DNA from: a virus
Reading direction: 5' to 3' (one strand)
Length of the DNA stretch: 64,000 bases
IMG/VR virus record: IMGVR_UViG_3300024520_000047
Span: 181,875-245,874 of that record
In this document: positions 1-64,000 of the stretch, in pieces
Layout of the letters: each line of letters begins with the position of its first letter
Numbering within the stretch: the first letter of the stretch is position 1
Translations under genes and position numbers: made by a program
The notes under the pieces: generated by a model
Databases searched by the model: none
What the model saw: the letters and a program-made list of their open reading frames with translations, nothing else
What the model was told of the DNA's origin: nothing

Positions 1-1450
1 AGGGATTTTGTTCTAACAATATATCTGTAAAAGTTTTCTTTTCATAAAATAACACACATCCTGTGGTGGTCCCGCTAGGGATAACCACACGTCCACTATT
101 ATATCTAAATTGATTATCATTAACTATTTCAGTAATAACCGCAAAATCTTCTGGATATAAATCTGTATTAAAATCAGAATTTAAAGAATTAGTTACAGTT
201 ACAATATTACCCACTTCTTGACCGTGATTAGGATAATTAACTAACACAACACCTGATGGTGAAGCGATAGACATTGAGACACCACAAGTAATAAAATGAG
301 TATCACATGCGGTATCACCAGTTCGTATTTTTAATAATGTTTCTACAGTCCATCCACATTCTGGCCTATTGGGTAAAACTTTATAGGGGTAACCATCTAA
401 TTGGTAAAATCCTTGATAAAAACCACCATAAAGTTGTTGGTAATACCCTTCAGTTCCTCCAGTTACACTCACAATACTATAGTTGGTACGGTGTTGAGTA
501 TAACCAGTAATTTGTTTCATTTTAAATCTTCTATCATAATGGAGATGGTCATATTTATATTGGTCAGGCATCTCAACCCATAACTTTAAACTCTCTACTT
601 GACAAGGAACCTTCAAATACCCTACATTAGTTGTAGTATGTGCTGTAAAGATACCCAAATTAACACTACTTCCTGATTGAATTATTTTTGCTTTACTAAG
701 AGTTACTGTGTAAGCGCTACTACCTGTAAAAACACAACATCCAGAATATTGTAAATTATTCTTTATAATTTCAAAATTATTAGTAATTGAAGTCCCTGTT
801 GATGTTAATCCTGATACATTACATGGATATAAGAATTGAAAAGCTGTTTCGGTTGAGACCTCTGTTGGTGTTGTGGGGCTCCATGTAGCACCACTAAAAT
901 AACAAATTCCTGAGGTAGGTGTGGTAGTTCCTGTGACTGTTCCAGTAATGGCAGTTAAGGAAATGAATTCTCTCAGACACCAATCATACTCGGTGGTATT
1001 ACCACTCATATATTTAACAAGGGAGTTATCTATGCCTGTCAGTCCTACATCACAAATAGATTCTACAAAATTAGTATTTGCGGTGTAAACACTATTTTCA
1101 CATTTAGGGCATGAACATTTAGCGTTGCTAATTGTGGGTGTGTGGTTTTCCCAATATGATAAACTTAATAACGTATTATTATCATAATATTGATTACATG
1201 ATAGATTAGGTTGCCAAGTACTATTAGTATCATTTAAGTCAATCCAAAAACCTAAACAGTTAGACGAAAATGTTATTCCACTCAAATAATCATCTAAGTG
1301 GTCCCACACACATATAATGTATGGGGAATAAATTACTTCCTTATTATAGTCTTTTTCATCCGCCGCTAAAAAGAAATCGTAGTAGCTACTATAATCCAAT
1401 CTTGCGTCTAATTTATTGAAATAATAGTTATTTAAATTTTGTGGTCCCAT
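1..1450 (-). CDS. Partial large virion-like protein (3' end outside window)
   Basis: The frame is open from an ATG at 1448-1450 to the window edge, 483 codons without a stop, so the C terminus is missing. The visible part is rich in Thr, Ser, Tyr and Gly, with many short beta-type stretches and no catalytic motif I recognise. A CSCPKC cluster lies near residue 122, and Cys pairs occur elsewhere, as in other virion-like proteins of this window. It is divergent from the gene at 1501, and each start has its own TATTTAT motif. A tail, fibre or adhesin role is inferred from composition and context only. Confidence 0.6.
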   Translation of the reverse strand, partial: MGPQNLNNYYFNKLDARLDYSSYYDFFLAADEKDYNKEVIYSPYIICVWDHLDDYLSGITFSSNCLGFWIDLNDTNSTWQPNLSCNQYYDNNTLLSLSYWENHTPTISNAKCSCPKCENSVYTANTNFVESICDVGLTGIDNSLVKYMSGNTTEYDWCLREFISLTAITGTVTGTTTPTSGICYFSGATWSPTTPTEVSTETAFQFLYPCNVSGLTSTGTSITNNFEIIKNNLQYSGCCVFTGSSAYTVTLSKAKIIQSGSSVNLGIFTAHTTTNVGYLKVPCQVESLKLWVEMPDQYKYDHLHYDRRFKMKQITGYTQHRTNYSIVSVTGGTEGYYQQLYGGFYQGFYQLDGYPYKVLPNRPECGWTVETLLKIRTGDTACDTHFITCGVSMSIASPSGVVLVNYPNHGQEVGNIVTVTNSLNSDFNTDLYPEDFAVITEIVNDNQFRYNSGRVVIPSGTTTGCVLFYEKKTFTDILLEQNP

Positions 1451-1454
1451 TTAA

Positions 1455-1463
1455 GATAAATAT
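1455..1463 (-). promoter_or_regulatory. Late-promoter-like ATATTTATC motif
   Basis: On the minus strand this reads ATATTTATC and ends 4 nt before the ATG at 1450. It belongs to the TATTTAT family found upstream of many genes here. It faces a second copy for the divergent gene. Confidence 0.4.
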
Positions 1464-1478
1464 TTACTATCTATTTAA

Positions 1479-1486
1479 TATTTATA
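1479..1486 (+). promoter_or_regulatory. Late-promoter-like TATTTATA motif
   Basis: TATTTATA with 14 nt to the ATG at 1501. It is the plus-strand half of a divergent pair in a 50-nt intergenic gap. Confidence 0.45.
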
Positions 1487-1500
1487 GTAAAAACAAATAG

Positions 1501-2175
1501 ATGAAAGAATTAACACATGATGGTACTTGTAATAGGGTTCATCCCGATATTTCTCACGAAAAATGGGAAGAAAAAGAACAAAAAAAAGAAGAAACTAATG
1601 AAGAACAAGAATTAGATGAACTTGTTGATTATGATGGTTCACTATTAAGTTCTAAAATTCCTCTAGGGATTAATAAGACGAATAAAATAAGTAGAAGTAC
1701 TTCAGATGATGTTGTTAAAACCGCACACCAAAAAGGTAATGGTTTGGGGTATTACTATAAGCGTTACTGGGGGGAATCATATCTGGGTGGTGGATTAAGT
1801 GATGTTGAGGATATAGACACCATGTCAGCAGATGAAACAATTGACCATTTTGAAGATGAGTACGGATTAAGTCCATTAAGGGCACACGAAAAAGCGTCAG
1901 AATATGGTAAAATTGTAAATGGTAGTGAAGAAGATTTGCATGATGAGAAACAACGGATTGTAGAATTAGGTAATAATAAAATGAAAGATATGTTAGAAAT
2001 ATTATTAAGTAAGGACGCTAAAAATACAGAACGTGGGTTGGTAGACACGGATAAGCCTATAGAATTACACGATGAGAATAACGATAATCCCATACTAACT
2101 AAAATGGGTACTAAATTTAAACAAGCTTGTGATGCTCACGGAATTAATCCACAAGACATATTAAAAAATATATAA
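1501..2175 (+). CDS. Hypothetical acidic protein, 224 aa
   Basis: I do not recognise this protein. It is hydrophilic and acidic, with a Glu/Lys-rich stretch at residues 20-40 and predicted helical segments towards the C terminus. There is no signal peptide or membrane segment. It heads a run of five short plus-strand genes. The next gene begins at the base right after its stop codon, which suggests translational coupling. A TATTTATA motif upstream points to late expression, so a virion or assembly role is possible but unproven. Confidence 0.65.
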   Translation: MKELTHDGTCNRVHPDISHEKWEEKEQKKEETNEEQELDELVDYDGSLLSSKIPLGINKTNKISRSTSDDVVKTAHQKGNGLGYYYKRYWGESYLGGGLSDVEDIDTMSADETIDHFEDEYGLSPLRAHEKASEYGKIVNGSEEDLHDEKQRIVELGNNKMKDMLEILLSKDAKNTERGLVDTDKPIELHDENNDNPILTKMGTKFKQACDAHGINPQDILKNI

Positions 2176-2628
2176 ATGCCAGATAAAAATTTATATGATA
2201 GAACATTTGAGGTTCCTGATAAATGCATTGAACATATAAAAAATGCATTTACAAATTTTAATGGTCCAAAAACAACAGAAGGGTATGAACGTGCAAAAAA
2301 TATTTTAAAAAATCCAAATATTAGTTTACCCCTATTAAAAAAAATAAATAACTTTTTTAGAAATGAAGAAGAAGGGACTGCACCATATAATTTAACTGGT
2401 GGTGATTACGGTAAAAAAATATTTCAAAAAATGGAGGACCAAGTACGTAGAGGTGAGTCTTCTTCACGTAAAAATAAAATGAGAGGTGGTATGATGAATA
2501 CCCACTATAAAGAACATGAAAAGGACCAAAATGCTAACCCTACGGGTGTAAATGTCCCAAAAGTAGATAGCGTCCCCGCATTAATCGAACAAATAAAGAA
2601 AATTAAAAAACTTATAAACTATTTATAA
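2176..2628 (+). CDS. Hypothetical basic protein, 150 aa
   Basis: Unrecognised. The protein is Lys- and Asn-rich. Its middle segment (about residues 75-115) contains GGDYGKKI and a basic RGGMM stretch, and its C terminus is a helical IEQIKKIKKL segment. It starts directly after the TAA of the upstream gene without any gap and has no own promoter motif, so it is almost certainly translated from the same transcript. The lack of hydrophobic segments argues for a soluble or virion-internal protein. Confidence 0.6.
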   Translation: MPDKNLYDRTFEVPDKCIEHIKNAFTNFNGPKTTEGYERAKNILKNPNISLPLLKKINNFFRNEEEGTAPYNLTGGDYGKKIFQKMEDQVRRGESSSRKNKMRGGMMNTHYKEHEKDQNANPTGVNVPKVDSVPALIEQIKKIKKLINYL

Positions 2629-2638
2629 AAAAAAAGTT

Positions 2639-2962
2639 ATGGCACAAGAACAACAAACAAATCCAGGTGAAAAAATGACAGAAGTTGCAAAAGCAGAAAG
2701 AGATAAGCTATTTCCAAAAAACGAGTATAGCCCAAAATCAGAATTTTATAGTCCCCAACACCCCAACGCTTTAGCGGATGGTGACGATAAAGGAAGAGGT
2801 ACTAGCGTATATTTAGGGGTACACGACACTAAAACCGGTACAAAACTAGATATTCTTACGAGAGATGATTTAGTAAAAACTAACGCTTACAACTCTAAAA
2901 ATAACTATTCTGTTCCTGACGATGAGGCTACAACAGGTACTGTTGGATTAACACCTTCTTAA
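2639..2962 (+). CDS. Hypothetical protein, 107 aa
   Basis: Unrecognised hydrophilic protein, low in hydrophobic residues, with a run of Pro, Lys and Asn in the first 40 residues (NPGEKM, SPKSEFYSPQHPN). It lies 10 nt downstream of the previous stop in the same operon. The A-rich leader (AAAAAAAAGTT before ATG) fits the initiation context seen across the window. It may be an unstructured accessory protein; no function is assigned. Confidence 0.55.
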   Translation: MAQEQQTNPGEKMTEVAKAERDKLFPKNEYSPKSEFYSPQHPNALADGDDKGRGTSVYLGVHDTKTGTKLDILTRDDLVKTNAYNSKNNYSVPDDEATTGTVGLTPS

Positions 2963-2977
2963 TAAAGTTTTAAGAAA

Positions 2978-3340
2978 ATGAAACTTTACAACACCCTACA
3001 TTCACTTATATTAGAAGTAGCTTCTAGGGAAGACACCAAACAAGCTATTGAAAATAAATTAAGGACACTTATTTATTATGAAGGTGATACCGTTAATAAC
3101 CCAGGGTGGAGAACAATCGAACCAGTTTGTGCTGGGACAACAAAAAGAAATAATCCAGTTCTTAGAGCATGGCAAACAGAGGGGGCTACAGATACCGAAG
3201 TTCCTGGTTGGAAATTTTTTAGATTGGATAGGATTAGAAATTGGCAACCGACACTGGATGAGTTTACTGAAGCCCGTCCTGGTTACAACCCAAACGGCGA
3301 TAAAAGTATGAATCAAGTGTGGTTCAACGCAAAATTTTAA
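2978..3340 (+). CDS. WYL-domain-like protein, 120 aa
   Basis: The N terminus (MKLYNTLHSLILEVAS) is a short helix. It is followed by a region resembling phage stand-alone WYL-type domains: a hydrophobic TLIYYEGD strand, RTIEPVCAGTT, VLRAWQ, GWKFFRLDRI and a conserved-looking RPGYNPNGDKSM tail. WYL domains are Sm-like beta barrels that bind ligands or nucleic acids, usually fused to a helix-turn-helix, which is absent here. From memory, similar single-domain proteins recur in marine T4-like phages. The actual ligand and role are unknown. Confidence 0.55.
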   Translation: MKLYNTLHSLILEVASREDTKQAIENKLRTLIYYEGDTVNNPGWRTIEPVCAGTTKRNNPVLRAWQTEGATDTEVPGWKFFRLDRIRNWQPTLDEFTEARPGYNPNGDKSMNQVWFNAKF

Positions 3341-3349
3341 TAAAAAGAA

Positions 3350-3970
3350 ATGGATAAACTACAACAATCTTTATTAAACGCTAAAAGATTTATGGAGCAC
3401 GATGCATTAAAAAGTGCCTCCCGAACAGCATCAACACCACGGACACAAGAACCTGAAATGGGTGAACCAATTATGGCTCACCAAGTACCAAATATGAATA
3501 TAAATGAAAGTAGTATTCCGTCAGCGGCACCAGAAATGACAATGGCACCGAAATCAAAAATGACTAAAGAATCTATTTTAAATTCCAAATTGCCCGACGC
3601 GATAAAACAAGCAATGTTAAGTAATCCAATACCTGACCCTATCCCAGATAACGCCTTATCACCCCAATTCATAAATGAAGTTAGTAAAAAAATGAATTCA
3701 CAAGACTACAGTATAAGTAATATGAGAGCAACGGCTAATTCAAACGTTAAAAAAGAAATCGTTGACCCCATACCGTCATTAATTCCAGACCCACCACCTA
3801 CCCCAGATTCAAGTTCTTTAAAAGAAACAATTAAAGAATGTTTAAAGGAAATTTTAGAAGAAGAAAATTTAATCGTTGAATCTAAAAATCTAAAAGAAAA
3901 TTTACAATTACGAGTAGGAAACAAAGTATTTACAGGAACTATTAAAAATGTAAAAACAATAAAAAAATAA
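3350..3970 (+). CDS. Hypothetical protein with basic C-terminal tail, 206 aa
   Basis: Unrecognised. Residues 1-60 are low-complexity (Ala, Pro, Met, Ser). Residues 60-150 contain several Pro-rich segments (PDPIPDN, PSLIPDPPPTPDS). The last 55 residues form an acidic helix followed by a compact basic end (LRVGNKVFTGTIKNVKTIKK). Such a compact C-terminal element often serves as an attachment or assembly tag in phage proteins; this is inference. It is the last gene before a strong terminator. Confidence 0.55.
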   Translation: MDKLQQSLLNAKRFMEHDALKSASRTASTPRTQEPEMGEPIMAHQVPNMNINESSIPSAAPEMTMAPKSKMTKESILNSKLPDAIKQAMLSNPIPDPIPDNALSPQFINEVSKKMNSQDYSISNMRATANSNVKKEIVDPIPSLIPDPPPTPDSSSLKETIKECLKEILEEENLIVESKNLKENLQLRVGNKVFTGTIKNVKTIKK

Positions 3971-3994
3971 AATACGTTTAAATTTTGTGTTTTT

Positions 3995-4020
3995 ATGGGG
4001 ACTATTGGTCCCCATTTTTG
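3995..4020 (+). terminator. Rho-independent terminator
   Basis: GGGGAC (3997-4002), loop TATTG, GTCCCC (4008-4013), extended by an A-T pair on each side and followed by ATTTTTG. It separates the small-gene run from the sugar operon. Confidence 0.8.
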
Positions 4021-4052
4021 TTTGACAATTTCTTTAATTATGGTTATGTTTC
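4021..4052 (+). promoter_or_regulatory. Promoter of the sugar-modification operon
   Basis: Two readings overlap. TTTG (4021-4024) with 20 nt to TATGTTTC (4045-4052) fits the Bacteroidota consensus. TTGACA (4022-4027) with 17 nt to TATGTT fits a classical sigma-70 promoter. It lies directly after a terminator and 25 nt before the first gene of a run of about 22 tightly packed genes. Confidence 0.6.
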
Positions 4053-4077
4053 AATGTAACAAAATTAATTTAATAGA

Positions 4078-5301
4078 ATGTCAAAATACAAAATTTTAGT
4101 TCTTCCCAGTGACAGAACAGGTGTATCCAAATTTAGGTCTGTAGACCCACACGTATGTTTACAAAAATTATATCCAGACGAATTTTGGGTCGATATAGAT
4201 TATGAACCTAAACTTAATGACGAAAATTATTTAAAAAAATATGATTTAATACATTACCATAGGTCATTACACGCCGATTATAAATTATCACAAAAAACTA
4301 TACCACTATTAAATAAATTAGGGATACCACATATTATGGATGTGGATGATTACTGGTTACCCAATATTGAACATCCCGCGTATATGTTAGTAAAAGGTAA
4401 TGGTATGGACCAACTTATAATGGATAACCTCAAATTAGCACAATATGTTACTACTACAACCCCTCTTTTTGCTAAGGAAATAAAAAGATTATGCTCTAAT
4501 GTACATGTATTGCCCAACGCTATTGACCCAAAAGAAAAACAATTTACAGCTAACCCTACAAAAAGTGACCGAATTAGGATTGGGTGGTTGGGGGGTTCTT
4601 CACATTTAGCAGACCTTCGTATATTAGAAGGTGTCGTAGATAAATTACTTCATTTTAAAGATAAAATACAGTTTGTTTTATGTGGTTTTGACACTAGGGG
4701 GACTATTACCGAATTTAACCAACAAACCAAACAACAAAAACAAAGACCCATTAAACCCAAAGAGTCGGTATGGTTTGAATATGAAAAAATATTTACAGGA
4801 AATTATAAATTGGTTGGTGATGAACAGAAAAAACAATTAATGCAATTTAAATTTGGTGAAGAGTATAAAAATTCTGACACACCTTACCGTAGAGTGTGGA
4901 CTAAACCCATCACCACATATGCCGAAAACTATAATAAATTTGATATAAGTTTAGCACCATTAAAACACCATAAATTTAATGAGGTCAAATCTCAATTAAA
5001 GGTCATTGAATCTGGATTCCATAAAAAAGCACTTATCGCACAGAATTTTGGCCCATATCAAATAGACTGTATAAACGCTTATGAACGAGGAGGCACATTT
5101 AATAAATCAGGGAACGCTATACTAATTGATGAAACTAAAAATCATAAACATTGGTTCCAACAACTTAAAAGACTTATTGAAAATCCAACATTAATTAAGG
5201 ATTTAGGCGAAAATTTATATGAGACAGTCCAAAAATATCATATAGAAAATGTAACTAAAGAAAGAGCTCAAATTTATAGAGACATAATAAATAAACACTA
5301 A
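4078..5301 (+). CDS. GT-B type glycosyltransferase, 407 aa
   Basis: Likely transfers a sugar from a nucleotide donor. The N-terminal half begins with a KILVLPSDRTGVSKFR loop, typical of a GT-B Rossmann fold, and contains DLIHYHRSL and IMDVDDYW. The C-terminal half (from about residue 165) has IGWLGGSSH, FVLCGF and a late segment DISLAPLKHHKFNEVKSQLKVIE, resembling the donor-binding end of GT4-like enzymes (E/K-rich, with a final Glu). Length fits GT4. It is the first gene behind the operon promoter. Acceptor unknown. Confidence 0.75.
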   Translation: MSKYKILVLPSDRTGVSKFRSVDPHVCLQKLYPDEFWVDIDYEPKLNDENYLKKYDLIHYHRSLHADYKLSQKTIPLLNKLGIPHIMDVDDYWLPNIEHPAYMLVKGNGMDQLIMDNLKLAQYVTTTTPLFAKEIKRLCSNVHVLPNAIDPKEKQFTANPTKSDRIRIGWLGGSSHLADLRILEGVVDKLLHFKDKIQFVLCGFDTRGTITEFNQQTKQQKQRPIKPKESVWFEYEKIFTGNYKLVGDEQKKQLMQFKFGEEYKNSDTPYRRVWTKPITTYAENYNKFDISLAPLKHHKFNEVKSQLKVIESGFHKKALIAQNFGPYQIDCINAYERGGTFNKSGNAILIDETKNHKHWFQQLKRLIENPTLIKDLGENLYETVQKYHIENVTKERAQIYRDIINKH

Positions 5302-5315
5302 AACTAAAATAAAAG

Positions 5316-5552
5316 ATGTATTACATAGCAATTGTCGCATTTGAAACTGGGGTAATAGATAATCAAGGAAACCCAAAAATTAAAAAATTTAAATATATTG
5401 TAGAATCAGAATCAGTATATGAAGCTACTGAAAGATTAAGTCACTACTTAAGTGAAGATACTAGAGATTCCGAAATTGTTTCTTTAGTTAAAGCTCCCTA
5501 TGAAGATATTTTACACCCAACTTTAACACCAAAATATTATAGTAATGTTTAA
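5316..5552 (+). CDS. Small DUF4494-like protein, 78 aa
   Basis: A small alpha/beta protein: two strands (YYIAIVAF, KFKYIVES), a helix SVYEATERLSHYL and a C-terminal SLVKAPYEDIL. The strand-strand-helix pattern with VESESVYEA is reminiscent of the Bacteroidota family DUF4494, but the match is weak. Its last 8 nt overlap the next gene, so translation is probably coupled. No function is proposed. Confidence 0.55.
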   Translation: MYYIAIVAFETGVIDNQGNPKIKKFKYIVESESVYEATERLSHYLSEDTRDSEIVSLVKAPYEDILHPTLTPKYYSNV

Positions 5553-6231
5553 AAACATCAATAAACTACTTTTTTTAAATATGGAAACTGTTCCATTATC
5601 TAAATGTTATGAAGACTTTAGGGATGATTACCCTCACCATTATAAATTATGGGTAGAAAGTATTGGAAAAATGTCACACACTAAGGACCAATCGAATCAA
5701 AAAAATTTTGACGAGGATACTTCGTGGATACCCGAGTTTAGTAAAATAATCAGTATTAGTATCGGATTCGTAACTCCAGATGGTGAAAGACATATAAAAT
5801 CATTTATTTATCACGACGAAAAAAAATTATTATTAGAATTAAAAGAAACTTTAGAAAAAGTAGAAAAATTAGGTTTTGACATTTGTGGTCATAATATAAA
5901 AAAATTCCATTTACCTTTTATTAATAAACGAATGATTATTAATGGTATAACACCCCCTAAAATATTGCCTAAATATGACGATAAACCTTGGGAAACAAGA
6001 GTAATAGACCTTAAAGAAATGTGGAATGTTGGGTACTATAAATCTTATACAACTTTAGATTTGATAATGTTTTCATTAGATTTAGAGCCTAAAAACATAG
6101 TAAAAGCTAAAGAGACTATCTTTTCCTTATATTGGGAAGAAAAAAATACGAATAAAATAAAAGAGATTAGTGAAGATTATATATCGGCATTAATGGATAT
6201 ATCAGTAAAAATTAATACATTAAATGATTAA
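5545..6231 (+). CDS. PolB-exonuclease-2-like protein, apparently catalytically dead
   Basis: The fold signature matches the predicted 3'-5' exonuclease family DNA_pol_B_exo2 (RNase H-like) found in Bacteroidota: a first strand with an ETVP motif, IISISIGFV, CGHNIKKF, KRMIINGI, KPWETRVIDLKEMW, YTTLDLIMFSL and LYWEEK. The metal-binding residues look lost. The usual DIET is NMET (N12, E14 kept), FD is FH (F121-H122), and the final YxxxD is absent from the last helix. It overlaps its neighbours by 8 nt on each side. Family membership is moderately sure; inactivity is inferred. Confidence 0.65.
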   Translation: MFKNINKLLFLNMETVPLSKCYEDFRDDYPHHYKLWVESIGKMSHTKDQSNQKNFDEDTSWIPEFSKIISISIGFVTPDGERHIKSFIYHDEKKLLLELKETLEKVEKLGFDICGHNIKKFHLPFINKRMIINGITPPKILPKYDDKPWETRVIDLKEMWNVGYYKSYTTLDLIMFSLDLEPKNIVKAKETIFSLYWEEKNTNKIKEISEDYISALMDISVKINTLND

Positions 6232-6853
6232 AGAATTTAAAGAAATTAAAAACGTTGTTAAAAATCTTAATAAACTTAAAGAGTTAACGACAGATTTAGA
6301 TATTGAAAAAGGTAAATCGCTAGAAGAAGTTTTGGGCTTAGATTTACAGGATATTGAAAATATAACGACACCTTCAGAAAAACCTAAAATAGATATTAAA
6401 TTTATAAATAAAAGTGATAACGATGACCCATCCTATTTTCATGAGGGTGATAGTGGATTCGATTTTCGGGCCCACATTCCTAATTACGACCCACTCGAAA
6501 CCCCCAATATCGTGGTAGAAGTGGGAAAAGTATCTATAATACCTACGGGCCTTTACTTTGGGATTCCTAAGGGTTATGAATTACAAGTAAGGCCACGTAG
6601 TGGATTAGCAGCAAAATTTAATATTACTGTCTTAAATACACCCGGAACAGTAGACAGTAATTATCGAGGAGAAGTTAAAATAATATTAATTAATCTAGGT
6701 GAGACAGATTTTCAAATCGAAAATGGTGATAGGGTAGCTCAAGGGGTGATAACGCCTGTACTCACACCAGAGTGGTCTCAAATGGTAAAAGTAAATAAAC
6801 TAAGTTCAACGGACAGAGGAGAAGGGGGATTTGGAAGCACGGGGAAAATTTAA
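6224..6853 (+). CDS. dut: dUTP diphosphatase (trimeric dUTPase)
   Basis: Hydrolyses dUTP to dUMP, keeping uracil out of phage DNA and supplying the dTMP pathway. All five motifs of the trimeric family are visible: GDSGFDFRA, RPRSGLA, NTPGTVDSNYRG, NGDRVAQ and the C-terminal glycine-rich DRGEGGFGSTG. An N-terminal extension of about 60 residues (Lys/Leu-rich helix) precedes the catalytic domain and is not typical of the family. It sits among sugar-modification genes with an 8-nt overlap upstream. It is the only clear nucleotide-metabolism gene in the operon. Confidence 0.9.
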   Translation: MIKEFKEIKNVVKNLNKLKELTTDLDIEKGKSLEEVLGLDLQDIENITTPSEKPKIDIKFINKSDNDDPSYFHEGDSGFDFRAHIPNYDPLETPNIVVEVGKVSIIPTGLYFGIPKGYELQVRPRSGLAAKFNITVLNTPGTVDSNYRGEVKIILINLGETDFQIENGDRVAQGVITPVLTPEWSQMVKVNKLSSTDRGEGGFGSTGKI

Positions 6854-6858
6854 ATTAA

Positions 6859-7824
6859 ATGCAAAAAAGAATAATATTAATTACTGGTGGAGCCGGATTT
6901 ATTGGTTCTCATCTGGTTAAATATATGGTAGATAAGTATCCATCATATGAAATTCATGTGGTGGATAATCTCACATATGCTGGAAATAAAAAAAATTTAG
7001 ATGGTTATTTAGATAAAATAACTTTCCATGAAATAGATATTTCAGATAATCGTTTTATAAATGCTATTTTTAATATAAATAAATTTGACGGGGTTATTAA
7101 TTGTGCTGCTGAAACTCACGTAGATAACTCTATAGAATCACCACAGATATTTTTTACCAGTAATGTTGCTGGAACATTAAATTTAATAGAATCATCAGTT
7201 AAACATTCTGCACGTTTTTTACAAGTATCCACCGATGAAGTATACGGTGGTTTAGAATACAATGATGGTAGGACATTTTATGAATTCACACCATTTGCTC
7301 CATGTTCCCCATATGCCGCATCTAAAGCTGCTGCTGATTTAATGGTTCTTTCATTTGTGAATACCTACGACCTAAATGCTGTAATTACCCATAGTTCCAA
7401 TAATTTTGGGCCTGTACAACATTTGGAGAAATTAATACCAAAAACAATTAATTGTTTGAAGAACGATGAACAAATTCCAATATATGGAGATGGAAAAAAT
7501 ATTAGAAATTGGATTCATGTTAATGACCATGTGACCGCAATAGATAAGGTTTTTCATCTAGGTAAAAAAGGAGAACGGTATAATGTTGGTTCACCAATGG
7601 AATTAACTAATGTAGATTTAGTAAAAAAGATTTGTAATATTTACGACGCATTAAAGGGATTTAAAGCGGGGACATCTCATAGATTAATAACTTTTGTAGA
7701 AGACCGATTAGGTCATGATTTAAGATATTCCATAAATTACGATAAAATTTCCACTAAACTTAGGTGGAAACCAGAGTCTAATTTTATTTTAGCTTTAAAT
7801 GAAACTATAAAATCTTACATATAA
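6859..7824 (+). CDS. rmlB: dTDP-glucose 4,6-dehydratase-like enzyme
   Basis: An extended short-chain dehydrogenase/reductase that should convert dTDP-glucose to the 4-keto-6-deoxy sugar. The NAD-binding loop TGGAGFIGSH is at residues 8-17. The catalytic TDE (STDEVYGG) and YAASK pair are intact. Also present are SNNFGP, EKLIPK and YGDGKNIRNWIHVNDH, all hallmarks of RmlB. At 321 aa it is slightly short for the family. No rmlA, rmlC or rmlD is visible, so dTDP-glucose would come from the host and the product may feed another branch. Its last base overlaps the next start. Confidence 0.8.
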   Translation: MQKRIILITGGAGFIGSHLVKYMVDKYPSYEIHVVDNLTYAGNKKNLDGYLDKITFHEIDISDNRFINAIFNINKFDGVINCAAETHVDNSIESPQIFFTSNVAGTLNLIESSVKHSARFLQVSTDEVYGGLEYNDGRTFYEFTPFAPCSPYAASKAAADLMVLSFVNTYDLNAVITHSSNNFGPVQHLEKLIPKTINCLKNDEQIPIYGDGKNIRNWIHVNDHVTAIDKVFHLGKKGERYNVGSPMELTNVDLVKKICNIYDALKGFKAGTSHRLITFVEDRLGHDLRYSINYDKISTKLRWKPESNFILALNETIKSYI

Positions 7825-9353
7825 TGAGTATTAGTATTATATATAGCACTCGTAAAATTGACCCACACTTTAAAGTTCATGCAGAAAAAAGTTGTGGTAT
7901 CCCTAAGGTAGAAATTATTCCCATAGAAAACCCTAATGGAATTTCATTAGCTAAAACATATAATGACGCATTAAAAAAAGCTTCCTACGATATTGTGGTC
8001 TTTACTCATGATGACATAATTTTTGAAACTCGTAATTGGGGACCCAAATTATTAAAGTTATTTAAAAAAAATCCAGAGTTCGGAGTTATCGGAATAGCGG
8101 GTACTACAGACTTAATCGATGGTAGGTGGTGGACTATCAAGGAATCTATGAATGGTATAGTTAGTCACCAGCATGAAGGAAAAAAATGGACAAACACATA
8201 TTCACCCCATCAGGGAAATAAAATAACTGAAATGGTCGTATTAGATGGGTTATTTTTTGCTATAGATAAAACTAAAATTAAACATGTATTTGACGAATCT
8301 TTCGAAGGATTTCATTTTTATGAAATACCATTTTTCTTTAAAAATTATTTAGACGGCGTTAAATTAGGATTAACCACATATTTTAAAATTACACACCTAT
8401 CTATAGGAAGAACCAATGAAGAATGGGAACAAAATAAAATTAAATTTGAAGAAAAATTTAAAGACTCATTACCTGTAAGGTTAACCAATAATAAAACTTT
8501 TGACGAAAAATTAAATTTCGATAGAGATAGTATTGGTTTCGGGATGGTAACCTACAAAGCAGAGCATAGAATAAAACAAAGTGCTTTTACCGTACCTAAA
8601 TGGGTAAAAAATTTTGTTATTGTAAATGACGGAACACCGTATGACAAAGATTCCTATCCCTCTCATGCTCACATAATTCAACATGAAACCAATAAATCTG
8701 TTGGTGCTGCGAAAACAACCGCTATTAATCATCTTTTAAAAACTGACTGTGAACATATTTTCATAATGGAAGACGATATCTTAATAAAAGATGAGGGGGT
8801 GTTTGAAGAATACATAAAGCATTCTTTAATTTCGGGAATAAAGCATTTAAATTTTGCACTGCACGGTCCAGCTAATAAAAAAGGTAGTAAGGGATTTAGT
8901 ACATTAGACGATAGACAAGATGTGGATGGTGAACCAAACCCACGAATGATTATACCCTACCCAGAAAAAGATGTAAAAATAGCCTTATACCCAAACTGTG
9001 TAGGTGCATTTTCATACTATTCCAGACCGGTATTAGAAGACCTAGGTGGGTTTGACCCAGTTTTTAAAAATGCTTGGGAACATGTGGAACACACATATCA
9101 AGCCATTAAAAAAATGTATCACCCAGCATTTTGGTATTTCGCGGATATTGATGGGAGCTGGGAGTATTTAACCGACATACCAAATTCAATAGAAGAAAGT
9201 ACTATTGCTCACACACCAACATGGAATGAAAATTTTAGAAAGGGAACATTGTGGTATAAAAAGAAACACGGAGTATCCCCAACAGAAACCCCTGTTGCAA
9301 CACCAGAAATGGTTAAACAACAATTACAAGTAATATTTCAAAATAGAGGATAA
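7824..9353 (+). CDS. Two-domain GT2-type glycosyltransferase, 509 aa
   Basis: Two GT-A-like halves are visible. The first (residues 1-220) has SLAKTYNDALKKA, IVVFTHDDIIF and VLDGLFFAIDK and resembles the PF13712 type. The second (230-500) opens with GFGMVTYKAEHR and has VVNDGTPYD, IFIMEDDILI (DxD-like) and a late GGFDPVFKNAWEHVEHTYQA segment that resembles a GT2/GT7 acceptor end. It may add two sugars in series. A 1-nt TAATG overlap links it to the gene on each side. Confidence 0.75.
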   Translation: MSISIIYSTRKIDPHFKVHAEKSCGIPKVEIIPIENPNGISLAKTYNDALKKASYDIVVFTHDDIIFETRNWGPKLLKLFKKNPEFGVIGIAGTTDLIDGRWWTIKESMNGIVSHQHEGKKWTNTYSPHQGNKITEMVVLDGLFFAIDKTKIKHVFDESFEGFHFYEIPFFFKNYLDGVKLGLTTYFKITHLSIGRTNEEWEQNKIKFEEKFKDSLPVRLTNNKTFDEKLNFDRDSIGFGMVTYKAEHRIKQSAFTVPKWVKNFVIVNDGTPYDKDSYPSHAHIIQHETNKSVGAAKTTAINHLLKTDCEHIFIMEDDILIKDEGVFEEYIKHSLISGIKHLNFALHGPANKKGSKGFSTLDDRQDVDGEPNPRMIIPYPEKDVKIALYPNCVGAFSYYSRPVLEDLGGFDPVFKNAWEHVEHTYQAIKKMYHPAFWYFADIDGSWEYLTDIPNSIEESTIAHTPTWNENFRKGTLWYKKKHGVSPTETPVATPEMVKQQLQVIFQNRG

Positions 9354-10117
9354 TGATTAATTTTAAAGACGTTACATTTATAGTACCCGTAAGATTTGAT
9401 TCAGAAGATAGAAGAAATAATTTCCAAATATCAATGAATTATCTATTAAGGAACTTTGACACAAATATAATTGTATTAGATAGTGATAAAAAATCTAACA
9501 AAGATTTTGTTAAATCTGTTTCAGAAAAGATTAAATACGTTTTTGAAGAAAATAACGAAAAACTATTTCATAGGACAAGATTATTAAATGATATGACTAA
9601 AATGGCAGAAACAGAAATAATTGTTAATTATGATGTTGATGTTATCTTCCCAGTAGAACAATACCTAGATGCTAAGAAAAAAATAGAATCAGGATGTACA
9701 ATGTGTTTTCCGTATGCTGGAAAATTTTACGACATACCTAAAAAATTGTTTAAAAATATTAATGACGATTCATTAGATACAATACCACTAAATAATTGTA
9801 CTCTATTTAATCCAAATTCCGTTGGTGGTGCTATCTTTTTTGATAAAAAAAAATATGGGGACATTGGTTGGGAAAATGAAAATTTTGTATCGTGGGGGCA
9901 TGAAGACTGGGAAAGAATAGTTAGAGCCCAAAAAATGGGACATCAAGTATGTCGAACTAATGGGATTTTATATCATTTAACTCATTATAGAAATTTTAAT
10001 AGTTCTGACCAAAATCCATATTATAACTTTAATGGCCAAGAAATGCAAAAAATTAAAACGATGTCAAAAGAACAATTAAGTGAGCACATTAAAAAATGGA
10101 AATGGATAAAAAAATAA
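9353..10117 (+). CDS. GT2/GT7-like glycosyltransferase, 254 aa
   Basis: A GT-A-fold transferase. It starts with TFIVPVRFDSEDR, and a metal-binding NYDVDVIFP lies near residue 95. The C-terminal part (GGAIFFDKK, GWENENFVSWGHEDWERIVRAQ) matches the galactosyltransferase C-terminal module (Glyco_transf_7C), where the WGxEDxE element binds the acceptor. It is translationally coupled to the upstream two-domain transferase. Donor sugar unknown; galactose or GalNAc would be typical of the module. Confidence 0.75.
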   Translation: MINFKDVTFIVPVRFDSEDRRNNFQISMNYLLRNFDTNIIVLDSDKKSNKDFVKSVSEKIKYVFEENNEKLFHRTRLLNDMTKMAETEIIVNYDVDVIFPVEQYLDAKKKIESGCTMCFPYAGKFYDIPKKLFKNINDDSLDTIPLNNCTLFNPNSVGGAIFFDKKKYGDIGWENENFVSWGHEDWERIVRAQKMGHQVCRTNGILYHLTHYRNFNSSDQNPYYNFNGQEMQKIKTMSKEQLSEHIKKWKWIKK

Positions 10118-10126
10118 ATAAATAAA

Positions 10127-10906
10127 ATGAAATTAATAGAAGAATCTCTTATAAAAAATGATAAAATTATTAAAGAGTTAAAAAATAAAGCTGCCCAAGA
10201 AGGTGGAAAGAGACACCCTAACACTAAGGATATTTTTAATAGTAATACACAAAAAGGGCATTCCCAATTGGGCCAATATGGGGTAATCAAATCTATTTTT
10301 AAAAAATTGGAGGTAACCAACAAATATTATGTAGAATTTGGTGCAATGAATGGAACCTCACTATCAAATACTGCCGATTTACGAATACATGAAGGTTGGA
10401 GTGGTTTATTATTGGAGGGTACGTCACAGAGTATGCCCAATATTAATTTACATGGTAATACATGGGTTACTAAAGACAATATTAATGAAATTTTTAAAAA
10501 ACATAATGTACCACATATTTTTGATGTGTTAAGTATCGATATAGATGGTAATGATTATTGGGTGTGGGAAGCATTAAATTACGCCCCCCGTTTAGTAGTG
10601 ATAGAAACTAATCCGGGAATATCTAACGAATATCCAGTTGCCATTGAAGAGAATTGCCAAAATACAAATGAGGGTTATTTTGGGGCAAATTTACATGCTT
10701 TTTATGATTTAGCAAAACACAAAGGTTATGAATTAGTTACTACGTTAAGGTGGGATGCTTTCTTTGTAAAAAAAGAAGAATTTCATAAATTAGGGATACC
10801 ATTGATAAGTAAAAAAGAATGCATATCAGAATATTTCCACCCTTCGCCATTTTGGCTTAACTTTAAAAGTAATAAAAAATGGATACATTTAGAAAATAAA
10901 AAATAA
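10127..10906 (+). CDS. FkbM-like SAM-dependent methyltransferase, 259 aa
   Basis: The central Rossmann part has YVEFGAMNGTSLSNT (SAM loop), GLLLEGT, DVLSIDIDGNDYWVW and VVIETNPG, an arrangement seen in FkbM-like sugar O-methyltransferases and their relatives. An N-terminal helical segment of about 60 residues precedes the domain. It sits between two glycosyltransferases, so methylation of a glycan hydroxyl is the simplest hypothesis. The exact substrate cannot be read from the sequence. Confidence 0.6.
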   Translation: MKLIEESLIKNDKIIKELKNKAAQEGGKRHPNTKDIFNSNTQKGHSQLGQYGVIKSIFKKLEVTNKYYVEFGAMNGTSLSNTADLRIHEGWSGLLLEGTSQSMPNINLHGNTWVTKDNINEIFKKHNVPHIFDVLSIDIDGNDYWVWEALNYAPRLVVIETNPGISNEYPVAIEENCQNTNEGYFGANLHAFYDLAKHKGYELVTTLRWDAFFVKKEEFHKLGIPLISKKECISEYFHPSPFWLNFKSNKKWIHLENKK

Positions 10907-10940
10907 AATCGATGAAGACTATAAAAAAAATATTTTATAA

Positions 10941-11795
10941 ATGATAGAAATATATTTTGCTCCTGCGTGGGGTTTATCTAATAAAGAAATGACCGATTGG
11001 TATAAAAAGCAGACACCTAGGAATGAGGGGGTATGGGAAGATACTATTTGTGTTTATGATAAAAACGAAGCCAATTATATTATAATGCAAGACACCACAA
11101 CTGAAAACATAGATAAAACTAAAACAATATTTTTTGGAAAAGAGCCTAATCATATAGCCAAACATAGGTGTAATAACTGTATGAAAGAGTTACACCATGA
11201 AAAAGGTAATACTTGGATGCCACAAGTTTGGTGGTTAGACTTTACTTATGATGAGTTAATAAATTTAAAACCATTCAAAAAATCAAAAAATCTAAGTGTT
11301 ATAAATTCAATTAAACAGTCAACAGAAGGCCACAGAAAAAGAATTAATTTAATAAACAATTTAGTTAAAAAATACCCTATAAATGTTGATGTTTGGGGTT
11401 CTATCACTAGTGGTAGGGAAAACACAGGGCCTTATAAAACTAAGTTACCACCAAAAGATAAGAAGAATGGTATATTACCCTACAAATACCACCTAACTAT
11501 TGAGAACGGTTCTTCACCTTATTATTTTTCTGAAAAAATTGTCGACCCTTTACTATGTTGGTCAATGCCTATATACTGGGGTTGTAAAAATATAGATAAA
11601 TTTTTACCTAAAGGCTCATATATTAATATTGATATTAATAAGAAGGGGGTTGAAGATGAAATAATTAGTATTTCTAAAAGTAACATTATGGAAGAGAATA
11701 TAGATAATATTGCTGAGGCAAGAGAGTTAATGTTAAATAAATATAATTTATGGCCTACAATAAAAAAATCTTTCATCGAAGATAATTTTTTTTAA
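10941..11795 (+). CDS. GT10 (alpha-1,3-fucosyltransferase-like) glycosyltransferase
   Basis: The C-terminal half carries the GT10 signature: YHLTIENGSSPYYFSEKIV followed by DPLLCWSMPIYWG, corresponding to the donor-binding ENS...TEK and PIYxG elements of bacterial alpha-1,3/4-fucosyltransferases. The N-terminal half (FFGKEPNH, WWLDFT) fits the acceptor domain. GT10 enzymes normally use GDP-fucose, and Gmd- and Fcl-like enzymes are encoded 4-7 kb downstream in the same operon. Length 284 aa is at the short end. Acceptor unknown. Confidence 0.65.
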   Translation: MIEIYFAPAWGLSNKEMTDWYKKQTPRNEGVWEDTICVYDKNEANYIIMQDTTTENIDKTKTIFFGKEPNHIAKHRCNNCMKELHHEKGNTWMPQVWWLDFTYDELINLKPFKKSKNLSVINSIKQSTEGHRKRINLINNLVKKYPINVDVWGSITSGRENTGPYKTKLPPKDKKNGILPYKYHLTIENGSSPYYFSEKIVDPLLCWSMPIYWGCKNIDKFLPKGSYINIDINKKGVEDEIISISKSNIMEENIDNIAEARELMLNKYNLWPTIKKSFIEDNFF

Positions 11796-11798
11796 AAA

Positions 11799-12536
11799 AT
11801 GAATAAACTATCAATCCTATCACCACTTAAAATAACGACTAAAAAACAATTTGATATTTTTGTAAGGTGTTTATCTACATATAAAAATATAATACAAAAT
11901 GAAAATACAGAATTTTTAGTGGTTAACGAATCTACCGATAATTTTAGAAATATGGTAGAAGATGAAATAAAATCTATAAAAAAAAATGTTATATTTTTAA
12001 ACGTTAATGGTATGGTAAATTCAGTTAAGGAATTAATAAAAAAATCAAAAAATAAATATATAATGTTTTTTTTAGATGATGTTGAATTATTATTTGAACC
12101 TAATACGTGTATTAATGATTGTATTTCGGTTATGGATGAAGATGATTCCATAGACCAAATAAAAATTGGCGGTGGTAAAGTACATAGCTCTAATGAAAAA
12201 CAAATAGACGTATTTAAAACAACACACCAACCAGTAAAAATTAATAACAACATTGTATGGTTAAATGAATCAAGTAAGGAAGAACCGGCATACCTAATTT
12301 CACAATGGAATAGTATTATGAGGTCTAAGTTACTTAAGAGTTTAGTTAAAAAATTAAACACTAATTTTAATAACTGGGATGCTTTTACTGTTCAATGTTC
12401 TAAAATATATAATAAAAAAAGTAAAGAAACTAAAATTGGTTGGTTAAATTTGAGCCCTGGTTTATATGCTTGGGGAAGGACCCAAGTTTCTTTTGAAAAC
12501 TACAAATTAAATTATGATAAAAACAATAGGGGATAG
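11799..12536 (+). CDS. Putative GT-A-fold glycosyltransferase, 245 aa
   Basis: The order of elements fits a GT2-like fold: LSILSPLKI at the start, FLVVNEST, a helix, and then IMFFLDDVELLF, whose DDVE could be the metal-binding DxD. The second half contains QIKIGGG and WLNLSPGLYAWGR. The match is by pattern only. Its end overlaps the next gene by 23 nt, so the two are likely co-translated. Confidence 0.5.
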   Translation: MNKLSILSPLKITTKKQFDIFVRCLSTYKNIIQNENTEFLVVNESTDNFRNMVEDEIKSIKKNVIFLNVNGMVNSVKELIKKSKNKYIMFFLDDVELLFEPNTCINDCISVMDEDDSIDQIKIGGGKVHSSNEKQIDVFKTTHQPVKINNNIVWLNESSKEEPAYLISQWNSIMRSKLLKSLVKKLNTNFNNWDAFTVQCSKIYNKKSKETKIGWLNLSPGLYAWGRTQVSFENYKLNYDKNNRG

Positions 12537-13107
12537 TCATTCAGATAGTAAATGGAGTAATTGGGCTTCAGTACCAGGTGTAGAAACCAATTGGTTGAAG
12601 GGTCAGGGTAAACTAGCTTATTCTATCGGTAGAGATGGTATTAATATAACTGATTATAATATAATGGAGGGTGATACTGTTATTTTTTGTTTTGGTGAAA
12701 TAGATTGTAGGTGTCACGTACATAAACATATAACTAAAAATAAATCGTATAAAGACGTTATTGATGGTATTGTTTTTTCTTATGTGAATGCTGTTAAAAA
12801 AAATGTAAATACCATACCTAACACTAGATTTTGTATATACAATGTAATACCACCCGTTAGAAAATTAAAAGTACACCAAAATCCAGAATACCCACATTTA
12901 GGTTCTGATAATGATAGAAAAAATTATCATGAATATTTTAATAAAAAATTAAAAGAACAATGTGTAGAAAATAATTTTGTTTTTTTTGGTGTTTATGAAG
13001 AATATTCAGATGAAGAAGGTTTTTTAAAAAAAGAAATGAGTGATAATAATGTACACCTAAGAGACCCTAAACCAAGGATTAATTTTATTAAGAAATATTT
13101 AATATAA
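12514..13107 (+). CDS. SGNH/GDSL-type hydrolase-like protein, 197 aa
   Basis: The catalytic blocks of SGNH hydrolases are recognisable: block I IGDSHSD with the nucleophile Ser at residues 5-9, a glycine-containing FCFGEIDCRCH in place of block III, and a C-terminal NNVHLRDP that can supply the catalytic His. Such enzymes remove or transfer acetyl groups on glycans. There is no signal peptide, so it acts in the cytoplasm. It overlaps the preceding gene by 23 nt. O-acetyl editing of the operon's glycan is a reasonable inference. Confidence 0.6.
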   Translation: MIKTIGDSHSDSKWSNWASVPGVETNWLKGQGKLAYSIGRDGINITDYNIMEGDTVIFCFGEIDCRCHVHKHITKNKSYKDVIDGIVFSYVNAVKKNVNTIPNTRFCIYNVIPPVRKLKVHQNPEYPHLGSDNDRKNYHEYFNKKLKEQCVENNFVFFGVYEEYSDEEGFLKKEMSDNNVHLRDPKPRINFIKKYLI

Positions 13108-13113
13108 GTAATT

Positions 13114-13836
13114 ATGGAACCACTAAAAAAATGGCAAGAATTAACACAAAAAGAAAAAGAAAATTTTACTTTAAATAATAAAATTAAAGTAAAACATTGG
13201 TTAATAGATGGTAGGAATAATAAAAGTAAATTAAACGGTTTTTATGATAAAAAACTGGTTAATTCAATGATTGAAAAAATAAGAAATAAGGAAGTTAGTT
13301 ATTACGGACAATCAGATAAAGAATTATATGCCCTCTTAGAAAAAATAAATCTAAAAGATAAAAATGTTGCTATAATAGGTTCTACACAACCTTGGTATGA
13401 ATCTATAGTTATACATTATGGTGGCAAACCCGTAACTATAGAGTATTCAAAATTAAAAACAAATGATGATAGATTAAAATTACTAACAGTAGAAGAATTT
13501 TATAAAAACCCAGTTAAGTTTGATATAATATTTTCAATATCGTCTTTTGAACACGATGGATTAGGTAGGTATGGTGACCCAATAAACCCTTTTGGGGATA
13601 TTGACGCTATGTCAAAAATGAAAGATATTATAAAAGAGGATGGTTTATTATTCCTAGCTGTACCAATAGGTTTAGATACTATTTTTTGGAATGCTCATAG
13701 AATTTATGGTGAACATAGATACCCTAAATTAATAGAAGGCTGGGAAATTGTTGATAAAGTGAGTTTTAATGAAGGTAGATTAAAAAAAGAAAACGGAATG
13801 TACCAACCCGTTGTCGTATTAAAAAAAAAGAAATAA
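13114..13836 (+). CDS. DUF268 family protein (methyltransferase-like), 240 aa
   Basis: The second half matches DUF268 well: VAIIGSTQPWYESI, TIEYSKL, SISSFEHDGLGRYGDP with PINPFGDIDAM, LFLAVPIG and WNAHRIYGEHRYPKL ending in GWE. DUF268 proteins have a Rossmann arrangement like class I methyltransferases and are common in polysaccharide clusters, although their reaction is not established. The N-terminal 80 residues are a lysine-rich helical part. Context supports a glycan-modifying step. Confidence 0.7.
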   Translation: MEPLKKWQELTQKEKENFTLNNKIKVKHWLIDGRNNKSKLNGFYDKKLVNSMIEKIRNKEVSYYGQSDKELYALLEKINLKDKNVAIIGSTQPWYESIVIHYGGKPVTIEYSKLKTNDDRLKLLTVEEFYKNPVKFDIIFSISSFEHDGLGRYGDPINPFGDIDAMSKMKDIIKEDGLLFLAVPIGLDTIFWNAHRIYGEHRYPKLIEGWEIVDKVSFNEGRLKKENGMYQPVVVLKKKK

Positions 13837-13838
13837 AC

Positions 13839-14372
13839 ATGTTAAAATTACATTTAGGTTGTGGTGATAAAATATTACCAAACTTTACAAATATAGATAT
13901 AAGACCAATGAAAGGCGTTGATTTAATTGAAGATATTAGTACGCTAAAGAAGATAGAAGATAATAGTGTTGAATTGATTTATGCTTGTCATGTTTTAGAA
14001 CATTTTGGTAGGTATGAATATGTTAATGTTTTAACTAGATGGTTCAATCTATTAAAGGATGGTGGTAAATTGAGGTTAGCGATTCCAGATTTCGAAAAGG
14101 TCGTAAATTATTATAATGAAACTAAAGATTTAAAAAAAATAATGGGTTTTTTATATGGTGGGCAAACTTATGAACAAAATTACCATTACTGTACTTGGGA
14201 TTTTAATACAATTAGTGAAGACTTAAAGTCTATTGGTTTTAAAGAGGTTTACAAGTATAACTGGAGGGATACTGAACATTCTGAAGTAGATGATTTTTCA
14301 CAAGCATACTTACCACATATGGATAAAGAAAATGGTGAACTAATGAGTTTAAACATTGAAGCAATTAAATAA
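13839..14372 (+). CDS. SAM-dependent methyltransferase (class I), 177 aa
   Basis: A short methyltransferase domain. LHLGCGDKILPNFTNIDI forms the SAM-binding loop and the acidic ribose contact, SVELIYACHVLEHF is motif IV-like, and LLKDGGKLRLAIPDFEKV follows. This layout matches Methyltransf_11-type proteins often found in O-antigen clusters. Start is 2 nt after the upstream stop. The target may be a sugar or a lipid-linked intermediate; nothing in the sequence decides this. Confidence 0.7.
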   Translation: MLKLHLGCGDKILPNFTNIDIRPMKGVDLIEDISTLKKIEDNSVELIYACHVLEHFGRYEYVNVLTRWFNLLKDGGKLRLAIPDFEKVVNYYNETKDLKKIMGFLYGGQTYEQNYHYCTWDFNTISEDLKSIGFKEVYKYNWRDTEHSEVDDFSQAYLPHMDKENGELMSLNIEAIK

Positions 14373-14379
14373 TATTAAT

Positions 14380-14931
14380 ATGGAACTAGAAGTACAACAA
14401 AATTTAAATACGGATAATTGGTTCAATTACCAAGATTTTTATAAAGTAATTTCCGAAAAGGATTTTAATGTTTTTATAGAAGTTGGCACATGGAAAGGCC
14501 ATTCTATTTGTTATTTAGGTAATTTACTTAAAAATAAGAATGTTAAGATTTATGCGGTAGATTTATGGGATGAAACATATAAATACGAAGATAACCCCAG
14601 ACTTAAAAAACAAAAAGTTATTTTACATGATATTTTTAAACAAAACCTAAAAAATAATGGTCTAAGTGATAAGATTGTAGATATTAAGAGTTTATCATGG
14701 GAAGCCGCATCAAATTTTAAAGATGGAGAAGTAGATTTTGTTTTCATAGATGCCGACCACGAATATGAGTCTGTGATTAAAGATATTAAAGCGTGGTTAC
14801 CCAAAATCAAAAAAAACGGTATAATTTCAGGACATGATTACTTTAACCCTTGTGGGGTAAAAAAAGCCGTAGATGAGATTTTCGGTGATGACGTACTGTT
14901 TAACGGCCCTTGTTGGTTTGTAGAATTATAA
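14380..14931 (+). CDS. SAM-dependent methyltransferase (Methyltransf_24 type), 183 aa
   Basis: FIEVGTWKGHSICYLG is the SAM-binding loop, IYAVDLWDE holds the acidic ribose contact, DFVFIDADHEYESVIKDI is the typical Methyltransf_24 core, and GIISGHDYF follows. I start at the ATG at 14380. A longer reading would need a TTG start at 14356 inside the previous gene, which is less likely. Third methyltransferase-like protein in a row in this operon. A metal-dependent O-methyltransferase on a sugar is plausible. Confidence 0.7.
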   Translation: MELEVQQNLNTDNWFNYQDFYKVISEKDFNVFIEVGTWKGHSICYLGNLLKNKNVKIYAVDLWDETYKYEDNPRLKKQKVILHDIFKQNLKNNGLSDKIVDIKSLSWEAASNFKDGEVDFVFIDADHEYESVIKDIKAWLPKIKKNGIISGHDYFNPCGVKKAVDEIFGDDVLFNGPCWFVEL

Positions 14932-14934
14932 AAT

Positions 14935-15543
14935 ATGCCTATATCAGATAAATATAAATTAATTTTTGTTCACATACCTAAAAATGCTGGTACTGCGATA
15001 ACAAACACTTTAGAGATGACAGATATTGGTCATCATGGCTGGGGTTATTATAAATATAAGTACCCTAACAAATGGCAAAATTATAAAAAAATAAGTGTTA
15101 TTAGAAACCCTTGGGATAGGATTGTTTCGTGTTATGAATACGCTAAAATGGAGAAAAGTTATTGGCACGCAAAAGAAGGTAAGGCTAGAGCGGGTAAACA
15201 TTTAGATTATGATTTACTAAAAGACAAATCATTTGAACAATGTTTAGATATTTTAAAAAACACACCTCAAAAATTAAAACACCAAGGTTGGAGAAACCAA
15301 TCAGACTACATATATAAAAATAACCAACTAATGGTTGATTACACTCTAGATATGGATGAAATTAATGATAAATTAGGGGACATACTTGGTTTTGAAATTA
15401 ATATACCTAAAATCAACGTTAGTAATAATAAAAACTATAGAGATTATTACGTTAACAATAATTTAATAGATATTGTATCTAAAAATTATAAAATAGATTT
15501 AATAAATTTTAATTATGAAGAATCATTTAATATCTTATCCTAG
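14935..15543 (+). CDS. Sulfotransferase (Sulfotransfer_2-like), 202 aa
   Basis: Probably transfers sulfate from PAPS to a carbohydrate hydroxyl. The 5'-phosphosulfate loop is HIPKNAGTAITNTL near residue 12, and the 3'-phosphate-binding segment is VIRNPWDRIVSCYEYAK near residue 56. A later WRNQSDYI is also typical of carbohydrate sulfotransferases. Its end overlaps the next sulfotransferase by 29 nt. No PAPS-synthesis genes are seen, so the host must supply PAPS. Confidence 0.75.
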   Translation: MPISDKYKLIFVHIPKNAGTAITNTLEMTDIGHHGWGYYKYKYPNKWQNYKKISVIRNPWDRIVSCYEYAKMEKSYWHAKEGKARAGKHLDYDLLKDKSFEQCLDILKNTPQKLKHQGWRNQSDYIYKNNQLMVDYTLDMDEINDKLGDILGFEINIPKINVSNNKNYRDYYVNNNLIDIVSKNYKIDLINFNYEESFNILS

Positions 15544-16171
15544 GTCGGGTAATCATTGGGTTAGGTTTATTGTGGAGTGGTTTTCTGGTAAACCAACTAA
15601 AGGTATGAGCAAAGACGATAAACCCATATATATTAATTTAGTTAATAAGGATACTCTAAGTCATGTCTCTGGTACTGATTATATACTTTTTAAAAATCAT
15701 TGGTACTCAAACATTAAACCTAATGAAAACTTAATTTTAATAGTTAGAAACCCCAAGGAAGCTATTATGAGACATAAAAATAAATTTACTGATGATGATT
15801 TAAAATGGTTTATGGGTTTAATAAAATCTTTTCATAACCATAAAGGTAATAAAATGTTAATTTATTATGAAGACCTGCTAACTCAACCCGAGAATAACAT
15901 AGAAAAACTTTTAAAATTTTTAAATATTTTAGATAAAAAAAAATTAAGTATTTTTATGAGTAAGTATGAAGAATTATTTAATGAATCTATAAATGTTTAT
16001 GATAATACAGGTAAAAAAGAAATAATTTCAGGTGGTAAAGGTAGGGTTTCTAAGACTAAGGGTAAGAAATTAAATTTCCATAGTAATTCATTAACCAATA
16101 AAGATAATCAAAGATTTATAAATTATTTGAACAAGAGTGGGGTAAAAAAATACATAATTAGATATGAATAA
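15515..16171 (+). CDS. Sulfotransferase (Sulfotransfer_1-like), 218 aa
   Basis: The N terminus begins with SYPRSGNHWVRFIVEW, the PAPS 5'-loop. LILIVRNPKEAIMRH is the 3'-phosphate-binding segment, and LIYYEDLLTQPENNIEKLLKFLNI is the C-terminal element of the family. It differs from the gene just upstream, so the pair is not a recent duplication. It starts inside the upstream gene and overlaps gmd by 8 nt. The two enzymes could sulfate different positions of one glycan. Confidence 0.75.
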   Translation: MKNHLISYPRSGNHWVRFIVEWFSGKPTKGMSKDDKPIYINLVNKDTLSHVSGTDYILFKNHWYSNIKPNENLILIVRNPKEAIMRHKNKFTDDDLKWFMGLIKSFHNHKGNKMLIYYEDLLTQPENNIEKLLKFLNILDKKKLSIFMSKYEELFNESINVYDNTGKKEIISGGKGRVSKTKGKKLNFHSNSLTNKDNQRFINYLNKSGVKKYIIRYE

Positions 16172-17192
16172 AAAAGTTTTAATCACAGGCATCAATGGTC
16201 AAGATGGTTCATATCTTGCAGAATTATTATTAGAAAAAGAATATGAGGTGTGGGGTATCGTAAAAAGAAATTCGGTTTCTGAAACACAATCAACTAGGAT
16301 TGAACATCTATTAGAAAATACACGTTTTAATACTGAATATGCAGATTTAACTGATATGGCCTCCTTAATTAGGGTATTATCTAAGATACAACCAATAGAA
16401 ATTTATAATTTAGCAGCCCAATCACATGTTAGAATTAGTTTTGACCAACCAATTTATACCGCAAATGCAACAGGATTAGGAACACTTAATTTATTAGAAG
16501 CTTGTAGAATGGTTTCACCTAATTCTAAAATATATCAGGCATCATCTTCTGAAATGTTTGGTAATAATATTGACGAAGATGGTTATCAAAGAGAAACAAC
16601 ACCAATGAACCCCGTATCACCTTATGGTTGTGCAAAAGTATTTTCATATAACATTTGTAGAAATTATAGAAATTCATATGGGATGAAAATATGGAATGGG
16701 ATATTATTTAACCATGAGTCACCAAGACGTGGAACTAATTTTGTAACTAATAAAGTGGTTAAAGCAGCGGTTAGGATAAAATTAGGGTTACAATATAATT
16801 TACAACTCGGTAATATGGATGCAACTAGAGATTGGGGCCATGCAAAAGATTACGTTGAAGCTATGTGGTTAATGTTACAAACAAAAAATCCAGATGATTA
16901 TGTTTGTGCTACTGGTGTTTCCCACTCAGTCAAAGATTTGGTTGAATATACATTTAATTCATTAGGTTTAAATTATCAAGATTACATTCATAAAAATGCA
17001 AAACATTTCAGACCTGAAGAGTTAAAAAATTTAAAAGGTGATTCTAGTAAAATAAGAAATGAGTTGGGCTGGGAGCCTACATATACATTTGAATCTATGT
17101 TGGATGAAATGGTAGAATATTGGATTGATTATTATGGATTTGATTATTTGCGATTAGAAAACGGAAGCTTAAGATTTCAAAAAAGAAATTAA
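16164..17192 (+). CDS. gmd: GDP-mannose 4,6-dehydratase
   Basis: Converts GDP-mannose to GDP-4-keto-6-deoxymannose, the first step to GDP-fucose. The cofactor loop TGINGQDGSYLAE is at residues 7-19. SSSEMFG supplies the catalytic Ser/Glu, PYGCAKV the Tyr and Lys. NHESPRRG and a late RPEE(L) are characteristic of Gmd. Length 342 aa is near normal. It overlaps the sulfotransferase gene by 8 nt and is followed by fcl after 3 nt, a classic gmd-fcl pair. Confidence 0.88.
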   Translation: MNKKVLITGINGQDGSYLAELLLEKEYEVWGIVKRNSVSETQSTRIEHLLENTRFNTEYADLTDMASLIRVLSKIQPIEIYNLAAQSHVRISFDQPIYTANATGLGTLNLLEACRMVSPNSKIYQASSSEMFGNNIDEDGYQRETTPMNPVSPYGCAKVFSYNICRNYRNSYGMKIWNGILFNHESPRRGTNFVTNKVVKAAVRIKLGLQYNLQLGNMDATRDWGHAKDYVEAMWLMLQTKNPDDYVCATGVSHSVKDLVEYTFNSLGLNYQDYIHKNAKHFRPEELKNLKGDSSKIRNELGWEPTYTFESMLDEMVEYWIDYYGFDYLRLENGSLRFQKRN

Positions 17193-17195
17193 AAC

Positions 17196-18131
17196 ATGAA
17201 AAGAATATTAGTAACTGGAGGTAATGGATTAGTTGGGTCCCAATTCGTGGGTGAAAACTATGCTTATTTCTCATCAAAAGATTGTGATTTAAAAAATACT
17301 GGAGAAACAGAAAATTTATTTAAGGATGGTTGGGACGCTATAATTCATTGTGCCGCTAAAGTAGGTGGATTAGGTGGAAATATGAATTTTAAAGGAGAAT
17401 TTTTTTATGATAATATCATGATAAACACAAATGTTATAGAATCTGCTAGAAAGTTTGGTATTAAAAACTTAGTGGCATTCCTATCTACATGTGTTTTTCC
17501 CAATGATGTGGAGTACCCACTTACCGAAAAAAAGATTCATTTGGGTCCCCCACACTTTTCAAATGATGCATATGCATATGCAAAACGTATGGCAGATGTC
17601 CAAATTAGAGCATATAGAGAACAATATGGATTAAACTATAAATCTGTTATACCAACCAATATTTATGGTCCCAACGATAACTTTGATATAGAAAATGGGC
17701 ATGTTGTACCATCATTAATCCATAAATGTTATATTGCAAAAGAAACAGGAACACCTTTAACAATATGGGGTAGTGGAAAACCATTAAGAGAATTTATATT
17801 TAGTAAAGATATTGCTAAATTAACTGAATGGGTATTAGATAATTATAATGAAGATGAACCAATTATATTATCTACTTCAGAAGAAATATCAATTAAAGAA
17901 GTGGTGGAGATGGTAGTTGAGTTAATGAACTTTAGAGGTAAAATTATATGGGATAAAGATAAGCCTGATGGGCAATTTAGAAAACCTAGCGATAATAGTA
18001 AAATTAAACATTATTTACCAGATTTTAAATTTACTTCATTATATATGGGATTAGCTGAAACTATTTCTCATTTTTTAAATAATTATGATGTCCTTAGAAA
18101 AGGAAACTATACACTTTCAGACCATATATGA
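17196..18131 (+). CDS. fcl: GDP-L-fucose synthase
   Basis: Epimerises and reduces the Gmd product to GDP-L-fucose. GGNGLVGS near the start binds NADPH. HCAAKVGGLGGN, STCVFPN (catalytic Ser and Cys), YAYAKRM (Tyr, Lys), PTNIYGPNDNF and GHVVP (catalytic His) are all in family order. At 311 aa it is complete. Together with gmd it allows the phage to make GDP-fucose from host GDP-mannose, matching the GT10-like gene upstream. Confidence 0.88.
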   Translation: MKRILVTGGNGLVGSQFVGENYAYFSSKDCDLKNTGETENLFKDGWDAIIHCAAKVGGLGGNMNFKGEFFYDNIMINTNVIESARKFGIKNLVAFLSTCVFPNDVEYPLTEKKIHLGPPHFSNDAYAYAKRMADVQIRAYREQYGLNYKSVIPTNIYGPNDNFDIENGHVVPSLIHKCYIAKETGTPLTIWGSGKPLREFIFSKDIAKLTEWVLDNYNEDEPIILSTSEEISIKEVVEMVVELMNFRGKIIWDKDKPDGQFRKPSDNSKIKHYLPDFKFTSLYMGLAETISHFLNNYDVLRKGNYTLSDHI

Positions 18132-18144
18132 TTAAATTAGTTAT

Positions 18145-18723
18145 ATGAGTAAAAAAATCATTTCAATACAGATTGATGGGGTTATTAGAGATACTGTAGA
18201 TAAAATTTTGGAGATATATGAAGCAGAAAATAAAATAACTCTGGAAAGACCCCTACCTTCCTTAGACTTACAAAAAGAATTAAATTTTAATTCCAAAGAA
18301 GAGTTAATAGATTTTATTTATGTGGAATCACCTATGCGGGTATTCGGTTACGCGAAAGAAATAGAAGATGACAGTGTATTATTTTTAAATGAGATATATA
18401 AAAAATTTAGAGATACTTATAAAATTGTTCTTTTTTCTAATGAAGTAGAGAAATCTAAACCCGCAACTCTAATGTTTTTAGCTAGAATAGGTTGTCTTAT
18501 AGACAATGTACAATTTTACCCACTAGAAGATTATAAAACTATATGGACTGAAAGTGATATTATAATTTCAGCTTCAACTGAAATTATAAAAAATAAACCA
18601 AAGGATAAAATTTTTATTAAATATGAAAATTACTACAATGATGATGTAAAATCAGAATTTAATATAAATTCCCTTAAACAATTATTAGAAAATGAATATT
18701 TTGAAAGAAATGAATTCGCTTAA
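18145..18723 (+). CDS. HAD-like protein lacking the nucleophile Asp, 192 aa
   Basis: The sequence follows the HAD layout: IISIQIDGVIRDT at the start (motif I), VLFSNE (motif II), a Lys-containing helix and WTESDIIISAS (motif IV-like). In active HAD enzymes motif I reads DxDGV. Here it is QIDGV, so the nucleophile is Gln9 while Asp11 remains. It may be a regulatory or structural relative, or a mis-assigned family. It lies after fcl in the same operon. Confidence 0.5.
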   Translation: MSKKIISIQIDGVIRDTVDKILEIYEAENKITLERPLPSLDLQKELNFNSKEELIDFIYVESPMRVFGYAKEIEDDSVLFLNEIYKKFRDTYKIVLFSNEVEKSKPATLMFLARIGCLIDNVQFYPLEDYKTIWTESDIIISASTEIIKNKPKDKIFIKYENYYNDDVKSEFNINSLKQLLENEYFERNEFA

Positions 18724-19009
18724 AGATTTCCAACTCGATATCATGGGAATGAAAATGATTATCGATATGGACGAATTAATAACTCAGGTTATACTTGATA
18801 AAAAAGAAATTGATGGTAAACTTGTTGATGATTTCGCTATTAATGCCCCAAAATATGAGATTTTTAGAATACTGTTAGAAGTAATTCTAACTTCTCAAGA
18901 AGAAATGGATAATAAAATGGGATATAAAAGTCTTGATAATTCAGGATTTCCCTTTAAATTAGCATTTAATACCTTAATCGAACATAAAATTTTAAAAGAA
19001 ATTAATTAA
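18692..19009 (+). CDS. Hypothetical protein, 105 aa
   Basis: Unrecognised, mostly helical protein (LITQVILDKKEIDGKLVDDF, FRILLEVILTSQEEMDNKMG). The start overlaps the previous gene by 32 nt; an alternative ATG at 18710, also preceded by A-rich sequence, would shorten it by six residues and cannot be excluded. It precedes a GT-B glycosyltransferase by 2 nt. No membrane segment or signal. Confidence 0.55.
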   Translation: MNILKEMNSLKDFQLDIMGMKMIIDMDELITQVILDKKEIDGKLVDDFAINAPKYEIFRILLEVILTSQEEMDNKMGYKSLDNSGFPFKLAFNTLIEHKILKEIN

Positions 19010-19011
19010 AA

Positions 19012-20103
19012 ATGACAGAACAAACTGAAAATGCGAAAAAAATAGAAGAAGCACTTAATATTGTTAAAAACAAAGAATCTAAAATCTATTTTCTTACACA
19101 AGACACTAAAGGAAGACCAGCCGCGTCTGTAACTTATATTTATGAATTAGTAAGTACACTAAATAATCTGGGATATAATGCTATTATTCTTCATGAAAAA
19201 AATGACTATAAATTAAAGAGTGATGATGAAGGAATGGGCATTGAAGAATGGCTAGGGTCCGAATATACAGAATTACCACACGCTTCAGTGGAAGAAGGAC
19301 AACTCACTGTTGGTCCTTCAGATTTCCTTATAGTTCCAGAATTATTTGCTCATGTTATGGAACAGACAAAAGATATGACATGTACTAAAATAGTTTTATG
19401 TCAAGCTTATGACTATATTTTTGAAATGTTACAACCCGGAATTAATTGGGCACATTATGGTTATCATAAAGCAATAACAACTTCTACTTCCACTAAAGAG
19501 TATATTAATAGTATGTTTCCAAATATTGAAGTGAGTATAATTCCAGTAAGTATCTCAAATAAATTTACACCGATTGAGAAACCTAAACAGCCTCTAATAG
19601 CTATCCACACTAGAGAACCTAGAGATACGATGAAAATTGTAAAAGCTTTTTATGCGAGATTTCCACAATTTAAATGGATTACATTTAGAGATATGAGGGG
19701 GATGACAATAGAACAATTTAGTGAAGCTTTAGAGGATGCGTGTGCGGGTGTATGGGTTGATGACGTTTCTGGTTTTGGAACCTTCCCATTAGAATGTATG
19801 AAGGTAGGAATTCCTGTTATAGGTAAGATACCAAACCTCAGACCTGAATGGTTAAGGGAAGAAAACGGTTTTTGGACGTTTGAACAAAATCAAATGGTGG
19901 ATATTATAAACGCCTTTATTAAAACGTGGTTAGAAGATAGTGTTCCTGAAAAATTATTCACAGAAATGGAAGAAACAATAAAACCATATGATAGTGAAAC
20001 ACAAAAAAAAGAACTTACCACAGTTTTTGGGGGTCTTTTTGGTAGCCTTACCACAGAATTAGAAGGGGCATTAAATAAATTTACAATAAACGAAGAAAAT
20101 TAA
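19012..20103 (+). CDS. GT-B type glycosyltransferase, 363 aa
   Basis: The N-terminal domain has KIYFLTQDTKGRPAASVTYIYELV, a typical GT-B acceptor-side strand-loop-helix. The second domain starts near residue 195 (PLIAIHTREPRDTMKIVKAF) and holds ISGFGTFPLECMKVGIPVIG-like donor-binding residues: here SGFGTFPLECMKVG, where the Glu is the usual GT4 donor contact. Length is normal. Second GT-B enzyme in the operon; acceptor and donor unknown. Confidence 0.7.
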   Translation: MTEQTENAKKIEEALNIVKNKESKIYFLTQDTKGRPAASVTYIYELVSTLNNLGYNAIILHEKNDYKLKSDDEGMGIEEWLGSEYTELPHASVEEGQLTVGPSDFLIVPELFAHVMEQTKDMTCTKIVLCQAYDYIFEMLQPGINWAHYGYHKAITTSTSTKEYINSMFPNIEVSIIPVSISNKFTPIEKPKQPLIAIHTREPRDTMKIVKAFYARFPQFKWITFRDMRGMTIEQFSEALEDACAGVWVDDVSGFGTFPLECMKVGIPVIGKIPNLRPEWLREENGFWTFEQNQMVDIINAFIKTWLEDSVPEKLFTEMEETIKPYDSETQKKELTTVFGGLFGSLTTELEGALNKFTINEEN

Positions 20104-20104
20104 T

Positions 20105-20905
20105 ATGAAAGACATTACAATTTTAATACCAGTACACACTATTAATGATAAATTAGATGAATACTTTACCAACGCTATTACAAGCATTAAAACACAAAAA
20201 AGTATACCGTCAAATATTTTAATAGTTAGCTCAACAGACAATAAATTAACAACTTACCTAGACTCTTTTGACTTTGGGGATTTAAATGTAGAAATTATAA
20301 AAAATGAAGGAGATACTACATTTATGGGCCAAGTAAACTACGGAGTTAATAAAATACAAACAAAATGGTTTTCCATACTAGAATATGATGATGAATATTC
20401 AAATATATGGTTTTCTAATGTGGAAAAGCATTACGACTATTATAATGATGTGGATGTATTTTTACCCTTAGTGGTAGATGTTACGGAAGATGGTCAATTT
20501 GTTAGTTTTACAAATGAAGCTGTATGGGCTATGAATTTCAGTGACAAAATGGGTTATTTAGATAATGCATGTTTGTTAAGATACCCTAATTTCCAAACTA
20601 GTGGTATGGTTATAAATAAAGAAAAATTTGAGGATATTGGTGGGTTTAAACCATCTGTAAAATTAACTTTTGTTTATGAATTTTTATTACGTGCAACATA
20701 TAACGACCTTAAGGTTTTCACTATCCCAAAAGTAGGTTACAAACATACAAACATGCGAGAAGGCTCTTTATTTTGGGATTATCGATATACTGAAGGTACC
20801 AATAAAATAGAACCCCAAGAAGCGTCTTTTTGGATTGAAACGGCAAAAAAAGAATATTTTTTCACTACTGATAGAGGTATAACGTACACCCCAGAAGTAG
20901 TTTAA
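20105..20905 (+). CDS. GT2 family glycosyltransferase, 266 aa
   Basis: DITILIPVHTINDKLDEYF opens a classical GT2 nucleotide-binding domain. IKTQKSIPSNILIVSST, NYGVNKIQTKWFSILEYDDEY (the DxD-type metal site) and GMVINKEKFEDIGGF follow. The GGF element, a conserved acceptor-side turn, is in place. It is 1 nt downstream of the preceding GT-B enzyme and ends right at the start of the sigma-like gene. Confidence 0.75.
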   Translation: MKDITILIPVHTINDKLDEYFTNAITSIKTQKSIPSNILIVSSTDNKLTTYLDSFDFGDLNVEIIKNEGDTTFMGQVNYGVNKIQTKWFSILEYDDEYSNIWFSNVEKHYDYYNDVDVFLPLVVDVTEDGQFVSFTNEAVWAMNFSDKMGYLDNACLLRYPNFQTSGMVINKEKFEDIGGFKPSVKLTFVYEFLLRATYNDLKVFTIPKVGYKHTNMREGSLFWDYRYTEGTNKIEPQEASFWIETAKKEYFFTTDRGITYTPEVV

Positions 20906-20906
20906 T

Positions 20907-21605
20907 GTGCCTAGACCTAAAAAAAATAAGATGTATTTTGGGGAACCCCAAGAACAGGCAGTACGTATGTTTTTAACTGCTCATACTTTTACTGAAAGAA
21001 ATAAAATTTATGTAGAGTATTTAAAGGACCCATTAAATAAAATGATAGATAGTATCATTAGAAGATACAAACTATATAGAAAAAATGAGGATTTTAGAGA
21101 TATCCACGCTGATGTCCTTTCATTTTTAATGACCAAAGCAGAAAAATTTAAACCAGAAAAAAATAAAAAAGCTTATTCATATTTTGGTACTATTTGTAAA
21201 AATTATTTAATGGGTCAAATAATAAAAGACCAAAAACTTCAAAATAGACATATTTCATATGAGGGGGTGTCCACTTTTTTGGAAAAAAGAGAAGACCTTA
21301 TTTATTATATGAATCAAGAACCGGCGGACCATAATAAAATTTTTGTTTCCCTGATTGATAAGATTGAATCTTTTATGTCAGAAACACTTTTAAATGAAAA
21401 TGAAATAAAAGTAGGAAGTGCTTTGATTGAAGTTTTCACAAATTATGATGAAATATTTATTCATGGTGATGGAAATAAATTTAATAAAAATTTAGTTCTA
21501 CTTAATTTAAGAGAGATGACAAATTTATCTACAAAAGAAATTAGAAATTCTCTTAAAAAATATAAAATGATATATAAGATTATATCTGAAGAACAATTAG
21601 ATTAA
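20907..21605 (+). CDS. gp55: T4 gp55-like late sigma factor
   Basis: Probably directs host RNA polymerase to late promoters. The middle part (SIIRRYKLYRKNEDFRDIHAD, then FKPEKNKKAYSYFGTICKNY and LMGQIIKDQK) follows the sigma region-2-like layout of T4 gp55, where a helix pair is followed by a conserved aromatic xAYxY segment and a basic helix. The start is a GTG. It is supported by the N-terminal PRPKK also found in the next gene; no ATG is available in frame nearby. Last gene of the operon and directly before the structural block. Confidence 0.65.
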   Translation: MPRPKKNKMYFGEPQEQAVRMFLTAHTFTERNKIYVEYLKDPLNKMIDSIIRRYKLYRKNEDFRDIHADVLSFLMTKAEKFKPEKNKKAYSYFGTICKNYLMGQIIKDQKLQNRHISYEGVSTFLEKREDLIYYMNQEPADHNKIFVSLIDKIESFMSETLLNENEIKVGSALIEVFTNYDEIFIHGDGNKFNKNLVLLNLREMTNLSTKEIRNSLKKYKMIYKIISEEQLD

Positions 21606-21622
21606 TAATCTTTAGCTACAGG

Positions 21623-21630
21623 TATTTATG
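21623..21630 (+). promoter_or_regulatory. Late-promoter-like TATTTATG motif
   Basis: TATTTATG with 19 nt to the ATG at 21650. First such motif of the plus-strand structural run, directly downstream of the sigma-like gene. Confidence 0.4.
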
Positions 21631-21649
21631 GCTATAAAACTATGTAAAA

Positions 21650-22018
21650 ATGCCTAGACCGAAAAAAAAACAAATTACCCTCCAAAAAGAAAGTGTACTT
21701 GCGTTAATGCAAGAAATTTACAATGAATGTATAGAACAACGTAATACCGCTATTAGAATCCAAAATAAAATGTTAGGGTTTATGCATGGTCCAGAAGATT
21801 TACAACTTTTAGGACCTGTTATAAAAGAACAACAAAAAATTATAGATTCTACAATAGAAAAAAAAATCCAACTAACTAAAATTCAAAGTGCTTTAGCACA
21901 AAAACAACTAGGTGGTGAACTTGAACTCGGCACACTTAGTACTATAGACCGAGAAACAATACAAAATCTTATGTCTAAAGATGATGATAACACCACCCCC
22001 AATGAGTATAAAATTTAA
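21650..22018 (+). CDS. Hypothetical coiled-coil protein, 122 aa
   Basis: Unrecognised. The N terminus PRPKKKQ is nearly the same as in the sigma-like gene upstream. The rest is mostly long helices (VLALMQEIYNECIEQRN, VIKEQQKIIDSTIEKKIQLTKIQ), likely a coiled coil, with an acidic C-terminal tail. It overlaps the next gene by 1 nt (TAATG). A structural or assembly role is inferred from the neighbouring late genes. Confidence 0.6.
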   Translation: MPRPKKKQITLQKESVLALMQEIYNECIEQRNTAIRIQNKMLGFMHGPEDLQLLGPVIKEQQKIIDSTIEKKIQLTKIQSALAQKQLGGELELGTLSTIDRETIQNLMSKDDDNTTPNEYKI

Positions 22019-23937
22019 TGGCTGTAGATGTTGAAAATAGTAAAACTGAAGGGTTAAAAAAGCTTCAAAATTTAAAAAGTACTAATGATGCTATTGATTC
22101 TCTAAATAAATTAGATGGACTCAACACATTAATGAGTTCTATTGATTCCACCAAAACAGAAGACTCCAACATGCTAGACTATTTCTTGGATTTACTTCAA
22201 ATTGTGGGGGGTCCAGATGTTGTAAAAAAATTAAGAAGTAAAACAGCTAAAGTTACTGATTCATTAGCAGAAGAATGTAAAGAAATTATATTTGAGGAAT
22301 TAATACAATTTATTAATTGTAATTTAGATTTTGTTATACCATCAGCGGATGGCATAATTAATTCAAATGTAACTACAGATGCTAATTTAATGACATTAAA
22401 GGTCAAAAGTTTAGACCCATTTTCAATGTTAAAAACAAATCCTACTAGTACTGTTGGGAAGGCTCTTTATGAAAAATTACAACCAGCCGTAGGTCAATTA
22501 CCATATTCTACAAATCAAGAATTATTTAATAGACTGCAAAACCCATTTTTACCACAAGATTATTTTGGTGCGTCTGGAGAAAGACTATTCACTATAGAGT
22601 TCGATGGGAATGACTCATATAATGTAAGACCTGTAGGGTTAGACAATACATTTGACGATAACTATATTACCACAAGTAATGATAGAAAAATAACTACCTT
22701 TTTAAGAGATTATTTTGATTCTATCAAAATATTTGAGGGACAAAATTTTTTAGCTAACTTATTAAATGCTTTATCTGGATTTTTAGATGTCCAAGTAGAT
22801 TTAAGTGGTGAAGAAGTGGAGTTAAATGGAAAATTTGGGGAAACTATAAAAAAAATATTAGGGTTATGTGGTGATGATGGTGACGGTTCTTCTGGTGCAC
22901 CAATAACCGCGTCGGGAATTGGTCATTTATCAGAAGATGGTATTTCATTAGAACCAGATAGTCCTTTCTGGGATTTTGGTCCACAAGAATTAAGAAATTT
23001 AGAAGAAGAAACAAATTTAAAATTAAAAGGTTTAATTAAATTTATTACATGTGATGACATTGAGGGTGAAATAAACATAGATGGATTAAATGGTCAAATA
23101 CTTTCAATAATAAATGAAAATAATGGTGTGGTAGAAGGTGTTAAAATAAATAACGCTATTGAAAATGTTATTAATGGTATGGGTACCGATGAAAATGATT
23201 TAGGGTTCAAATTACCTCAACTACAGGTCGAATTCGATTTAAACATTTTAAAAAAATTACCACAAATACTAGTAAGTCTCATCTTAACACCAAAAATCTT
23301 ACTGGGTATTGGAATTGCTTTAAAAGCTGTTGGTGAATTTTTCGAAACCAATGATATTATGGAATTAGTTAAGAAATTCTCTCGCCTCATAGTAAAAATA
23401 GTAAAAAGAATATTCAAACTTATAATTGAACTTATCTGGGAAGAAATTAAAAAGATGATAATACAATTAGTTCAAAAAATATTAGCAGAGGTTATAAATG
23501 AAAAACAAGCAAAACAATTAGCTATTATTTCTTCACTTATTCAAACACTATTAGCTGCTACTGATATCATAGATAATTTAAATAATTGTAGAAGTATTTT
23601 AGATACACTATTAAAATACTTAAAAATTCCACCAATACCTAGTGTAGATGTACCCAAAAATTTATTATTCGCATCTGCTTCTAGACCAGGTTTTAGTGAT
23701 GTTAGGGCATTCCAAAATGTATTAGAGAATTTACAAACAGCAGGCATAAATACAGAACCCCACGCTGACGGGTCAACTAATCAAACAGTAGTAATGTTAT
23801 ATAATGCCATAAAGGGAGTAGAAAAAGAAAGAACTGAAAATTCTGTAGTTAAAGTAGCTACATATGCTCAAAATGTACAAACTTCTGGGGGACCCGGTGT
23901 AACAGAAACTGGAACAGGTACAGGTGTAATTGTTTAA
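22018..23937 (+). CDS. Virion-associated hypothetical protein, 639 aa
   Basis: No known domain recognised. Residues 410-500 form a long amphipathic to hydrophobic stretch (LPQILVSLILTPKILLGIGIAL, then IVKIVKRIFKLIIELIWEEI) with at least one possible membrane-active helix. The C-terminal end is Gly/Thr-rich (GGPGVTETGTGTG). Size, hydrophobic helices and position between a late sigma gene and a baseplate-like gene fit a tail, baseplate or injected protein. This is inference from context. Confidence 0.6.
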   Translation: MAVDVENSKTEGLKKLQNLKSTNDAIDSLNKLDGLNTLMSSIDSTKTEDSNMLDYFLDLLQIVGGPDVVKKLRSKTAKVTDSLAEECKEIIFEELIQFINCNLDFVIPSADGIINSNVTTDANLMTLKVKSLDPFSMLKTNPTSTVGKALYEKLQPAVGQLPYSTNQELFNRLQNPFLPQDYFGASGERLFTIEFDGNDSYNVRPVGLDNTFDDNYITTSNDRKITTFLRDYFDSIKIFEGQNFLANLLNALSGFLDVQVDLSGEEVELNGKFGETIKKILGLCGDDGDGSSGAPITASGIGHLSEDGISLEPDSPFWDFGPQELRNLEEETNLKLKGLIKFITCDDIEGEINIDGLNGQILSIINENNGVVEGVKINNAIENVINGMGTDENDLGFKLPQLQVEFDLNILKKLPQILVSLILTPKILLGIGIALKAVGEFFETNDIMELVKKFSRLIVKIVKRIFKLIIELIWEEIKKMIIQLVQKILAEVINEKQAKQLAIISSLIQTLLAATDIIDNLNNCRSILDTLLKYLKIPPIPSVDVPKNLLFASASRPGFSDVRAFQNVLENLQTAGINTEPHADGSTNQTVVMLYNAIKGVEKERTENSVVKVATYAQNVQTSGGPGVTETGTGTGVIV

Positions 23938-23939
23938 AG

Positions 23940-24131
23940 ATGGATTTAAAAGAAACAATAGAAAATTATAAAAAAGCGTCAAATCAAGATTTGTATAATG
24001 TATTAGCTTTTCTTAAAGAGCGCTTTGAAAGTGACAAAAAACGTGTGGTCGAAATAACACATCAAATAGATGCTATAGAAAAAGACTATAATAAATTATA
24101 TGCGGAGTATAAAAAAAGATTAAATGGCTAA
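23940..24131 (+). CDS. Small coiled-coil protein, 63 aa
   Basis: Almost entirely helical and charged (YKKASNQDLYNVLAFLKERF, KRVVEITHQIDAIEKDY), consistent with a short coiled coil. It starts 2 nt after the upstream stop and overlaps the next gene by 8 nt, so its reading frame is well supported by packing. It may be a small chaperone or linker for the adjacent structural proteins; no family is recognised. Confidence 0.55.
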   Translation: MDLKETIENYKKASNQDLYNVLAFLKERFESDKKRVVEITHQIDAIEKDYNKLYAEYKKRLNG

Positions 24132-25794
24132 TAAGGTTATATATTTTGGTGTTTGTGTGGATAATCAAGACCCAGCATTATCTGGAAGAATTCGTGCTGT
24201 ATTAGATTCTAACTGGGAAGGAAAAACACCAAAAGATTATGATGCCGACCAATTAGAGGCATTACTCTCTACAGAAGCGGGTAATCCTGATTTAATTAAA
24301 AAATATGGGTCTGGAGAGAGTGGTGTACAAAAACTTAAATGGTCTGAAAATGACCCACATTTGTGTTCTCCTTTTCTTCCTGCTTTTATTAATATAATTC
24401 CACAAACAAATGAAAATGTTAAAATAATTCTATATGACCCAGATAATCCTACACAAAATAAGGAATATGTCGGTCCTAGTATTTCTAGTCCTAGTAACTA
24501 CCCATACCAACAATTTGCAGGGGGCAGACAAGGAACATCTAAAGGAAATAGGGTAAAACGAGACCAAAATATAACAGATTCAGATATATCTACAAATACA
24601 TTTGCTTATCCCGATAAAATAGCTTTAGATGGAAGAAATAATTCCGATTTAATATTTGGTGATTCTGAAGTATTATTACGTGCAGGAAAATTTATCTCAA
24701 ATCCCAAAACCCCAGAATTTCCAGTATTTAACCCACAAATGTCTACACTACAAATAACTAACTATCCCAGTAAACTTACTTTAGAAGAAAAAGAAATAAC
24801 TAAAGAAATCGTCGAAGAAGTGGATATAAAATATTTGGTGGAATATGAAATATTTAATTTAGAGTCAGAAACTACATTTGATGGGAAAATCACACTATAT
24901 GAAATTTTAAGTAACCCACCATTAGTTTCATTACCTACTAGTGTTGGGGTAGGACTAACTACAGAAATTTATAATACCAAAGCACGGGTTACACTAAATT
25001 TCCAATCCCAATTTGTAAGTGGTGCTACCTACCTTATAGATAATTTTTTAAATGAGGTTGATGGGAGAGATAACACATCATTAAAAACTGGACCATTTGA
25101 GGGTATTAATTGGACAAAGAGTGCCGGTGATGGTGACGACATAATTAATATTGGTACATCAGCATCCAGTGACGAAGCTCTTAATCTATACCCCTTTTAT
25201 TTTAGACCCTCACTTGAATTTCAAAAAGAATTAGATGTGGTAAACCCTAACGATAGTGGTGTTGTACAGGAAAGGAAAAAATTAAATGCACAACAATTTA
25301 CAAAAGATATTAGATTAATAGGTGTGAATGGAGACAAACACTATGGTTTAAAAATATCCAGAGACCAGTCTACTAATGAGATAAAAAAGGAGACTACTAA
25401 AATCGATGAAGCGAAATTGGATGAGACCACAAGAGAAGGGATTATAAATGCTATTAGTAATAAAATTTTATTATACTCTCATGATAGTAGTATTGCCGAT
25501 AAAGAAAAAAGAAACCCATTAGTAGAAAACACTAATAACGCTCCAAGTGGTGACAATATGGGTGTGGACCAAAAAACTCAGATAACCCTCAATGATAAAG
25601 AAATGGAACCTGTGGTAAGAGGTGACCAATTAGTTAAAGTTTTAACTATGATAGTGGACTATCTGGGAAAACATGAACATGGTTTACCAGGAACAGCACC
25701 ATTTAATGAAACTAAATCTGGACCAACACTAAAAGAAGTGGAAAAAATATTACAAGATAAGAATTTTCTTAATCAGAATATAAGAATCAACTAG
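24124..25794 (+). CDS. Baseplate hub or spike-like protein with gp5-type OB domain, 556 aa
   Basis: The N terminus (VIYFGVCVDNQDPALSGRIRAVL, later LCSPFLPAFINIIPQTNENVKIILY) resembles the OB-fold of T4 gp5, the central spike-lysozyme hub, in which a strand with SGRIR is followed by a ring of beta strands. No lysozyme domain is seen. The C-terminal 70 residues (EPVVRGDQLVKVLTMIVDYLGKHEHG) resemble the end of many phage structural proteins that stack on the baseplate. Assigned by pattern only. It overlaps the small coiled-coil gene by 8 nt. Confidence 0.5.
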   Translation: MANKVIYFGVCVDNQDPALSGRIRAVLDSNWEGKTPKDYDADQLEALLSTEAGNPDLIKKYGSGESGVQKLKWSENDPHLCSPFLPAFINIIPQTNENVKIILYDPDNPTQNKEYVGPSISSPSNYPYQQFAGGRQGTSKGNRVKRDQNITDSDISTNTFAYPDKIALDGRNNSDLIFGDSEVLLRAGKFISNPKTPEFPVFNPQMSTLQITNYPSKLTLEEKEITKEIVEEVDIKYLVEYEIFNLESETTFDGKITLYEILSNPPLVSLPTSVGVGLTTEIYNTKARVTLNFQSQFVSGATYLIDNFLNEVDGRDNTSLKTGPFEGINWTKSAGDGDDIINIGTSASSDEALNLYPFYFRPSLEFQKELDVVNPNDSGVVQERKKLNAQQFTKDIRLIGVNGDKHYGLKISRDQSTNEIKKETTKIDEAKLDETTREGIINAISNKILLYSHDSSIADKEKRNPLVENTNNAPSGDNMGVDQKTQITLNDKEMEPVVRGDQLVKVLTMIVDYLGKHEHGLPGTAPFNETKSGPTLKEVEKILQDKNFLNQNIRIN

Positions 25795-25795
25795 A

Positions 25796-25803
25796 TATTT
25801 ATA
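25796..25803 (+). promoter_or_regulatory. Late-promoter-like TATTTATA motif
   Basis: TATTTATA with 16 nt to the ATG at 25820. It overlaps the end of the intergenic gap after the baseplate-like gene. Confidence 0.45.
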
Positions 25804-25819
25804 ATTAAAGAAAAAAGTA

Positions 25820-27373
25820 ATGAGTAATCATAAGTCCTATTTTAGTAAAAATAACACCCTTATTTGTTTTAGTGAAACCAATACTGCAAAAAATCCAGTC
25901 ACTGAAATTTTTTACGGTGGAAACGCGTCACGTTATATTTGTCAACCTACAGGCATAAGTACAGATATATGTTTAAATGAAAATGGTGTAGCTATTACTG
26001 GACATACAAGAATTAGGATAAATAATTCTTTTAGTCGTTTCATATTTGATTTAGACATCACAGATTTAAAAGAGAAGGTTGGGGATAGGACTATCATTTT
26101 ATCTGGCGGATGTGGTAATTCTGCTACAACACATACATTAAGAATGGTGAATACTTCATTTTTTGATAAGGAACTACTAAATACATTAACATCTAAAAAT
26201 TCCAGAAGAGCGACCTCGTTCCAACTTGTTTTAGTAAAATTAACTGGAACAACAACTGGTGGTGACTGGTCTGAAGGTGTGGGTTATGACTATACAGACC
26301 AATCTAGTGACTTTGAGGGATTAAATGATAAATCTTATTCTGAAAGACCGAGTAACTGGTACGAAGCTACGACATTAGAGTCATGGAATTGTGATGGTGG
26401 ATATACGTGGAATACTTGTTCACCATCTATAATAGACACCCAAACCTTTGATAATGGTAATGAGAATATCGAATTTGATATGACCTCAGAAATTAATTCC
26501 AGATTATCAACAACCGCATCAACAGGATACGCAATTGGTTTTGTGGAAGGATTAGAGAACCTAACAGGGTTAACTGAGAGTTATTCCGTTGGGTTTTTTA
26601 CTAAATACACTCAAACATTTTTTGAACCATATCTTGATACTAACTATCATGATTATATTGACGACTCTCGTTCATTTTTCTATGAAGGGAAAACTAACTG
26701 TTTATACCTATATGTGAATGCTGGTGGATTACCGGTAAATTTAGACTCTCTACCGACCGTTGAAATTAGAGATAATAGTGGAACATTACTTAACACTTTA
26801 ACCGCTTCACAGGTCACCAAAGGAATATATTGTGTATGTTTTTCCATACCTTGTGATACCTACAGTACCCCGTGTTTATTTAATGATGTTTGGTCTAATA
26901 TTGTTATTGCTGGAGTTTGTCAAAGCTCAGTTACAAATAAATTCACATTAAGAGCTAATGAAGAATATTTTAATATTGGTACTAATGCTGGGTTACCACA
27001 AAAGTATGGGTATTCAGTTTCTGGTATTAAAAGAGACGAAAAAATAGTTAATGGTGATATTAGAAAAGTTATTGTGTCTGTAAGAAAAGAATATAGTACT
27101 GATGTCCCAGTAGCTGTTACAAATATAAAATACCGACTCTATGTAAAACAAGGTACTACAGAAGTAGAGACCACTCCATGGACAAATGTTAACAGAGCAT
27201 ATAACCAAAATTATTTTACTGTGGACACTGGCGACATGATACCTAATGAATATTATTTAGACATTCAAGCTGTTTCTAATCTAGAAGTGAACACATATTT
27301 TCAAACCTTAAAATTCCAAGTAGTTAATCAAGCTAATTATTTTGGTAACCCACCAGCAGATTATCGCCAATAA
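25820..27373 (+). CDS. Tail-associated structural protein, 517 aa
   Basis: No enzyme motif. The sequence is beta-rich with many Thr, Asn and Tyr and several Cys. The opening (RIRINNSFSRFIFDLDITDL) resembles DNRLRE-type repeats in secreted proteins. The C-terminal third (IRKVIVSVRKEY, YRLYVKQGT, EYYLDIQAVSN) resembles an Ig-like sandwich. It has its own late-type motif and is the last plus-strand structural gene before the CAP gene. A receptor-binding or fibre role is possible. Confidence 0.55.
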   Translation: MSNHKSYFSKNNTLICFSETNTAKNPVTEIFYGGNASRYICQPTGISTDICLNENGVAITGHTRIRINNSFSRFIFDLDITDLKEKVGDRTIILSGGCGNSATTHTLRMVNTSFFDKELLNTLTSKNSRRATSFQLVLVKLTGTTTGGDWSEGVGYDYTDQSSDFEGLNDKSYSERPSNWYEATTLESWNCDGGYTWNTCSPSIIDTQTFDNGNENIEFDMTSEINSRLSTTASTGYAIGFVEGLENLTGLTESYSVGFFTKYTQTFFEPYLDTNYHDYIDDSRSFFYEGKTNCLYLYVNAGGLPVNLDSLPTVEIRDNSGTLLNTLTASQVTKGIYCVCFSIPCDTYSTPCLFNDVWSNIVIAGVCQSSVTNKFTLRANEEYFNIGTNAGLPQKYGYSVSGIKRDEKIVNGDIRKVIVSVRKEYSTDVPVAVTNIKYRLYVKQGTTEVETTPWTNVNRAYNQNYFTVDTGDMIPNEYYLDIQAVSNLEVNTYFQTLKFQVVNQANYFGNPPADYRQ

Positions 27374-27374
27374 A

Positions 27375-27406
27375 TTTGGTAACTAATATTTTTTTTATTA
27401 TCTTTG
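27375..27406 (+). promoter_or_regulatory. Bacteroidota-type promoter of the CAP gene
   Basis: TTTG (27375-27378), 20 nt, TATCTTTG (27399-27406). This is a full match to the Bacteroidota consensus. A leader of 26 nt follows up to the ATG at 27433. Confidence 0.8.
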
Positions 27407-27432
27407 TAGTATAAACTTAAAATACTATAACA

Positions 27433-27927
27433 ATGAAAAAAACAATTCTATTATTATTAACGATTTCTTTCAATATCATTTCCTACGCACAAACAGATTT
27501 GGATGTTTTATTATATTATAAAATCTGTGAATATAGAACTGAAAACGACCTTCCGTGTTGGGAATGGGATGAAAAAGCTTGGAAAGTAGCAAAAAGTCAT
27601 TCCGAATATCAAAGTCAAACTGGGTATATGGGGCATGATGGTGGGTCTAAAATTAGACGTTATGCTGGACAACGATTTACATATTATAACTTTGAATGGT
27701 CTTATGTTGGTGAAAATTGTGCTGTAGCTGATAGTAAAGGAATGGAAATGATGGAAATAGCAGATAGAATAATGGTTCTTTGGAAGGCTTCCCCATCCCA
27801 CAATAAATTACTTCTCTCCACCAATGCACGATTTGCGGGTGTAAGTTGTGTTAAAGGTACAGACTATAAATGGTCTAGTAATTATTATTATTGGACATAC
27901 GCCACACTTAATATATATAGGCAATAA
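27433..27927 (+). CDS. Secreted CAP (SCP/PR1-like) domain protein, 164 aa
   Basis: An N-terminal signal peptide (MKKTILLLLTISFNIISYAQ) is followed by a single CAP domain: AWKVAKSHSEYQ, a GHDG, VGENCAVAD, IMVLWKASPSHNKLLL and GVSCVKG. The GEN and W...SPxHN elements are hallmarks of the family, which is found in secreted proteins of many bacteria, including Bacteroidota. Cytoplasmic expression from a host-type promoter and a closing terminator mark it as an independent gene. The role for the phage is unknown. Confidence 0.75.
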   Translation: MKKTILLLLTISFNIISYAQTDLDVLLYYKICEYRTENDLPCWEWDEKAWKVAKSHSEYQSQTGYMGHDGGSKIRRYAGQRFTYYNFEWSYVGENCAVADSKGMEMMEIADRIMVLWKASPSHNKLLLSTNARFAGVSCVKGTDYKWSSNYYYWTYATLNIYRQ

Positions 27928-27928
27928 A

Positions 27929-27953
27929 AAAACCCCTCTTTAGGAGGGGTTTT
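27929..27953. terminator. Bidirectional Rho-independent terminator
   Basis: CCCCTC (27933-27938), loop TTTAG, GAGGGG (27944-27949), with A-tract and T-tract on the two sides. It sits between the convergent CAP gene and major capsid gene and can serve both. Confidence 0.85.
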
Positions 27954-27973
27954 TTATTATAGATAAAGTTAGA

Positions 27974-29770
27974 TTATCTCAACTCTCTGATATCGAAAGT
28001 TCTTACACCATCTACTGTGATTGCTCCGTAGAATCTGTTGTTAACCACTTTCTTCGCGTATCTGGTCATGATACCTTTGATAGGTGCGAAGTTGAATGGA
28101 TTATACATCGTTGGTGTTAACTGAAGTGGTACATATGGTGCGTATACATATCCAGTATCAAGTAGAGATGTTCCTTTGTGTCCGATTAATATCTTATTAG
28201 CCGGGAAGTAAGGGTCTCTATATACTGTGTAACGTCCACTTAATGAACCTACTTTTTCAATACCCATGTTGTATTGGTCTTGTTCTGGTGCTGCGTTTGA
28301 CACGTGGAAGTATTCCAAATCGTCAAATATTGCAGATACCTCTGAAGAACATACAATCCAGTTAGCCCCACCTCTTAGTGTAGACTTGTGGATTTGAGCG
28401 GAAATTTGGTTGATTGCGGTAATCAGGGTTTGGTTCCAATCTTTTTGAGTATATGGAGCCTGACCAGCTGTAAACCTTTTCCAACCATTATAATCCCACC
28501 TTAATGTCCAAGATGCGGCAGCTCTTAGGTCTCTTAAGATTTCCCTGTCAATTTCTGCAGCGATTTCTTCAGATAATAGAGCTGTCAATTCAGCTTCGGC
28601 ATCAATGTTGTGGAATGCACTAACATCTTGTGCTAATTCTGGTGACCATTGTGCTCTTAATTTTCTTTCTGTCACTGAAACAGTTACTGCTTCAAGGTCG
28701 AAAGAAACTTCAGCCAATTCAGTTTCAAATTCAAGGTCTTGGTAGATTCTATAAGTTCCACTGAATACTGGTGCGACACCACCTGGTATATTTATTCCCA
28801 TGTAACCATCAGGTGAATTACAATCTATACAAGCGGGACATGTTAAATCCAGTTCAATAAAGATTACACCGTTTGAGTCACAAATATCGTGGAATGACCC
28901 ACCAGGGAATACAGTTGAGGTAGTTGTACCATATTGTACAATTCCAGAACCATATTTTTGAGTAACTACCCTAAATGGAATATGTGTTGTGTTTGCTACA
29001 ATATGTGTTTTACCTGTAGCGGCACAACAAGCTAAATCCGCACTGGAAGTGTAAATCAATCCAGATAAGAATTCTTCAGTATCCATTTCATTACCATTTG
29101 GTCCAATCAATTTTCCAGCTCCTGCGTTAGAGAAACCTCCCATTGAGAGAATTACACTTCGTAAACCACCATCAGTACAACCTGTAACGCCAGCTGCTTG
29201 TGCAGCAGCAACGATAGTCGAATCGATAAGTGTGTTACCCGTACTCCATGCTTGAACTGTAGTAGTTCTAGTTACAGCAGAAAAAGCTCCTTTTGACCTG
29301 TCGAATAACCCACCACCTGGTTGGTCTTCGTAAAATTGGTCATAAAGGTCAATTGGTGAGAATGTTGTATTATCATTCGCAAAAGCACCACCCACTGGGT
29401 TAGTGTGCTCTTCTAGACCTGCAATGTTTGTTCTTTCAGAAATTTTAGGTACAAAGTAGAACAATTTACCAATTGGTAAGTTCATAGCTTGTACAGAAAC
29501 GATATCGTTTGCCAATAATTTTGAGAATACTCTCCTAATGATTGGAAAAACAACCGTTTCAAATGAACCTGAAGCGTCAGCTGTTGTAGCCTCGTTAATC
29601 AGGTGTGTTGCTTGGTTTTCGTATAACTGGGCAATGTTTTCTCTTTCGTGACCTTTAAGTCCCGCAAGGAATCCAAGCTTGTCCCATTTTCCTATGGTAT
29701 CTTCGCGAATAACTTTCAGGTGTTTTAACCCTATGTTACCGACCATACCAGATTCTAATAATGCTCCCAT
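27974..29770 (-). CDS. gp23: Major capsid protein, T4 gp23-like, 598 aa
   Basis: Forms the capsid shell. Conserved T4-type segments are visible: NIAQLYENQATHLINEA near residue 45, FPIIRRVFSKLLANDIVSVQ, LPIGKLFYFVPK, and the C-terminal NPFNFAPIKGIMTRYAKK with VRTFDIREL. Gp23 is cleaved by the prohead protease after an IxE motif; here INE at residues 58-60 is followed by ATT, a good candidate. It is longer than T4 gp23 (521 aa), with an insertion around residues 180-330 holding Cys-rich LTCPACIDCNSPDG. The A-tract leader upstream lacks an exact late motif. Confidence 0.92.
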   Translation of the reverse strand: MGALLESGMVGNIGLKHLKVIREDTIGKWDKLGFLAGLKGHERENIAQLYENQATHLINEATTADASGSFETVVFPIIRRVFSKLLANDIVSVQAMNLPIGKLFYFVPKISERTNIAGLEEHTNPVGGAFANDNTTFSPIDLYDQFYEDQPGGGLFDRSKGAFSAVTRTTTVQAWSTGNTLIDSTIVAAAQAAGVTGCTDGGLRSVILSMGGFSNAGAGKLIGPNGNEMDTEEFLSGLIYTSSADLACCAATGKTHIVANTTHIPFRVVTQKYGSGIVQYGTTTSTVFPGGSFHDICDSNGVIFIELDLTCPACIDCNSPDGYMGINIPGGVAPVFSGTYRIYQDLEFETELAEVSFDLEAVTVSVTERKLRAQWSPELAQDVSAFHNIDAEAELTALLSEEIAAEIDREILRDLRAAASWTLRWDYNGWKRFTAGQAPYTQKDWNQTLITAINQISAQIHKSTLRGGANWIVCSSEVSAIFDDLEYFHVSNAAPEQDQYNMGIEKVGSLSGRYTVYRDPYFPANKILIGHKGTSLLDTGYVYAPYVPLQLTPTMYNPFNFAPIKGIMTRYAKKVVNNRFYGAITVDGVRTFDIRELR

Positions 29771-29810
29771 TTTAATTTTATTTTTTTTTTGTAAGCGTTT
29801 ATTTAATTTA

Positions 29811-31493
29811 TTATAACTTAGACATAATCTCTTTCATCCTAGTAATTTGAGGATTTTCATATGTCTTAGTTTCAATCAAGTTAATTGATGACCCCCGTGA
29901 AGGAGTTTTAGTAATGGTTTTTTGAACCGATTCAGTTAATGATTTTGCCTCAGCACCCAAATCACTTGAGATTTGCCTGTACAAAGATTTACTTTCATTA
30001 AGTGTTTTTACATTGTCAAAACGTCTAAGAATATTGATTTTCTCTTTTTTAGTGGTAGTGTGTTCAGTAAACAGTTTCGTTGAATACGCTAAATTAGCGT
30101 TAAAAACTGCTACTTCATTCAATTTACCTCTAAATATTTTTAAAGCATTTCTATATTCTTTATTTTTTGCTTTGTAATTGCGATTTTCATTTTGAAGTTT
30201 TTTGGATATTTCAACAATTTCGTTGATGGTTTGTTTCTGTTTCCTAGATTCACTAAGGTCTAAGTTTCTATTATTAGTAAAAGCTTTTCTTAAGCCCCTA
30301 CCTTTTTTAGAGCCAAAACCTGTAGTTCTAGAAGCTTCATCAACCTCTTGTTCTTTGGAAGCCACACCCTCTAAAGGATTGTTCTTATCTTGTTTATAAG
30401 CTGTTTCCATTGAGTTGAGGTCAGCACCAACTAATTTGTTTATAAACTGACGTGGACATTTAGGTCCCATTTGTTTACAAGCAAGAAAAGCATTCCATTT
30501 GTAATCGTTTTCGTCACAACCTTCAGAACCTTCTTGTTTACACCAGCTTTGATAATTACGTAAACTGTTATAAATTTTAAAGTCGCCCATAAATTGTTCA
30601 TTTAACGATTGGTCATTTTGATGCCCCCAACCATGTGAATGGTCCTTTTTTCTATTACCCCATTTACCATAGGATAAAGATTGGTCATCATGACCTGCTC
30701 CTAATCGCATGCCCATAGATTCATGTTCACGGTCATAGTCACCTTGACGTTCCTTAAATTCATGTCGAGTTTTTTGACTACGTCCCCTACTTCCAAAATC
30801 AGAACCTCCTTGGTCACCATGTGATGAACCACTATGTCCATCATATCCTGGGTCTGTATCTTTAAAATCAGGGTAGTCTACACCACCTTGGTCTCCTTTA
30901 TACATACCACGTTCATCGAGTTCGATTTCATATAAAGTTTCATCATCATCCCCTTCATTAAGTTCAGGTTCTATGTCAACATCTTGTTCAAACTCAATGT
31001 CTTCTTGTTCCATATTTTCTTCATTTAAATCGCCTATCCCTTCATTTATAAAAGGATAGTTTTTTAGTTTATTCTCGGCCAATTCGATTTTATATGATGT
31101 ACCAGCTTCCTGGTCTTCAATATCGATAACATTATCATCTTGTGTTACCACAATTCCGTCTTCTGCTCCCATTGATTTAAAAACTTTGAGAACTTCATCG
31201 TCTGATGCTGTTGTTAGGTCGAGTGGTTCATCCGAGTCCACTTCCATGGACACCATTGCTTCTTCTTCTTCATCAGGTAGTCCGCCTACCTCTTCTTCTT
31301 GGTCTTCATTTTCTATCTCGTCAAATTCTTCAACGTCCTCGAATTCATCTTGTTCGTTTAAAGATTCTTTAACAAGCTCTTCAATTTCTTGCTTCATTGT
31401 TGAAGCGAGTATTTCTTTTGCGTTAGATTTAACAGCCTCTTCTAATTGTTGTGCCTCTAAAAGAGCCTGTTCTAATACTGATTTTTTTTCCAT
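29811..31493 (-). CDS. gp22: Prohead core/scaffold-like protein (gp22 position), 560 aa
   Basis: Lies directly upstream of the capsid gene and downstream of the protease gene, where T4 encodes scaffold gp22. The N-terminal 170 residues are strongly acidic (Glu/Asp runs such as EFDEIENEDQEEEVGG). Residues 200-300 are Gly/Asp/His-rich, then comes a Cys-containing WCKQEGSEGCDEND segment, and the C-terminal 200 residues are helical and basic. This fits an assembly core protein that is degraded on maturation. Assignment is by position and composition. Confidence 0.6.
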   Translation of the reverse strand: MEKKSVLEQALLEAQQLEEAVKSNAKEILASTMKQEIEELVKESLNEQDEFEDVEEFDEIENEDQEEEVGGLPDEEEEAMVSMEVDSDEPLDLTTASDDEVLKVFKSMGAEDGIVVTQDDNVIDIEDQEAGTSYKIELAENKLKNYPFINEGIGDLNEENMEQEDIEFEQDVDIEPELNEGDDDETLYEIELDERGMYKGDQGGVDYPDFKDTDPGYDGHSGSSHGDQGGSDFGSRGRSQKTRHEFKERQGDYDREHESMGMRLGAGHDDQSLSYGKWGNRKKDHSHGWGHQNDQSLNEQFMGDFKIYNSLRNYQSWCKQEGSEGCDENDYKWNAFLACKQMGPKCPRQFINKLVGADLNSMETAYKQDKNNPLEGVASKEQEVDEASRTTGFGSKKGRGLRKAFTNNRNLDLSESRKQKQTINEIVEISKKLQNENRNYKAKNKEYRNALKIFRGKLNEVAVFNANLAYSTKLFTEHTTTKKEKINILRRFDNVKTLNESKSLYRQISSDLGAEAKSLTESVQKTITKTPSRGSSINLIETKTYENPQITRMKEIMSKL

Positions 31494-31533
31494 AGTGCTT
31501 TACTGTTATCAGTTTTTGCTAAGTTTATTTGTT

Positions 31534-31541
31534 AATAAATA
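31534..31541 (-). promoter_or_regulatory. Late-promoter-like TATTTATT motif
   Basis: TATTTATT on the minus strand, 40 nt upstream of the ATG at 31493. One of the longer gaps in the set. Confidence 0.35.
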
Positions 31542-31596
31542 TTATGAAAGCTCTAAAAATTCTATTTTAGAGAGAATTGTCTAATAAAAATTGAAA

Positions 31597-32307
31597 TTAA
31601 TACCCAGAAATAAAATTATCTAGTTTATTCATTAAATTAAGTGACCCAGATAACGCGTTAGATGTTAACTCTTCTTGGTCCTTTTCATGTGTTAATGATT
31701 CATCATAAAGTTCTTTTTCTTCTAAAGTTTTAAACAGATACGCACCAGGAGTAGATGGAGAAGAAACCAAGTCAAAACAAATTAATTCAAAATCATCTTG
31801 AACCACATTTTGATTTCCCTCTCGTTGTAAGGACCCCACTCCTCGAGAGGAAATTCCTAACGTTACGCCATAACGTAATAAGTTTGCTGCAATATCCCCG
31901 ACACAATCTATATTTCCAGTTTTGTGATAAGCGGGAGAAGTTAATATTTCTAACTTACCCATTAACACATTTCCGTCCCAATAAGTTTCTAATACCCTAT
32001 GTGAACTTCTTTCTAAATCTACTAAAGAAGATTCGGGGTGATTAAGTTCGGAAAGCGCACTTCCCATGTCTATCAGTTTTTGATAGTTTTGTACTTCTCT
32101 TTTTAAAATTGCTTCTGGATAAATTCTGCCGTTTCTGTTTTCTACTCCGGCTTTTTGTAAAATGGCATGAAATATTATTGGCCCTTCTTGTATAGACCTG
32201 TCTTTCATTTCTTTAATGACTTTGGTATTGTCTGATGGTGAAATTCTCCCCGCGTCGTACTCAATTAAAATACCCGTTCCTATTTCATTGGGTTTTAATA
32301 TTTTCAT
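31597..32307 (-). CDS. gp21: Prohead core protease, T4 gp21-like, 236 aa
   Basis: Serine protease that matures the prohead by cleaving core and capsid proteins after xE sites. The S77 family residues are visible: ELNHPESS supplies the His at residue 90, and GISSRGVG gives the Ser near residue 153-154. NRNGRIYP at residues 57-64 is a family signature. Position between portal and scaffold follows the T4 order. Its start has a late motif at 32321-32328. Confidence 0.85.
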   Translation of the reverse strand: MKILKPNEIGTGILIEYDAGRISPSDNTKVIKEMKDRSIQEGPIIFHAILQKAGVENRNGRIYPEAILKREVQNYQKLIDMGSALSELNHPESSLVDLERSSHRVLETYWDGNVLMGKLEILTSPAYHKTGNIDCVGDIAANLLRYGVTLGISSRGVGSLQREGNQNVVQDDFELICFDLVSSPSTPGAYLFKTLEEKELYDESLTHEKDQEELTSNALSGSLNLMNKLDNFISGY

Positions 32308-32320
32308 ATTTTACTTTTAA

Positions 32321-32328
32321 TATAAATA
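32321..32328 (-). promoter_or_regulatory. Late-promoter-like TATTTATA motif
   Basis: TATTTATA on the minus strand, 13 nt upstream of the protease start at 32307. Confidence 0.45.
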
Positions 32329-32354
32329 GTAAAATACTAATAAAACTTCTGGGA

Positions 32355-32786
32355 TTATTTTTTGGTGGGATAGAATTTAAAATCTGTAAATTTATTTAAG
32401 GTATCATTAATAATGGTATTTAGTACTTTACCCGCGTTACCTTCTATAATTTTAGATTTTATACTTTCTTCTTTTTTTAAGAATAGAGTTATTTCACAAC
32501 TCATATAGCTTCTTTTATTTTCTCTTATGCCACTAGTTCTAATATCTAGGTCTACTATATGTTTGTTTGATATAAATAAATCTGTACTGGTAGTTTCTAA
32601 AATATTGTATTTTATTTTTCTTTTTAATTTGCCTACCACCCTATCCCAATTTTCCGATTCATGGTTTGGAGAAAACCATGATGATATATTCAAATATATG
32701 GATTTGGGTTTTTTATAGTCTACACTTCCGTAATAGGTTCTGAATTTTGAATTTAGATTTAATTTAAATTGTTTTCCTGTCTTCAT
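32355..32786 (-). CDS. Hypothetical protein in the head block, 143 aa
   Basis: Unrecognised. A basic N terminus (TGKQFKLNLNSKFRTYYGS) is followed by a beta-rich central part (KSIYLNISSWFS, DLDIRTSGIRENKRSYMSCEITLFLKK) and a helical end. No motif points to a role. It lies between a holin-like gene and the protease. An imperfect motif (AATTTATA) sits 11 nt upstream. Confidence 0.6.
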   Translation of the reverse strand: MKTGKQFKLNLNSKFRTYYGSVDYKKPKSIYLNISSWFSPNHESENWDRVVGKLKRKIKYNILETTSTDLFISNKHIVDLDIRTSGIRENKRSYMSCEITLFLKKEESIKSKIIEGNAGKVLNTIINDTLNKFTDFKFYPTKK

Positions 32787-32844
32787 AAAAATTTTATTAT
32801 AAATTAAATATAAACCTATTATATCTAATTGTCAAAAATTTCAA

Positions 32845-33117
32845 TTAAACATCTTCATCACCAACATCATACTCTTGTTTAATTGGTGTTTTTGGTGTTT
32901 TATTATCTCCGTTGGGTGAGAATTGTTCTGAAGCGGTAAAACCAAGTCCTACCATTACAATCCACTGCATAGATTCGTAGATGTTTTTAGAAACTTCTAA
33001 ATCAGTAAATAAATCTACGACAAAACCCAACATCATTAAAAGAAAAGCAATAAAAGTAACCACCCTCTTACTAGAGACCTTACCCTCCTTACTTAACATA
33101 TTTTTCCAAAAAGACAT
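32845..33117 (-). CDS. Small two-helix membrane protein, holin-like
   Basis: About 90 aa. Two hydrophobic segments are predicted, residues 18-38 (VVTFIAFLLMMLGFVVDLF) and 50-66 (MQWIVMVGLGFTAS), followed by a charged tail (KTPKTPIKQEY). The basic N terminus and two short membrane spans fit a small holin or virion membrane protein. There is no lysis partner nearby, so the call is tentative. Start overlaps the upstream gene by 1 nt. Confidence 0.5.
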   Translation of the reverse strand: MSFWKNMLSKEGKVSSKRVVTFIAFLLMMLGFVVDLFTDLEVSKNIYESMQWIVMVGLGFTASEQFSPNGDNKTPKTPIKQEYDVGDEDV

Positions 33118-33848
33118 TAGAGAATAGTTTTATTTAATTCTTTTATTTTTAATAATGAATTTTTAGAAAAATTACCTTCGTTAATTTTATGTTTAGTTTC
33201 TTCTAATTTTAAAGTTAACTTAGAATCTGAAGTTTCTTTAATTAAACTATCTAATTTTGTTATAGCTTCATTAATATTTTCTTGGTATTCTTCATACAAC
33301 TCTTCTTTTCCTTTAGAATATAATTCTTTAAACTTTTTCTTATCACCACTAGAAAGATTATCAAACCGTTCATTAAATTTTCTAGTAGCTACATTTATAA
33401 GTAATGAGTTTGGTACATTAGATTCTTTTAACTGGATAGATGATTTACGTGTTAAATGATTTAGTAATTCTTTCCTGCCTTTAACCATACTATCTATTCG
33501 TTTTACACTTTCGTTAAAAACTAATAAATCTAAATGATTATAAATTTTATTGGTGGTTTCAGTAATATATGGTTTAAATTTACTAATAGTGTTATTTACA
33601 GTATTAGTTTTTAAATTCTTTTTCTTACTTTTTAAAATTTTAATTACTTGTGTGAGATAAGCTTCAGCTAATGATTTATCGTCAAATCTTTTATTTTCAA
33701 CTTGGGAATATAAAATAAAAAATTCTCTACTTTGTTTGTTTTCTTTTAATGCATTCATAAGGGAATGGAATGCGTTCTTAAAAACAGGTTTGTTATTAAA
33801 AGTATTAACTAATACAGTATCTAAATTATTTTTAACTTTACCAAACAT
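33117..33848 (-). CDS. Hypothetical helical protein, 243 aa
   Basis: Unrecognised, Lys- and Asn-rich, with predicted helices throughout (LMNALKENKQSREFF, ELYSKGKEELYEEYQENINE, TLKLEETKHKINEG). No signal peptide. It lies between portal and a small membrane protein in the head block and shares the late motif at 33863-33870. It may be a core or assembly protein. Confidence 0.6.
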   Translation of the reverse strand: MFGKVKNNLDTVLVNTFNNKPVFKNAFHSLMNALKENKQSREFFILYSQVENKRFDDKSLAEAYLTQVIKILKSKKKNLKTNTVNNTISKFKPYITETTNKIYNHLDLLVFNESVKRIDSMVKGRKELLNHLTRKSSIQLKESNVPNSLLINVATRKFNERFDNLSSGDKKKFKELYSKGKEELYEEYQENINEAITKLDSLIKETSDSKLTLKLEETKHKINEGNFSKNSLLKIKELNKTIL

Positions 33849-33862
33849 AATAATTGTTTGAT

Positions 33863-33870
33863 AATAAATA
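33863..33870 (-). promoter_or_regulatory. Late-promoter-like TATTTATT motif
   Basis: TATTTATT on the minus strand, 14 nt upstream of the start at 33848. It overlaps the end of the portal gene reading frame region. Confidence 0.4.
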
Positions 33871-33874
33871 TCTA

Positions 33875-35683
33875 CTACTTTAATAAATTTTCTAATTCTG
33901 ATGCTACATCCTTCAAATTAGAGTTACCTTTTTCTAAATTAAAATTATTGTTATCTATTTTTTCAAGAATTAATGGTAATTCAGACTCATCTACAGAAGC
34001 TAATTCAAGACCTTCACCACCTAGTCCTTCCCCACCTAGGTCTTCTGGAGGAGTTTCCTCACCACCCATTTCTAAACCAGTGTCAGCTGGTTCTTCTATT
34101 TCACCTTCAGCTTCAGCTCCTTCTTCAGCTCCACCAGCGTCGGGTACCGTTTCCCCATATAATTTATCTATATTTGCAAATAAACCAGTTTTCTTTATAA
34201 TTGTAGCTGTTTGATTAAGTTCTTCACCTACAGCTTTTTCTATTCTTTGTTGTTGTAAATCAAGTTTAATTTCTTCATCTGAAAATCCTAATACATTCTT
34301 TTTAGCCCATGTTGCTGAGGCTGGTAATATACCACTACCTGGGTCTGTAGTCACTTCTCTATAAAGGGCAACTTTCTCTTTCCATTGCTCAATTTTTAAT
34401 AACTCAGATTGGGTTGATGGGTTGGTCAGACCTAAAGTAAAATTACCCAATTCATCTTCAAAACCTAATAAATAAAGATGTATTATTGCAATTTTATTTA
34501 ATTCTTGAATCATTGCTTTTTGTATTCTATTAATGCTTCTAGCAAATCTAATGTCTTGGATGGCTAAATTTTTACCTTCCCCAACGACATCTTCAAACCC
34601 TAAAAATGCTTTAGGTATTCGTAATGCGGCTAATAATTTTTTCTGTATATATTCGATATCTGCTATTTCTGCAAGATTTTGAGCTCCCGGTAACGTATCT
34701 ATTGGGTTGGGTGCATTTAAATCTCTTACTGGGATAAAAAAGTCTTGGTCAACTGCCATTTGATTATAACGTAAATCCACATTTCCAGTATCTTTATCTA
34801 CAATAGGGTCACGCTTAAATTTATTAGCTACTCGTTGGACATACGCTTCAACATCTTTGTCATCCATATTTCCCACATATACTTTAAATACTCGTCTTTC
34901 TGGAGCTCTAGATGTCCTATAAATTAACATAGCATCTTCAGCTAACAATAATTGTTTCCAAATTCTACGTGCTTTTTCCAACATGGAAGTACCATATGGG
35001 AGTCTCCTATCATCAGATAATAATCTAAAATGAGCCATTTCCCATGTGTTAAATTCCATATTTTTATTTTTCCAAATAAATTTTACTTCTCGCTCTTCTT
35101 CTCCAGTATCGTGTTGGTAAAGTTTCATTCCTCTCTCAACCCTTTCAATTTCGATGTTAGGTAATTGGCTGGCTCCCACTATACCTTTTTTGGGGTCTAT
35201 TTTTAAATAAACAAAATCGTCTCCGTACTTTGCAGTATTACGAGTCCACATAGGTAAATTGGTTTCTATATCTAAAACATTGTTGAATAGGTCACCTAAA
35301 ATACTTTTTATTCTTTTAGATTCGGAATATATATTCAACATAAATCCTCTTTCAGATATGGTACAGCATTCTTCCGCCACTATATCTAATGCAGCAGAAA
35401 GTTCTGGAGTAAACTCCATTGACTCGTAATCATAATAAGCCGCTAATCTAGTTGGCTCATAATAAACCGCTTGAGAATATAACTGACTTTCTATTTTTTG
35501 CCATTGATTGGCTAAATATTGTCCTTGTTGTAATTCTAATTTCGACTTATCAAAATCAGCCTTGGACGTAGTCCGTAAAATTTGTTTTTTATCAACAGTA
35601 AAACTACGTTTATCAACAGTTGGACCTTCCGCACCAAACATAGCGGTAAGTCTTTGGAATATTGTCATTTTTGGTTCAGCCAT
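33875..35683 (-). CDS. gp20: Portal protein, T4 gp20-like, 602 aa
   Basis: Forms the dodecameric DNA gate at the capsid vertex. The region FTPELSAALDIVAEECCTISERG, the helix-rich centre and the segment LPGAQNLAEIADIEYIQKKLLAALRIPKAFLGFED are typical of gp20, as is the preceding NQMAVDQDFFIPVRD. An unusual acidic, low-complexity tail of about 70 residues (GAEEGAEAEGEIEEPAD and GGEGLGGEG) follows. Position directly downstream of the terminase gene is as in T4. Confidence 0.88.
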   Translation of the reverse strand: MAEPKMTIFQRLTAMFGAEGPTVDKRSFTVDKKQILRTTSKADFDKSKLELQQGQYLANQWQKIESQLYSQAVYYEPTRLAAYYDYESMEFTPELSAALDIVAEECCTISERGFMLNIYSESKRIKSILGDLFNNVLDIETNLPMWTRNTAKYGDDFVYLKIDPKKGIVGASQLPNIEIERVERGMKLYQHDTGEEEREVKFIWKNKNMEFNTWEMAHFRLLSDDRRLPYGTSMLEKARRIWKQLLLAEDAMLIYRTSRAPERRVFKVYVGNMDDKDVEAYVQRVANKFKRDPIVDKDTGNVDLRYNQMAVDQDFFIPVRDLNAPNPIDTLPGAQNLAEIADIEYIQKKLLAALRIPKAFLGFEDVVGEGKNLAIQDIRFARSINRIQKAMIQELNKIAIIHLYLLGFEDELGNFTLGLTNPSTQSELLKIEQWKEKVALYREVTTDPGSGILPASATWAKKNVLGFSDEEIKLDLQQQRIEKAVGEELNQTATIIKKTGLFANIDKLYGETVPDAGGAEEGAEAEGEIEEPADTGLEMGGEETPPEDLGGEGLGGEGLELASVDESELPLILEKIDNNNFNLEKGNSNLKDVASELENLLK

Positions 35684-35726
35684 AATTAATTATAAATTTA
35701 CTAATTTTTTTACTCATGTAAATGAA

Positions 35727-35987
35727 TTATTCAACATAGTCACACATAACATAGGCGGCAGTTATGGGAGGGCTACATTTCCCACCATATACGTAAGTAA
35801 CACAATTATCTACGATTTTATCATCACACGTTTCACAACATTCTACAGTAGGTTTTATTTTCTTAGATTTAAGAATAGGTTTATTAAATTCTGGAGGGAA
35901 TGGTTTCCAAGCATAGACATCTTGAAATAAAGCTTGTCTTAATAACTTTCCACTTTTTTTTCTACTACTTCTCCCAAAGCCTGGCAT
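35727..35987 (-). CDS. Small cysteine-rich protein, 86 aa
   Basis: N terminus basic (RSSRKKSGKLLRQ), C-terminal half with ECCETCDDKIVDNC and GGKCSPPITAAYVMC, eight Cys-rich positions in all, suggesting metal binding or disulfides. It lies between terminase and portal where T4 has none of this kind. Not recognised. The high Cys content is shared with other virion-like proteins in this window. Confidence 0.55.
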   Translation of the reverse strand: MPGFGRSSRKKSGKLLRQALFQDVYAWKPFPPEFNKPILKSKKIKPTVECCETCDDKIVDNCVTYVYGGKCSPPITAAYVMCDYVE

Positions 35988-36008
35988 ATAACTTAATTTA
36001 ATTATTGT

Positions 36009-37727
36009 TTATTTTAATCCTGTATATAACCATAAATAGTCATTGGGGTCATTTGATTTTGGTGGCAATACATGAGATGTAGCTCTTCCTGGTGTAAAAA
36101 CAGGTTTTCCGTTGTTTTTGGGTAACTTTCTTTCATCCATTGTCCAACTATCAATCATAGCTTTAGCTTGTGCAATATTGTTTTTTAATTGTGTAAAAGA
36201 ATTTTGTGCAACATATAAGGCCATAGACATAGACATAATCAAATCATCATGTTGTCCTCTCATGTGGTCAGGTCTGCCATTAATATATACAAATGTTTTT
36301 AATTCATTAAATAACCTTCTAGAATAAATCTTAAATCCAGTTCTTAATTGTTCCTCTAATGCTTGGACAATTTGAGCTCGTTTACTGTTAAAATTTATGC
36401 CTGGTACTTTGGTATCTGGGTTAAATTTCCACATTTCTGTGGCCTTAATTCCATCGTAATATAAGTCTTTATATCCAAGTTCTATCATTTTACGTGAAGT
36501 GGCTACACCCATTCCTCCAGTAATATCTATCACCACAAAACAACTATATTTGGTGGCCCATTTATGTGCCAAATCAGCGGCAATATCTGGTGGTAATTTT
36601 CCTAAATATTCTACTACTTGTTCTCTCTCATCAAAATCTATTATCTCAAAGCCAGTTGAATCCTCACTATCTCCTCGTGACACATCTATTCCCATTATAT
36701 ACTTATGCCCCACAATGGGTTCTTTCCACACCCACAAACCATTCCCCACCCATTTTTCTATAGGTTCAGTTAATTTTTCTTTTATTTTTTCCGTAGTTTC
36801 TATGGGTATAACGTTATCTCCGGACCCTAAAAACGCACATTCTAATTCCTGTGATATTTTTCTCCTATCAAACTTTAATTTCTTACACATTTCTTCAAAC
36901 CAAAAAGAAAAGGGTTTATATCCGGTTTCTATTAAAGACTCAAAATCCTCTTCTTTTTGATTAGATAATATTTTAATTTCAACATACTCTTCTCTATTTA
37001 AAAGAAAATGAACAATATCTTTAGTTTTTATCCACTGTAAATTTTTACTAAATCTAGGGTCATAATACCAACTCAAAGTACTAATTTGGAAATTATTAAT
37101 TTCTCTAATTGCTTGGTCATACACCTCATAATATATTTGGTCAAATCCGTTTGGTGTAGAGATGACAATAACCTTACCTCCTGTCGCAAGTGAGGCCATA
37201 CAAGCCGCCCATAAATTGGAACCAGCTTCGATATATGCAGCTTCATCAAAAATTAATATGGTTGGTGTATATCCACGTAACGCATCTACCGAGGTGGCAA
37301 CTGCTTTAACCTCTGAACCATTATTTAACTTATAATGTTTTTGTGAATTTTTATCTTTATCAAATCCAGAATTTACCCAATCGGGCCATTGGCGAAGAAA
37401 AGTTTTTATTTTATTTGCCATTTCCGTAGCAGTATCTAATTTATTAGCTAAAATAAGTACTTTTTCTGGACTATCTTCGGATGCAAATTGAAGTTTTTTG
37501 GATATCCAAGCTGAAGTAGCGGTAGAGACACCGGCTTGTCTATATTTGAGAACTATATTATCATCATAATTTTCAAAATCATGAATCATATTTTGTTGTT
37601 CAGGAAATAATTCAAATGGAACGTGTTTATTTTGGGTATTGTCGTATGTTTCTAAATAAGTTTTTAAGGCATAGTAGGTATCCTTATGGCATTTCACATA
37701 TTCTTGTATGAGTTCTTGTCTAGTCAT
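36009..37727 (-). CDS. gp17: Terminase large subunit, T4 gp17-like
   Basis: Packages DNA into the prohead. The ATPase part has KYRQAGVSTATS (adenosine-loop region, residues 61-72) and TILIFDEAAYIE (Walker B, D161-E162). The nuclease part has IMGIDVSRGDSED (D348), FVVIDITGG and RGQHDDLIMSMSM. In the Walker A the usual Lys is not in its place (RQAGVST). Length 572 aa is close to gp17 (610). Position and orientation with portal and protease confirm the T4 order. Confidence 0.92.
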   Translation of the reverse strand: MTRQELIQEYVKCHKDTYYALKTYLETYDNTQNKHVPFELFPEQQNMIHDFENYDDNIVLKYRQAGVSTATSAWISKKLQFASEDSPEKVLILANKLDTATEMANKIKTFLRQWPDWVNSGFDKDKNSQKHYKLNNGSEVKAVATSVDALRGYTPTILIFDEAAYIEAGSNLWAACMASLATGGKVIVISTPNGFDQIYYEVYDQAIREINNFQISTLSWYYDPRFSKNLQWIKTKDIVHFLLNREEYVEIKILSNQKEEDFESLIETGYKPFSFWFEEMCKKLKFDRRKISQELECAFLGSGDNVIPIETTEKIKEKLTEPIEKWVGNGLWVWKEPIVGHKYIMGIDVSRGDSEDSTGFEIIDFDEREQVVEYLGKLPPDIAADLAHKWATKYSCFVVIDITGGMGVATSRKMIELGYKDLYYDGIKATEMWKFNPDTKVPGINFNSKRAQIVQALEEQLRTGFKIYSRRLFNELKTFVYINGRPDHMRGQHDDLIMSMSMALYVAQNSFTQLKNNIAQAKAMIDSWTMDERKLPKNNGKPVFTPGRATSHVLPPKSNDPNDYLWLYTGLK

Positions 37728-37735
37728 CTCTTTAT

Positions 37736-37743
37736 AATAAATA
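37736..37743 (-). promoter_or_regulatory. Late-promoter-like TATTTATT motif
   Basis: TATTTATT on the minus strand, 8 nt upstream of the terminase start at 37727. Confidence 0.45.
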
Positions 37744-37769
37744 GTGAAAAGACTTAAATGATTCTAATG

Positions 37770-39158
37770 TTAGGATTGTCTTCTTAGGAAAGCTAATTCT
37801 TCTTGGGTTAGAGACGCCATTCCACTTTTACCTATTTTATCTAGTATAACGTCAACACTCATTTCTTCTTCAGATTCTTCTTGTGGGATGTCTAACGACC
37901 CTAAAACATCACCACCTTCAGGTTCTATAGTAGCAACTCCTTCGTCCCCTCCTTCATCATCATAATCTGTAGGTAAAGATTCTTCATAATCTTCTTTAGA
38001 TATTTGGTTAATAATTTCTTGGGTAATTCTTTGTAATTCTTCCTTACCTTCATCATTACCAGCTAAAATATTTTTAGTAAGTCTAAACATATCTTTCGCA
38101 TCCATATTAGCAAACTCACTAAATAGATAATTTTGTATTTCAGTTTTATCGTCTTGCATTAAATCCATAGGATAAGCCTCCCTGAATTTTTCCCATATAA
38201 TTGGCCCTAACCTTAAATCCCACACCTCAGCTGTTAGAGTATCTTCAGCGTCCATGACCCGTTGTGCTTGGTTGGGGTCATCTGGTAGACCTTGAGTGGC
38301 TAGTATTTCCATAACACCTTTTATTAATTCATGTACCAAAACTGGAAAAGTAATGCCTCGTGCAATGATGGTTGGTGGGTCCGTGTCTGGGTCTATCTCT
38401 TCTTTTCCTGCCATGCTTTCTCCACTTTCCGCCATCATCATGGTAGTTTGGTCTGGCATTATCCAATATACCAAATCATTTATAGACATCATAACACCGT
38501 ATAAATTAATAAGATTTGGGTCTATATTATTTAATTCCTCTTCTACCATATGAAAAAGATAATGCCCTTTTTTGGAAGCTCCTTGAATTAATTGGTTTAA
38601 AAACCTTCTTTTTTGTTTTTCAATATCAAAATCTTCAAATTCTTCCATCGCTTCTTCTTCCCCTTCTTCACTAGGTGGCTCTTGTTGCATTCCCTCCATA
38701 TCTATCTCACCCATCCCAACTATTTTCGCATCAAATTGAAGAGCGTCATCGGGAATGGCCATCTCCTCTTTTACTATTTTAACTGCTAATTCTTCTAATT
38801 CTTCTTTATGGGCAGCTTCAATTCTAAATATTTCTTGGACTGATTGCATTAACATCTGTTGTAATTGCATCATACTTTGGGGGTTTAATTGCTCAATTCC
38901 AGTATAACGTTTTACATTGTCAATTACTTGTTTAAACCTATCGGAAGCAACTAATTCTTCGAATGTGCTTGGTATGCCCTCTTCGGGAACTTTAGGGTAC
39001 GCTTGAGAACCCGCACCAGGAAATTCCCCACTTTCTATTTTTGATTGTATACTGGGATGCATTCTTTCTGGGCCCTCATAACTGATAGGTGCTTCATATA
39101 AGTTAGTCTTAATTTTTTCTATTTGGGATTTACTATACTCTTTTACTTTTTTACGCAT
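37770..39158 (-). CDS. Acidic virion-associated protein with DUF6576-like tail, 462 aa
   Basis: The central 250 residues are helical and acidic with several Glu runs. The last 29 residues (SVDVILDKIGKSGMASLTQEELAFLRRQS region) resemble the DUF6576 motif (LDKIsksGxxSLTxeE) found at the C terminus of Bacteroidota rhomboid proteins. It overlaps the next gene by 8 nt and follows the terminase. The tail may be a host-derived docking element. No enzyme motif is seen. Confidence 0.55.
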   Translation of the reverse strand: MRKKVKEYSKSQIEKIKTNLYEAPISYEGPERMHPSIQSKIESGEFPGAGSQAYPKVPEEGIPSTFEELVASDRFKQVIDNVKRYTGIEQLNPQSMMQLQQMLMQSVQEIFRIEAAHKEELEELAVKIVKEEMAIPDDALQFDAKIVGMGEIDMEGMQQEPPSEEGEEEAMEEFEDFDIEKQKRRFLNQLIQGASKKGHYLFHMVEEELNNIDPNLINLYGVMMSINDLVYWIMPDQTTMMMAESGESMAGKEEIDPDTDPPTIIARGITFPVLVHELIKGVMEILATQGLPDDPNQAQRVMDAEDTLTAEVWDLRLGPIIWEKFREAYPMDLMQDDKTEIQNYLFSEFANMDAKDMFRLTKNILAGNDEGKEELQRITQEIINQISKEDYEESLPTDYDDEGGDEGVATIEPEGGDVLGSLDIPQEESEEEMSVDVILDKIGKSGMASLTQEELAFLRRQS

Positions 39159-40560
39159 AATCTTGGTGATTTATAAAAAGTGAATCAAAATCTAACCATG
39201 ACGGTAATTCATGTTTAGCGTCTTCTACATTGTTATCTATAGCTTTGGGTCGTGGGTTTGGTCCAGGTTTGGGTTTATATGGATTTCTTCGTTGTGGTTT
39301 GTGTGGTGTTTTAGTAGGTGTTTTAGTAGGTGTTTTAGTAGGTGCCGGTGAATCCATAACAGCAATTTCATTAATGGTTCTTAAAAGGTGGCCCTTAGAC
39401 ATAAATGGTCTTTCATATTTTTCCACTAATCCCATCAACCAATTTTCCACCATCTCTTTATCAATTGATTCTTTCTGATATCCAGTAGATTTTTTAACAC
39501 CCATTACACAGGCTTCAAAATCCTTTTCTTCTTTATCGGTATAAGTGTCCTTTTTTCTTCCAGTTAATCCTAATTTAGATGTACATATGGCCCATGGATT
39601 ATTACCGTCCTTAGCTTTTTCCATTAATTCTTTTTTGGTTATGGTTTCGAACATGGCCATACCATCATCTGCGTTATCGTCATTATCTGGTCCTTTTTGT
39701 GGTGCGTCTTGGTCAGTATCCATTCCCGCTACGTCTTTTTGTACGTGTACTAATTCATCATCTTCATGTAAACCACTACTATGAACTCTAGGTCCTTCTG
39801 ATTGGTGTCCTCCCTCTTTAGGGTTTGAAAATGAATATCTAGGTTCGGGAGCTCCACCAAGCTCATTTAATTCTCCAGCAAACCCCCCCTCATCGTAGTC
39901 ATTACCAGCATAAGAATCACGAGGACCTTCAGAGTCAAAACCTCGAGCGTCAGGATTATTAAATGATGGTGTGTCTAAATATTTTGCATTTCCACTGTAT
40001 TGCCCTTCATCTTGGTCGGTTCCAGCACCTATTAATGTTCCTTTATTGTTAGTAGAATAGTAAGAATCCATAGGTCCTTGAGATGTTGAAAAACCACCAG
40101 CATCTTTATTATAAAAGGAAGTAGCGTCAAAATCACCAGCCCCACCATACATTATAGTTTCATACATTTCAAATTCATTTACATCACCAGAACCTAATAG
40201 CGTAACCTGCTTACCATCTTTATCATAATCTATAATAGGTTCATTATTAGGTGTTAATTCCTCTTCTTCAGACATACTAGTAGTGACAGTTGCTTTATCG
40301 TTTTCAATACTAAGGTCTTCTGGTTTTAATTCTAATGTGTCGTCTGTAACTTTTTCTGCAAAAGCTTTCTTATCCGACTCCACACCTAAATTATAAACAT
40401 TTTCTTCTTCTTGTTTAGTTACTACCTCATTAAGAATTTTGGTGTGTAATGTGTGTAGCTGTTGGTCTGTAAATTTAAGTAGGGTACTTAATGTAAATCC
40501 CTCTTTAACTAATTTTGAGTATATGGATACTCTATCTAATTTTGTATTCTGTCTCTTCAT
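39151..40560 (-). CDS. Acidic protein with PWAICTS motif and TPTK repeats, 469 aa
   Basis: Residues 60-310 are acidic and Gly/Asn-rich. A segment NPWAICTSKLGLTGRKKD followed by DFEACVMGVKK resembles a recurrent phage motif (PWAICTASVGR...CVxxVKK) of unknown function. The C-terminal end has APTKTPTKTPTKTPHKP, a short Pro/Thr repeat, before a basic RRNPYKPKPGP segment. The start overlaps the next gene by 29 nt. Likely a core or internal protein. Confidence 0.6.
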   Translation of the reverse strand: MKRQNTKLDRVSIYSKLVKEGFTLSTLLKFTDQQLHTLHTKILNEVVTKQEEENVYNLGVESDKKAFAEKVTDDTLELKPEDLSIENDKATVTTSMSEEEELTPNNEPIIDYDKDGKQVTLLGSGDVNEFEMYETIMYGGAGDFDATSFYNKDAGGFSTSQGPMDSYYSTNNKGTLIGAGTDQDEGQYSGNAKYLDTPSFNNPDARGFDSEGPRDSYAGNDYDEGGFAGELNELGGAPEPRYSFSNPKEGGHQSEGPRVHSSGLHEDDELVHVQKDVAGMDTDQDAPQKGPDNDDNADDGMAMFETITKKELMEKAKDGNNPWAICTSKLGLTGRKKDTYTDKEEKDFEACVMGVKKSTGYQKESIDKEMVENWLMGLVEKYERPFMSKGHLLRTINEIAVMDSPAPTKTPTKTPTKTPHKPQRRNPYKPKPGPNPRPKAIDNNVEDAKHELPSWLDFDSLFINHQDYA

Positions 40561-40939
40561 TATAATTTAAAATTAAATCTCTACTATATAGTTTATCTTG
40601 GACAGAACTTTTATCTTCCCCAAATCTAAAAACTAAACGGGTTTCGTTTTGGGTCTCTTCTTCACCATATTTTTCCCAAGCTAAAGATATAACATCATCT
40701 ATAGCATCTGTAAATGAAAAATAATCCGAGTTTTGAACTAATTCAAACTCAATACCTTCTCTAGAAAACACCCCTACCTTTTCAATATACTCTAATTCGG
40801 GTGGTTGTGGTTTACCAGCTGCAGGAACACTGTCCCATTCTTCACCCCACAAGTTTTCTAATTTATTAGAAAAAATAAACTCATACACATAATTTCCTTT
40901 AAAATTAGGTCCCAATTCATTAATGTACACTAATTTCAT
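40532..40939 (-). CDS. Conserved-looking hypothetical protein, 135 aa
   Basis: A compact alpha/beta protein (MKLVYINELGPNFKGNYVYEFIF, GVFSREGIEFELVQNSD, DAIDDVISLAWEKYG). Its opening LVYINELGPNxxGNYVYEFIF is characteristic enough to suggest a conserved phage family, but no function is known to me. It overlaps the downstream gene by 29 nt. Confidence 0.6.
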   Translation of the reverse strand: MKLVYINELGPNFKGNYVYEFIFSNKLENLWGEEWDSVPAAGKPQPPELEYIEKVGVFSREGIEFELVQNSDYFSFTDAIDDVISLAWEKYGEEETQNETRLVFRFGEDKSSVQDKLYSRDLILNYNEETEYKIR

Positions 40940-40941
40940 TT

Positions 40942-42306
40942 TTACGCTTTTGTTCCGTATTTAGTAATTTCTACTAAGTTTTTTCCTTTTTTAAAAACTA
41001 AACTTCCTCTTGTGTTATTTCCCATAAAATCAAAATCTTTATTTTCATTTAAAAAATTTTTAACTGTAACTTCCTGTTCATAAGTCGAAATAGAATTAAG
41101 AATATCTTTCTTTACTTTAGTTTGAGTAATTGCGTCCGAAAGTAGTTGGTTTTTTTTCTCTTCCATTAACTCTTTATTCAATTCTCTATTTATTTTTATC
41201 TTACTTTTTTCTTGTGAGGAATATTTAAAATATTTGGAAATTGTTTTATGTGTTTTTCCTTCATTAAAAATATCTGCTATAGCTTCTGCCGCGTCTAACG
41301 CTATTGCCTCATCTTCTATATCTGCTTTTAATCCTTCTTCTTCATCAAACGCCTTACGCAACCCGTAATCCATCGCGGCACCTCCCGCTGCCTGTGCGGC
41401 GGCTCTCCCAACAGTAGGCCAAAACTCCTTTAGTTCTTCTTCACTATCTAAATCAATTATGCCTTCACCAAGTTCAATATCTAAATCACTTTCTTCTTCA
41501 CCACCTAAAGCTATTTCTTCTTCTCCACCTAAGTCCATTTCTTCGTCACCACTTAATTCAACATCGAACTCACCCTCTTCAGTGTATTCCATCCCTTCAT
41601 CACCCTCAATTTTGGATATGATATCTTCCACATCTTCTTCGGATAGTTGAGCTAAATCTACTGCTGAAATTACAGAGTTTAAAACATATTTTATAAGGTC
41701 ACCATCTAATTCAGTTTCTGGGATGTCCCTTAATTTTTGACCTAATTTTCCAGTGAGCTTTTGTATCGATTTAGTAAAATTTTCTTCATCGTCTGATGTT
41801 TCTTCTACATCCATAGAAAAGTCCTCTATTTCTTCATCACCGCCTAAATCTATTTCTTCTTCTCCACCTAAATCTATTTCTTCGTCACCACCTAAATCTA
41901 TTTCTTCATCAGCTTCAGGTGTTTTTAAAACATACTTGGTGTCTTCTTCTTGCTCCCCAATAAGATTTAATTGTTTTCCCGAATTATGGTTTTCATTTAA
42001 TGGTTTCATCAATAAATTTAATTTCTTTAATGCTTTGGAAAATGAAGGAAAAATATATTTCTTATTATTTAACATACCGTCTAAATAATTGTAACCACTT
42101 TTACCTTCTTTTAATATACTATATTGTGAATTTTCTCTAATTATACCATAGTTTTTACCATCTGCCGCGGTAACTGAATATTCTAAATTTGCTGTTTTAT
42201 GTGTGGATTTTGTTTCAACCGCACCATAATTAGCTATTTCCATTATTCTTTTTAATTTTTGGTCCAGTGGTAATTTCTCACTTCCAATTGATTTTAAGTC
42301 TGCCAT
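40942..42306 (-). CDS. Acidic repeat protein, 454 aa
   Basis: Carries blocks of the repeat EIDLGG(D/E)E (residues about 137-165, then a second set near 250-275), spaced by acidic linkers. The C-terminal third is basic and helical (LRKAFDEEEG, KKNQLLSDAITQTKVKKDI). The composition resembles prohead core proteins. It lies upstream of the acidic proteins and downstream of the putative decoration protein. Role inferred. Confidence 0.6.
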   Translation of the reverse strand: MADLKSIGSEKLPLDQKLKRIMEIANYGAVETKSTHKTANLEYSVTAADGKNYGIIRENSQYSILKEGKSGYNYLDGMLNNKKYIFPSFSKALKKLNLLMKPLNENHNSGKQLNLIGEQEEDTKYVLKTPEADEEIDLGGDEEIDLGGEEEIDLGGDEEIEDFSMDVEETSDDEENFTKSIQKLTGKLGQKLRDIPETELDGDLIKYVLNSVISAVDLAQLSEEDVEDIISKIEGDEGMEYTEEGEFDVELSGDEEMDLGGEEEIALGGEEESDLDIELGEGIIDLDSEEELKEFWPTVGRAAAQAAGGAAMDYGLRKAFDEEEGLKADIEDEAIALDAAEAIADIFNEGKTHKTISKYFKYSSQEKSKIKINRELNKELMEEKKNQLLSDAITQTKVKKDILNSISTYEQEVTVKNFLNENKDFDFMGNNTRGSLVFKKGKNLVEITKYGTKA

Positions 42307-42328
42307 TTTTAATTATTTTTTACTTATT

Positions 42329-42721
42329 TTAACTATTTAAATATCCCATACCAATCAGGGTGTAGGGACTTATTGGGTTTATTACTGTAGGTTGGGTGTC
42401 GCCAGATAACCAACTTACCGCTCTCTGAGCACTACCATCAGGATTATTACAATCATGGCATGTACACACTATGCAGAGACCTTCAGGTAATGGGGAAATC
42501 CCAGTAAGTGTATTTATAACCACGTCTACAGTTCCTGAAGGTGGAACCTCAATAGTATTTCCATTAACTGTTACTGTAAGAGTTCCTCCGGTTACACTAT
42601 TGTAAACTTGGAAACATTTACCTGTTCCTGTTATGGTACCACTGCCCGTGTCCATAATGGAGTATACGTCTGCCCCACAATAAACCTCATTCCCATATGA
42701 TAATCCTGCATAATTTGCCAT
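42329..42721 (-). CDS. Small beta-rich Cys-containing virion protein, 130 aa
   Basis: No enzyme motif. The protein is mainly beta (TITGTGKCFQVYN, TLTVTVNGNTIEV) and contains CIVCTCHDCNNPDG near residue 83. The same CxxC...CN(S/N)PDG element is present in an insertion of the major capsid protein. Size and composition suit a capsid decoration protein. It has a late motif 18 nt upstream. Confidence 0.5.
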   Translation of the reverse strand: MANYAGLSYGNEVYCGADVYSIMDTGSGTITGTGKCFQVYNSVTGGTLTVTVNGNTIEVPPSGTVDVVINTLTGISPLPEGLCIVCTCHDCNNPDGSAQRAVSWLSGDTQPTVINPISPYTLIGMGYLNS

Positions 42722-42739
42722 ACTATAATCTATTTTTTA

Positions 42740-42747
42740 TATAAATA
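42740..42747 (-). promoter_or_regulatory. Late-promoter-like TATTTATA motif
   Basis: TATTTATA on the minus strand, 18 nt upstream of the start at 42721. Confidence 0.45.
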
Positions 42748-42773
42748 TTCGTTCTATGATAAAAAAAACCTAT

Positions 42774-43538
42774 TTAGTCCAGACTTAAACTTAAATCTTT
42801 AACTTTATTTTTTAAATCAAATAATTTCTTAATATACCCAGTTCTTCTTAAAAATTTAAAAGCTAAGTTTTCGTATGAAAACTCACCACCCACTTCGAGA
42901 CCCGATTTACGGAATTTTTTTAATCTTTCTTTTATTTTTTCAATAGTTTCGAGTGTTTCCTCACTGTTCATTTGATAAGCTTTATATTGTATATTGTCAA
43001 TAATTTCCATCCACCCAGTAGCTTTATCAAGTACCTTTTCAATATCAACCCCAGGGTCACCAGCGACAGGTTTTTTTAACCATTTATTAAATAAAACTGA
43101 ATATACCCCACTTGCAAAATGAATTTCTTCGGTATTTTGTACGTATACTTCCACATCATATCCTTTTATAGTGATATCGTGTGACGCATTCCATAAATTT
43201 TTCTTAGTATTAAGAATATTTGTAACTAGATTTTCATTTCCATCGATATCACCAAAATTCACTAAAATATGAAGGTCTATATCGGAAAATCTGGACCAAT
43301 TATAATTACTTATACTTCCAGTTATTACAATATCTTCAATAGTACAGTCTTTAGTTTCAATATCACAATCTAAATTATCTATATCTACAAAATCTAAAAA
43401 ATCATTTGCTATAATTAATAATTTATCTGCTATATCGGGCCGTAAAACATATTCTTTATTGTTATCTAATGTCCAAATATGTGGGTTAAGTGTTTTTTTT
43501 ACTTCAAAACTCTGTAAAATATTTTGTGCAAGATTCAT
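42774..43538 (-). CDS. Nucleotidyltransferase-fold protein, 254 aa
   Basis: Carries the polymerase-beta-like signature: ITGSISNYN (G74-S75), FSDIDLHI (D86 and D88) and the third Asp in GYDVEVY (D128). The arrangement fits MNT-type nucleotidyltransferases that add a nucleotide to a protein, sugar or RNA. The C-terminal part is helical. In many T4-like phages a similar protein lies among late genes, but its substrate is not known. The late motif is only 3 nt upstream of the ATG. Confidence 0.6.
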   Translation of the reverse strand: MNLAQNILQSFEVKKTLNPHIWTLDNNKEYVLRPDIADKLLIIANDFLDFVDIDNLDCDIETKDCTIEDIVITGSISNYNWSRFSDIDLHILVNFGDIDGNENLVTNILNTKKNLWNASHDITIKGYDVEVYVQNTEEIHFASGVYSVLFNKWLKKPVAGDPGVDIEKVLDKATGWMEIIDNIQYKAYQMNSEETLETIEKIKERLKKFRKSGLEVGGEFSYENLAFKFLRRTGYIKKLFDLKNKVKDLSLSLD

Positions 43539-43541
43539 AAC

Positions 43542-43549
43542 AATAAATA
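43542..43549 (-). promoter_or_regulatory. Late-promoter-like TATTTATT motif
   Basis: TATTTATT on the minus strand, 3 nt before the ATG at 43538, leaving almost no leader. Confidence 0.4.
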
Positions 43550-43568
43550 CTTCTTAATGATATTAAGA

Positions 43569-43814
43569 TTAGTTAAGTAATTTATATTTATATTTTCTTG
43601 CAATTTCTTTATTAAAGAAAACACCTTGACTTTTAGCTCTTCGTAAATTAGCTGCTACTACATCTGAAATATCCTCATAAAGATATTTCCGCCCCCCATT
43701 AAATTCTATTATTAATTCTCCAGTTTCTCTATCGTATGTAGAACCTTTAATGTTAGAAGATTTATAAATATTTACTATCTTTTGTCCTTGATAAATTTCT
43801 GATATTACACTCAT
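43569..43814 (-). CDS. KTSC domain protein, 81 aa
   Basis: I start at ATG 43814 (MSVISEIYQ), which is 12 codons inside the longest reading. The domain KTSC is complete: SSNIKGSTYDRETGELIIEFNGG, RKYLYEDIS, and ANLRRAKSQGVFFNKEIARKY. Such domains are found in phage proteins and in some lysyl-tRNA synthetases; function unclear. It lies downstream of the dnaK terminator and upstream of the nucleotidyltransferase gene. Confidence 0.65.
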   Translation of the reverse strand: MSVISEIYQGQKIVNIYKSSNIKGSTYDRETGELIIEFNGGRKYLYEDISDVVAANLRRAKSQGVFFNKEIARKYKYKLLN

Positions 43815-43836
43815 TATTTTTATTTTATATATATGT

Positions 43837-43860
43837 AAAAACCCCCACAAGGGGGGTTTT
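43837..43860 (-). terminator. Rho-independent terminator of dnaK
   Basis: In the minus direction AAAACCCCC, loop, GGGGGTTTTT, followed by further T-rich sequence. It lies immediately downstream of the dnaK stop. Confidence 0.8.
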
Positions 43861-43861
43861 A

Positions 43862-45727
43862 TTATTTTACTTCTTCATATTCTACATCTGTAGTTTCAGG
43901 GTCATCTTCAGGTGGTGGTGTTGTGTCACCTTCAGTTTGTTCGTATAACTTACTAGAAATAGTTTGCCATTTGGAATTAAGGTCGTCCATATTAACTTTA
44001 ATTTCATCTAAATCTTCATTTTTGTGAGATTCCCTTAACTTATTAACTGATTCTTGGAGTAACTGTTTATCGTCGTCATTTAATTTTTCATCAAACTCAG
44101 TAATTTGTCTTTCCGTTTGAAAAATCATGGAATCCGCCTCATTTAGTTTATTGATTTTTTCTAACTTTTCTGAATCCTCTTTAGAGTTTTTCTCAGCTTC
44201 CATTTTCATTTTATTAATTTCTTCCTCATTGAGACTATTACCAGATTCGATTCTAATTTTTTGTTCTTTATTAGTTCCTTTATCTTTAGCACTAACACTT
44301 ATAATACCATTTGCGTCAATATCAAAAGTGACCTCAATTTGGGGAATACCTCTTTGTGCAGGTGGAATATCAGTTAATTGAAAATTACCTAATTTTCTAT
44401 TATCCATAGCCATTGGCCTTTCTCCTTGTAGTACATGAATATCTACTGCGGGTTGATTATCTATAGCTGTAGAAAATACTTGGGATTTACTCGTTGGGAT
44501 TGTAGTGTTTGCATCTATAAGTTTAGTCATAACACCCCCCATAGTCTCAATACCTAATGAAAGTGGTGTTACATCTAAAAGTAATACGTCATTAACATCT
44601 CCCGTAAGAACACCCCCTTGTATTGCAGCACCCATAGCTACAACTTCATCTGGATTTACACCTTTAAATGGTTTCTTTTTAAAAAATTTCTCAACAGATT
44701 TTTGTATAGCTGGAATTCTGGTAGACCCACCAACTAAAATAACCTCATCAATGTCTCCAATAGTTAAACCACTATCTTTAAGTGCTTTTTTACATGGGAC
44801 CATTGTTTTCGTCACTAATTTATCAATCATAGATTCGAACTTAGCTGTAGTTAGTTTTTTAACCAAGTGCTGGGGTCCTGTACTATTAGCACTTAAATAT
44901 GGTAAATTGATATCTGTGGAATTTGAAGACGACAATTCTATTTTAGCTTTTTCAGCCGTATCTTTCAATCTTTGTAAAGCGATAGCGTCTTTACTTACAT
45001 CTATTCCAGTATCTGATTTAAATTCATTAATTAACCAATCAATTATAATTTCATCAAAATTATCTCCCCCAAGATGTGTGTCTCCATTAGTAGAGAGTAC
45101 TTCAAATACACCACCACCTATTTCAAGAATAGAAACATCAAATGTTCCACCACCCAAATCGTAAACCACAACTTTTTTGTCTTGATTTTCATCTAAACCA
45201 TAAGCTAATGCCGCTGCGGTAGGTTCGTTTATAATACGTAAAACATTTAACCCAGCAATTTCACCAGCTTCTTTAGTAGCGTTTCTTTGGGAATCATTAA
45301 AATAAGCGGGTACTGTAATAACAGCATCCGTTACCTTAGTTCCTAAATACTCCTCTGCCGTTTTTTTCAAATTTTGTAAAACTATAGCTGAAATTTCTTG
45401 TGGTATATATGACTTTCCATCCACACTAATTTTAATACTATCATTAGTGCTTTTTTCTATTTTATATGGAATTTTACTTATTTCTTTTTTTATTTCACTG
45501 AATTTACTTCCAATGAATCTTTTTACCGAATAAATGGTATTTTCTGGATTAGTTACTGATTGTCTTTTTGCCGAGTCACCAATTACTCGTTCATTGCTTT
45601 TAAAAGCAACAATAGAAGGTGTTGTTCTTTTACCTTCTAAATTTACTATGACTTCAGGTGTACCACCTTCAATTACTGAAACGCATGAATTTGTGGTTCC
45701 TAAGTCAATCCCTATTACTTTTGACAT
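43862..45727 (-). CDS. dnaK: Hsp70 chaperone DnaK
   Basis: ATP-dependent protein folding chaperone. The ATPase domain is intact: [13 protein letters not shown] at the start, [12 protein letters not shown] and GGSTRIP. The substrate-binding domain has [10 protein letters not shown] and a helical lid ending with VEYEEVK, close to the DnaK ending of Bacteroidota. Length 621 aa is near normal (638 in E. coli). No DnaJ or GrpE is present in the window, so it must use host cochaperones. It is divergent from the clpC-like gene with shared operators between. Confidence 0.92.
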
Positions 45728-45763
45728 ATTTTTATTTTTTTTATTGTCTTTTATTGTTTTATG

Positions 45764-45791
45764 AATATAAATTCGTTAATCTTATTGTCAA
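45764..45791 (-). promoter_or_regulatory. Putative dnaK promoter
   Basis: On the minus strand TTGACA (45791-45786) with 16 nt to TATATT (45769-45764). A TGTCA half-site of the operator family overlaps the -35 element, which suggests repression or activation by the same regulator. Confidence 0.45.
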
Positions 45792-45814
45792 TAAGTATAC
45801 CGTTTAATTATTTA

Positions 45815-45848
45815 TGACATACTGTCACCATATACTGACATATTGTCA
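45815..45848. promoter_or_regulatory. Two palindromic operators in the dnaK-clpC interval
   Basis: TGACATACTGTCA (45815-45827) and TGACATATTGTCA (45836-45848) are perfect inverted repeats TGACA-N3-TGTCA. Their starts are 21 bp apart, two helical turns. They do not resemble the CIRCE element. They lie between dnaK and the clpC-like gene and may coordinate both. Confidence 0.6.
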
Positions 45849-45877
45849 CTACTTGATTTTAAAAGGTATTAATGTAT

Positions 45878-45885
45878 TATTTATA
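45878..45885 (+). promoter_or_regulatory. Late-promoter-like TATTTATA motif
   Basis: TATTTATA with 12 nt to the ATG at 45898; this distance supports that start. Confidence 0.45.
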
Positions 45886-45897
45886 ATAAAAAATGTT

Positions 45898-47949
45898 ATG
45901 ATAGAACCGACAGGAAGTTTTGCAGAATTTGAAAAGGGTAAACCCCAAAATTTACCTAAAAAAGAATCACTTTCATCGAAAAGTGGAACACCAGTACTAG
46001 ATAATTTTTCAAGAGATTTGATAAAATATGCGGAAGAAGGAAAATTAGACCCCGTGGTTGGGAGAGAAAAAGAAATTAATAGAATAGCCCAAATTTTATC
46101 ACGAAGAAAAAAAAATAATCCAGTATTAATAGGTGAACCAGGGTGTGGAAAAACCGCACTAGTAGAAGGGTTGGCTATGAAAATAAATGAAGGTAAATGT
46201 CCTCGTAATTTATTAGATAAAAGAATTGTGGGATTAGACCTAACATCCATCGTAGCTGGTACCAAATATAGGGGTCAGTTTGAAGAAAGAATGAAAGCTA
46301 TAATTGATGAATTAGTAGAACATGAAGAAATTATAATTTTTATTGATGAGATTCATACCGTCGTTGGAACCGGAAATGCTTCTGGTTCATTGGACGCCGC
46401 CAACATATTTAAACCCGCATTAGCACGGGGGGAGGTACAATGTATTGGAGCAACCACCATAAATGAATATAGAGAAAATATTGAAAAGGATGGTGCTCTA
46501 GAAAGAAGGTTTCAAAAAATAATAGTCGAACCCACAACTGTAGAAGAAACATTACAAATACTTAAAAATTTAAAAGAACGTTATGAAGAACACCATAAAG
46601 TTAATTATAGTGATGAGTCTTTAGAAGCTTGTGTGTTATTATCTGAAAGATATTTGACTCACAGAGAATTTCCAGATAAAGCTATAGATATTATGGATGA
46701 AGTGGGAGCTAAAGTACAAGTAGAATTAGAATACCCTAAAGAAATTGAGGATTTAAGACGAATACTTAGTGATTTAAAAGAAGAAAAGGTAGAGGTGGTA
46801 AAATCACAAAAATATGAAAAAGCCGCGGAATTAAGAGATAAGGAACGCACAGTTTTAGGTACTCTTGAAGAAAAAAAATTGGCGTGGGAAATGGAATTAG
46901 AAGATAGTCGTAAACCAGTAACGGAAGATGATATATATGATGTAGTTTCCCAAATAACAAAGATACCCATATCTAGATTAGACACTAATGAAACAAAAAC
47001 ATTACTGAGTTTAGAGAGCTCTCTTCAAAAAATTGTAATAGGTCAAAATGAAGCTGTCAAGAAAGTTGCAAGAGCCATCAGGCGTAATAGGGTTGGGATT
47101 AGAGATAATAAAAAACCAATTGGTTCTTTCATGTTTTTAGGTTCCACGGGTGTTGGTAAAACTCACTTAGCTAAAGCGATTGCACGTGAGGTGTTCGGTA
47201 ATGAAGATTCTTTAATACGGTTAGATATGTCAGAATATAAAGAAAAATTCAATTCAACAAGATTGATTGGTTCACCACCTGGATATGTTGGTTATAATGA
47301 AGGGGGTCAACTAACTGAAGCTGTTCGCAAAAAACCCTATTCGGTAATATTGTTAGATGAAATAGAAAAAGCTCATTCCGATATTTATGACCTATTATTA
47401 CAAATATTTGATGAAGGGCATATAACTGATAGTTTAGGGAGAGTCATTAATTTTAAAAATACCCTTATCATTATGACCTCTAATGTGGGAGCTAAACAAA
47501 TGGGTGAATTTTCAAACCCTTTAGGGTTCACAACGAAAGATTCTGAATCAAGAACAGAGGAAGCGGTATCACAAATATTGAAAAAAGCACTAAAAAATAC
47601 CTTTAAGCCAGAATTTCTAAATAGGGTAGAACATAATATAATATTTAAAAGTTTAGAAAAAAAATCTATTAGTAAAATAGTAAGGTTGGAACTGAATCAC
47701 TTACAAGAAAGATTAAAAGAAAAAAAATACCACATGACTTTTGATAAAAAGGTAACTGATTTTATTGTAAAAGAAGGGTATGACGATAAATTCGGTGCAA
47801 GACCAATAAAAAGAGCAATTCAAAATAAGTTAGAAGATTTTATTTCTGAAGAAATATTAAAAGGAAATGTCGTGGAACACAATACCTACACTATGAGAAT
47901 TAATAAAGATAATGAAATTACTATAAACGAAGAAAGTGATAATGAGTAG
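45898..47949 (+). CDS. ClpC-like AAA+ unfoldase lacking the N domain, 683 aa
   Basis: Two AAA+ domains: GEPGCGKT (residue 79) with Walker B, and GSTGVGKT (residue 415). Between them is a UVR-type motif ([16 protein letters not shown]). The second domain has the ClpP-docking loop tripeptide LGF at residues 542-544 (NPLGFTTK). The N-terminal adaptor-binding domain of ClpC is absent, and the protein starts with a Lys-rich linker. The start at 45898 is preferred over 45814 because it lies 12 nt after a TATTTATA motif. Unfolds substrates; may use host ClpP. Confidence 0.85.
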
Positions 47950-47953
47950 TTTA

Positions 47954-50341
47954 TTAGGCAATAACTGCTCCATATGAACCAGTAACTATCCAACCAGCAT
48001 CTGCATCCCAAAGTAAATCAATCGAATCTCCCGCATCTGTTAGTGTAAAACTACTATATGGGCTAGTCCACGTATTAATGGTCATGGAACCAGTAAGTGA
48101 ATCGTCATACACATAAATAGTCAATCTTTGTCCCTGACTACCATTAGGTAAAGACCCCGGAGCCGGGGACGAACCTATTTGTGCTATTCTCCAAATAGAT
48201 TTTTTACTTATAGAGGGTGAAACATCGGCATCTGTAGTTACTATCCCTGTTTTATGTATTTGAGCTTCTGCGATTAAAGTATCACCTATGTAAGTAGTAC
48301 TTAATGTAGTTACCCCTGTGCCCGTTAAATCACCATCAACAACAGCTTCAGGGCCTATTGTAACGGGTGAACAACCAGTTATGGTAGACACGTATAATGT
48401 TCCACCAAACTCACATAAATCTACATTGGGCATATAAACTGTATCGTCGGCATTTCCTGTAATGCCAAACCCACCAAGTACTGCACTTCTATCTCCATTG
48501 ACTATGGAGTTAAAAGAATGTGCAAATGAAGTTAAACCTGAAGCTGTGGAACCACTACCCCCCGCGTGGGAACCTGAACCAGCCGCTACAGTTTTAATAT
48601 TTTGAGCATGAGACGCGTCTCCTGACGCTATGGGCCCAATATCGGTTGGTCCTGGGATGCCTATCTCAATATTTGGTCCTCCTTCTGCATGTGCCCACTT
48701 ACCACTAGCAATTGTATTATGTCCTTGAGCGTGAGAACCATAATTACCACTTGCAATCGTATAACCACCTTCAGCGTGAGAACCTGTACCTGAGGCTAGA
48801 GTATTATATCCTTCAGCGTGACCTACTGCCTCTGTTGTTGCAGAGGTTTGGTATCCCTCAACGTGTGAATAATCAGCGTCTGCTGTAATAATTGTCTGAT
48901 ATCCTTCACCATGTGAATAATTACCTATAACTGTAGTGTAAAATCCTTCCGCGTGAGAATAATCACCATGAGCTTTTGTTCCTCTTCCTTCCGAGTGTGC
49001 TGTAACTCCAGTTGCTTCTGTTTGGAATCCTTGAGCGTGACAATAATATTTTGCTCCACTGCCCGCTAATGTCCCATATCCTTCTGCGTGAGACATATGA
49101 GTCATAGCAGATGTTTGGGCCCCTTCAGCGTGAGACCCAATACCTAAAGCATACCCACCAATATAGAGACTAGCCCCAGGAAGTATATAACCACCTTCAG
49201 CGTGAGAACAAGCTCCTATAGCTAGTGACCCATATCCTTCTGCGTGAGAAACTTGTCCACTAGCTAAGGTAAAACCACCTTCTGCGTGAGCACCCATTGT
49301 AGTTGCTGAAGTAGGTGCTATTGTAGGTAAGTCTCCAGTTTTTATTGAGCCACCTTCAGCGTGTGAAGCAGTACCACTTGCGAGATTCCCCCACCCTTCA
49401 GCGTGAGAATAGTTTTCTATTGCTCTTGTATAAGACCCTTCAGCATGGGACGACAGTCCACTAGAAATTGTAGTGTGTCCTTCAGCGTGTGAAGCTATAC
49501 CATACGCTTTAGTATCTATGCCTTCAGCGTGTGAACCATAACCTATCGCTGTCGTATCTTTACCTTCAGCGTGAGATGTGTCTCCAGTTGCCCACGAACT
49601 GTCTCCCTCCGCATGAGAATAGTTCCCTTCAGCTTGTGTACTTATACCTTCCGCATGTGAACTATTACCATATGCTTGAGTGTCTGTACCTTCAGCGTGT
49701 GAACCCTGTCCTGTTGCTATAACACCAGTTTTCCACCCATAACCTTCCGCGTGAGCACCTCTACCGATAGCTATATTAGTCGCCAACCCACCATCACTGT
49801 ACCCCTCAACGTGTGAACCATAACCTATCGCTGTCGTATCTTTACCTTCAGCATGAGATGAAGTTCCCGTCGCCCAAGTGTTTTCGCCTTTAGCGTGAGA
49901 ATAGTTCCCTTCAGCTAATGTGGTACTTCCCCACGCTATAGAATTAATGCCTGTTGCGGATGAAGTAATATGTTGGATAGGACTATGTTCTGTAACAGCA
50001 TCTAAACACGCGTATCTATTATTTATATATAAATTAGTTATACAACTACCACTTCCACCACTAAATACAGTATCTGCGGGGTCTAATAGACCAAACATTA
50101 TCGTATCTCCCGAAATAAAGGTTGTAATTCCGCTGGTTCCTTGAAGTCGTCTAAAATTTAATGCCCCATCATTAGGGTTAGCTGTCTTACTCACATAGAG
50201 ACCTATACCACCAGAACCTAGATTATTTCCAATGGTATTATCTATTTTTTGACTTAAAATACTAAGATTACCATCTAACTCACCATGAGTTAATGCGTTA
50301 CTTTGGCTTAATCTTAAATAAAATGGAATTGGTAATGGCAT
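47954..50341 (-). CDS. SHAEG-repeat fibre-like protein, 795 aa
   Basis: About 29 copies of an H-x-x-G element, most often SHAEG, follow from residue 147 to about 605, with a period near 14 residues and turns such as TxAxG. This pattern matches the left-handed beta-roll of YadA-type trimeric adhesin heads. A unique N-terminal 140 residues and a C-terminal 180-residue domain flank the roll. The same SHAEG element is known in tail fibres. Probably a trimeric host-binding fibre. Late motif 16 nt upstream. Confidence 0.7.
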   Translation of the reverse strand: MPLPIPFYLRLSQSNALTHGELDGNLSILSQKIDNTIGNNLGSGGIGLYVSKTANPNDGALNFRRLQGTSGITTFISGDTIMFGLLDPADTVFSGGSGSCITNLYINNRYACLDAVTEHSPIQHITSSATGINSIAWGSTTLAEGNYSHAKGENTWATGTSSHAEGKDTTAIGYGSHVEGYSDGGLATNIAIGRGAHAEGYGWKTGVIATGQGSHAEGTDTQAYGNSSHAEGISTQAEGNYSHAEGDSSWATGDTSHAEGKDTTAIGYGSHAEGIDTKAYGIASHAEGHTTISSGLSSHAEGSYTRAIENYSHAEGWGNLASGTASHAEGGSIKTGDLPTIAPTSATTMGAHAEGGFTLASGQVSHAEGYGSLAIGACSHAEGGYILPGASLYIGGYALGIGSHAEGAQTSAMTHMSHAEGYGTLAGSGAKYYCHAQGFQTEATGVTAHSEGRGTKAHGDYSHAEGFYTTVIGNYSHGEGYQTIITADADYSHVEGYQTSATTEAVGHAEGYNTLASGTGSHAEGGYTIASGNYGSHAQGHNTIASGKWAHAEGGPNIEIGIPGPTDIGPIASGDASHAQNIKTVAAGSGSHAGGSGSTASGLTSFAHSFNSIVNGDRSAVLGGFGITGNADDTVYMPNVDLCEFGGTLYVSTITGCSPVTIGPEAVVDGDLTGTGVTTLSTTYIGDTLIAEAQIHKTGIVTTDADVSPSISKKSIWRIAQIGSSPAPGSLPNGSQGQRLTIYVYDDSLTGSMTINTWTSPYSSFTLTDAGDSIDLLWDADAGWIVTGSYGAVIA
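48530..49900 (-). repeat. SHAEG codon repeat array
   Basis: About 29 degenerate units inside the fibre-like gene, each encoding H-x-x-G, with forward-strand text such as CTTCAGCGTGAGA recurring. Units vary in length and are spaced by non-identical sequence, so the array is a protein repeat, not a CRISPR. Confidence 0.75.
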
Positions 50342-50357
50342 ATCTACTTATTTACTA

Positions 50358-50365
50358 TATAAATA
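50358..50365 (-). promoter_or_regulatory. Late-promoter-like TATTTATA motif
   Basis: TATTTATA on the minus strand, 16 nt upstream of the fibre-like gene start at 50341. Confidence 0.45.
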
Positions 50366-50388
50366 TCGCCAGTATAAAAAAGAGAAGT

Positions 50389-51210
50389 TTAAAAGAGTAA
50401 TTGGGAATAATCTTTTTCTTGGTGTTTAAATGTATGTCTAGTATTCCCCAGCTTTTTAAGAATATTTTTTCCTAGTAAAATTGCATTACTAACATCTTCT
50501 ACTACAACATATTCATTTTTTGTGTGGTATCTATAATAACCAGTTGCAAAATTTAAACATGGAAAATCAAAATTTTTCTTTAACATCATTGTGTCGGTAT
50601 ATGGATGATATAACCATTTAATATACCCGTGATTTAATATAATATCCTTAACTGATTCAAAAAACAAACTTTTTTCTTCATACAGTTGGACACCCATTAA
50701 AGTTTTACTCATTGTATCATTTTCTGTAGAGTCAAATTGTATTGCGTAGCCCACATTTTTAAAAAACTCTGGGTCTGCTTGTTTTGAACCGTGACATCCA
50801 GTTTCTTCTGCAACGGGAAAGAAAACTTTACACGTGTCTACTTCTCGAAGAATTTCCATACATGTAAACACCCCAGCTTTATCGTCTCCACCAATACCTG
50901 TTGGTTCTCCAGTTTCTTTTTCATAAGCTTTTAAAGCAAATTTAGGTTCATTTTGTGCATTTAACCTATATTCCTCCTCTATAACCATATCAACTTTTGG
51001 GTGAACAGTATCTAAGTGAGCAACCAAGCAAGGATAAATCTCACTCTGGCCTTTGGTAATATAAAGACACCCCAAGTCGTCTTGATAAAAGGACACACCA
51101 TTTATTTGTTGTAACTCATTTATCAAAAATTCAATTAGGTCGTCTTCCTCCCAAGTATAGGTCGGAACGGCTAACAAATTTTTTAATCGTTGTAATTGTT
51201 TATTTTCCAT
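50389..51210 (-). CDS. M20 family (PepT-like) metallopeptidase, 273 aa
   Basis: Zinc-dependent exopeptidase fold. Metal-binding residues are visible: HLDTV (H65, D67), GIGGDDKAG (D109/D110), EETGCHGS (E135/E136) and the C-terminal HTKNEYV. At 273 aa it is shorter than PepT (about 408), so the dimerisation domain may be reduced. It has a host-type promoter with the ATG only 4 nt after the -7 element. A peptide scavenging or processing role is possible; the family is unusual for phages. Confidence 0.75.
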   Translation of the reverse strand: MENKQLQRLKNLLAVPTYTWEEDDLIEFLINELQQINGVSFYQDDLGCLYITKGQSEIYPCLVAHLDTVHPKVDMVIEEEYRLNAQNEPKFALKAYEKETGEPTGIGGDDKAGVFTCMEILREVDTCKVFFPVAEETGCHGSKQADPEFFKNVGYAIQFDSTENDTMSKTLMGVQLYEEKSLFFESVKDIILNHGYIKWLYHPYTDTMMLKKNFDFPCLNFATGYYRYHTKNEYVVVEDVSNAILLGKNILKKLGNTRHTFKHQEKDYSQLLF

Positions 51211-51214
51211 AACA

Positions 51215-51246
51215 CAAAGATAATACTATTTTCTAATAAAACCAAA
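51215..51246 (-). promoter_or_regulatory. Bacteroidota-type promoter of the M20 gene
   Basis: On the minus strand TTTG (51246-51243), 20 nt, TATCTTTG (51222-51215), then TGTT and the ATG. The short gap implies an essentially leaderless mRNA. Confidence 0.75.
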
Positions 51247-51250
51247 TAAA

Positions 51251-51293
51251 TTTAATTAATAATTGTTTTAAGTTTAATTAATAATTGTTTTAA
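51251..51293. repeat. Tandem direct repeat, 21-nt units
   Basis: Two identical 21-nt AT-rich units at 51251-51271 and 51273-51293. Together they form the 3' end of the micro-gene at 51252-51398. Confidence 0.6.
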
Positions 51294-51398
51294 TCTATTT
51301 TTATACCATTTTTTAGACCACCCATCTAAGTACCCATGCATTACCAATTCTGTTTTAACTTTAAGAATTTCTTCTTTTAATTTTTCTACTTTTTTCAT
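51252..51398 (-). CDS. Micro-gene, 48 aa
   Basis: A Lys-rich helical peptide (MKKVEKLKEEILKVKTEL, later WSKKWYKNRLKQ). The sequence is not recognised. A TATTTATT motif lies 14 nt upstream of the ATG, as for other late genes, and the frame ends within a direct repeat. Its charge and helix content would suit a small nucleic-acid-binding peptide, but this is only inference. Confidence 0.5.
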   Translation of the reverse strand: MKKVEKLKEEILKVKTELVMHGYLDGWSKKWYKNRLKQLLIKLKTIIN

Positions 51399-51412
51399 AA
51401 ACTCTTTTTTTA

Positions 51413-51420
51413 AATAAATA
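51413..51420 (-). promoter_or_regulatory. Late-promoter-like TATTTATT motif
   Basis: TATTTATT on the minus strand, 14 nt upstream of the micro-gene start at 51398. Confidence 0.4.
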
Positions 51421-51427
51421 TTTCATT

Positions 51428-51435
51428 TATATTTG
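51428..51435 (+). promoter_or_regulatory. Putative tRNA promoter -7 element
   Basis: TATATTTG fits TAnnTTTG and ends 7 nt before the 5' end of the tRNA. The matching -33 TTTG is not clear, so this half is uncertain. Confidence 0.4.
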
Positions 51436-51442
51436 TTTTCAT

Positions 51443-51516
51443 GCTCCCGTAGCTCAACTGGATAGAGCAACAGCCTTCTAAGCTGTAGGTTATAGGTTCG
51501 AGTCCTATTGGGAGTA
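51443..51516 (+). tRNA. tRNA-Arg (anticodon UCU)
   Basis: 74 nt cloverleaf. The acceptor GCTCCCG pairs with TGGGAGT with two G-U pairs. The anticodon stem ACAGC/GCTGT encloses CTTCTAA, so the anticodon is TCT, decoding AGA. The T arm ATAGG/CCTAT with loop TTCGAGT is intact. CCA is not encoded. AGA is a common Arg codon in this AT-rich sequence, so the gene may ease codon demand. Confidence 0.93.
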
Positions 51517-51599
51517 CGTAAAAAATTTTGTAATATTCTTTGTATTGTCAAGTATTTATATTACATTTATAATTAGTTCTTTGAAAATATTTAAAATAT

Positions 51600-52013
51600 G
51601 GGGGTGACTGGAATTGATTGGCATACACCGATAAAAGTCAGCACGTCGAGGCTAAACTAACCTTGGAAAACTGGTTTAACTTTCTAAAACGGCAACGTAT
51701 TAGATACCATGACAACTCTTGGACTTATCCATGACGAGTCAACTGTGACTGTAGCGTAACTAGGTTACGACTATTTTTAGTCCCGTTCTTACTATAGAAT
51801 TTAAGATTTGTTTCTTTAGTTTGTAGAACGTCATAAGACAAATCGAACTCACCGTAGTCATTTAGGTGATTAAAATATTAAATGACTGGGACTCTGGATG
51901 GTTGTTTATTCTATGAAAGATTAGTCCGAGGATAAAAGAATAAACTAAACGTGTAGGATAGATTTCTATAGTTGATGAGCAAGACGCGGGTTCGAATCCC
52001 GCCACCTCCACCA
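51600..52013 (+). ncRNA. ssrA: Transfer-messenger RNA
   Basis: The ends pair: GGGGGTG (51600-51606) with CACCTCC, then A and an encoded CCA (52011-52013). The T arm GCGGG TTCGAAT CCCGC is typical. The resume codon would be near 51691, nt 92 of the RNA, as in E. coli. From there an open frame of 22 codons ends at TAA 51757-51759. The encoded tag has no ALAA ending; the last residues are TVTVA. The RNA rescues stalled ribosomes; a late-type motif lies at 51553-51560. Confidence 0.88.
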
Positions 52014-52026
52014 TATTAAATTAATT

Positions 52027-52137
52027 AAGTGGGTACCTGAGACGGACGCTTCGTAGCCTGTAATGGATAGAATGGGTAAGACCATTTAGGGTATTAATCT
52101 CCATTGAGACCCGCGTTCTTGGAGAACCCACTTTTTT
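52027..52137 (+). ncRNA. Unassigned structured RNA with terminator-like end
   Basis: About 110 nt. AAGTGGGT (52027-52034) pairs with ACCCACTT (52126-52133), and a run of six T follows. Inside, GGACGC can pair with GCGTTC, TGGA with TCCA, and AATGG/CCATT (about 52071-52086) form a hairpin. The result is a rod with bulges. No SRP GGAAGC motif and no 5S features are seen. It starts 14 nt after the tmRNA. It may be co-transcribed with the tmRNA. Confidence 0.5.
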
Positions 52138-52981
52138 ATTTTCCTAAATTTTGGGTGAATTTACCCATATATTTTTGTAGTAAGTCACTCATGATGCCTC
52201 CACCATCTGACTTACTCTGTTGGTATGAAGCCGCGGTATCTGTTGGTGGTTCCTCAACCTTTTCACCGTACTTCACTTTTTCTTTTCCCTCTTTTTCTTT
52301 ATCATCAAGTACGCCCTGTACCTCATCTTTCTTTTGTTTTAATTTACCACATAAAACCTCTTTTACTTTTCCTTCTATTTCTTGATATATAGCACTATTG
52401 TCCCCTATATCAGTTAAACTATTACGTAATACCTGTTCAAAAGTACCGTCAAGCCCTATAGTAGATTCACCTAATTTAAAAGCTCCATATTCTATAATTC
52501 CTTTTGTTAGAAATGGTGCTAAAAAGTTACAATCAAGTAATTTGGGGATGTCCCATATTGGTACGTTTCCTAATGCAATCCCTACAAATTTTCCTAACTC
52601 TCCTGTTATTCCAAAAGTCCCTAATAACCACCTCCATAACTTTTCTCTTACGGTACCCCATAAAGAACCCAAAATACCTTGATTCTGGGACATCGTGAAC
52701 TCCTGTTCTGACAAATATTTTTTATTATGTTTTAAAGAATAAGAAATTTCATCTAATGTAAATCCCCTACTTGTAAGACGATGCATATCTCTAACAAAAT
52801 TTTCACATATAACATCAGGTGATTTCCCAATATTTTTACGTTCAAATCGGTCTGCCCAATTAATTAATCTTATGTTTTTGGATTCAGATAACACTGGTTG
52901 TTTGGGTATCGACATTTCAGATTGTGCTACACTCTCAATAAATTCAACTAATTCTGACTCTGTAAATTTAATTTTTGACAT
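52136..52981 (-). CDS. Hypothetical protein with TESEL N terminus, 281 aa
   Basis: Starts MSKIKFTESELVEFIESV, a motif shared with neighbouring genes. The centre is hydrophobic and Gly-rich with two possible membrane-like stretches (LGTFGITGELGKFVGIALGN, FLAPFLTKGIIEYGAFKLG). The C terminus is charged (KEKEGKEKVKYGEKVEEPP). No enzyme motif. Likely a virion-internal or injected protein. Its end overlaps the terminator of the structured RNA on the other strand. Confidence 0.6.
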   Translation of the reverse strand: MSKIKFTESELVEFIESVAQSEMSIPKQPVLSESKNIRLINWADRFERKNIGKSPDVICENFVRDMHRLTSRGFTLDEISYSLKHNKKYLSEQEFTMSQNQGILGSLWGTVREKLWRWLLGTFGITGELGKFVGIALGNVPIWDIPKLLDCNFLAPFLTKGIIEYGAFKLGESTIGLDGTFEQVLRNSLTDIGDNSAIYQEIEGKVKEVLCGKLKQKKDEVQGVLDDKEKEGKEKVKYGEKVEEPPTDTAASYQQSKSDGGGIMSDLLQKYMGKFTQNLGK

Positions 52982-52988
52982 TTCTTAA

Positions 52989-55271
52989 TTATTTTTTTCT
53001 ATTTCTTCGTTTATTTTGACGTGCTCTACGTTTTTCTTTTTTGGTTGGTTTTGGGTCTCCTTTTCCCGTCAATCCATATTCAGATTTAACTTTAGAACTT
53101 CCACCCCCAATAAAATTAAAGTCATCATAACAGTGAGATAAGGCTTGATATACATTTTTACCACCTTTTTTAGGTAATAATTCAGCACTATAACTAATTA
53201 AATCCTTACACCCTTCTTTTGTTGGTGCTAATTTAACCTCATCTTCTAATGTCTTCGTAATGTTTTTCATATCTTCTTGGGTCCCTTTAAATTCGGGTAC
53301 TTTAACTTCTTGATTGGAGGAAGCTACGTCCTCTTTAGGTGTGGACATTGCTTTTAACATAAAAGAAGCGGTTTCTGGGCCAATAACTCCGTCAACCTTT
53401 AATCCGTTAGTCGATTGATAATTTTTAACAGCAGTGTGGGTTGAATCATCAAATACGCCGCTTTCATTCATTCTTAAAAATTTCTGTATTCTATTGATTG
53501 ATGTCCCTTTTTGTCCTTTTTTAATTAATCCGTTTCCCGCTGCGGCATCTTCTAATGATGGAGCAGTGGTTGCACTTGGTGTAGATTTTTCTTTCTTTTC
53601 TTTACTACTACTATTGTCATCCCCACTTCTTCTTCTGCTAATTTTATGTCTGTCATCATCAGAGTCATATTTTACAGTATACTTACCTTCACTAACTAAT
53701 TGACTTTCATTTAAAACTTTTCTTAAATCATGAATAGACTCTTCTAATACCTCAAAATCATTAACCCCCATTGCCATAGATATCGCGGCACCTTGTATAA
53801 CACTTGGTTTTCTTTTTGCTGTATTTGGGTTATCCTCCACTAAATCATCTATATATTCATCAGCTGTTCCTTCAGGTCCTTCTATCATATCTAAGGTTTC
53901 ACCTTTTTCATAAACCACACCATTAACCTCTATATCATCACTTAAAGTCATTAAATCACTACCTTCGTCAGCCTTATTAAATATTTTCATTACTTTAGCT
54001 TTATCTTCATCATCTTCTATAACAAATGTTTCACCATCTAAAGTCCTAAAGTATACTTTATCTTCAGAATTTTCAATATATTCAAACATTCCCATATAAT
54101 CTTTACTACCAGCACCAAAAACTATTGCAGTATTAGACGCCCCTGCTGTGTCTACAAAGACATCCACAGTCTGACCACCAAAAAGAGTTTTAAATGTTAT
54201 TCGATAGGCTGGTAATCCTTCTGGTCTTTCAAATAAATCCTTAGACAGGTCTTCCATCTCTTTTTCTAAATCTTCTATAGTATAAATTCTTTTTCCGTTA
54301 ATTATACATAAAGGTTTATCTTGTAATATAGTTAAAATGGGTTGGAAATCTGATTCATTTAATTCGTCACCCAATTCTTCTATTAAAGAACCATATTTTA
54401 AATCATAGATTCCTGTTAAGTGAGAACAATCATATAATGTAGCTACATTTCTAAAGGCATTGTATATACTTTCTTCATCTGTACCCGCACCTTCAGTAGC
54501 ACCAAACGAAATAAAATCCACTAATCCTTTACCGAAATATTTTTCACCACCTTCTGTAGCGTCTTGAATCATGTCAGCTAACCCCGCTAATTGTGCTTCG
54601 CTTTGAAAGGTAAATGGGATTTCTTCAGTTAATCCCTGCTTTTCAGCTTCGTCATATACCGCAGGATTAAAAGCAATTGCTAATATGTCTTCTTGACTTA
54701 GTGTACCACCATTTGCCCATTGTTCCATGGATGCTGCCGCGTCTCCCGGTCCCTTTCCAGACATATTACTAGCTGCCAGATATCCTCCGCCCCCCAATAC
54801 GGTTAAAGCTTTTAACCCTCCTAAAACACGTGCATTTAAAATAGATTTACTTTGGGCGGCAGTTAATGTTTTTGCTCCACCGGGTAATTTTCCTAAACTT
54901 AATCCACCAGAAGCTATTTTACCAACATTCTTGGTCCCTAAACCAGCTTTAGCTAACCCACCTGTTGGTACTTTGGTAATCCCCCGCATAAATTTAGGTA
55001 AAACACGTGCTCCACCTCGTGCAATCCATGGTCCTAATCTTGCTAATCCACCTACAATAGCCCCCCAAAACTCTAGTTGTAATTCCCCATCAATTGGTGG
55101 TGTATCGGTGATAATTTCTTTGTTTTCTTTTATAACTTTAGGTTTTATTCTACTGTCATTGGTATTTCCCAACAATACCTTTTTAGTTTTTGATGGAAAA
55201 TCCTTACTGTAACTCTCCAAATAGACCATTTTTTTTAATTCTTCCTCAAGTGTTTTTTTTGGTTTTTTCAT
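52989..55271 (-). CDS. Large virion protein with GTDE and peptidoglycan-binding modules, 760 aa
   Basis: Starts KKPKKTLEEELKKMVYLES. A Gly/Ala-rich hydrophobic region (about residues 68-170) is followed by an annexin-like segment (GTDEESIYNAFRNVATLYD, then SLIEELGDELNES) near residue 285. A PG_binding_1-like domain (INRIQKFLRMNESGVFD, LKVDGVIGPETASFML) is at about residues 590-660. A very basic tail ends the protein. Peptidoglycan binding suggests a role at the cell wall during DNA delivery. No lytic active site is seen. Confidence 0.6.
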   Translation of the reverse strand: MKKPKKTLEEELKKMVYLESYSKDFPSKTKKVLLGNTNDSRIKPKVIKENKEIITDTPPIDGELQLEFWGAIVGGLARLGPWIARGGARVLPKFMRGITKVPTGGLAKAGLGTKNVGKIASGGLSLGKLPGGAKTLTAAQSKSILNARVLGGLKALTVLGGGGYLAASNMSGKGPGDAAASMEQWANGGTLSQEDILAIAFNPAVYDEAEKQGLTEEIPFTFQSEAQLAGLADMIQDATEGGEKYFGKGLVDFISFGATEGAGTDEESIYNAFRNVATLYDCSHLTGIYDLKYGSLIEELGDELNESDFQPILTILQDKPLCIINGKRIYTIEDLEKEMEDLSKDLFERPEGLPAYRITFKTLFGGQTVDVFVDTAGASNTAIVFGAGSKDYMGMFEYIENSEDKVYFRTLDGETFVIEDDEDKAKVMKIFNKADEGSDLMTLSDDIEVNGVVYEKGETLDMIEGPEGTADEYIDDLVEDNPNTAKRKPSVIQGAAISMAMGVNDFEVLEESIHDLRKVLNESQLVSEGKYTVKYDSDDDRHKISRRRSGDDNSSSKEKKEKSTPSATTAPSLEDAAAGNGLIKKGQKGTSINRIQKFLRMNESGVFDDSTHTAVKNYQSTNGLKVDGVIGPETASFMLKAMSTPKEDVASSNQEVKVPEFKGTQEDMKNITKTLEDEVKLAPTKEGCKDLISYSAELLPKKGGKNVYQALSHCYDDFNFIGGGSSKVKSEYGLTGKGDPKPTKKEKRRARQNKRRNRKK

Positions 55272-55286
55272 TATTATTCTTTTTTT

Positions 55287-55294
55287 TATAAATA
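55287..55294 (-). promoter_or_regulatory. Late-promoter-like TATTTATA motif
   Basis: TATTTATA on the minus strand, 15 nt upstream of the start at 55271. Confidence 0.45.
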
Positions 55295-55314
55295 TATTAT
55301 TTTTTCTTTAAAGT

Positions 55315-56259
55315 TTATTGTCCTTGCATGGCACCAACCATTTCTTCTTGGTCTTTAATATTTAACGAATCAAAAGCTTCCTCACCTTCTTTTGAACCTA
55401 AAAATTCTTTAAATTTACTATTCACATCTCCCTCTGACATGGTGTCTATTGCGGCACTTCCACCCGCAATACCTGTTAACCACCCAATAAATTTAACCCA
55501 TAGTTTAGTTCTATTCAATAATCCCTTACGTTGCATTCTCGTTAAAATACCCCCACTTCTAAATATTCTTATATTTTTTACCCCTTTAGCTGATAATTCC
55601 GCAGCTTCTCTAAAAACTCTACTATACGTTTTTACATCTTTGGAAAATGTCTTTAAAAATGGTACTTTACCTAATTTTGCTGCGGTTTTTGCTAAAAATC
55701 CAGTAACTTTAGAATCTCCCATTGCTCCCAAGACAGCTTTTCCTTCTTTAGTTTTTCCCATATTTTTTGCCACCTTAAGTGCATCACCAGTTTTTAATCC
55801 AGCATTAATTGCTGTTTTATTAACCTTCCCCAATTTCATAATACCAATAAATGGTTTGGCTATTAAATCTCCAACGTAAGGCACAACAGAAATTAAACTT
55901 AACATACCATATAACATATCACCCTGTCTAAAATAAGATACAGCATTAACTGTATCCGCTATTCCGGTTGGGTCTACAATACCAACCACATCTAACATTG
56001 TATTATACCACCTACTTTCTTGTAGTGGGTTTGCCTTTCCTCTACTAATAGAATATGTGTCAGCCCAGTGAGTTACCCCACCAGCGGGATTTGCCGGTCC
56101 TCTTGTTAACCCAGACTCCCATTGTTTAGCTCCTGTTCCACCAGCATCTGAAACACCAGTTTCTACACCAGCACCTTCAGTGCCACCTTCAAGTTCTTGT
56201 TCTTCAAGTGAGGTTCGTATAATAGATATTAGTTCTGTTTCACTGAGAAATACCTTCAT
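55315..56259 (-). CDS. Hydrophobic virion-associated protein, 314 aa
   Basis: N terminus MKVFLSETELISIIRTSL, then a hydrophobic region DVVGIVDPTGIADTVNAVSYF and MLSLISVVPYVGDLIAKP. This layout, PxxxVGD after a hydrophobic stretch, resembles the PT-TG pre-toxin region of polymorphic toxins and of phage internal proteins. The C-terminal half is basic with amphipathic helices. No toxin active site is seen. Possibly injected with the DNA. Confidence 0.55.
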   Translation of the reverse strand: MKVFLSETELISIIRTSLEEQELEGGTEGAGVETGVSDAGGTGAKQWESGLTRGPANPAGGVTHWADTYSISRGKANPLQESRWYNTMLDVVGIVDPTGIADTVNAVSYFRQGDMLYGMLSLISVVPYVGDLIAKPFIGIMKLGKVNKTAINAGLKTGDALKVAKNMGKTKEGKAVLGAMGDSKVTGFLAKTAAKLGKVPFLKTFSKDVKTYSRVFREAAELSAKGVKNIRIFRSGGILTRMQRKGLLNRTKLWVKFIGWLTGIAGGSAAIDTMSEGDVNSKFKEFLGSKEGEEAFDSLNIKDQEEMVGAMQGQ

Positions 56260-56261
56260 TA

Positions 56262-56561
56262 TTAACCATTCATTTTAACATCAACAGTGACTGTTACACC
56301 GACTTTACCATCATTTGTCTTCCACTTCCATGTTTTCTTTAGCTTATCGTCTTCTAAGGTTTCAGTCATACTTTTATTACGAAGACTAAAAGCTCCTTTA
56401 GTTGCTTCCAAATGACCAACAACATCCTTAAAAGTTTTTTCTGCTGATGGATGTGATTTTGTTGGTGTTGGTTCGTCTTGTTTTTCTTCTTGTTCCTTTA
56501 AAGTCGTTTCTATTACTTTAATTAATTCACTTTCAGTAAGTCTAATTGTTTTATTTTTCAT
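56262..56561 (-). CDS. Small protein with TESEL N terminus, 99 aa
   Basis: Starts MKNKTIRLTESELIKVIETT, the same motif as its neighbours. The remaining 75 residues form a small compact domain (FKDVVGHLEATKGAFSLRN, KWKTNDGKVGVTVTVDVK). It overlaps the upstream gene by 4 nt (ATGA) and ends 2 nt before the next start. Likely part of the same virion-protein family or a small partner. Confidence 0.6.
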   Translation of the reverse strand: MKNKTIRLTESELIKVIETTLKEQEEKQDEPTPTKSHPSAEKTFKDVVGHLEATKGAFSLRNKSMTETLEDDKLKKTWKWKTNDGKVGVTVTVDVKMNG

Positions 56562-56878
56562 AATGTTACTTTATCGTTTATCCATTCTTTCAGATATTCC
56601 TTTGATACCTGAGTAATTTTTTTATTTATTGTTGGGGACAAGTAATCTTCCTCATCCGACATCTCACAAACAGCTTCACTTATTAATTCTTTTTGAAATT
56701 TTTCTTTTATAAGACTAATAGAATTATAAACCTTGAAACCGTTATGCTCATATAAAAAATCTAGGTAATTAAAAATTTTTTCACGCAAGGCTTGTTCTGG
56801 TATTGATTCATATCTTTCATTTAAAATATCATTTACAATACTATTTAAATAATAGTTAAGCCTAAATTTTTTACCCAT
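56558..56878 (-). CDS. Hypothetical protein, 106 aa
   Basis: I start at ATG 56878 (MGKKFRLNYYLNSIV) because a TATTTATT motif lies 15 nt upstream; a longer reading to 57052 would overlap the divergent lipoprotein gene. The sequence is helical and charged (NDILNERYESIPEQALREKIFN, FQKELISEAVCEMSDEEDYL). Unrecognised. It is the first gene of the minus-strand run carrying TESEL-type proteins. Confidence 0.6.
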   Translation of the reverse strand: MGKKFRLNYYLNSIVNDILNERYESIPEQALREKIFNYLDFLYEHNGFKVYNSISLIKEKFQKELISEAVCEMSDEEDYLSPTINKKITQVSKEYLKEWINDKVTL

Positions 56879-56893
56879 GACTTTATTTTTATT

Positions 56894-56901
56894 AATAAAT
56901 A
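56894..56901 (-). promoter_or_regulatory. Late-promoter-like TATTTATT motif
   Basis: TATTTATT on the minus strand, 15 nt upstream of 56878. It overlaps the divergent host-type promoter region. Confidence 0.4.
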
Positions 56902-56933
56902 TTTGTAAAGGTGCTAATAATTTATTACTTTTG
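56902..56933 (+). promoter_or_regulatory. Bacteroidota-type promoter of the lipoprotein gene
   Basis: TTTG (56902-56905), 20 nt, TACTTTTG (56926-56933). The following leader resembles that of the CAP gene and ends in ATAACAATG. Confidence 0.75.
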
Positions 56934-56960
56934 TAGTATAAACTAAAAAAACCCATAACA

Positions 56961-57866
56961 ATGAAAAATATATTAACTACAGTACTTTTAATTATATGTA
57001 TCTTATCATTTAATAGTTGTAAGAAATATGAATTTGATGAGCCGTTGCCCACTATTGAGAATAATGAATGGATATTACAAAGTGGTAGGGTTTACGTGGA
57101 AAATTTAGATAATGGTGAACTTAAATATTATGACCATTTTGGTCCTAATAGAACTACTAGTAATTTAGACATTTTTGGTGGTTCACAGAGTGATATAGAT
57201 AATATTAACATTTCTCAAACCTCTTGGTATTTTTCAGATGGTAATTTTATTTTAGATAACTCGGTTTATTATGGATATACATCTATGGGTAGTGGTATAA
57301 ATGTGCAATATACAATAATTGGAGTGCCACCATTTGGGTCTTCACGTAATATTGGTGTTTTAGAATTAAACGACAATATTCTTACTATTATTGTATATGA
57401 ATCTAATGAATCCCATAATGGGGTTAACTACCATTATTTTTCTACATTAACATTTAAACGTATAGGTACAACGTGTTCTACATGCACTACAGAATCAATA
57501 AATGGTTATACGTATTCTGGTATCGTGGGTACAGTTATAGAAGAACCCACCACTTTAGATGGTACTTCGTGGATAATTACTCGTTATGATGAAGGAATGG
57601 CACCATATTACCCTAATGATACACTAACATTTATAAGTCAGGTGGTTTATACCTTAAATAATACTGGCGGATATACTTATTCCCTATCTAATATCGCTGG
57701 TAACAACATGCATAGTTTAACATTATATGATTGTACCACTTTTGGTGGTAACTATAGTGGTCAATTATCTCTTTCATTTATTGAAGCTGGAGAAATTAAT
57801 AATGTGACTATGACTGGTGTGTTTGGCACAAACGGTACTATCCAAGTGTGGATGGAGAAATTATAA
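56961..57866 (+). CDS. Predicted surface lipoprotein, 301 aa
   Basis: Signal peptide type II: MKNILTTVLLIICILSFNSC with the lipobox Cys20, followed by KKYEFDEP, a Bacteroidota-like surface-export signal (charged residues after the Cys). The mature part is beta-rich with many Asn, Thr and Gly and two repeated-looking segments (TSWYFSDGNFI and SGTYSLSNIA-like). It has its own host-type promoter. Probably anchored in the outer membrane; a superinfection-exclusion role is a common function of phage lipoproteins but not shown. Confidence 0.7.
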   Translation: MKNILTTVLLIICILSFNSCKKYEFDEPLPTIENNEWILQSGRVYVENLDNGELKYYDHFGPNRTTSNLDIFGGSQSDIDNINISQTSWYFSDGNFILDNSVYYGYTSMGSGINVQYTIIGVPPFGSSRNIGVLELNDNILTIIVYESNESHNGVNYHYFSTLTFKRIGTTCSTCTTESINGYTYSGIVGTVIEEPTTLDGTSWIITRYDEGMAPYYPNDTLTFISQVVYTLNNTGGYTYSLSNIAGNNMHSLTLYDCTTFGGNYSGQLSLSFIEAGEINNVTMTGVFGTNGTIQVWMEKL

Positions 57867-58019
57867 TTAATGTTCTTCTGAGTTAGTAAAATAATTATCT
57901 AGAGACCCGTCATTTAATTCATACGCGTTTTCCATTTTTTTAACACAATCAGACACTAAGCCCCAATCAGTTTCTTCTATTGCTACATTTAAAAGTTCTA
58001 TGATTTCATCTATTTCCAT
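57867..58019 (-). CDS. Small acidic hypothetical protein, 50 aa
   Basis: Not in a longer frame. The sequence is acidic and helical (IDEIIELLNVAIEETDWG, MENAYELNDGSLDNYF). It ends just downstream of the lipoprotein stop in convergent orientation. A good initiation context (AAAATT before ATG) supports it. The gap 58020-58112 before the next plus-strand gene holds no further frame that I can support. Confidence 0.5.
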   Translation of the reverse strand: MEIDEIIELLNVAIEETDWGLVSDCVKKMENAYELNDGSLDNYFTNSEEH

Positions 58020-58112
58020 AATTTTAAAAAGTTTTTGTGAATAAGTATTATATATTTTTAGAAAAGACTAAAAACCAGTTTCCTTTTTACAAATTTATAA
58101 GTAAATTATTTT

Positions 58113-59126
58113 ATGAAAAAGAAGGAATTAAAAGCTAACCACCCCGAGTTGGACATACATTTAGTTGACGTACTTAATCTTTTAGACCCATCTCAAACTA
58201 ACAAATACACCCAATTTTTAATTAAAGAATTTAAAAAAATTTATTCTAATTTCGAAAAATCAGAAAGGATACATCCAACCCTACACACCCCAACCATAGG
58301 TAAACTTTTTAAAAGTGGTTCAGTTTTAGAACACCACATTCTAGATTTTATTATTGAAATTTTAGGTAAAGAAAATATACACGCTTTAATAGATTTTAAT
58401 ACACATTTAGAAAATAAAAGAACTCAAATTACCGATATATCTAAACTGGAATCTTTTGGTGATGTACATGAACAACTTGTACTAGCAGAATTAAAATATA
58501 GTAATAATAAAATTAAAAAAGAAGTTAGTACGTTATACGACGATGGTGTGTGGTTAATAATAAAACCATTAACTTATGAATCCTCTAAAGTTTATGGTGC
58601 TTCTACCAAATGGTGTACGTCACAACGAGATAACCCACGACCATTTTATGAATACTCTAAAGAAGGCATATTTTTATATATTATTAATAGAGTAACAAAT
58701 AAAAAAATTGCAGTTAACTGGACTATTGATGGTTCACATATAGAGTTATCGTGGTGGGATGAGGTAGATAATCGGTTAGATTCAATGCAAACTCAACTAC
58801 CAAAACACATACTAGAAAAAATAAAAGAATTACTAAAAAGTGAAAACTTACCTAACCATAATTTTTTTAATAAAAAAGAAAAAAATAAATGTGAAGATGT
58901 TTTAAATAAATATAGTTCTGTAATACCGTCACCAGACGCGTGGGCTGTGTATAATCGTAATACTGAAACAAATGACTGGTATTCTATGAGTGATGGTAAT
59001 AATTGGACTATTAGTGATGAATCAGATGTACACTCTATGGGTGTAGATGAAGTTATTAATAAAACTTTAGAATATAATTACACCTATAAATCACTTAAAA
59101 AGTCATTAGAGGATTTAAACGATTAA
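58113..59126 (+). CDS. Hypothetical protein with KWCTS motif, 337 aa
   Basis: Residues 130-220 contain WLIIKPLTYESSKVYGASTKWCTSQRD, then FYEYSKEGIFLYIINRVTNKK, a pattern (TKWCT...YxxxGxLY) that recurs in phage proteins of unknown function. Flanking parts are helical. No nuclease or kinase motif is recognised. It overlaps the next minus-strand gene by 4 nt at the ends. Confidence 0.6.
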   Translation: MKKKELKANHPELDIHLVDVLNLLDPSQTNKYTQFLIKEFKKIYSNFEKSERIHPTLHTPTIGKLFKSGSVLEHHILDFIIEILGKENIHALIDFNTHLENKRTQITDISKLESFGDVHEQLVLAELKYSNNKIKKEVSTLYDDGVWLIIKPLTYESSKVYGASTKWCTSQRDNPRPFYEYSKEGIFLYIINRVTNKKIAVNWTIDGSHIELSWWDEVDNRLDSMQTQLPKHILEKIKELLKSENLPNHNFFNKKEKNKCEDVLNKYSSVIPSPDAWAVYNRNTETNDWYSMSDGNNWTISDESDVHSMGVDEVINKTLEYNYTYKSLKKSLEDLND

Positions 59127-61624
59127 CCCCAATAATGTTTATATGTATTCTCGTTTAAGGGTTCTGGGGTATCTATAGGGTTACTTTCAAACCCCACTTC
59201 TTTAGTAGAAAAAGGACTTTGTCCTTCATTTTTAAAAATTAATACCTCACCTTTATTACTAGGCCCAAACACAAAATAATCTACATTAGATGGATTATAA
59301 TACTTTAACCCGGTAGACTTAACAACGTGTTGATTTTTTCTTTTATAAAAACCATATAGGGGTTTGGCTTGGTACGTATGCATCTTACCACTCTCTTTAT
59401 TTTTAACCTCAATATCAACCCCGCTCACCGCATCTCGTCTTAAACCAGGATTTGCCTTCCAAATAACTTCATACCCATCTCCGTACCAGTCTTTTAAATA
59501 GTTCGACGCTCCAGTTTCATTTTTAATTCCGTACCCCCACGTACTATGATTTGCAGCTGTTAATTTTTTAAGAGTATCACTATTAGGGTGAAATAAATCC
59601 TTTTTATTGTAATATATAAAATCCACAAATTCATCTATATTAAAATTAAGGGGTAAATTATTCTGAGTTAAATACGATTCATAACTCTCAAGTAATATAT
59701 TTCTAACTACTGGATTAGTGTTAAAAAAATTCAGTATAGACCACCCATAATCACTTCCTTTGGCTACTTCAAAATTTAGAATTCCTTCCATGTGCTCATC
59801 GGTTGGCTTACCCCAACTATGATTAATATTTAGGTCCTTATCCTTGTATATTTCTTTTAAAGAATTATCAATAACTTCTTTAACTTTCCCCATCCAAGTT
59901 TTAGGTCCTCTATGTTTCCATTGGTAGTCACTTTTTATGGTATCTAATTTAAAATTATCTGGAATAAGGTGTTGGAGTGTTGGTCTTGTTTCTTTATTTA
60001 ATACAACATATAACCCCCCTCTTTTAGAGGTTCTAAAATTTCCTGCTTGTACTTCAGCCCATTTATTTGGGTCATCTTCATTTCTTAATGTAATGAATTG
60101 TGTGTCTGGGTCAGGTAGACCGGAAGTACCATTAAAAAATAAAATATGGTTAAATTTTCCACTCCCTAAAGCAGCCTTTTTGTACGTAATTTCTTTATAT
60201 TCTTCTTCTTTCAATATATTTTCTTTTGTTTCTGTAGGTGGTCCTAGTTTACGGTAAACATCCACATCTGGTAATAAGGGCATATTTTTAAATTGTTCGT
60301 TTTCTGGGTCGATAATCCACCTTACAAGGATTTTTTCACCCAATGCAGGCATACTCTCAAAACCCATAACAACACCCTTAGTTGCAACGGGAATGGGGTT
60401 CCATGGGTCTTCCATGTGAAGTAATTGAATGACATCTCCTATCTCTACTGGGGGGTTAGTACCCTTACTTTCATTAAGTCTTCTACGCTCTTGGGCATCT
60501 TCTAAAAACTTTCCACTTAAAATAAATGTATATAAACGACGAGCAATAGATTTAAAAACAGCATTAACATTTTCCATTGACATGTCACCATCTGAATTTT
60601 CTATTGTACTTAATGCACTCCGTGTCAATGCGTCTCTCACACTTTGGGCATTTTCCCATAAATAAAGTAAATCTTCATTTCCATATTCATGAAAAAATTT
60701 ATCGTAATCTGGGGGAAAGGCATTATTTTCTTCGGCCCATCTTAATATTTCCCCCGCGTATTCTCCCTTTAAATTAGATTCAGCGTCAGTTAAAAATGGA
60801 GATAAATCAGTCATGATTGGATTATAACGGCCCCAACTTCTAAGTCTCTCTACAAAATCGGCCACCAATATTCGGTCATTTCCTCTAAGGGCTTTTAATA
60901 AATCCACATTACCTAATAATCTTTCCATATCATCAGCCATTGCTTCTTTTAATATTCTACTTTCGTCTACTTCCCCTCGTCCCGATGATTTTAAATTATA
61001 CCCATCATCTGGATTATCAGTTAAATTAATTTTTTCTAAATGCCTTGGAGTTAATAATTCTTCTACCGGTATACCTGCACTTTTTAACTCCATCATAAAA
61101 TTATATAATGTGTTATAATCTTTTTTAAGATTTTCGTCGAGACATTTACCCACACAATCTGGGTCTATACCGTAGTCACCACAATAACATCGGAATTCCA
61201 TTACAATATCATAAAAAACGTCGAATAATAAAATTGCAAATACCCAGTCTAGGTGAACACCCTTTAATATTTGTAATTTATTATCTAATGTTGGGTAAAA
61301 TTCGAAAAACTTAGAACTACGTTGGTGGAATCCTTGTGCCTCCCTTGAAGTGGCAGGTGGGATATCACCTAATATTTCTGAAAAGTCAGGAGTTTCAAAA
61401 TCGGGATTAAGTAGCCCTAGCTTGGTCCCTTCTTTTACCGCGTCATCTAGAATGTATAGGGCATCATCAAAATTTGCTGAGGGGTCAGTAAAACTTTCCG
61501 CGTAAGTACTGGGGTGGTAAGTTTTATATAATTGTCTATATAAATTACCCTTATGTGGTTTCCAAAATTTCTTTAAAAAATATTTGAAGGGTTCTATGGG
61601 TGGTAGTGTCTCGTATTCTTCCAT
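59123..61624 (-). CDS. Large virion-like protein with nuclease-like C terminus, 833 aa
   Basis: Residues 1-500 are helical and unassigned, with an HLDWVFAILLFDVFYDI hydrophobic helix and a CYCGDYG...DCVGKC Cys cluster near residue 145. The C-terminal domain (about residues 700-800) has SGVDIEVKNKESGKMHTYQAKP, a D-x(n)-QxK arrangement like PD-(D/E)XK nucleases, and a following VDYFVFGPSNKGEVLIFKN. It starts 4 nt after a late motif. Perhaps an injected protein with DNA-processing activity; this is inference. Confidence 0.6.
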   Translation of the reverse strand: MEEYETLPPIEPFKYFLKKFWKPHKGNLYRQLYKTYHPSTYAESFTDPSANFDDALYILDDAVKEGTKLGLLNPDFETPDFSEILGDIPPATSREAQGFHQRSSKFFEFYPTLDNKLQILKGVHLDWVFAILLFDVFYDIVMEFRCYCGDYGIDPDCVGKCLDENLKKDYNTLYNFMMELKSAGIPVEELLTPRHLEKINLTDNPDDGYNLKSSGRGEVDESRILKEAMADDMERLLGNVDLLKALRGNDRILVADFVERLRSWGRYNPIMTDLSPFLTDAESNLKGEYAGEILRWAEENNAFPPDYDKFFHEYGNEDLLYLWENAQSVRDALTRSALSTIENSDGDMSMENVNAVFKSIARRLYTFILSGKFLEDAQERRRLNESKGTNPPVEIGDVIQLLHMEDPWNPIPVATKGVVMGFESMPALGEKILVRWIIDPENEQFKNMPLLPDVDVYRKLGPPTETKENILKEEEYKEITYKKAALGSGKFNHILFFNGTSGLPDPDTQFITLRNEDDPNKWAEVQAGNFRTSKRGGLYVVLNKETRPTLQHLIPDNFKLDTIKSDYQWKHRGPKTWMGKVKEVIDNSLKEIYKDKDLNINHSWGKPTDEHMEGILNFEVAKGSDYGWSILNFFNTNPVVRNILLESYESYLTQNNLPLNFNIDEFVDFIYYNKKDLFHPNSDTLKKLTAANHSTWGYGIKNETGASNYLKDWYGDGYEVIWKANPGLRRDAVSGVDIEVKNKESGKMHTYQAKPLYGFYKRKNQHVVKSTGLKYYNPSNVDYFVFGPSNKGEVLIFKNEGQSPFSTKEVGFESNPIDTPEPLNENTYKHYWG

Positions 61625-61628
61625 CTTC

Positions 61629-61636
61629 TATAAATA
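61629..61636 (-). promoter_or_regulatory. Late-promoter-like TATTTATA motif
   Basis: TATTTATA on the minus strand, 4 nt upstream of the start at 61624. Confidence 0.4.
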
Positions 61637-61675
61637 GTTATAGACTTATTTAAAAAAATATAGTATCTTATTCAT

Positions 61676-62020
61676 ATGAATAAAGAAATGATTATATGTA
61701 TATTACTTTTTTTGGTTGGGCAATCTATGGTGTGGTTCCAATTAAATGGGCAATTTCTGTGGCCTGTTTTTAAAAAATATGAAGGTTTAATTATTCTATC
61801 TGGGATTCCTATAACTTGGGTGTTTTTAATAGCGACGAGATACGGTTATTCCGCGTTTGGTGGTTTATTATGGCCTCAAAGATTTTTAGCCTTTGTGGGG
61901 GGAATTATTATTTTTAGTGTCTTTACCTGGTTATTTAAGGGTGAGGGCATTTCAGCCAAAACTTTTGTATGTTTAGCGTTAGCAAGTAGTATTTTATTCA
62001 TACAAATTTTATGGAAGTAA
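61676..62020 (+). CDS. Small membrane protein with four hydrophobic segments, 114 aa
   Basis: Four hydrophobic spans are predicted: MIICILLFLVGQSMVWF, LIILSGIPITWVFLIAT, FLAFVGGIIIFSVFTWLF and FVCLALASSILFIQIL. The ends are short and basic. No family is recognised. Similar small membrane proteins in phages act as holins or as accessory factors, but nothing decides this here. The -7-like TATCTTAT lies just upstream. Confidence 0.55.
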   Translation: MNKEMIICILLFLVGQSMVWFQLNGQFLWPVFKKYEGLIILSGIPITWVFLIATRYGYSAFGGLLWPQRFLAFVGGIIIFSVFTWLFKGEGISAKTFVCLALASSILFIQILWK

Positions 62021-62043
62021 TGAAATTTACACAATTTAAATGA

Positions 62044-62051
62044 TATTTATA
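62044..62051 (+). promoter_or_regulatory. Orphan late-promoter-like TATTTATA motif
   Basis: TATTTATA with no gene downstream before a terminator at 62104. It may start a short non-coding transcript. Confidence 0.3.
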
Positions 62052-62103
62052 ATCGTGACTAGTGACATAAATTAAAGTAAAAAAAAGGAGGAAAGTAATT
62101 AAA

Positions 62104-62131
62104 AAAAAGGGACCCTAAGGTCCCTTTTTTT
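62104..62131. terminator. Bidirectional Rho-independent terminator
   Basis: GGGACC (62109-62114), loop CTAA, GGTCCC (62119-62124), with A- and T-tracts on both sides. It lies between the convergent genes 61676-62020 and 62217-62534. Confidence 0.8.
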
Positions 62132-62216
62132 GTGAAGTGGAAAGTAAAAGAAAGTAATTACCGAGTAGGTAATACAAAGATAAATATCACACTAATTACG
62201 ATAAGTTACTTTTTTT

Positions 62217-62534
62217 CTATTTTTTTTCCTTTTTAAGTAGTTCTACCCACTTTTCTGAAACTATTTTATAATAAAATTTGTCATTTGCAAAATATAAGGA
62301 TTCACCAAACCCTTTATTAATTAATTGTCCTATTAGTGGAGCTTTGTCGTCACCCCACCCAATACTGATGGTGGTGTACTTATTAGTTTTTTTATTTGGT
62401 AGGTCCGATTTAATAGGGTTCATTAAGCGATTAATTAGTTGTGGCTTAGTACCAGATACTTTTAATCCTTTTTCTTTACAAAGGGATTTTAATCCTTTTA
62501 CTGTCATTTTTCTATATTTTTTCTCTGTATTCAT
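62217..62534 (-). CDS. SAP-domain protein, 105 aa
   Basis: The N-terminal 40 residues contain a SAP motif, MTVKGLKSLCKEKGLKVSG then TKPQLINRL, two helices that bind DNA. The rest (TISIGWGDDKAPLIGQLINKG, FYYKIVSEKW) forms a small alpha/beta domain. The ATG is 4 nt after the -7 element TATCTTTG. It may bind phage or host DNA early in infection. Confidence 0.65.
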   Translation of the reverse strand: MNTEKKYRKMTVKGLKSLCKEKGLKVSGTKPQLINRLMNPIKSDLPNKKTNKYTTISIGWGDDKAPLIGQLINKGFGESLYFANDKFYYKIVSEKWVELLKKEKK

Positions 62535-62538
62535 AATA

Positions 62539-62569
62539 CAAAGATAAACAAAAAAAATTAAACTACAAA
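62539..62569 (-). promoter_or_regulatory. Bacteroidota-type promoter of the SAP gene
   Basis: On the minus strand TTTG (62569-62566), 19 nt, TATCTTTG (62546-62539), then TATT and the ATG. A leaderless transcript is likely. Confidence 0.7.
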
Positions 62570-62587
62570 ATTAAATGAAAAATATTT

Positions 62588-62893
62588 TTAAAAATCGTCT
62601 TCGTTAAATGGGTTCATTTGACTTTTAAGTTGGACCATTATCTTAGAATAGTCATTCATGGGACCCACGAAATCATTTCTTACCTTACCTAATTCGTGTT
62701 TCAACCTATCTTGTACCAGTATTCCCTCAACTAATGAAGAAAACACATCCATCGAATCTCTAAATTTCATATAATTTTCGAATAGGGTCTTCATCATGGC
62801 TTCCTCATCCTGTGCTCCTATATTTGGGTCGTCATACCCACCCACCTCATTAAGTAGTTTTTGATATTGTGAATTATTTAATTTAACTTTCAT
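62588..62893 (-). CDS. Hypothetical protein, 101 aa
   Basis: Starts MKVKLNNSQYQKLLNEVGG, a distant relative of the TESEL-type N termini nearby. The rest is helical (EAMMKTLFENYMKFRDSMDVF, KVRNDFVGPMNDYSKIMVQL). It has a late motif 3 nt upstream of the start. Not recognised. Confidence 0.6.
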   Translation of the reverse strand: MKVKLNNSQYQKLLNEVGGYDDPNIGAQDEEAMMKTLFENYMKFRDSMDVFSSLVEGILVQDRLKHELGKVRNDFVGPMNDYSKIMVQLKSQMNPFNEDDF

Positions 62894-62896
62894 AAT

Positions 62897-62904
62897 AATA
62901 AATA
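62897..62904 (-). promoter_or_regulatory. Late-promoter-like TATTTATT motif
   Basis: TATTTATT on the minus strand, 3 nt upstream of the start at 62893. Confidence 0.4.
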
Positions 62905-62918
62905 TATCTTAAAATTGT

Positions 62919-62950
62919 TTTGGTAATTACAATATTTTTATTTATCTTTG
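62919..62950 (+). promoter_or_regulatory. Bacteroidota-type promoter of the 62955 gene
   Basis: TTTG (62919-62922), 20 nt, TATCTTTG (62943-62950), then TATT and the ATG at 62955. Confidence 0.75.
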
Positions 62951-62954
62951 TATT

Positions 62955-63410
62955 ATGAAAAGATTACCAAAGAAAATACAAAAAATAATTAAAAGAGAAA
63001 GATTTACTCTGGATACCACCACACCCAATGACCGTTACACAAAGGGGGTTAAAGTCACCTATCGTATTAGTGGAATTACAACTGCTGACGCAAAATGGTT
63101 TAAGGAAAGTACACCAATGGATAAAAATTTGTGTCAGGATATTTGGGTGAATATAAAAGTAAGTGGGGTGGCTGAGACTGGTAACTATCAAGACTTAGAA
63201 AAGAAGCTACGGCCTATCGGTGATGTAGCAAAATGTAAAAGAAGTTCTAGATGGGGGTATAATTCTTTATGGGGTTACCAATACCACAAAAAAATTAGAG
63301 TACACCTTCGCCGTCACACTAAATCTGAAATTGAGAATTTTCTAAAACTAGTTGGGATTCAGGCCCAAGGATGGGTTAATTTAAAAATTAAAACTATCGG
63401 GTGGGAATAG
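62955..63410 (+). CDS. Hypothetical basic protein, 151 aa
   Basis: Basic N terminus (MKRLPKKIQKIIKRERF). The rest is beta-rich (GVKVTYRISGITTADAKWF, QDIWVNIKVSG, KIRVHLRRH) with no motif I recognise. The start codon is 4 nt after the promoter, so the mRNA may be leaderless. It could bind nucleic acid, given its charge. Confidence 0.55.
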   Translation: MKRLPKKIQKIIKRERFTLDTTTPNDRYTKGVKVTYRISGITTADAKWFKESTPMDKNLCQDIWVNIKVSGVAETGNYQDLEKKLRPIGDVAKCKRSSRWGYNSLWGYQYHKKIRVHLRRHTKSEIENFLKLVGIQAQGWVNLKIKTIGWE

Positions 63411-63411
63411 A

Positions 63412-63759
63412 TTAACGATTCTTTTTAATGTAAGACATTCTATCTTCCATTTCATTTACATCTTGAACAAACTTGTGAACCTGCTCTTCATCTATAAACT
63501 TACTAACTTCATTTAAGTGGTCAACCACCAAACCATGTCTATCATCTGATAAGGCGTGGTTTTCTGGTTGCATCTTTAATTGACCTTGTTGTGAACTTAG
63601 AGTACCCTGCATTCTCCACTCATTTAGTGAAGTTTTTTCTTCCTCAGTATGAAGATTTCTAATTCGTTTAGTTTCAGCAGAAGAGTTATTATAATGTCTG
63701 GGGTCTTCTTTCCTTCTATTATATTTGTGCCCTTCCCAACGTGGATGATTTAAGTTCAT
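63412..63759 (-). CDS. Hypothetical protein, 115 aa
   Basis: Hydrophilic and basic at the start (NLNHPRWEGHKYNRRKEDPR), helical at the end (LNEVSKFIDEEQVHKFVQDVNE). It has a late motif 10 nt upstream. Unrecognised. Confidence 0.6.
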   Translation of the reverse strand: MNLNHPRWEGHKYNRRKEDPRHYNNSSAETKRIRNLHTEEEKTSLNEWRMQGTLSSQQGQLKMQPENHALSDDRHGLVVDHLNEVSKFIDEEQVHKFVQDVNEMEDRMSYIKKNR

Positions 63760-63769
63760 AGTTTTTATA

Positions 63770-63777
63770 TATAAATA
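63770..63777 (-). promoter_or_regulatory. Late-promoter-like TATTTATA motif
   Basis: TATTTATA on the minus strand, 10 nt upstream of the start at 63759. Confidence 0.45.
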
Positions 63778-63812
63778 GTGACAAAACCGTTAAAATTGTT
63801 TACATTTATTAA

Positions 63813-64000
63813 ATGGCAGAATTTAGAGAAATTTTAGTAAAAGCTTATACAAGACTCGATGGAACATTAGTTTGTTCACATTTACGAACTATAAAGGCTA
63901 TCCCTAAAAAATCCCCTAAAAAAATCCAGACAAAAAAAATAATAGACCCAAATCAATTATCTTTGGATTTAGAAAAACCTTTAAATAAAAATCATATGGA
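63813..64000 (+). CDS. Partial protein, 5' end only
   Basis: An ATG at 63813 opens a frame that runs to the window edge (62 codons). The visible part is basic (REILVKAYTRLDGTLVCSH, IPKKSPKKIQTKK). A CATTTATT motif lies just upstream of the ATG. It cannot be classified from this fragment. Confidence 0.6.
   Translation, partial: MAEFREILVKAYTRLDGTLVCSHLRTIKAIPKKSPKKIQTKKIIDPNQLSLDLEKPLNKNHM

Follow-up and report, generated by a model that had tools for sequence, protein, structure and literature searches.

The 64,000-nt window analyzed here, the terminal stretch of a 245.9-kb Bacteroidota-phage contig that carries T4-type capsid genes, raises the question of what reads the heptamer TATTTAT that recurs ahead of its genes. 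A sequence-only reading had noted the motif upstream of about 18 starts, in one sense orientation on both strands, and proposed that it defines a divergent class of late promoters, recognized by a gp55-like sigma whose gene lies in the same window. That reading is the best supported one: TATTTAT(A/T) late promoters, together with a co-diverged gp55-type sigma acting on the host polymerase, form the explanation to which we assign a probability of roughly 0.8. TATTTAT would mark late-gene starts both here and in hundreds of Bacteroidota-infecting relatives of this large phage, with transcript starts that we infer from the spacing between box and ATG.

A strict, oriented motif at transcription-unit starts

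Gene starts were called with a simple longest-ATG-ORF heuristic, and ATG spacing was also checked independently of annotation. Enrichment of sense-oriented TATTTAT at most 60 nt upstream of a start was measured against dinucleotide shuffles (300 for the window), the comparison that the earlier reading had itself proposed. Within the window, 18 starts carry the motif versus 3.9 in shuffles (maximum 10 of 300), and all 11 starts originally named have a co-oriented TATTTAT[ATG] at 11-26 nt. Across the whole contig, 55 of 248 genes have the motif (56 sites in total), compared with 14.1 +/- 3.8 in shuffled sequence (maximum 27). Upstream of starts genome-wide, neither the reverse complement ATAAATA (31 vs. 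21 shuffled) nor the T4 consensus TATAAATA (9 vs. 6.8) is significantly enriched; the orientation claim therefore holds, and simple AT-richness fails as the cause. As positive controls, the same script returned 12 vs. 0.7 for TATAAATA in T4 and 10 vs. 1.3 for ATAAATA in S-PM2. The heptamer is strict: when every single substitution was counted together with the 77 further sigma-bearing loci described below, TATTTGT was the one variant with clear tolerance (26 vs. 5.4). Two of the window sites were set aside, 62939 because it overlaps a host-type promoter and 36031 because it sits within the terminase gene, which leaves about 16 that are credible (Table 1).

The box marks the starts of transcription units: of the 54 motif genes, 47 follow a gap of at least 20 nt or a strand switch, against 83 of the 193 remaining genes (p=4e-9), and across four genomes the association has odds ratios of 8-24. 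The initial statement that most virion genes are marked was too strong. No box directly precedes the major capsid gene, in the focal phage or in four relatives, and some carriers are non-virion, exemplified by a DnaB-like helicase gene with a box at -31.

Table 1. Boxes and the sigma gene in the window; roles and transcript starts (TSS) are predictions.
Feature	Position	Strand	Context
Late promoter box TATTTATC	1455..1462	-	12 nt before ATG of gene starting 1450; predicted TSS ~1450, leaderless mRNA
Late promoter box TATTTATA	1479..1486	+	22 nt before gene 1501-2175; back-to-back with box at 1455
Late promoter box TATTTATA	2620..2627	+	19 nt before gene 2639-2962
gp55-like sigma factor gene, 232 aa, GTG start	20907..21605	+	sigma region 2 and helical C-terminal domain
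Late promoter box TATTTATG	21623..21630	+	27 nt before gene 21650-22018
Late promoter box TATTTATA	25796..25803	+	24 nt before gene 25820-27373
Box TATTTATT	31534..31541	-	48 nt before gene 29811-31493 (-); may drive major capsid gene 27974-29770, which comes after that gene
Late promoter box TATTTATA	32321..32328	-	21 nt before prohead protease gene 31597-32307 (-)
Late promoter box TATTTATT	33863..33870	-	22 nt before gene 33117-33848 (-)
TATTTATG	36031..36038	-	51 nt before gene 35727-35987 (-), within 3' end of terminase gene; probably a chance occurrence
Late promoter box TATTTATT	37736..37743	-	16 nt before large terminase gene 36009-37727 (-)
Late promoter box TATTTATA	42740..42747	-	26 nt before gene 42329-42721 (-)
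Late promoter box TATTTATT	43542..43549	-	11 nt before gene 42774-43538 (-); leaderless predicted
Late promoter box TATTTATA	50358..50365	-	24 nt before YadA-head-repeat fibre gene 47954-50341 (-)
Late promoter box TATTTATA	55287..55294	-	23 nt before endolysin-domain gene 52989-55271 (-)
Late promoter box TATTTATA	61629..61636	-	12 nt before gene 59123-61624 (-); predicted TSS at 61624, the A of ATG
Late promoter box TATTTATT	62897..62904	-	11 nt before gene 62588-62893 (-); leaderless predicted
TATTTATC	62939..62946	+	overlaps host-type promoter (TATTTATCTTTG); full promoter TTGGTAATTACAATATTTTTATTTATCTTTG; probably early rather than late
Late promoter box TATTTATA	63770..63777	-	18 nt before gene 63412-63759 (-)

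Predicted position of the box in the promoter

The annotation-free test reveals an excess of box-to-ATG offsets at 11-12 and at 18-25 nt, separated by a trough at 14-17 nt. Overall, distances to the ATG are commonest at 11-12 and 20-25 nt. The same genome maintains a separate host-type class, TTG-N19-23-TANNTTTG (14 vs. 0.37), and its host-type TAHHTTTG boxes have the ATG at offset 12, equal to the late-box spacing. The putative late promoters bear no conserved -35 element; upstream of the heptamer there are only GC minima at -16/-15 and -7/-6 relative to its first T, which line up with the AT-rich positions -28 and -18 in promoters of F. johnsoniae. The host-type 12-nt spacing and this common AT-rich context place the box in the -12 to -5 slot. 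In F. johnsoniae, transcription begins 4-5 nt past the -7 box, in which T-7 and G-5 are almost invariant (PMC6847099). With TATTTAT in that slot, many late mRNAs are expected to be leaderless, and are predicted to begin at AUG.

Conservation among relatives

The motif is kept at orthologous genes (32/40 vs. 7/109, p=2e-18), and 30 of 31 terminase leaders from distinct diverged relatives contain TATTTAT; in 29 of these 30, an ATG follows at a distance of exactly 11-12 nt. Enrichment extends to relatives G001 (81 vs. 13) and G004 (27 vs. 3.4), to a sister clade (15 vs. 1.6 and 18 vs. 3.7), to Mel-JY01 (12 vs. 2.6), and to Flavobacterium phage immuto (30 vs. 6.6), where conservation at the level of orthologues is not significant (3 of 11 motif genes).

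The gp55-like sigma travels with the motif. It is present in G000, G001, G004, G007, G008, G009, immuto and Mel-JY01, is the sole sigma found common to the TATTTAT-using genomes, and all 77 further sigma-bearing loci have TATTTAT (211 vs. 50). LR756508 has a relative of this sigma, yet the two stretches examined show no TATTTAT enrichment. As a tblastn query the focal sigma found no match in the phage collection, in which its immuto orthologue, gene 153, did retrieve relatives.

A remote homologue of gp55

That the window encodes a gp55-like sigma is borne out by profile comparison. The protein matches the Sigma70_r2 profile (E 5.8e-5 / 8.6e-4), and HHalign pairs it with gp55 at a probability of 89% (E 2e-6), a remote relationship with 18% identity over ~105 residues; the phage's second, RpoD-like sigma reaches only 0.7-4% against gp55. 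The gp55 family phrog_234 matches the sigmas of relatives at E 1e-4 to 4e-3, although control genomes also match at E<=1, and a Foldseek search with an AF2 model gave sigma factors as top matches, none below E 0.001. As single phmmer queries, T4 gp55, gp45, gp44 and gp62 found no match in the focal genome.

At the residue level, Y97 of gp55, which stacks on A-12 (PMC7892883), corresponds to Y92, kept in 100% of the sigma family, and acidic residues occupy the positions of T4 gp55 E70 and D74 in 94-97%. The other base-pocket and core-contact positions of T4 have changed: H95 is Y/F, T99 is G/S/Q, E77 is S, and N13 is not kept. The H95 position is also F in cyanophage gp55.

The C-terminus forms a conserved helical domain of ~95 residues (about residues 139-232) in which, judged from the alignment, no sliding-clamp-binding tail is recognizable. 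A region-4-like or gp33-like identity was considered for this domain and not assigned: the domain modelled by itself gives a good structure (pLDDT 88), but Foldseek returned no PDB fold match (best E 1.8). Searches for a gp45 or DnaN gene, by phmmer with T4 and C48C1 gp45 and with the clamp domains PF02916 and PF00712, gave no match. Without such a gene or tail, T4-type activation lacks support here; the phage may have a very diverged clamp or may use that of the host.

Other readers and other signals

Alternatively, TATTTAT promoters could be read by the second, RpoD-like sigma of the phage (L095:1075-1869), which is 264 aa long and contains both region 2 and region 4. This protein is a genuine sigma-70 homologue, and the gene directly upstream of its own (177 aa, same strand) has an TATTTATAGAT box. 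However, among TATTTAT genomes it was detected in G000 and G001 only (immuto was searched over 150 of 160 kb), a distribution on which it was rejected as the reader, and the promoters offer no conserved -35-like element; we regard this role as very improbable. A host sigma or alternative host sigma, perhaps with a phage-modified polymerase, would account for the shared slot and AT-rich -18/-28 context, and TATTT does fit TAHHT. Against it, late boxes have A and A/T where the host box has its near-invariant T-7 and G-5, and the exact host-type class is kept apart in the same genome, leaving this explanation a slim chance. The proximity of TATTTAT to start codons, in a phylum whose genes have no Shine-Dalgarno sequences (PMC6847099), might hint at a role in translation or RNA processing instead of promoter function, but the two spacing classes, the tie to unit starts and the shared slot of the host -7 box render this highly unlikely. 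Lastly, a compositional artefact, conceivable given a GC content of 33% and AT-rich leaders, is refuted by the dinucleotide shuffles, the reverse complement, the one-substitution neighbours and the orthologue conservation, and its probability is negligible.

Proposed mechanism

In the late-promoter model, TATTTAT(A/T) would be the -10-like element of a promoter class presumably used late in infection. The divergent gp55-type sigma would displace the host sigma on the Bacteroidota core RNA polymerase, and its region 2 would recognize TATTTAT on the non-template strand at -12 to -5, where the host sigma reads TAHHTTTG, with no conserved -35 element involved. Early genes would retain host-type TTG-N19-23-TAHHTTTG promoters, and late units would have TATTTAT. 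Transcription is predicted to begin ~12 nt past the first T, such that boxes 11-12 nt before the ATG would yield leaderless mRNAs and those at 18-26 nt leaders of ~6-14 nt.

Comparison with known late promoters

The sequence-only reading had held that a T4-type reading would point away from the gene. A same-sense comparison replaces this view: TATTTATA and TATAAATA differ at 2 of 8 bases, A to T at -10 and -9 (T4 numbering), indicating a change of specificity rather than an inversion of the T4 promoter. In T4, the consensus TATAAATA lies roughly one turn of the helix upstream of the start. Like the T4 late promoters (TATAAATA, gp55/gp33/gp45), the system has a strict AT octamer-type -10 element without a -35 sequence, ~50 sites over both strands serving virion genes, and a region-2 sigma homologous to gp55 that keeps the A-12 tyrosine. 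Unlike T4, its sigma family does not keep the asparagine (gp55 N13) that contacts A-9, and the focal phage has no detected clamp gene and an extra C-terminal domain in place of the clamp-binding tail. Cyanophage late promoters (S-PM2 ATAAATA, gp55), recovered by the same pipeline, retain the T4 sequence, and the shorter cyanophage gp55 (164 aa) aligns with the N-terminal part of the sigma family. Bacteroidota housekeeping promoters (TTTG / TAHHTTTG, sigma-ABfr) share the -12 to -5 slot, the AT-rich -18 and -28 and, in leaderless cases, the ATG spacing, whereas the late box has A-7 and A/T-5 rather than T-7 and G-5 and no TTG -33 element.

A further parallel comes from Rhodothermus phage RM378, whose motif TTATTTAA precedes ~36 genes with a peak 13 nt before the ATG and differs in its final base, A rather than T (TATTTAA). 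RM378 encodes a member of the sigma family, Rm378p020 (E 1e-12); Rm378p144, the protein annotated as its sigma factor, gives no match to the family. The literature searched contained no description of TTATTTAA as a promoter and no report of TATTTAT/TATTTATA as a phage promoter, and the related promoters listed in a review of T4 have retained a consensus similar to TATAAATA (PMC2988020).

Implications

A wider proposal, which we put forward tentatively, is a clamp-independent gp55 branch in Bacteroidota and related phages: a two-domain sigma, its new C-terminal domain replacing gp33/gp45, would read TATTTAT (TATTTAA in RM378) in the host promoter slot and place many late start codons at the mRNA 5' end. 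To our knowledge, what is understood of gp55-dependent late transcription comes essentially from a single phage. Here, a large lineage in another bacterial phylum probably uses a different, equally strict box with a diverged but recognizable sigma, a rewritten version of the T4 late switch. The natural series TATAAATA, TATTTAT, TATTTAA may show how a minimal sigma shifts its specificity, and the system bears on whether late transcription can run without a clamp. The predicted leaderless late mRNAs are testable in a cultured phage, and TATTTAT would provide a rule by which late promoters can be annotated in hundreds of environmental phages.

The TATTTAT box marks transcription units in the focal genome

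The window contains 61 copies of TATTTAT. In 18 cases a predicted start follows in the sense direction within 60 nt, against a mean of 3.9 and a maximum of 10 in 300 dinucleotide-preserving shuffles of the same leaders. All eleven starts for which the sequence-only reading had listed a box are among the 18. The enrichment over shuffled sequence that it had set as a check is borne out here and across the whole focal genome (IMG/VR record of 245,874 bases, window 181,875-245,874, GC 33%), with 56 sites versus 14.1 +/- 3.8 (maximum 27). In the same genome's leaders, neither the reverse complement ATAAATA (31 vs 21 shuffled) nor the T4 late sequence TATAAATA (9 vs 6.8) is significantly enriched. 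The script does detect known late promoters in the correct orientation, since it recovers TATAAATA in the T4 late region (12 vs 0.7) and ATAAATA in cyanophage S-PM2 (10 vs 1.3).

A gap of at least 20 nt or a strand switch precedes 47 of 54 box genes versus 83 of 193 other genes (p=4e-9), and five genomes give odds ratios of 4-24. The box marks the heads of transcription units rather than individual genes. Many carriers are without recognised function; the others include genes for the prohead protease, terminase, tail tube, tail sheath, baseplate wedge protein, head-tail adaptor, an endolysin-domain protein and a YadA-repeat fibre. The earlier proposal that the box marks most virion genes is too strong. 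A DnaB-like helicase gene carries it at -31, so that the class is "late" by inference and not strictly "virion", and the major capsid gene lacks it here and in four relatives, presumably being transcribed by read-through from upstream.

Position of the box and the predicted start site

Counted without gene calls, ATG is in excess at offsets 11-12 after TATTTAT (6.0% and 4.1%) and again at 18-25 (peak 5.1% at 21). The frequency dips at 14-16, and after control heptamers it is near 1.7%. For eight host-type boxes of the focal genome the ATG lies at offset 12. In F. johnsoniae, RNA begins 4-5 nt past the TAHHTTTG box, and AT-rich stretches are centred on -18 and -28 of its promoters (PMC6847099). 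Among 157 late promoters pooled from four genomes, GC content upstream of the first T is as low as 6% at -15, 16% at -16 and 15-18% at -7/-6, versus about 27% elsewhere. With the first T set at -12, these minima fall at -27/-28 and -18/-19, the AT-rich places of F. johnsoniae promoters. TATTTAT would then occupy the slot of the host -7 box, and mRNAs from the class of boxes lying 11-12 nt before ATG should be leaderless.

The host itself is, we infer, a member of Bacteroidota, because exact host-type promoters (TTG-N19-23-TANNTTTG) are enriched upstream of focal-genome genes (14 vs 0.37 in shuffled leaders) and the phage is kin to Flavobacterium phage immuto. By terminase, immuto (27.5% identity) and Microcystis phage Mel-JY01 are the closest isolates, and many IMG/VR contigs carry terminases 61-90% identical to the focal one. 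Host-type promoters of the form TTG-N19-23-TATCTTTG are seen at window 27433, 50389-51210, 56961, 62217-62534 and 62955, and in loci L001-L005; several have ATG exactly 12 nt past the box start, predicting leaderless early mRNAs. The window carries T4-type head genes, an Hsp70 (DnaK) gene and a gene for a divergent ATP-dependent protease. A long cluster of co-oriented genes has a glycosyltransferase match close to its start, and a few more of its genes weakly resemble an immuto sugar-nucleotide epimerase gene.

Coordinates of genes in the window and of the second phage sigma
Feature	Position	Strand	Basis
Glycosyltransferase match	window 4078-5301		phrog_7162
gp55-like sigma	window 20907-21605	+	sigma region 2 search
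Major capsid protein	window 27974-29770		
Prohead protease	window 31597-32307		
Large terminase	window 36009-37727		
Hsp70 (DnaK)	window 43862-45727		
ATP-dependent protease	window 45814-47949		phrog_4871
tRNA-Arg (tct)	window 51443-51517	+	
RpoD-like sigma, 264 aa, regions 2 and 4	L095:1075-1869 (genome 79,688-80,482)	-	sigma region 2 search

Conservation among relatives

TATTTAT is the top or near-top upstream 7-mer in four related genomes (G001, 81 vs 13; G004, 27 vs 3.4; G005, 24 vs 6.2; G006, 26 vs 5.6) and in two sister-clade contigs (15 vs 1.6 and 18 vs 3.7). Enrichment is also seen in Mel-JY01 (12 vs 2.6) and in immuto (30 vs 6.6); in immuto a number of repeated words outrank it. Besides TATTTAT, the words GTTGCCT, TTCGTAT and TTTAGGTATCA recur strongly in immuto upstream sequences (L091-L093) and may represent interspersed repeats or a further promoter class. 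Each of 77 further loci, gathered by their sigma gene and mutually related rather than independent samples, has at least one site, with 211 in 1407 distinct leaders versus 50 shuffled. Within 10-28 nt of the start in these loci the heptamer is strict: all single-base changes but two drop towards chance, the two being TATTTGT (26 vs 5.4) and, to a slight extent, TACTTAT (8 vs 4.2). In L156-L232, GTAGAGC, ATTGGGC and ATATTCG are likewise over-represented in leaders, which sequence relatedness probably explains in part.

The box tends to stay with its gene. Comparison of G000 with G001 by reciprocal best orthologues finds it kept at 32 of 40 genes and present at 7 of the 109 others (odds ratio 58, p=2e-18); the G004 comparison gives 20 of 26 and 2 of 57. 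Terminase leaders retain it in 30 of 31 distinct sequences although other bases have diverged, with ATG 11 or 12 nt past its first T in 29 of those 30. More distant terminase genes (L060 onward) lack it; the same clade uses the box elsewhere.

A gp55-like sigma as the candidate reader

A sigma region 2 search of the focal genome returns two proteins. The RpoD-like one turned up in G000 and G001 only; a host-type promoter and a TATTTATA box stand in tandem ahead of the gene that precedes it. For the other, which the sequence-only reading had called gp55-like, profile comparison supports that name: its profile aligns to gp55 at 89% probability (E 2e-6), versus 0.7-4% to the RpoD-like protein. 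It is found in G000, G001, G004, G007, G008, G009, immuto, Mel-JY01 and the 77 loci, and is not seen in the partial records G005 and G006. Its AF2 model contains a sigma-region-2 part, and Foldseek gives sigma factors as the best matches to the model, none below E 0.001.

In T4 gp55, Y97 stacks on A-12, N13 and H95 contact A-9, T99 contacts A-8, and E70, D74 and E77 bind the polymerase clamp helices (PMC7892883). Y97 is invariant in the gp55-like family and acidic residues remain at E70 and D74; Ser stands in place of E77 and Gly/Ser/Gln in place of T99, N13 is not kept, and H95 is Tyr/Phe (cyanophage gp55 also has Phe there). Read in the same sense as the T4 late promoter, TATTTATA retains A-12 and A-8 but has T for A-10 and A-9, which makes an altered -9 contact plausible, a suggestive correspondence rather than proof. 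Where gp55 has its clamp-binding tail, the family carries a conserved helical domain some 95 residues long. The domain (residues about 139-232; isolated model pLDDT 88) has invariant K194 and R202 and a nearly invariant NKN..REMT..STKEIR, and matched nothing in a PDB fold search; a search for a gp45-like or DnaN-like clamp gene found none.

Farther afield, Rhodothermus phage RM378 (L234-L236) has TATTTAA ahead of about 36 genes, most often 13 nt from the ATG; the last 50 kb of its genome give 16 sites vs 1.1. Its Rm378p020, annotated as a hypothetical protein, is a gp55-like family member (E 1e-12). With this variant, box and sigma seem to have changed in step. A possible exception is LR756508 (L233), a 484-kb uncultured phage whose gp55-like sigma is 40% identical to that of immuto; two stretches of about 40 kb show no clear TATTTAT enrichment, and its box may differ.

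Other T4-type phages have late consensus sequences close to TATAAATA (PMC2988020), and a cyanophage survey searched using the T4 sequence (PMC3037559). In the literature searched, mostly open-access papers, neither TATTTAT nor TATTTATA was described as a phage late promoter.

Follow-up and report, generated by a model that had tools for sequence, protein, structure and literature searches.

The stretch of viral DNA analysed here (the window, 64 kb) is the final part of a viral record of 245,874 bases. At 51600–52013 an earlier note, made from the letters alone, had read a phage tmRNA whose two ends form a tRNA-like domain and had named a covariance model search as the way to check it. When this search was run, RF00023 matched with exactly these coordinates and over the full length of the model (positions 1–374, E 3.5e-39, gathering score 47), and all 7/7 pairs of the acceptor stem GGGGGTG/CACCTCC can form, with the gene ending in ACCA. 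It is the sole full tmRNA match in the whole record. The permuted two-piece model RF04321 was considered and rejected, reaching only 20.2 bits at 51986–52161, below its cut-off of 47, compared to 103 bits for the one-piece model. ARAGORN makes no call for the window copy of the tmRNA. That this stretch is a tmRNA, with its tag frame as given in Table 1, is nearly certain.

A tRNA-Arg gene (51443–51517) lies just upstream of the tmRNA, and the region includes genes for a ClpC-type unfoldase, a DnaK and a protein annotated as peptidase. It adjoins a T4-like morphogenesis cluster with terminase, portal and head maturation protease. Elsewhere in the window, at 4078–17192, glycosyltransferases and two nucleotide-sugar epimerases make up a surface-sugar cassette. 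Which host does this T4-like jumbo phage infect? A tag that begins with Gly and a ClpP match to PRK14514 fit Bacteroidota. Shine-Dalgarno-like motifs are found in only 2 of the 42 window genes, and Bacteroidetes are described, in the passages cited, as naturally devoid of such motifs (PMC6847099). The host is thus most likely a member of the Bacteroidota.

Table 1 Features of the tmRNA locus and its surroundings, in window positions
Feature	Position	Strand	Basis
DnaK (HSP70), divergent neighbour of ClpC	43862..45727	-	NCBIfam DnaK 981 bits
ClpC-type double-AAA unfoldase without N-domain; LGF loop at residues 570-572	45814..47949	+	Pfam AAA_2, AAA_lid_9, ClpB_D2-small
phrog_4191 'peptidase', between ClpC and tmRNA	50389..51210	-	homologue in 33/33 regions compared (synteny)
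Leader motif AGTTCTTTGAAA (putatively boxA-like)	51575..51586	+	similar motif just 5' of the tmRNA start in most relatives
One-piece tmRNA gene (ssrA)	51600..52013	+	RF00023 103.1 bits, full-length model match
Acceptor stem 5' strand GGGGGTG, including G3 of G3-U70	51600..51606	+	57/57 distinct genes fully paired, G3-U70 invariant
A at -4 relative to the resume codon, counterpart of E. coli A86	51687..51687	+	A in 85/85 distinct family sequences
Tag frame GNVLDTMTTLGLIHDESTVTVA plus TAA stop; resume codon GGC 51691-51693	51691..51759	+	translation; homologous tags in all relatives
T arm GCGGG-TTCGAAT-CCCGC	51986..52002	+	sequence; stem paired, compensatory changes in relatives
Acceptor stem 3' strand CACCTCC plus ACCA	52003..52013	+	sequence

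The reading of the tag starts from the resume codon GGC, which, just as had been predicted, is nucleotide 92 of the tmRNA and opens a frame of 22 codons; the stop lies at 51757–51759. In E. coli tmRNA the frame is set by A86 (PMC2481249), and the equivalent base, at position −4, is an A throughout the family. The assignment rests on this base, on the homologous peptides of the relatives and on ARAGORN, which calls the homologous frame in three of them (L003, L006 and L010). Codon substitution rates do not carry it: Nei-Gojobori-style rates were tried as a proof of frame and set aside, since for the first ten codons of the tag they give similar ratios whether frame 0 or frame +1 is read. Over the same codons, position 2 varies least, with an entropy of 0.34 (position 1, 1.02; position 3, 1.08).

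An ALAA-like tag, the result that would have refuted the earlier reading, was sought in every frame of the window gene and none was found; the canonical C-terminal [LVM]AA is absent from the tag, which ends in VTVA. The earlier description of a TVTVA end that is not of the ALAA type therefore holds. The tag frame had also been called atypical, which is right for its end but not in the sense of one phage's oddity: the peptide is conserved across the lineage.

The RNA itself bears marks of conservation. Among the distinct full genes of the family each of the seven acceptor pairs is kept, changes on both sides occur at four pairs, and the G3-U70 pair, the identity pair for alanine, never varies; these 57 genes were chosen partly by pairing score, a choice that favours full pairing, though not compensatory changes. 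Several tmRNA genes of the family do not encode CCA, which suggests that the host adds it. In front of the gene, the leader motif may act as a boxA-like element. In relatives, motifs like it are often preceded by TATATTTGTA, which resembles the −7 promoter element of Bacteroidota. Just 3' of the tmRNA, window positions 52020–52140 hold a strong stem with AAGTGGGT/ACCCACTT as its closing strands and a run of T behind it (z −3.16), which could be the terminator or a small RNA. The idea that this structured element belongs to the system was weighed and dropped; none of the other loci compared has it.

How widespread is the tag? Viral relatives were gathered without using it, either by an exact match to the last 31 nt of the tmRNA or by the neighbouring ClpC-like protein, and RF00023 matches 43 of the 50 records obtained in this way. 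As for the remaining seven, four end too soon after ClpC (L014, L024, L027, L028), two break off within the 5' end of a tmRNA, after about 105 and 84 nt (L054 and L023, respectively), and the 4.5 kb that L019 has downstream show no tmRNA; its relative L018 has the tag at a distance of 5.5 kb. A homologous tag of 21–22 residues is encoded by 43/43 of the tmRNAs found. Together with the window they provide 17 distinct peptides, and in that set G1, G11, L12, V21 and A22 are invariant. Every related viral tmRNA found has a tag ending in VTVA, VAVA or VVA. Conservation extends over the length of the peptide, including a central GL[ILV]R, and is not confined to the C-terminus.

Searches with the tag itself used DNA patterns. 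The one for its last 12 codons, GL.R..EV[TA]VA plus stop, matched at least 120 stretches in IMG/VR. A tag head starting with G stands exactly ten codons upstream in 118 of the 118 loci read among the matches listed, so that none of these looks like a chance match. A slightly wider tag pattern gave no match in GTDB genome contigs, and neither did a tblastn search of INPHARED phages with one 21-residue tag, which is a weak test as short peptides rarely score. The 22-residue ESTV-type tag occurs in 11 viral contigs. Four contigs (L266, L270, L274, L275) have GKT[IL]AKL...EESTVAVA tags of this 22-residue type, with the EST end that is also seen in the window group. In the four additional contigs from the ESTV-type search, ClpC is only 59–60% identical to that of the window. 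All carriers of the tag probably belong to one viral lineage.

Along with the tag comes a ClpC. The best matches of the window protein among solved structures (PDB) are ClpC proteins, with LGF aligned to the VGF loop of ClpC. The protein has two AAA domains, an M-domain region and a ClpP-docking loop of the [VLI]GF type, and likely starts at Met29 (45898). Its alignment to the PDB structures sets in at residue 154 of ClpC, from which we take the N-domain to be absent; Clp_N is not among the Pfam matches listed. Across the window protein and 71 relatives, the docking tripeptide is VGF, LGF, IGF or MGF in 72/72, and the pore loops KYRG and GYVG do not vary in any of them. The ClpC relatives met in GTDB, scanned by exact peptide patterns, are at most 51% identical and none is labelled Bacteroidota.

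In contigs chosen by the tag alone, a ClpC relative is present in 50 out of 50 (E ≤ 2.2e-58), on the same strand and 2.1–6.6 kb upstream of the tag in the 49 that were measured. Tags that begin with G, such as GENNYALAA and GETNYALAA, are of the Bacteroidota type. ClpC was also sought in 18 contigs that match the pattern G-E-x-x-Y-A-L-A-A, two of them as long as 235 kb and 184 kb, and was found in none; ARAGORN confirms 15 of these 18 and reads tags such as GENNYALAA and GETTYALAA in them. A closer look is offered by nine contigs that share the 31-nt tmRNA 3' end of the window. ClpC accompanies all five that have this tag and none of the four others, which carry the tag DASNDAVYDQALAA (L008), ANDEKFALAA (L007) or permuted tmRNAs (L005, L009).

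This linkage was rejected as a functional proof on its own, since the genes around it form a conserved region of T4-like morphogenesis. In the 33 regions compared, the phrog_4191 peptidase is as constant as ClpC (each 33/33), and several other minus-strand genes occur in most; the constancy of ClpC is therefore partly that of its neighbourhood. As the carriers probably form a single lineage, setting them against the ALAA-tag phages comes near to one evolutionary comparison and not fifty. The pairing of ClpC and tag is thus one that we infer from co-occurrence in a single lineage, beside a conserved morphogenesis cluster. It had been suggested earlier that the tag might escape or redirect host ClpXP, or mark proteins for the ClpC-like protein. 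By the counts above, the latter is the best supported of these roles, with recognition of the tag by ClpC as the predicted element.

Further components of a degradation route are less constant. The genome of this phage has two adjacent ClpP-family genes of its own, at record positions 30264–30788 and 29414–29806 (L245 648–1256 and 1492–2154; about 29.4–30.9 kb). The encoded protein of 220 residues is close to genuine ClpP, while the one of 202 residues scores best as a head-maturation type; by eye, Ser, His and Asp are in the expected motifs of both. ClpP was detected in 3 of 45 records of tag phages, which may be fragments, and DnaK in 11 of 28. Both were considered as obligatory partners and rejected for this patchiness, while ClpC and the tmRNA are constant. 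SmpB was sought in 20 records and found in none.

What, then, might the tmRNA do for the phage? We regard it as probable, if far from assured, that it is a functional one-piece tmRNA with a recoded, lineage-specific tag, whose tagged products pass to phage ClpC together with phage or host ClpP. The fold, the frame, the conservation of the tag, the co-occurrence with ClpC, the docking loop and the phage's own ClpP genes form the basis of this explanation, all of it read from sequence. Host AlaRS would charge the phage tmRNA with alanine, and host SmpB would deliver it to ribosomes stalled during infection, which would then extend the unfinished chain by Ala-GNVLDTMTTLGLIHDESTVTVA. This tag would most likely be recognised by the phage's own ClpC without N-domain, which would thread the tagged chain into ClpP, either the phage's own, as here, or that of the host in relatives lacking one. 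A AGNVLDTMTTLGLIHDESTVTVA-tagged protein would be expected to be broken down by this ClpC acting with a ClpP from the phage or from Bacteroidota. The outcome would be phage control over the disposal of truncated proteins or over the recycling of host ones. A stricter version, in which the conserved recoded tag is poorly read by host proteases and recognised only by the phage ClpC, with some members contributing their own ClpP, is a tentative proposal that we would rather doubt than adopt.

Two further facts weigh against the route through phage ClpC: most members have no detectable ClpP, and VA as a small hydrophobic end could be acceptable to host Clp proteases. The tag might be an ordinary degron for host ClpXP or other host proteases, its end a product of drift in the lineage and its link to ClpC a matter of shared neighbourhood. 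The VA terminus, the restriction to one lineage and a neighbourhood conserved beyond ClpC, as the phrog_4191 peptidase illustrates, speak for this. Against it stand a tag conserved along its length, GL[ILV]R included, the lack of ClpC in the ALAA-type contigs and the DnaK that adjoins ClpC, which comes and goes while ClpC and tmRNA persist. We consider this unlikely, yet the most serious of the competing views. It is also conceivable that ribosomes are rescued while the products resist host ClpXP, so that truncated structural proteins are spared or marked and ClpC acts as a remodelling chaperone. The missing ALAA end, the few records with ClpP and the adjoining morphogenesis cluster would suit such a role. 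A pure chaperone would have no need of the [VLIM]GF docking loop found in every ClpC, and this genome has two ClpP-family proteins, one of them close to genuine ClpP, which makes the idea improbable.

Two other possibilities concern the RNA. The window sequence, alone among 85, has an A at −5, and in E. coli tmRNA the change U85A shifts 45% of tag reading in vitro to the −1 frame (PMC2481249). Taken together, this would allow a minor second tag here. To a stronger version, in which a good part of resumption in the window copy takes the −1 frame, yielding RQRIRYHDNSWTYP and leaving the conserved tag as one of two products, we give little credence: the A at −4 is kept and it is the 0-frame peptide (GNVLDT...) that matches the family tag. 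Phage tmRNAs reduced to the tRNA-like domain exist, as the passages cited describe for DS6A (PMC4131195), and a decayed gene or a decoy that titrates SmpB without real tagging could be imagined along these lines. A full-length covariance match, compensatory changes in the acceptor stem and a frame and stop conserved throughout the lineage leave this hardly credible.

Related gene sets are seen in other huge phages. A 484-kb phage with an IGF-loop ClpC (LR756508.1) has a tmRNA (L119 1501–1947) whose tag, read by hand, is GVNNADYESAGFTAEDFAQMDGESLYHGSERKPAAV plus stop, where ARAGORN gives GRRKPLSW. The same phage has a second tmRNA of 112 nt (L123 1501–1612), which consists of the tRNA-like domain only and resembles that of DS6A. 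Two phages of 635–642 kb (L294, LR745206.1; L295, LR756502.1) encode SmpB and a ClpC relative, and in neither does any tmRNA exceed the Rfam cut-off, perhaps because it has diverged.

If the proposed route through phage ClpC holds, it would give a specific answer to the question of why phages carry a tmRNA, namely that the products of ribosome rescue are rerouted to the phage's own protease. It would also mean that Bacteroidota phages supply a naturally orthogonal pair of degron and protease, and that a tag and an unfoldase have evolved together, which is rare.

In its fold, the G3-U70 pair, the A at −4, the Gly resume codon and the TAA-ended frame, the RNA resembles the bacterial one-piece tmRNA (RF00023) that works with SmpB. 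It differs in its setting, a phage genome with a ClpC gene of its own nearby, and in its tag, 21–22 residues ending in V[TA]VA or VVA, whereas bacterial tags that begin with G have 9 residues and end in YALAA. The unfoldase shares two AAA modules, an M-domain region, pore loops and the ClpP-docking GF loop with ClpC of B. subtilis and S. aureus; unlike these, the window protein is without an N-domain, and the relatives examined are similarly short. Phage-encoded tmRNAs as such are known from the mycobacteriophage Bxz1 group, Bacillus phage G, Melnitz-like methylophages and huge phages (PMC4131195, PMC9004378, PMC7162821), for which the passages cited mention no tag that is conserved throughout a lineage and linked with a phage ClpC. 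What marks the present case is a tag that departs from the ALAA type of other phages (G-E-x-x-Y-A-L-A-A), is conserved in a lineage and is always accompanied by a phage unfoldase. A similar pairing of a foreign-type tag with its own protease is found in Mesoplasma florum, whose ssrA tag is read by its own Mf-Lon (PMC9097571); there the reader is a Lon in a cellular genome, while the reader predicted here is the ClpC of a phage.
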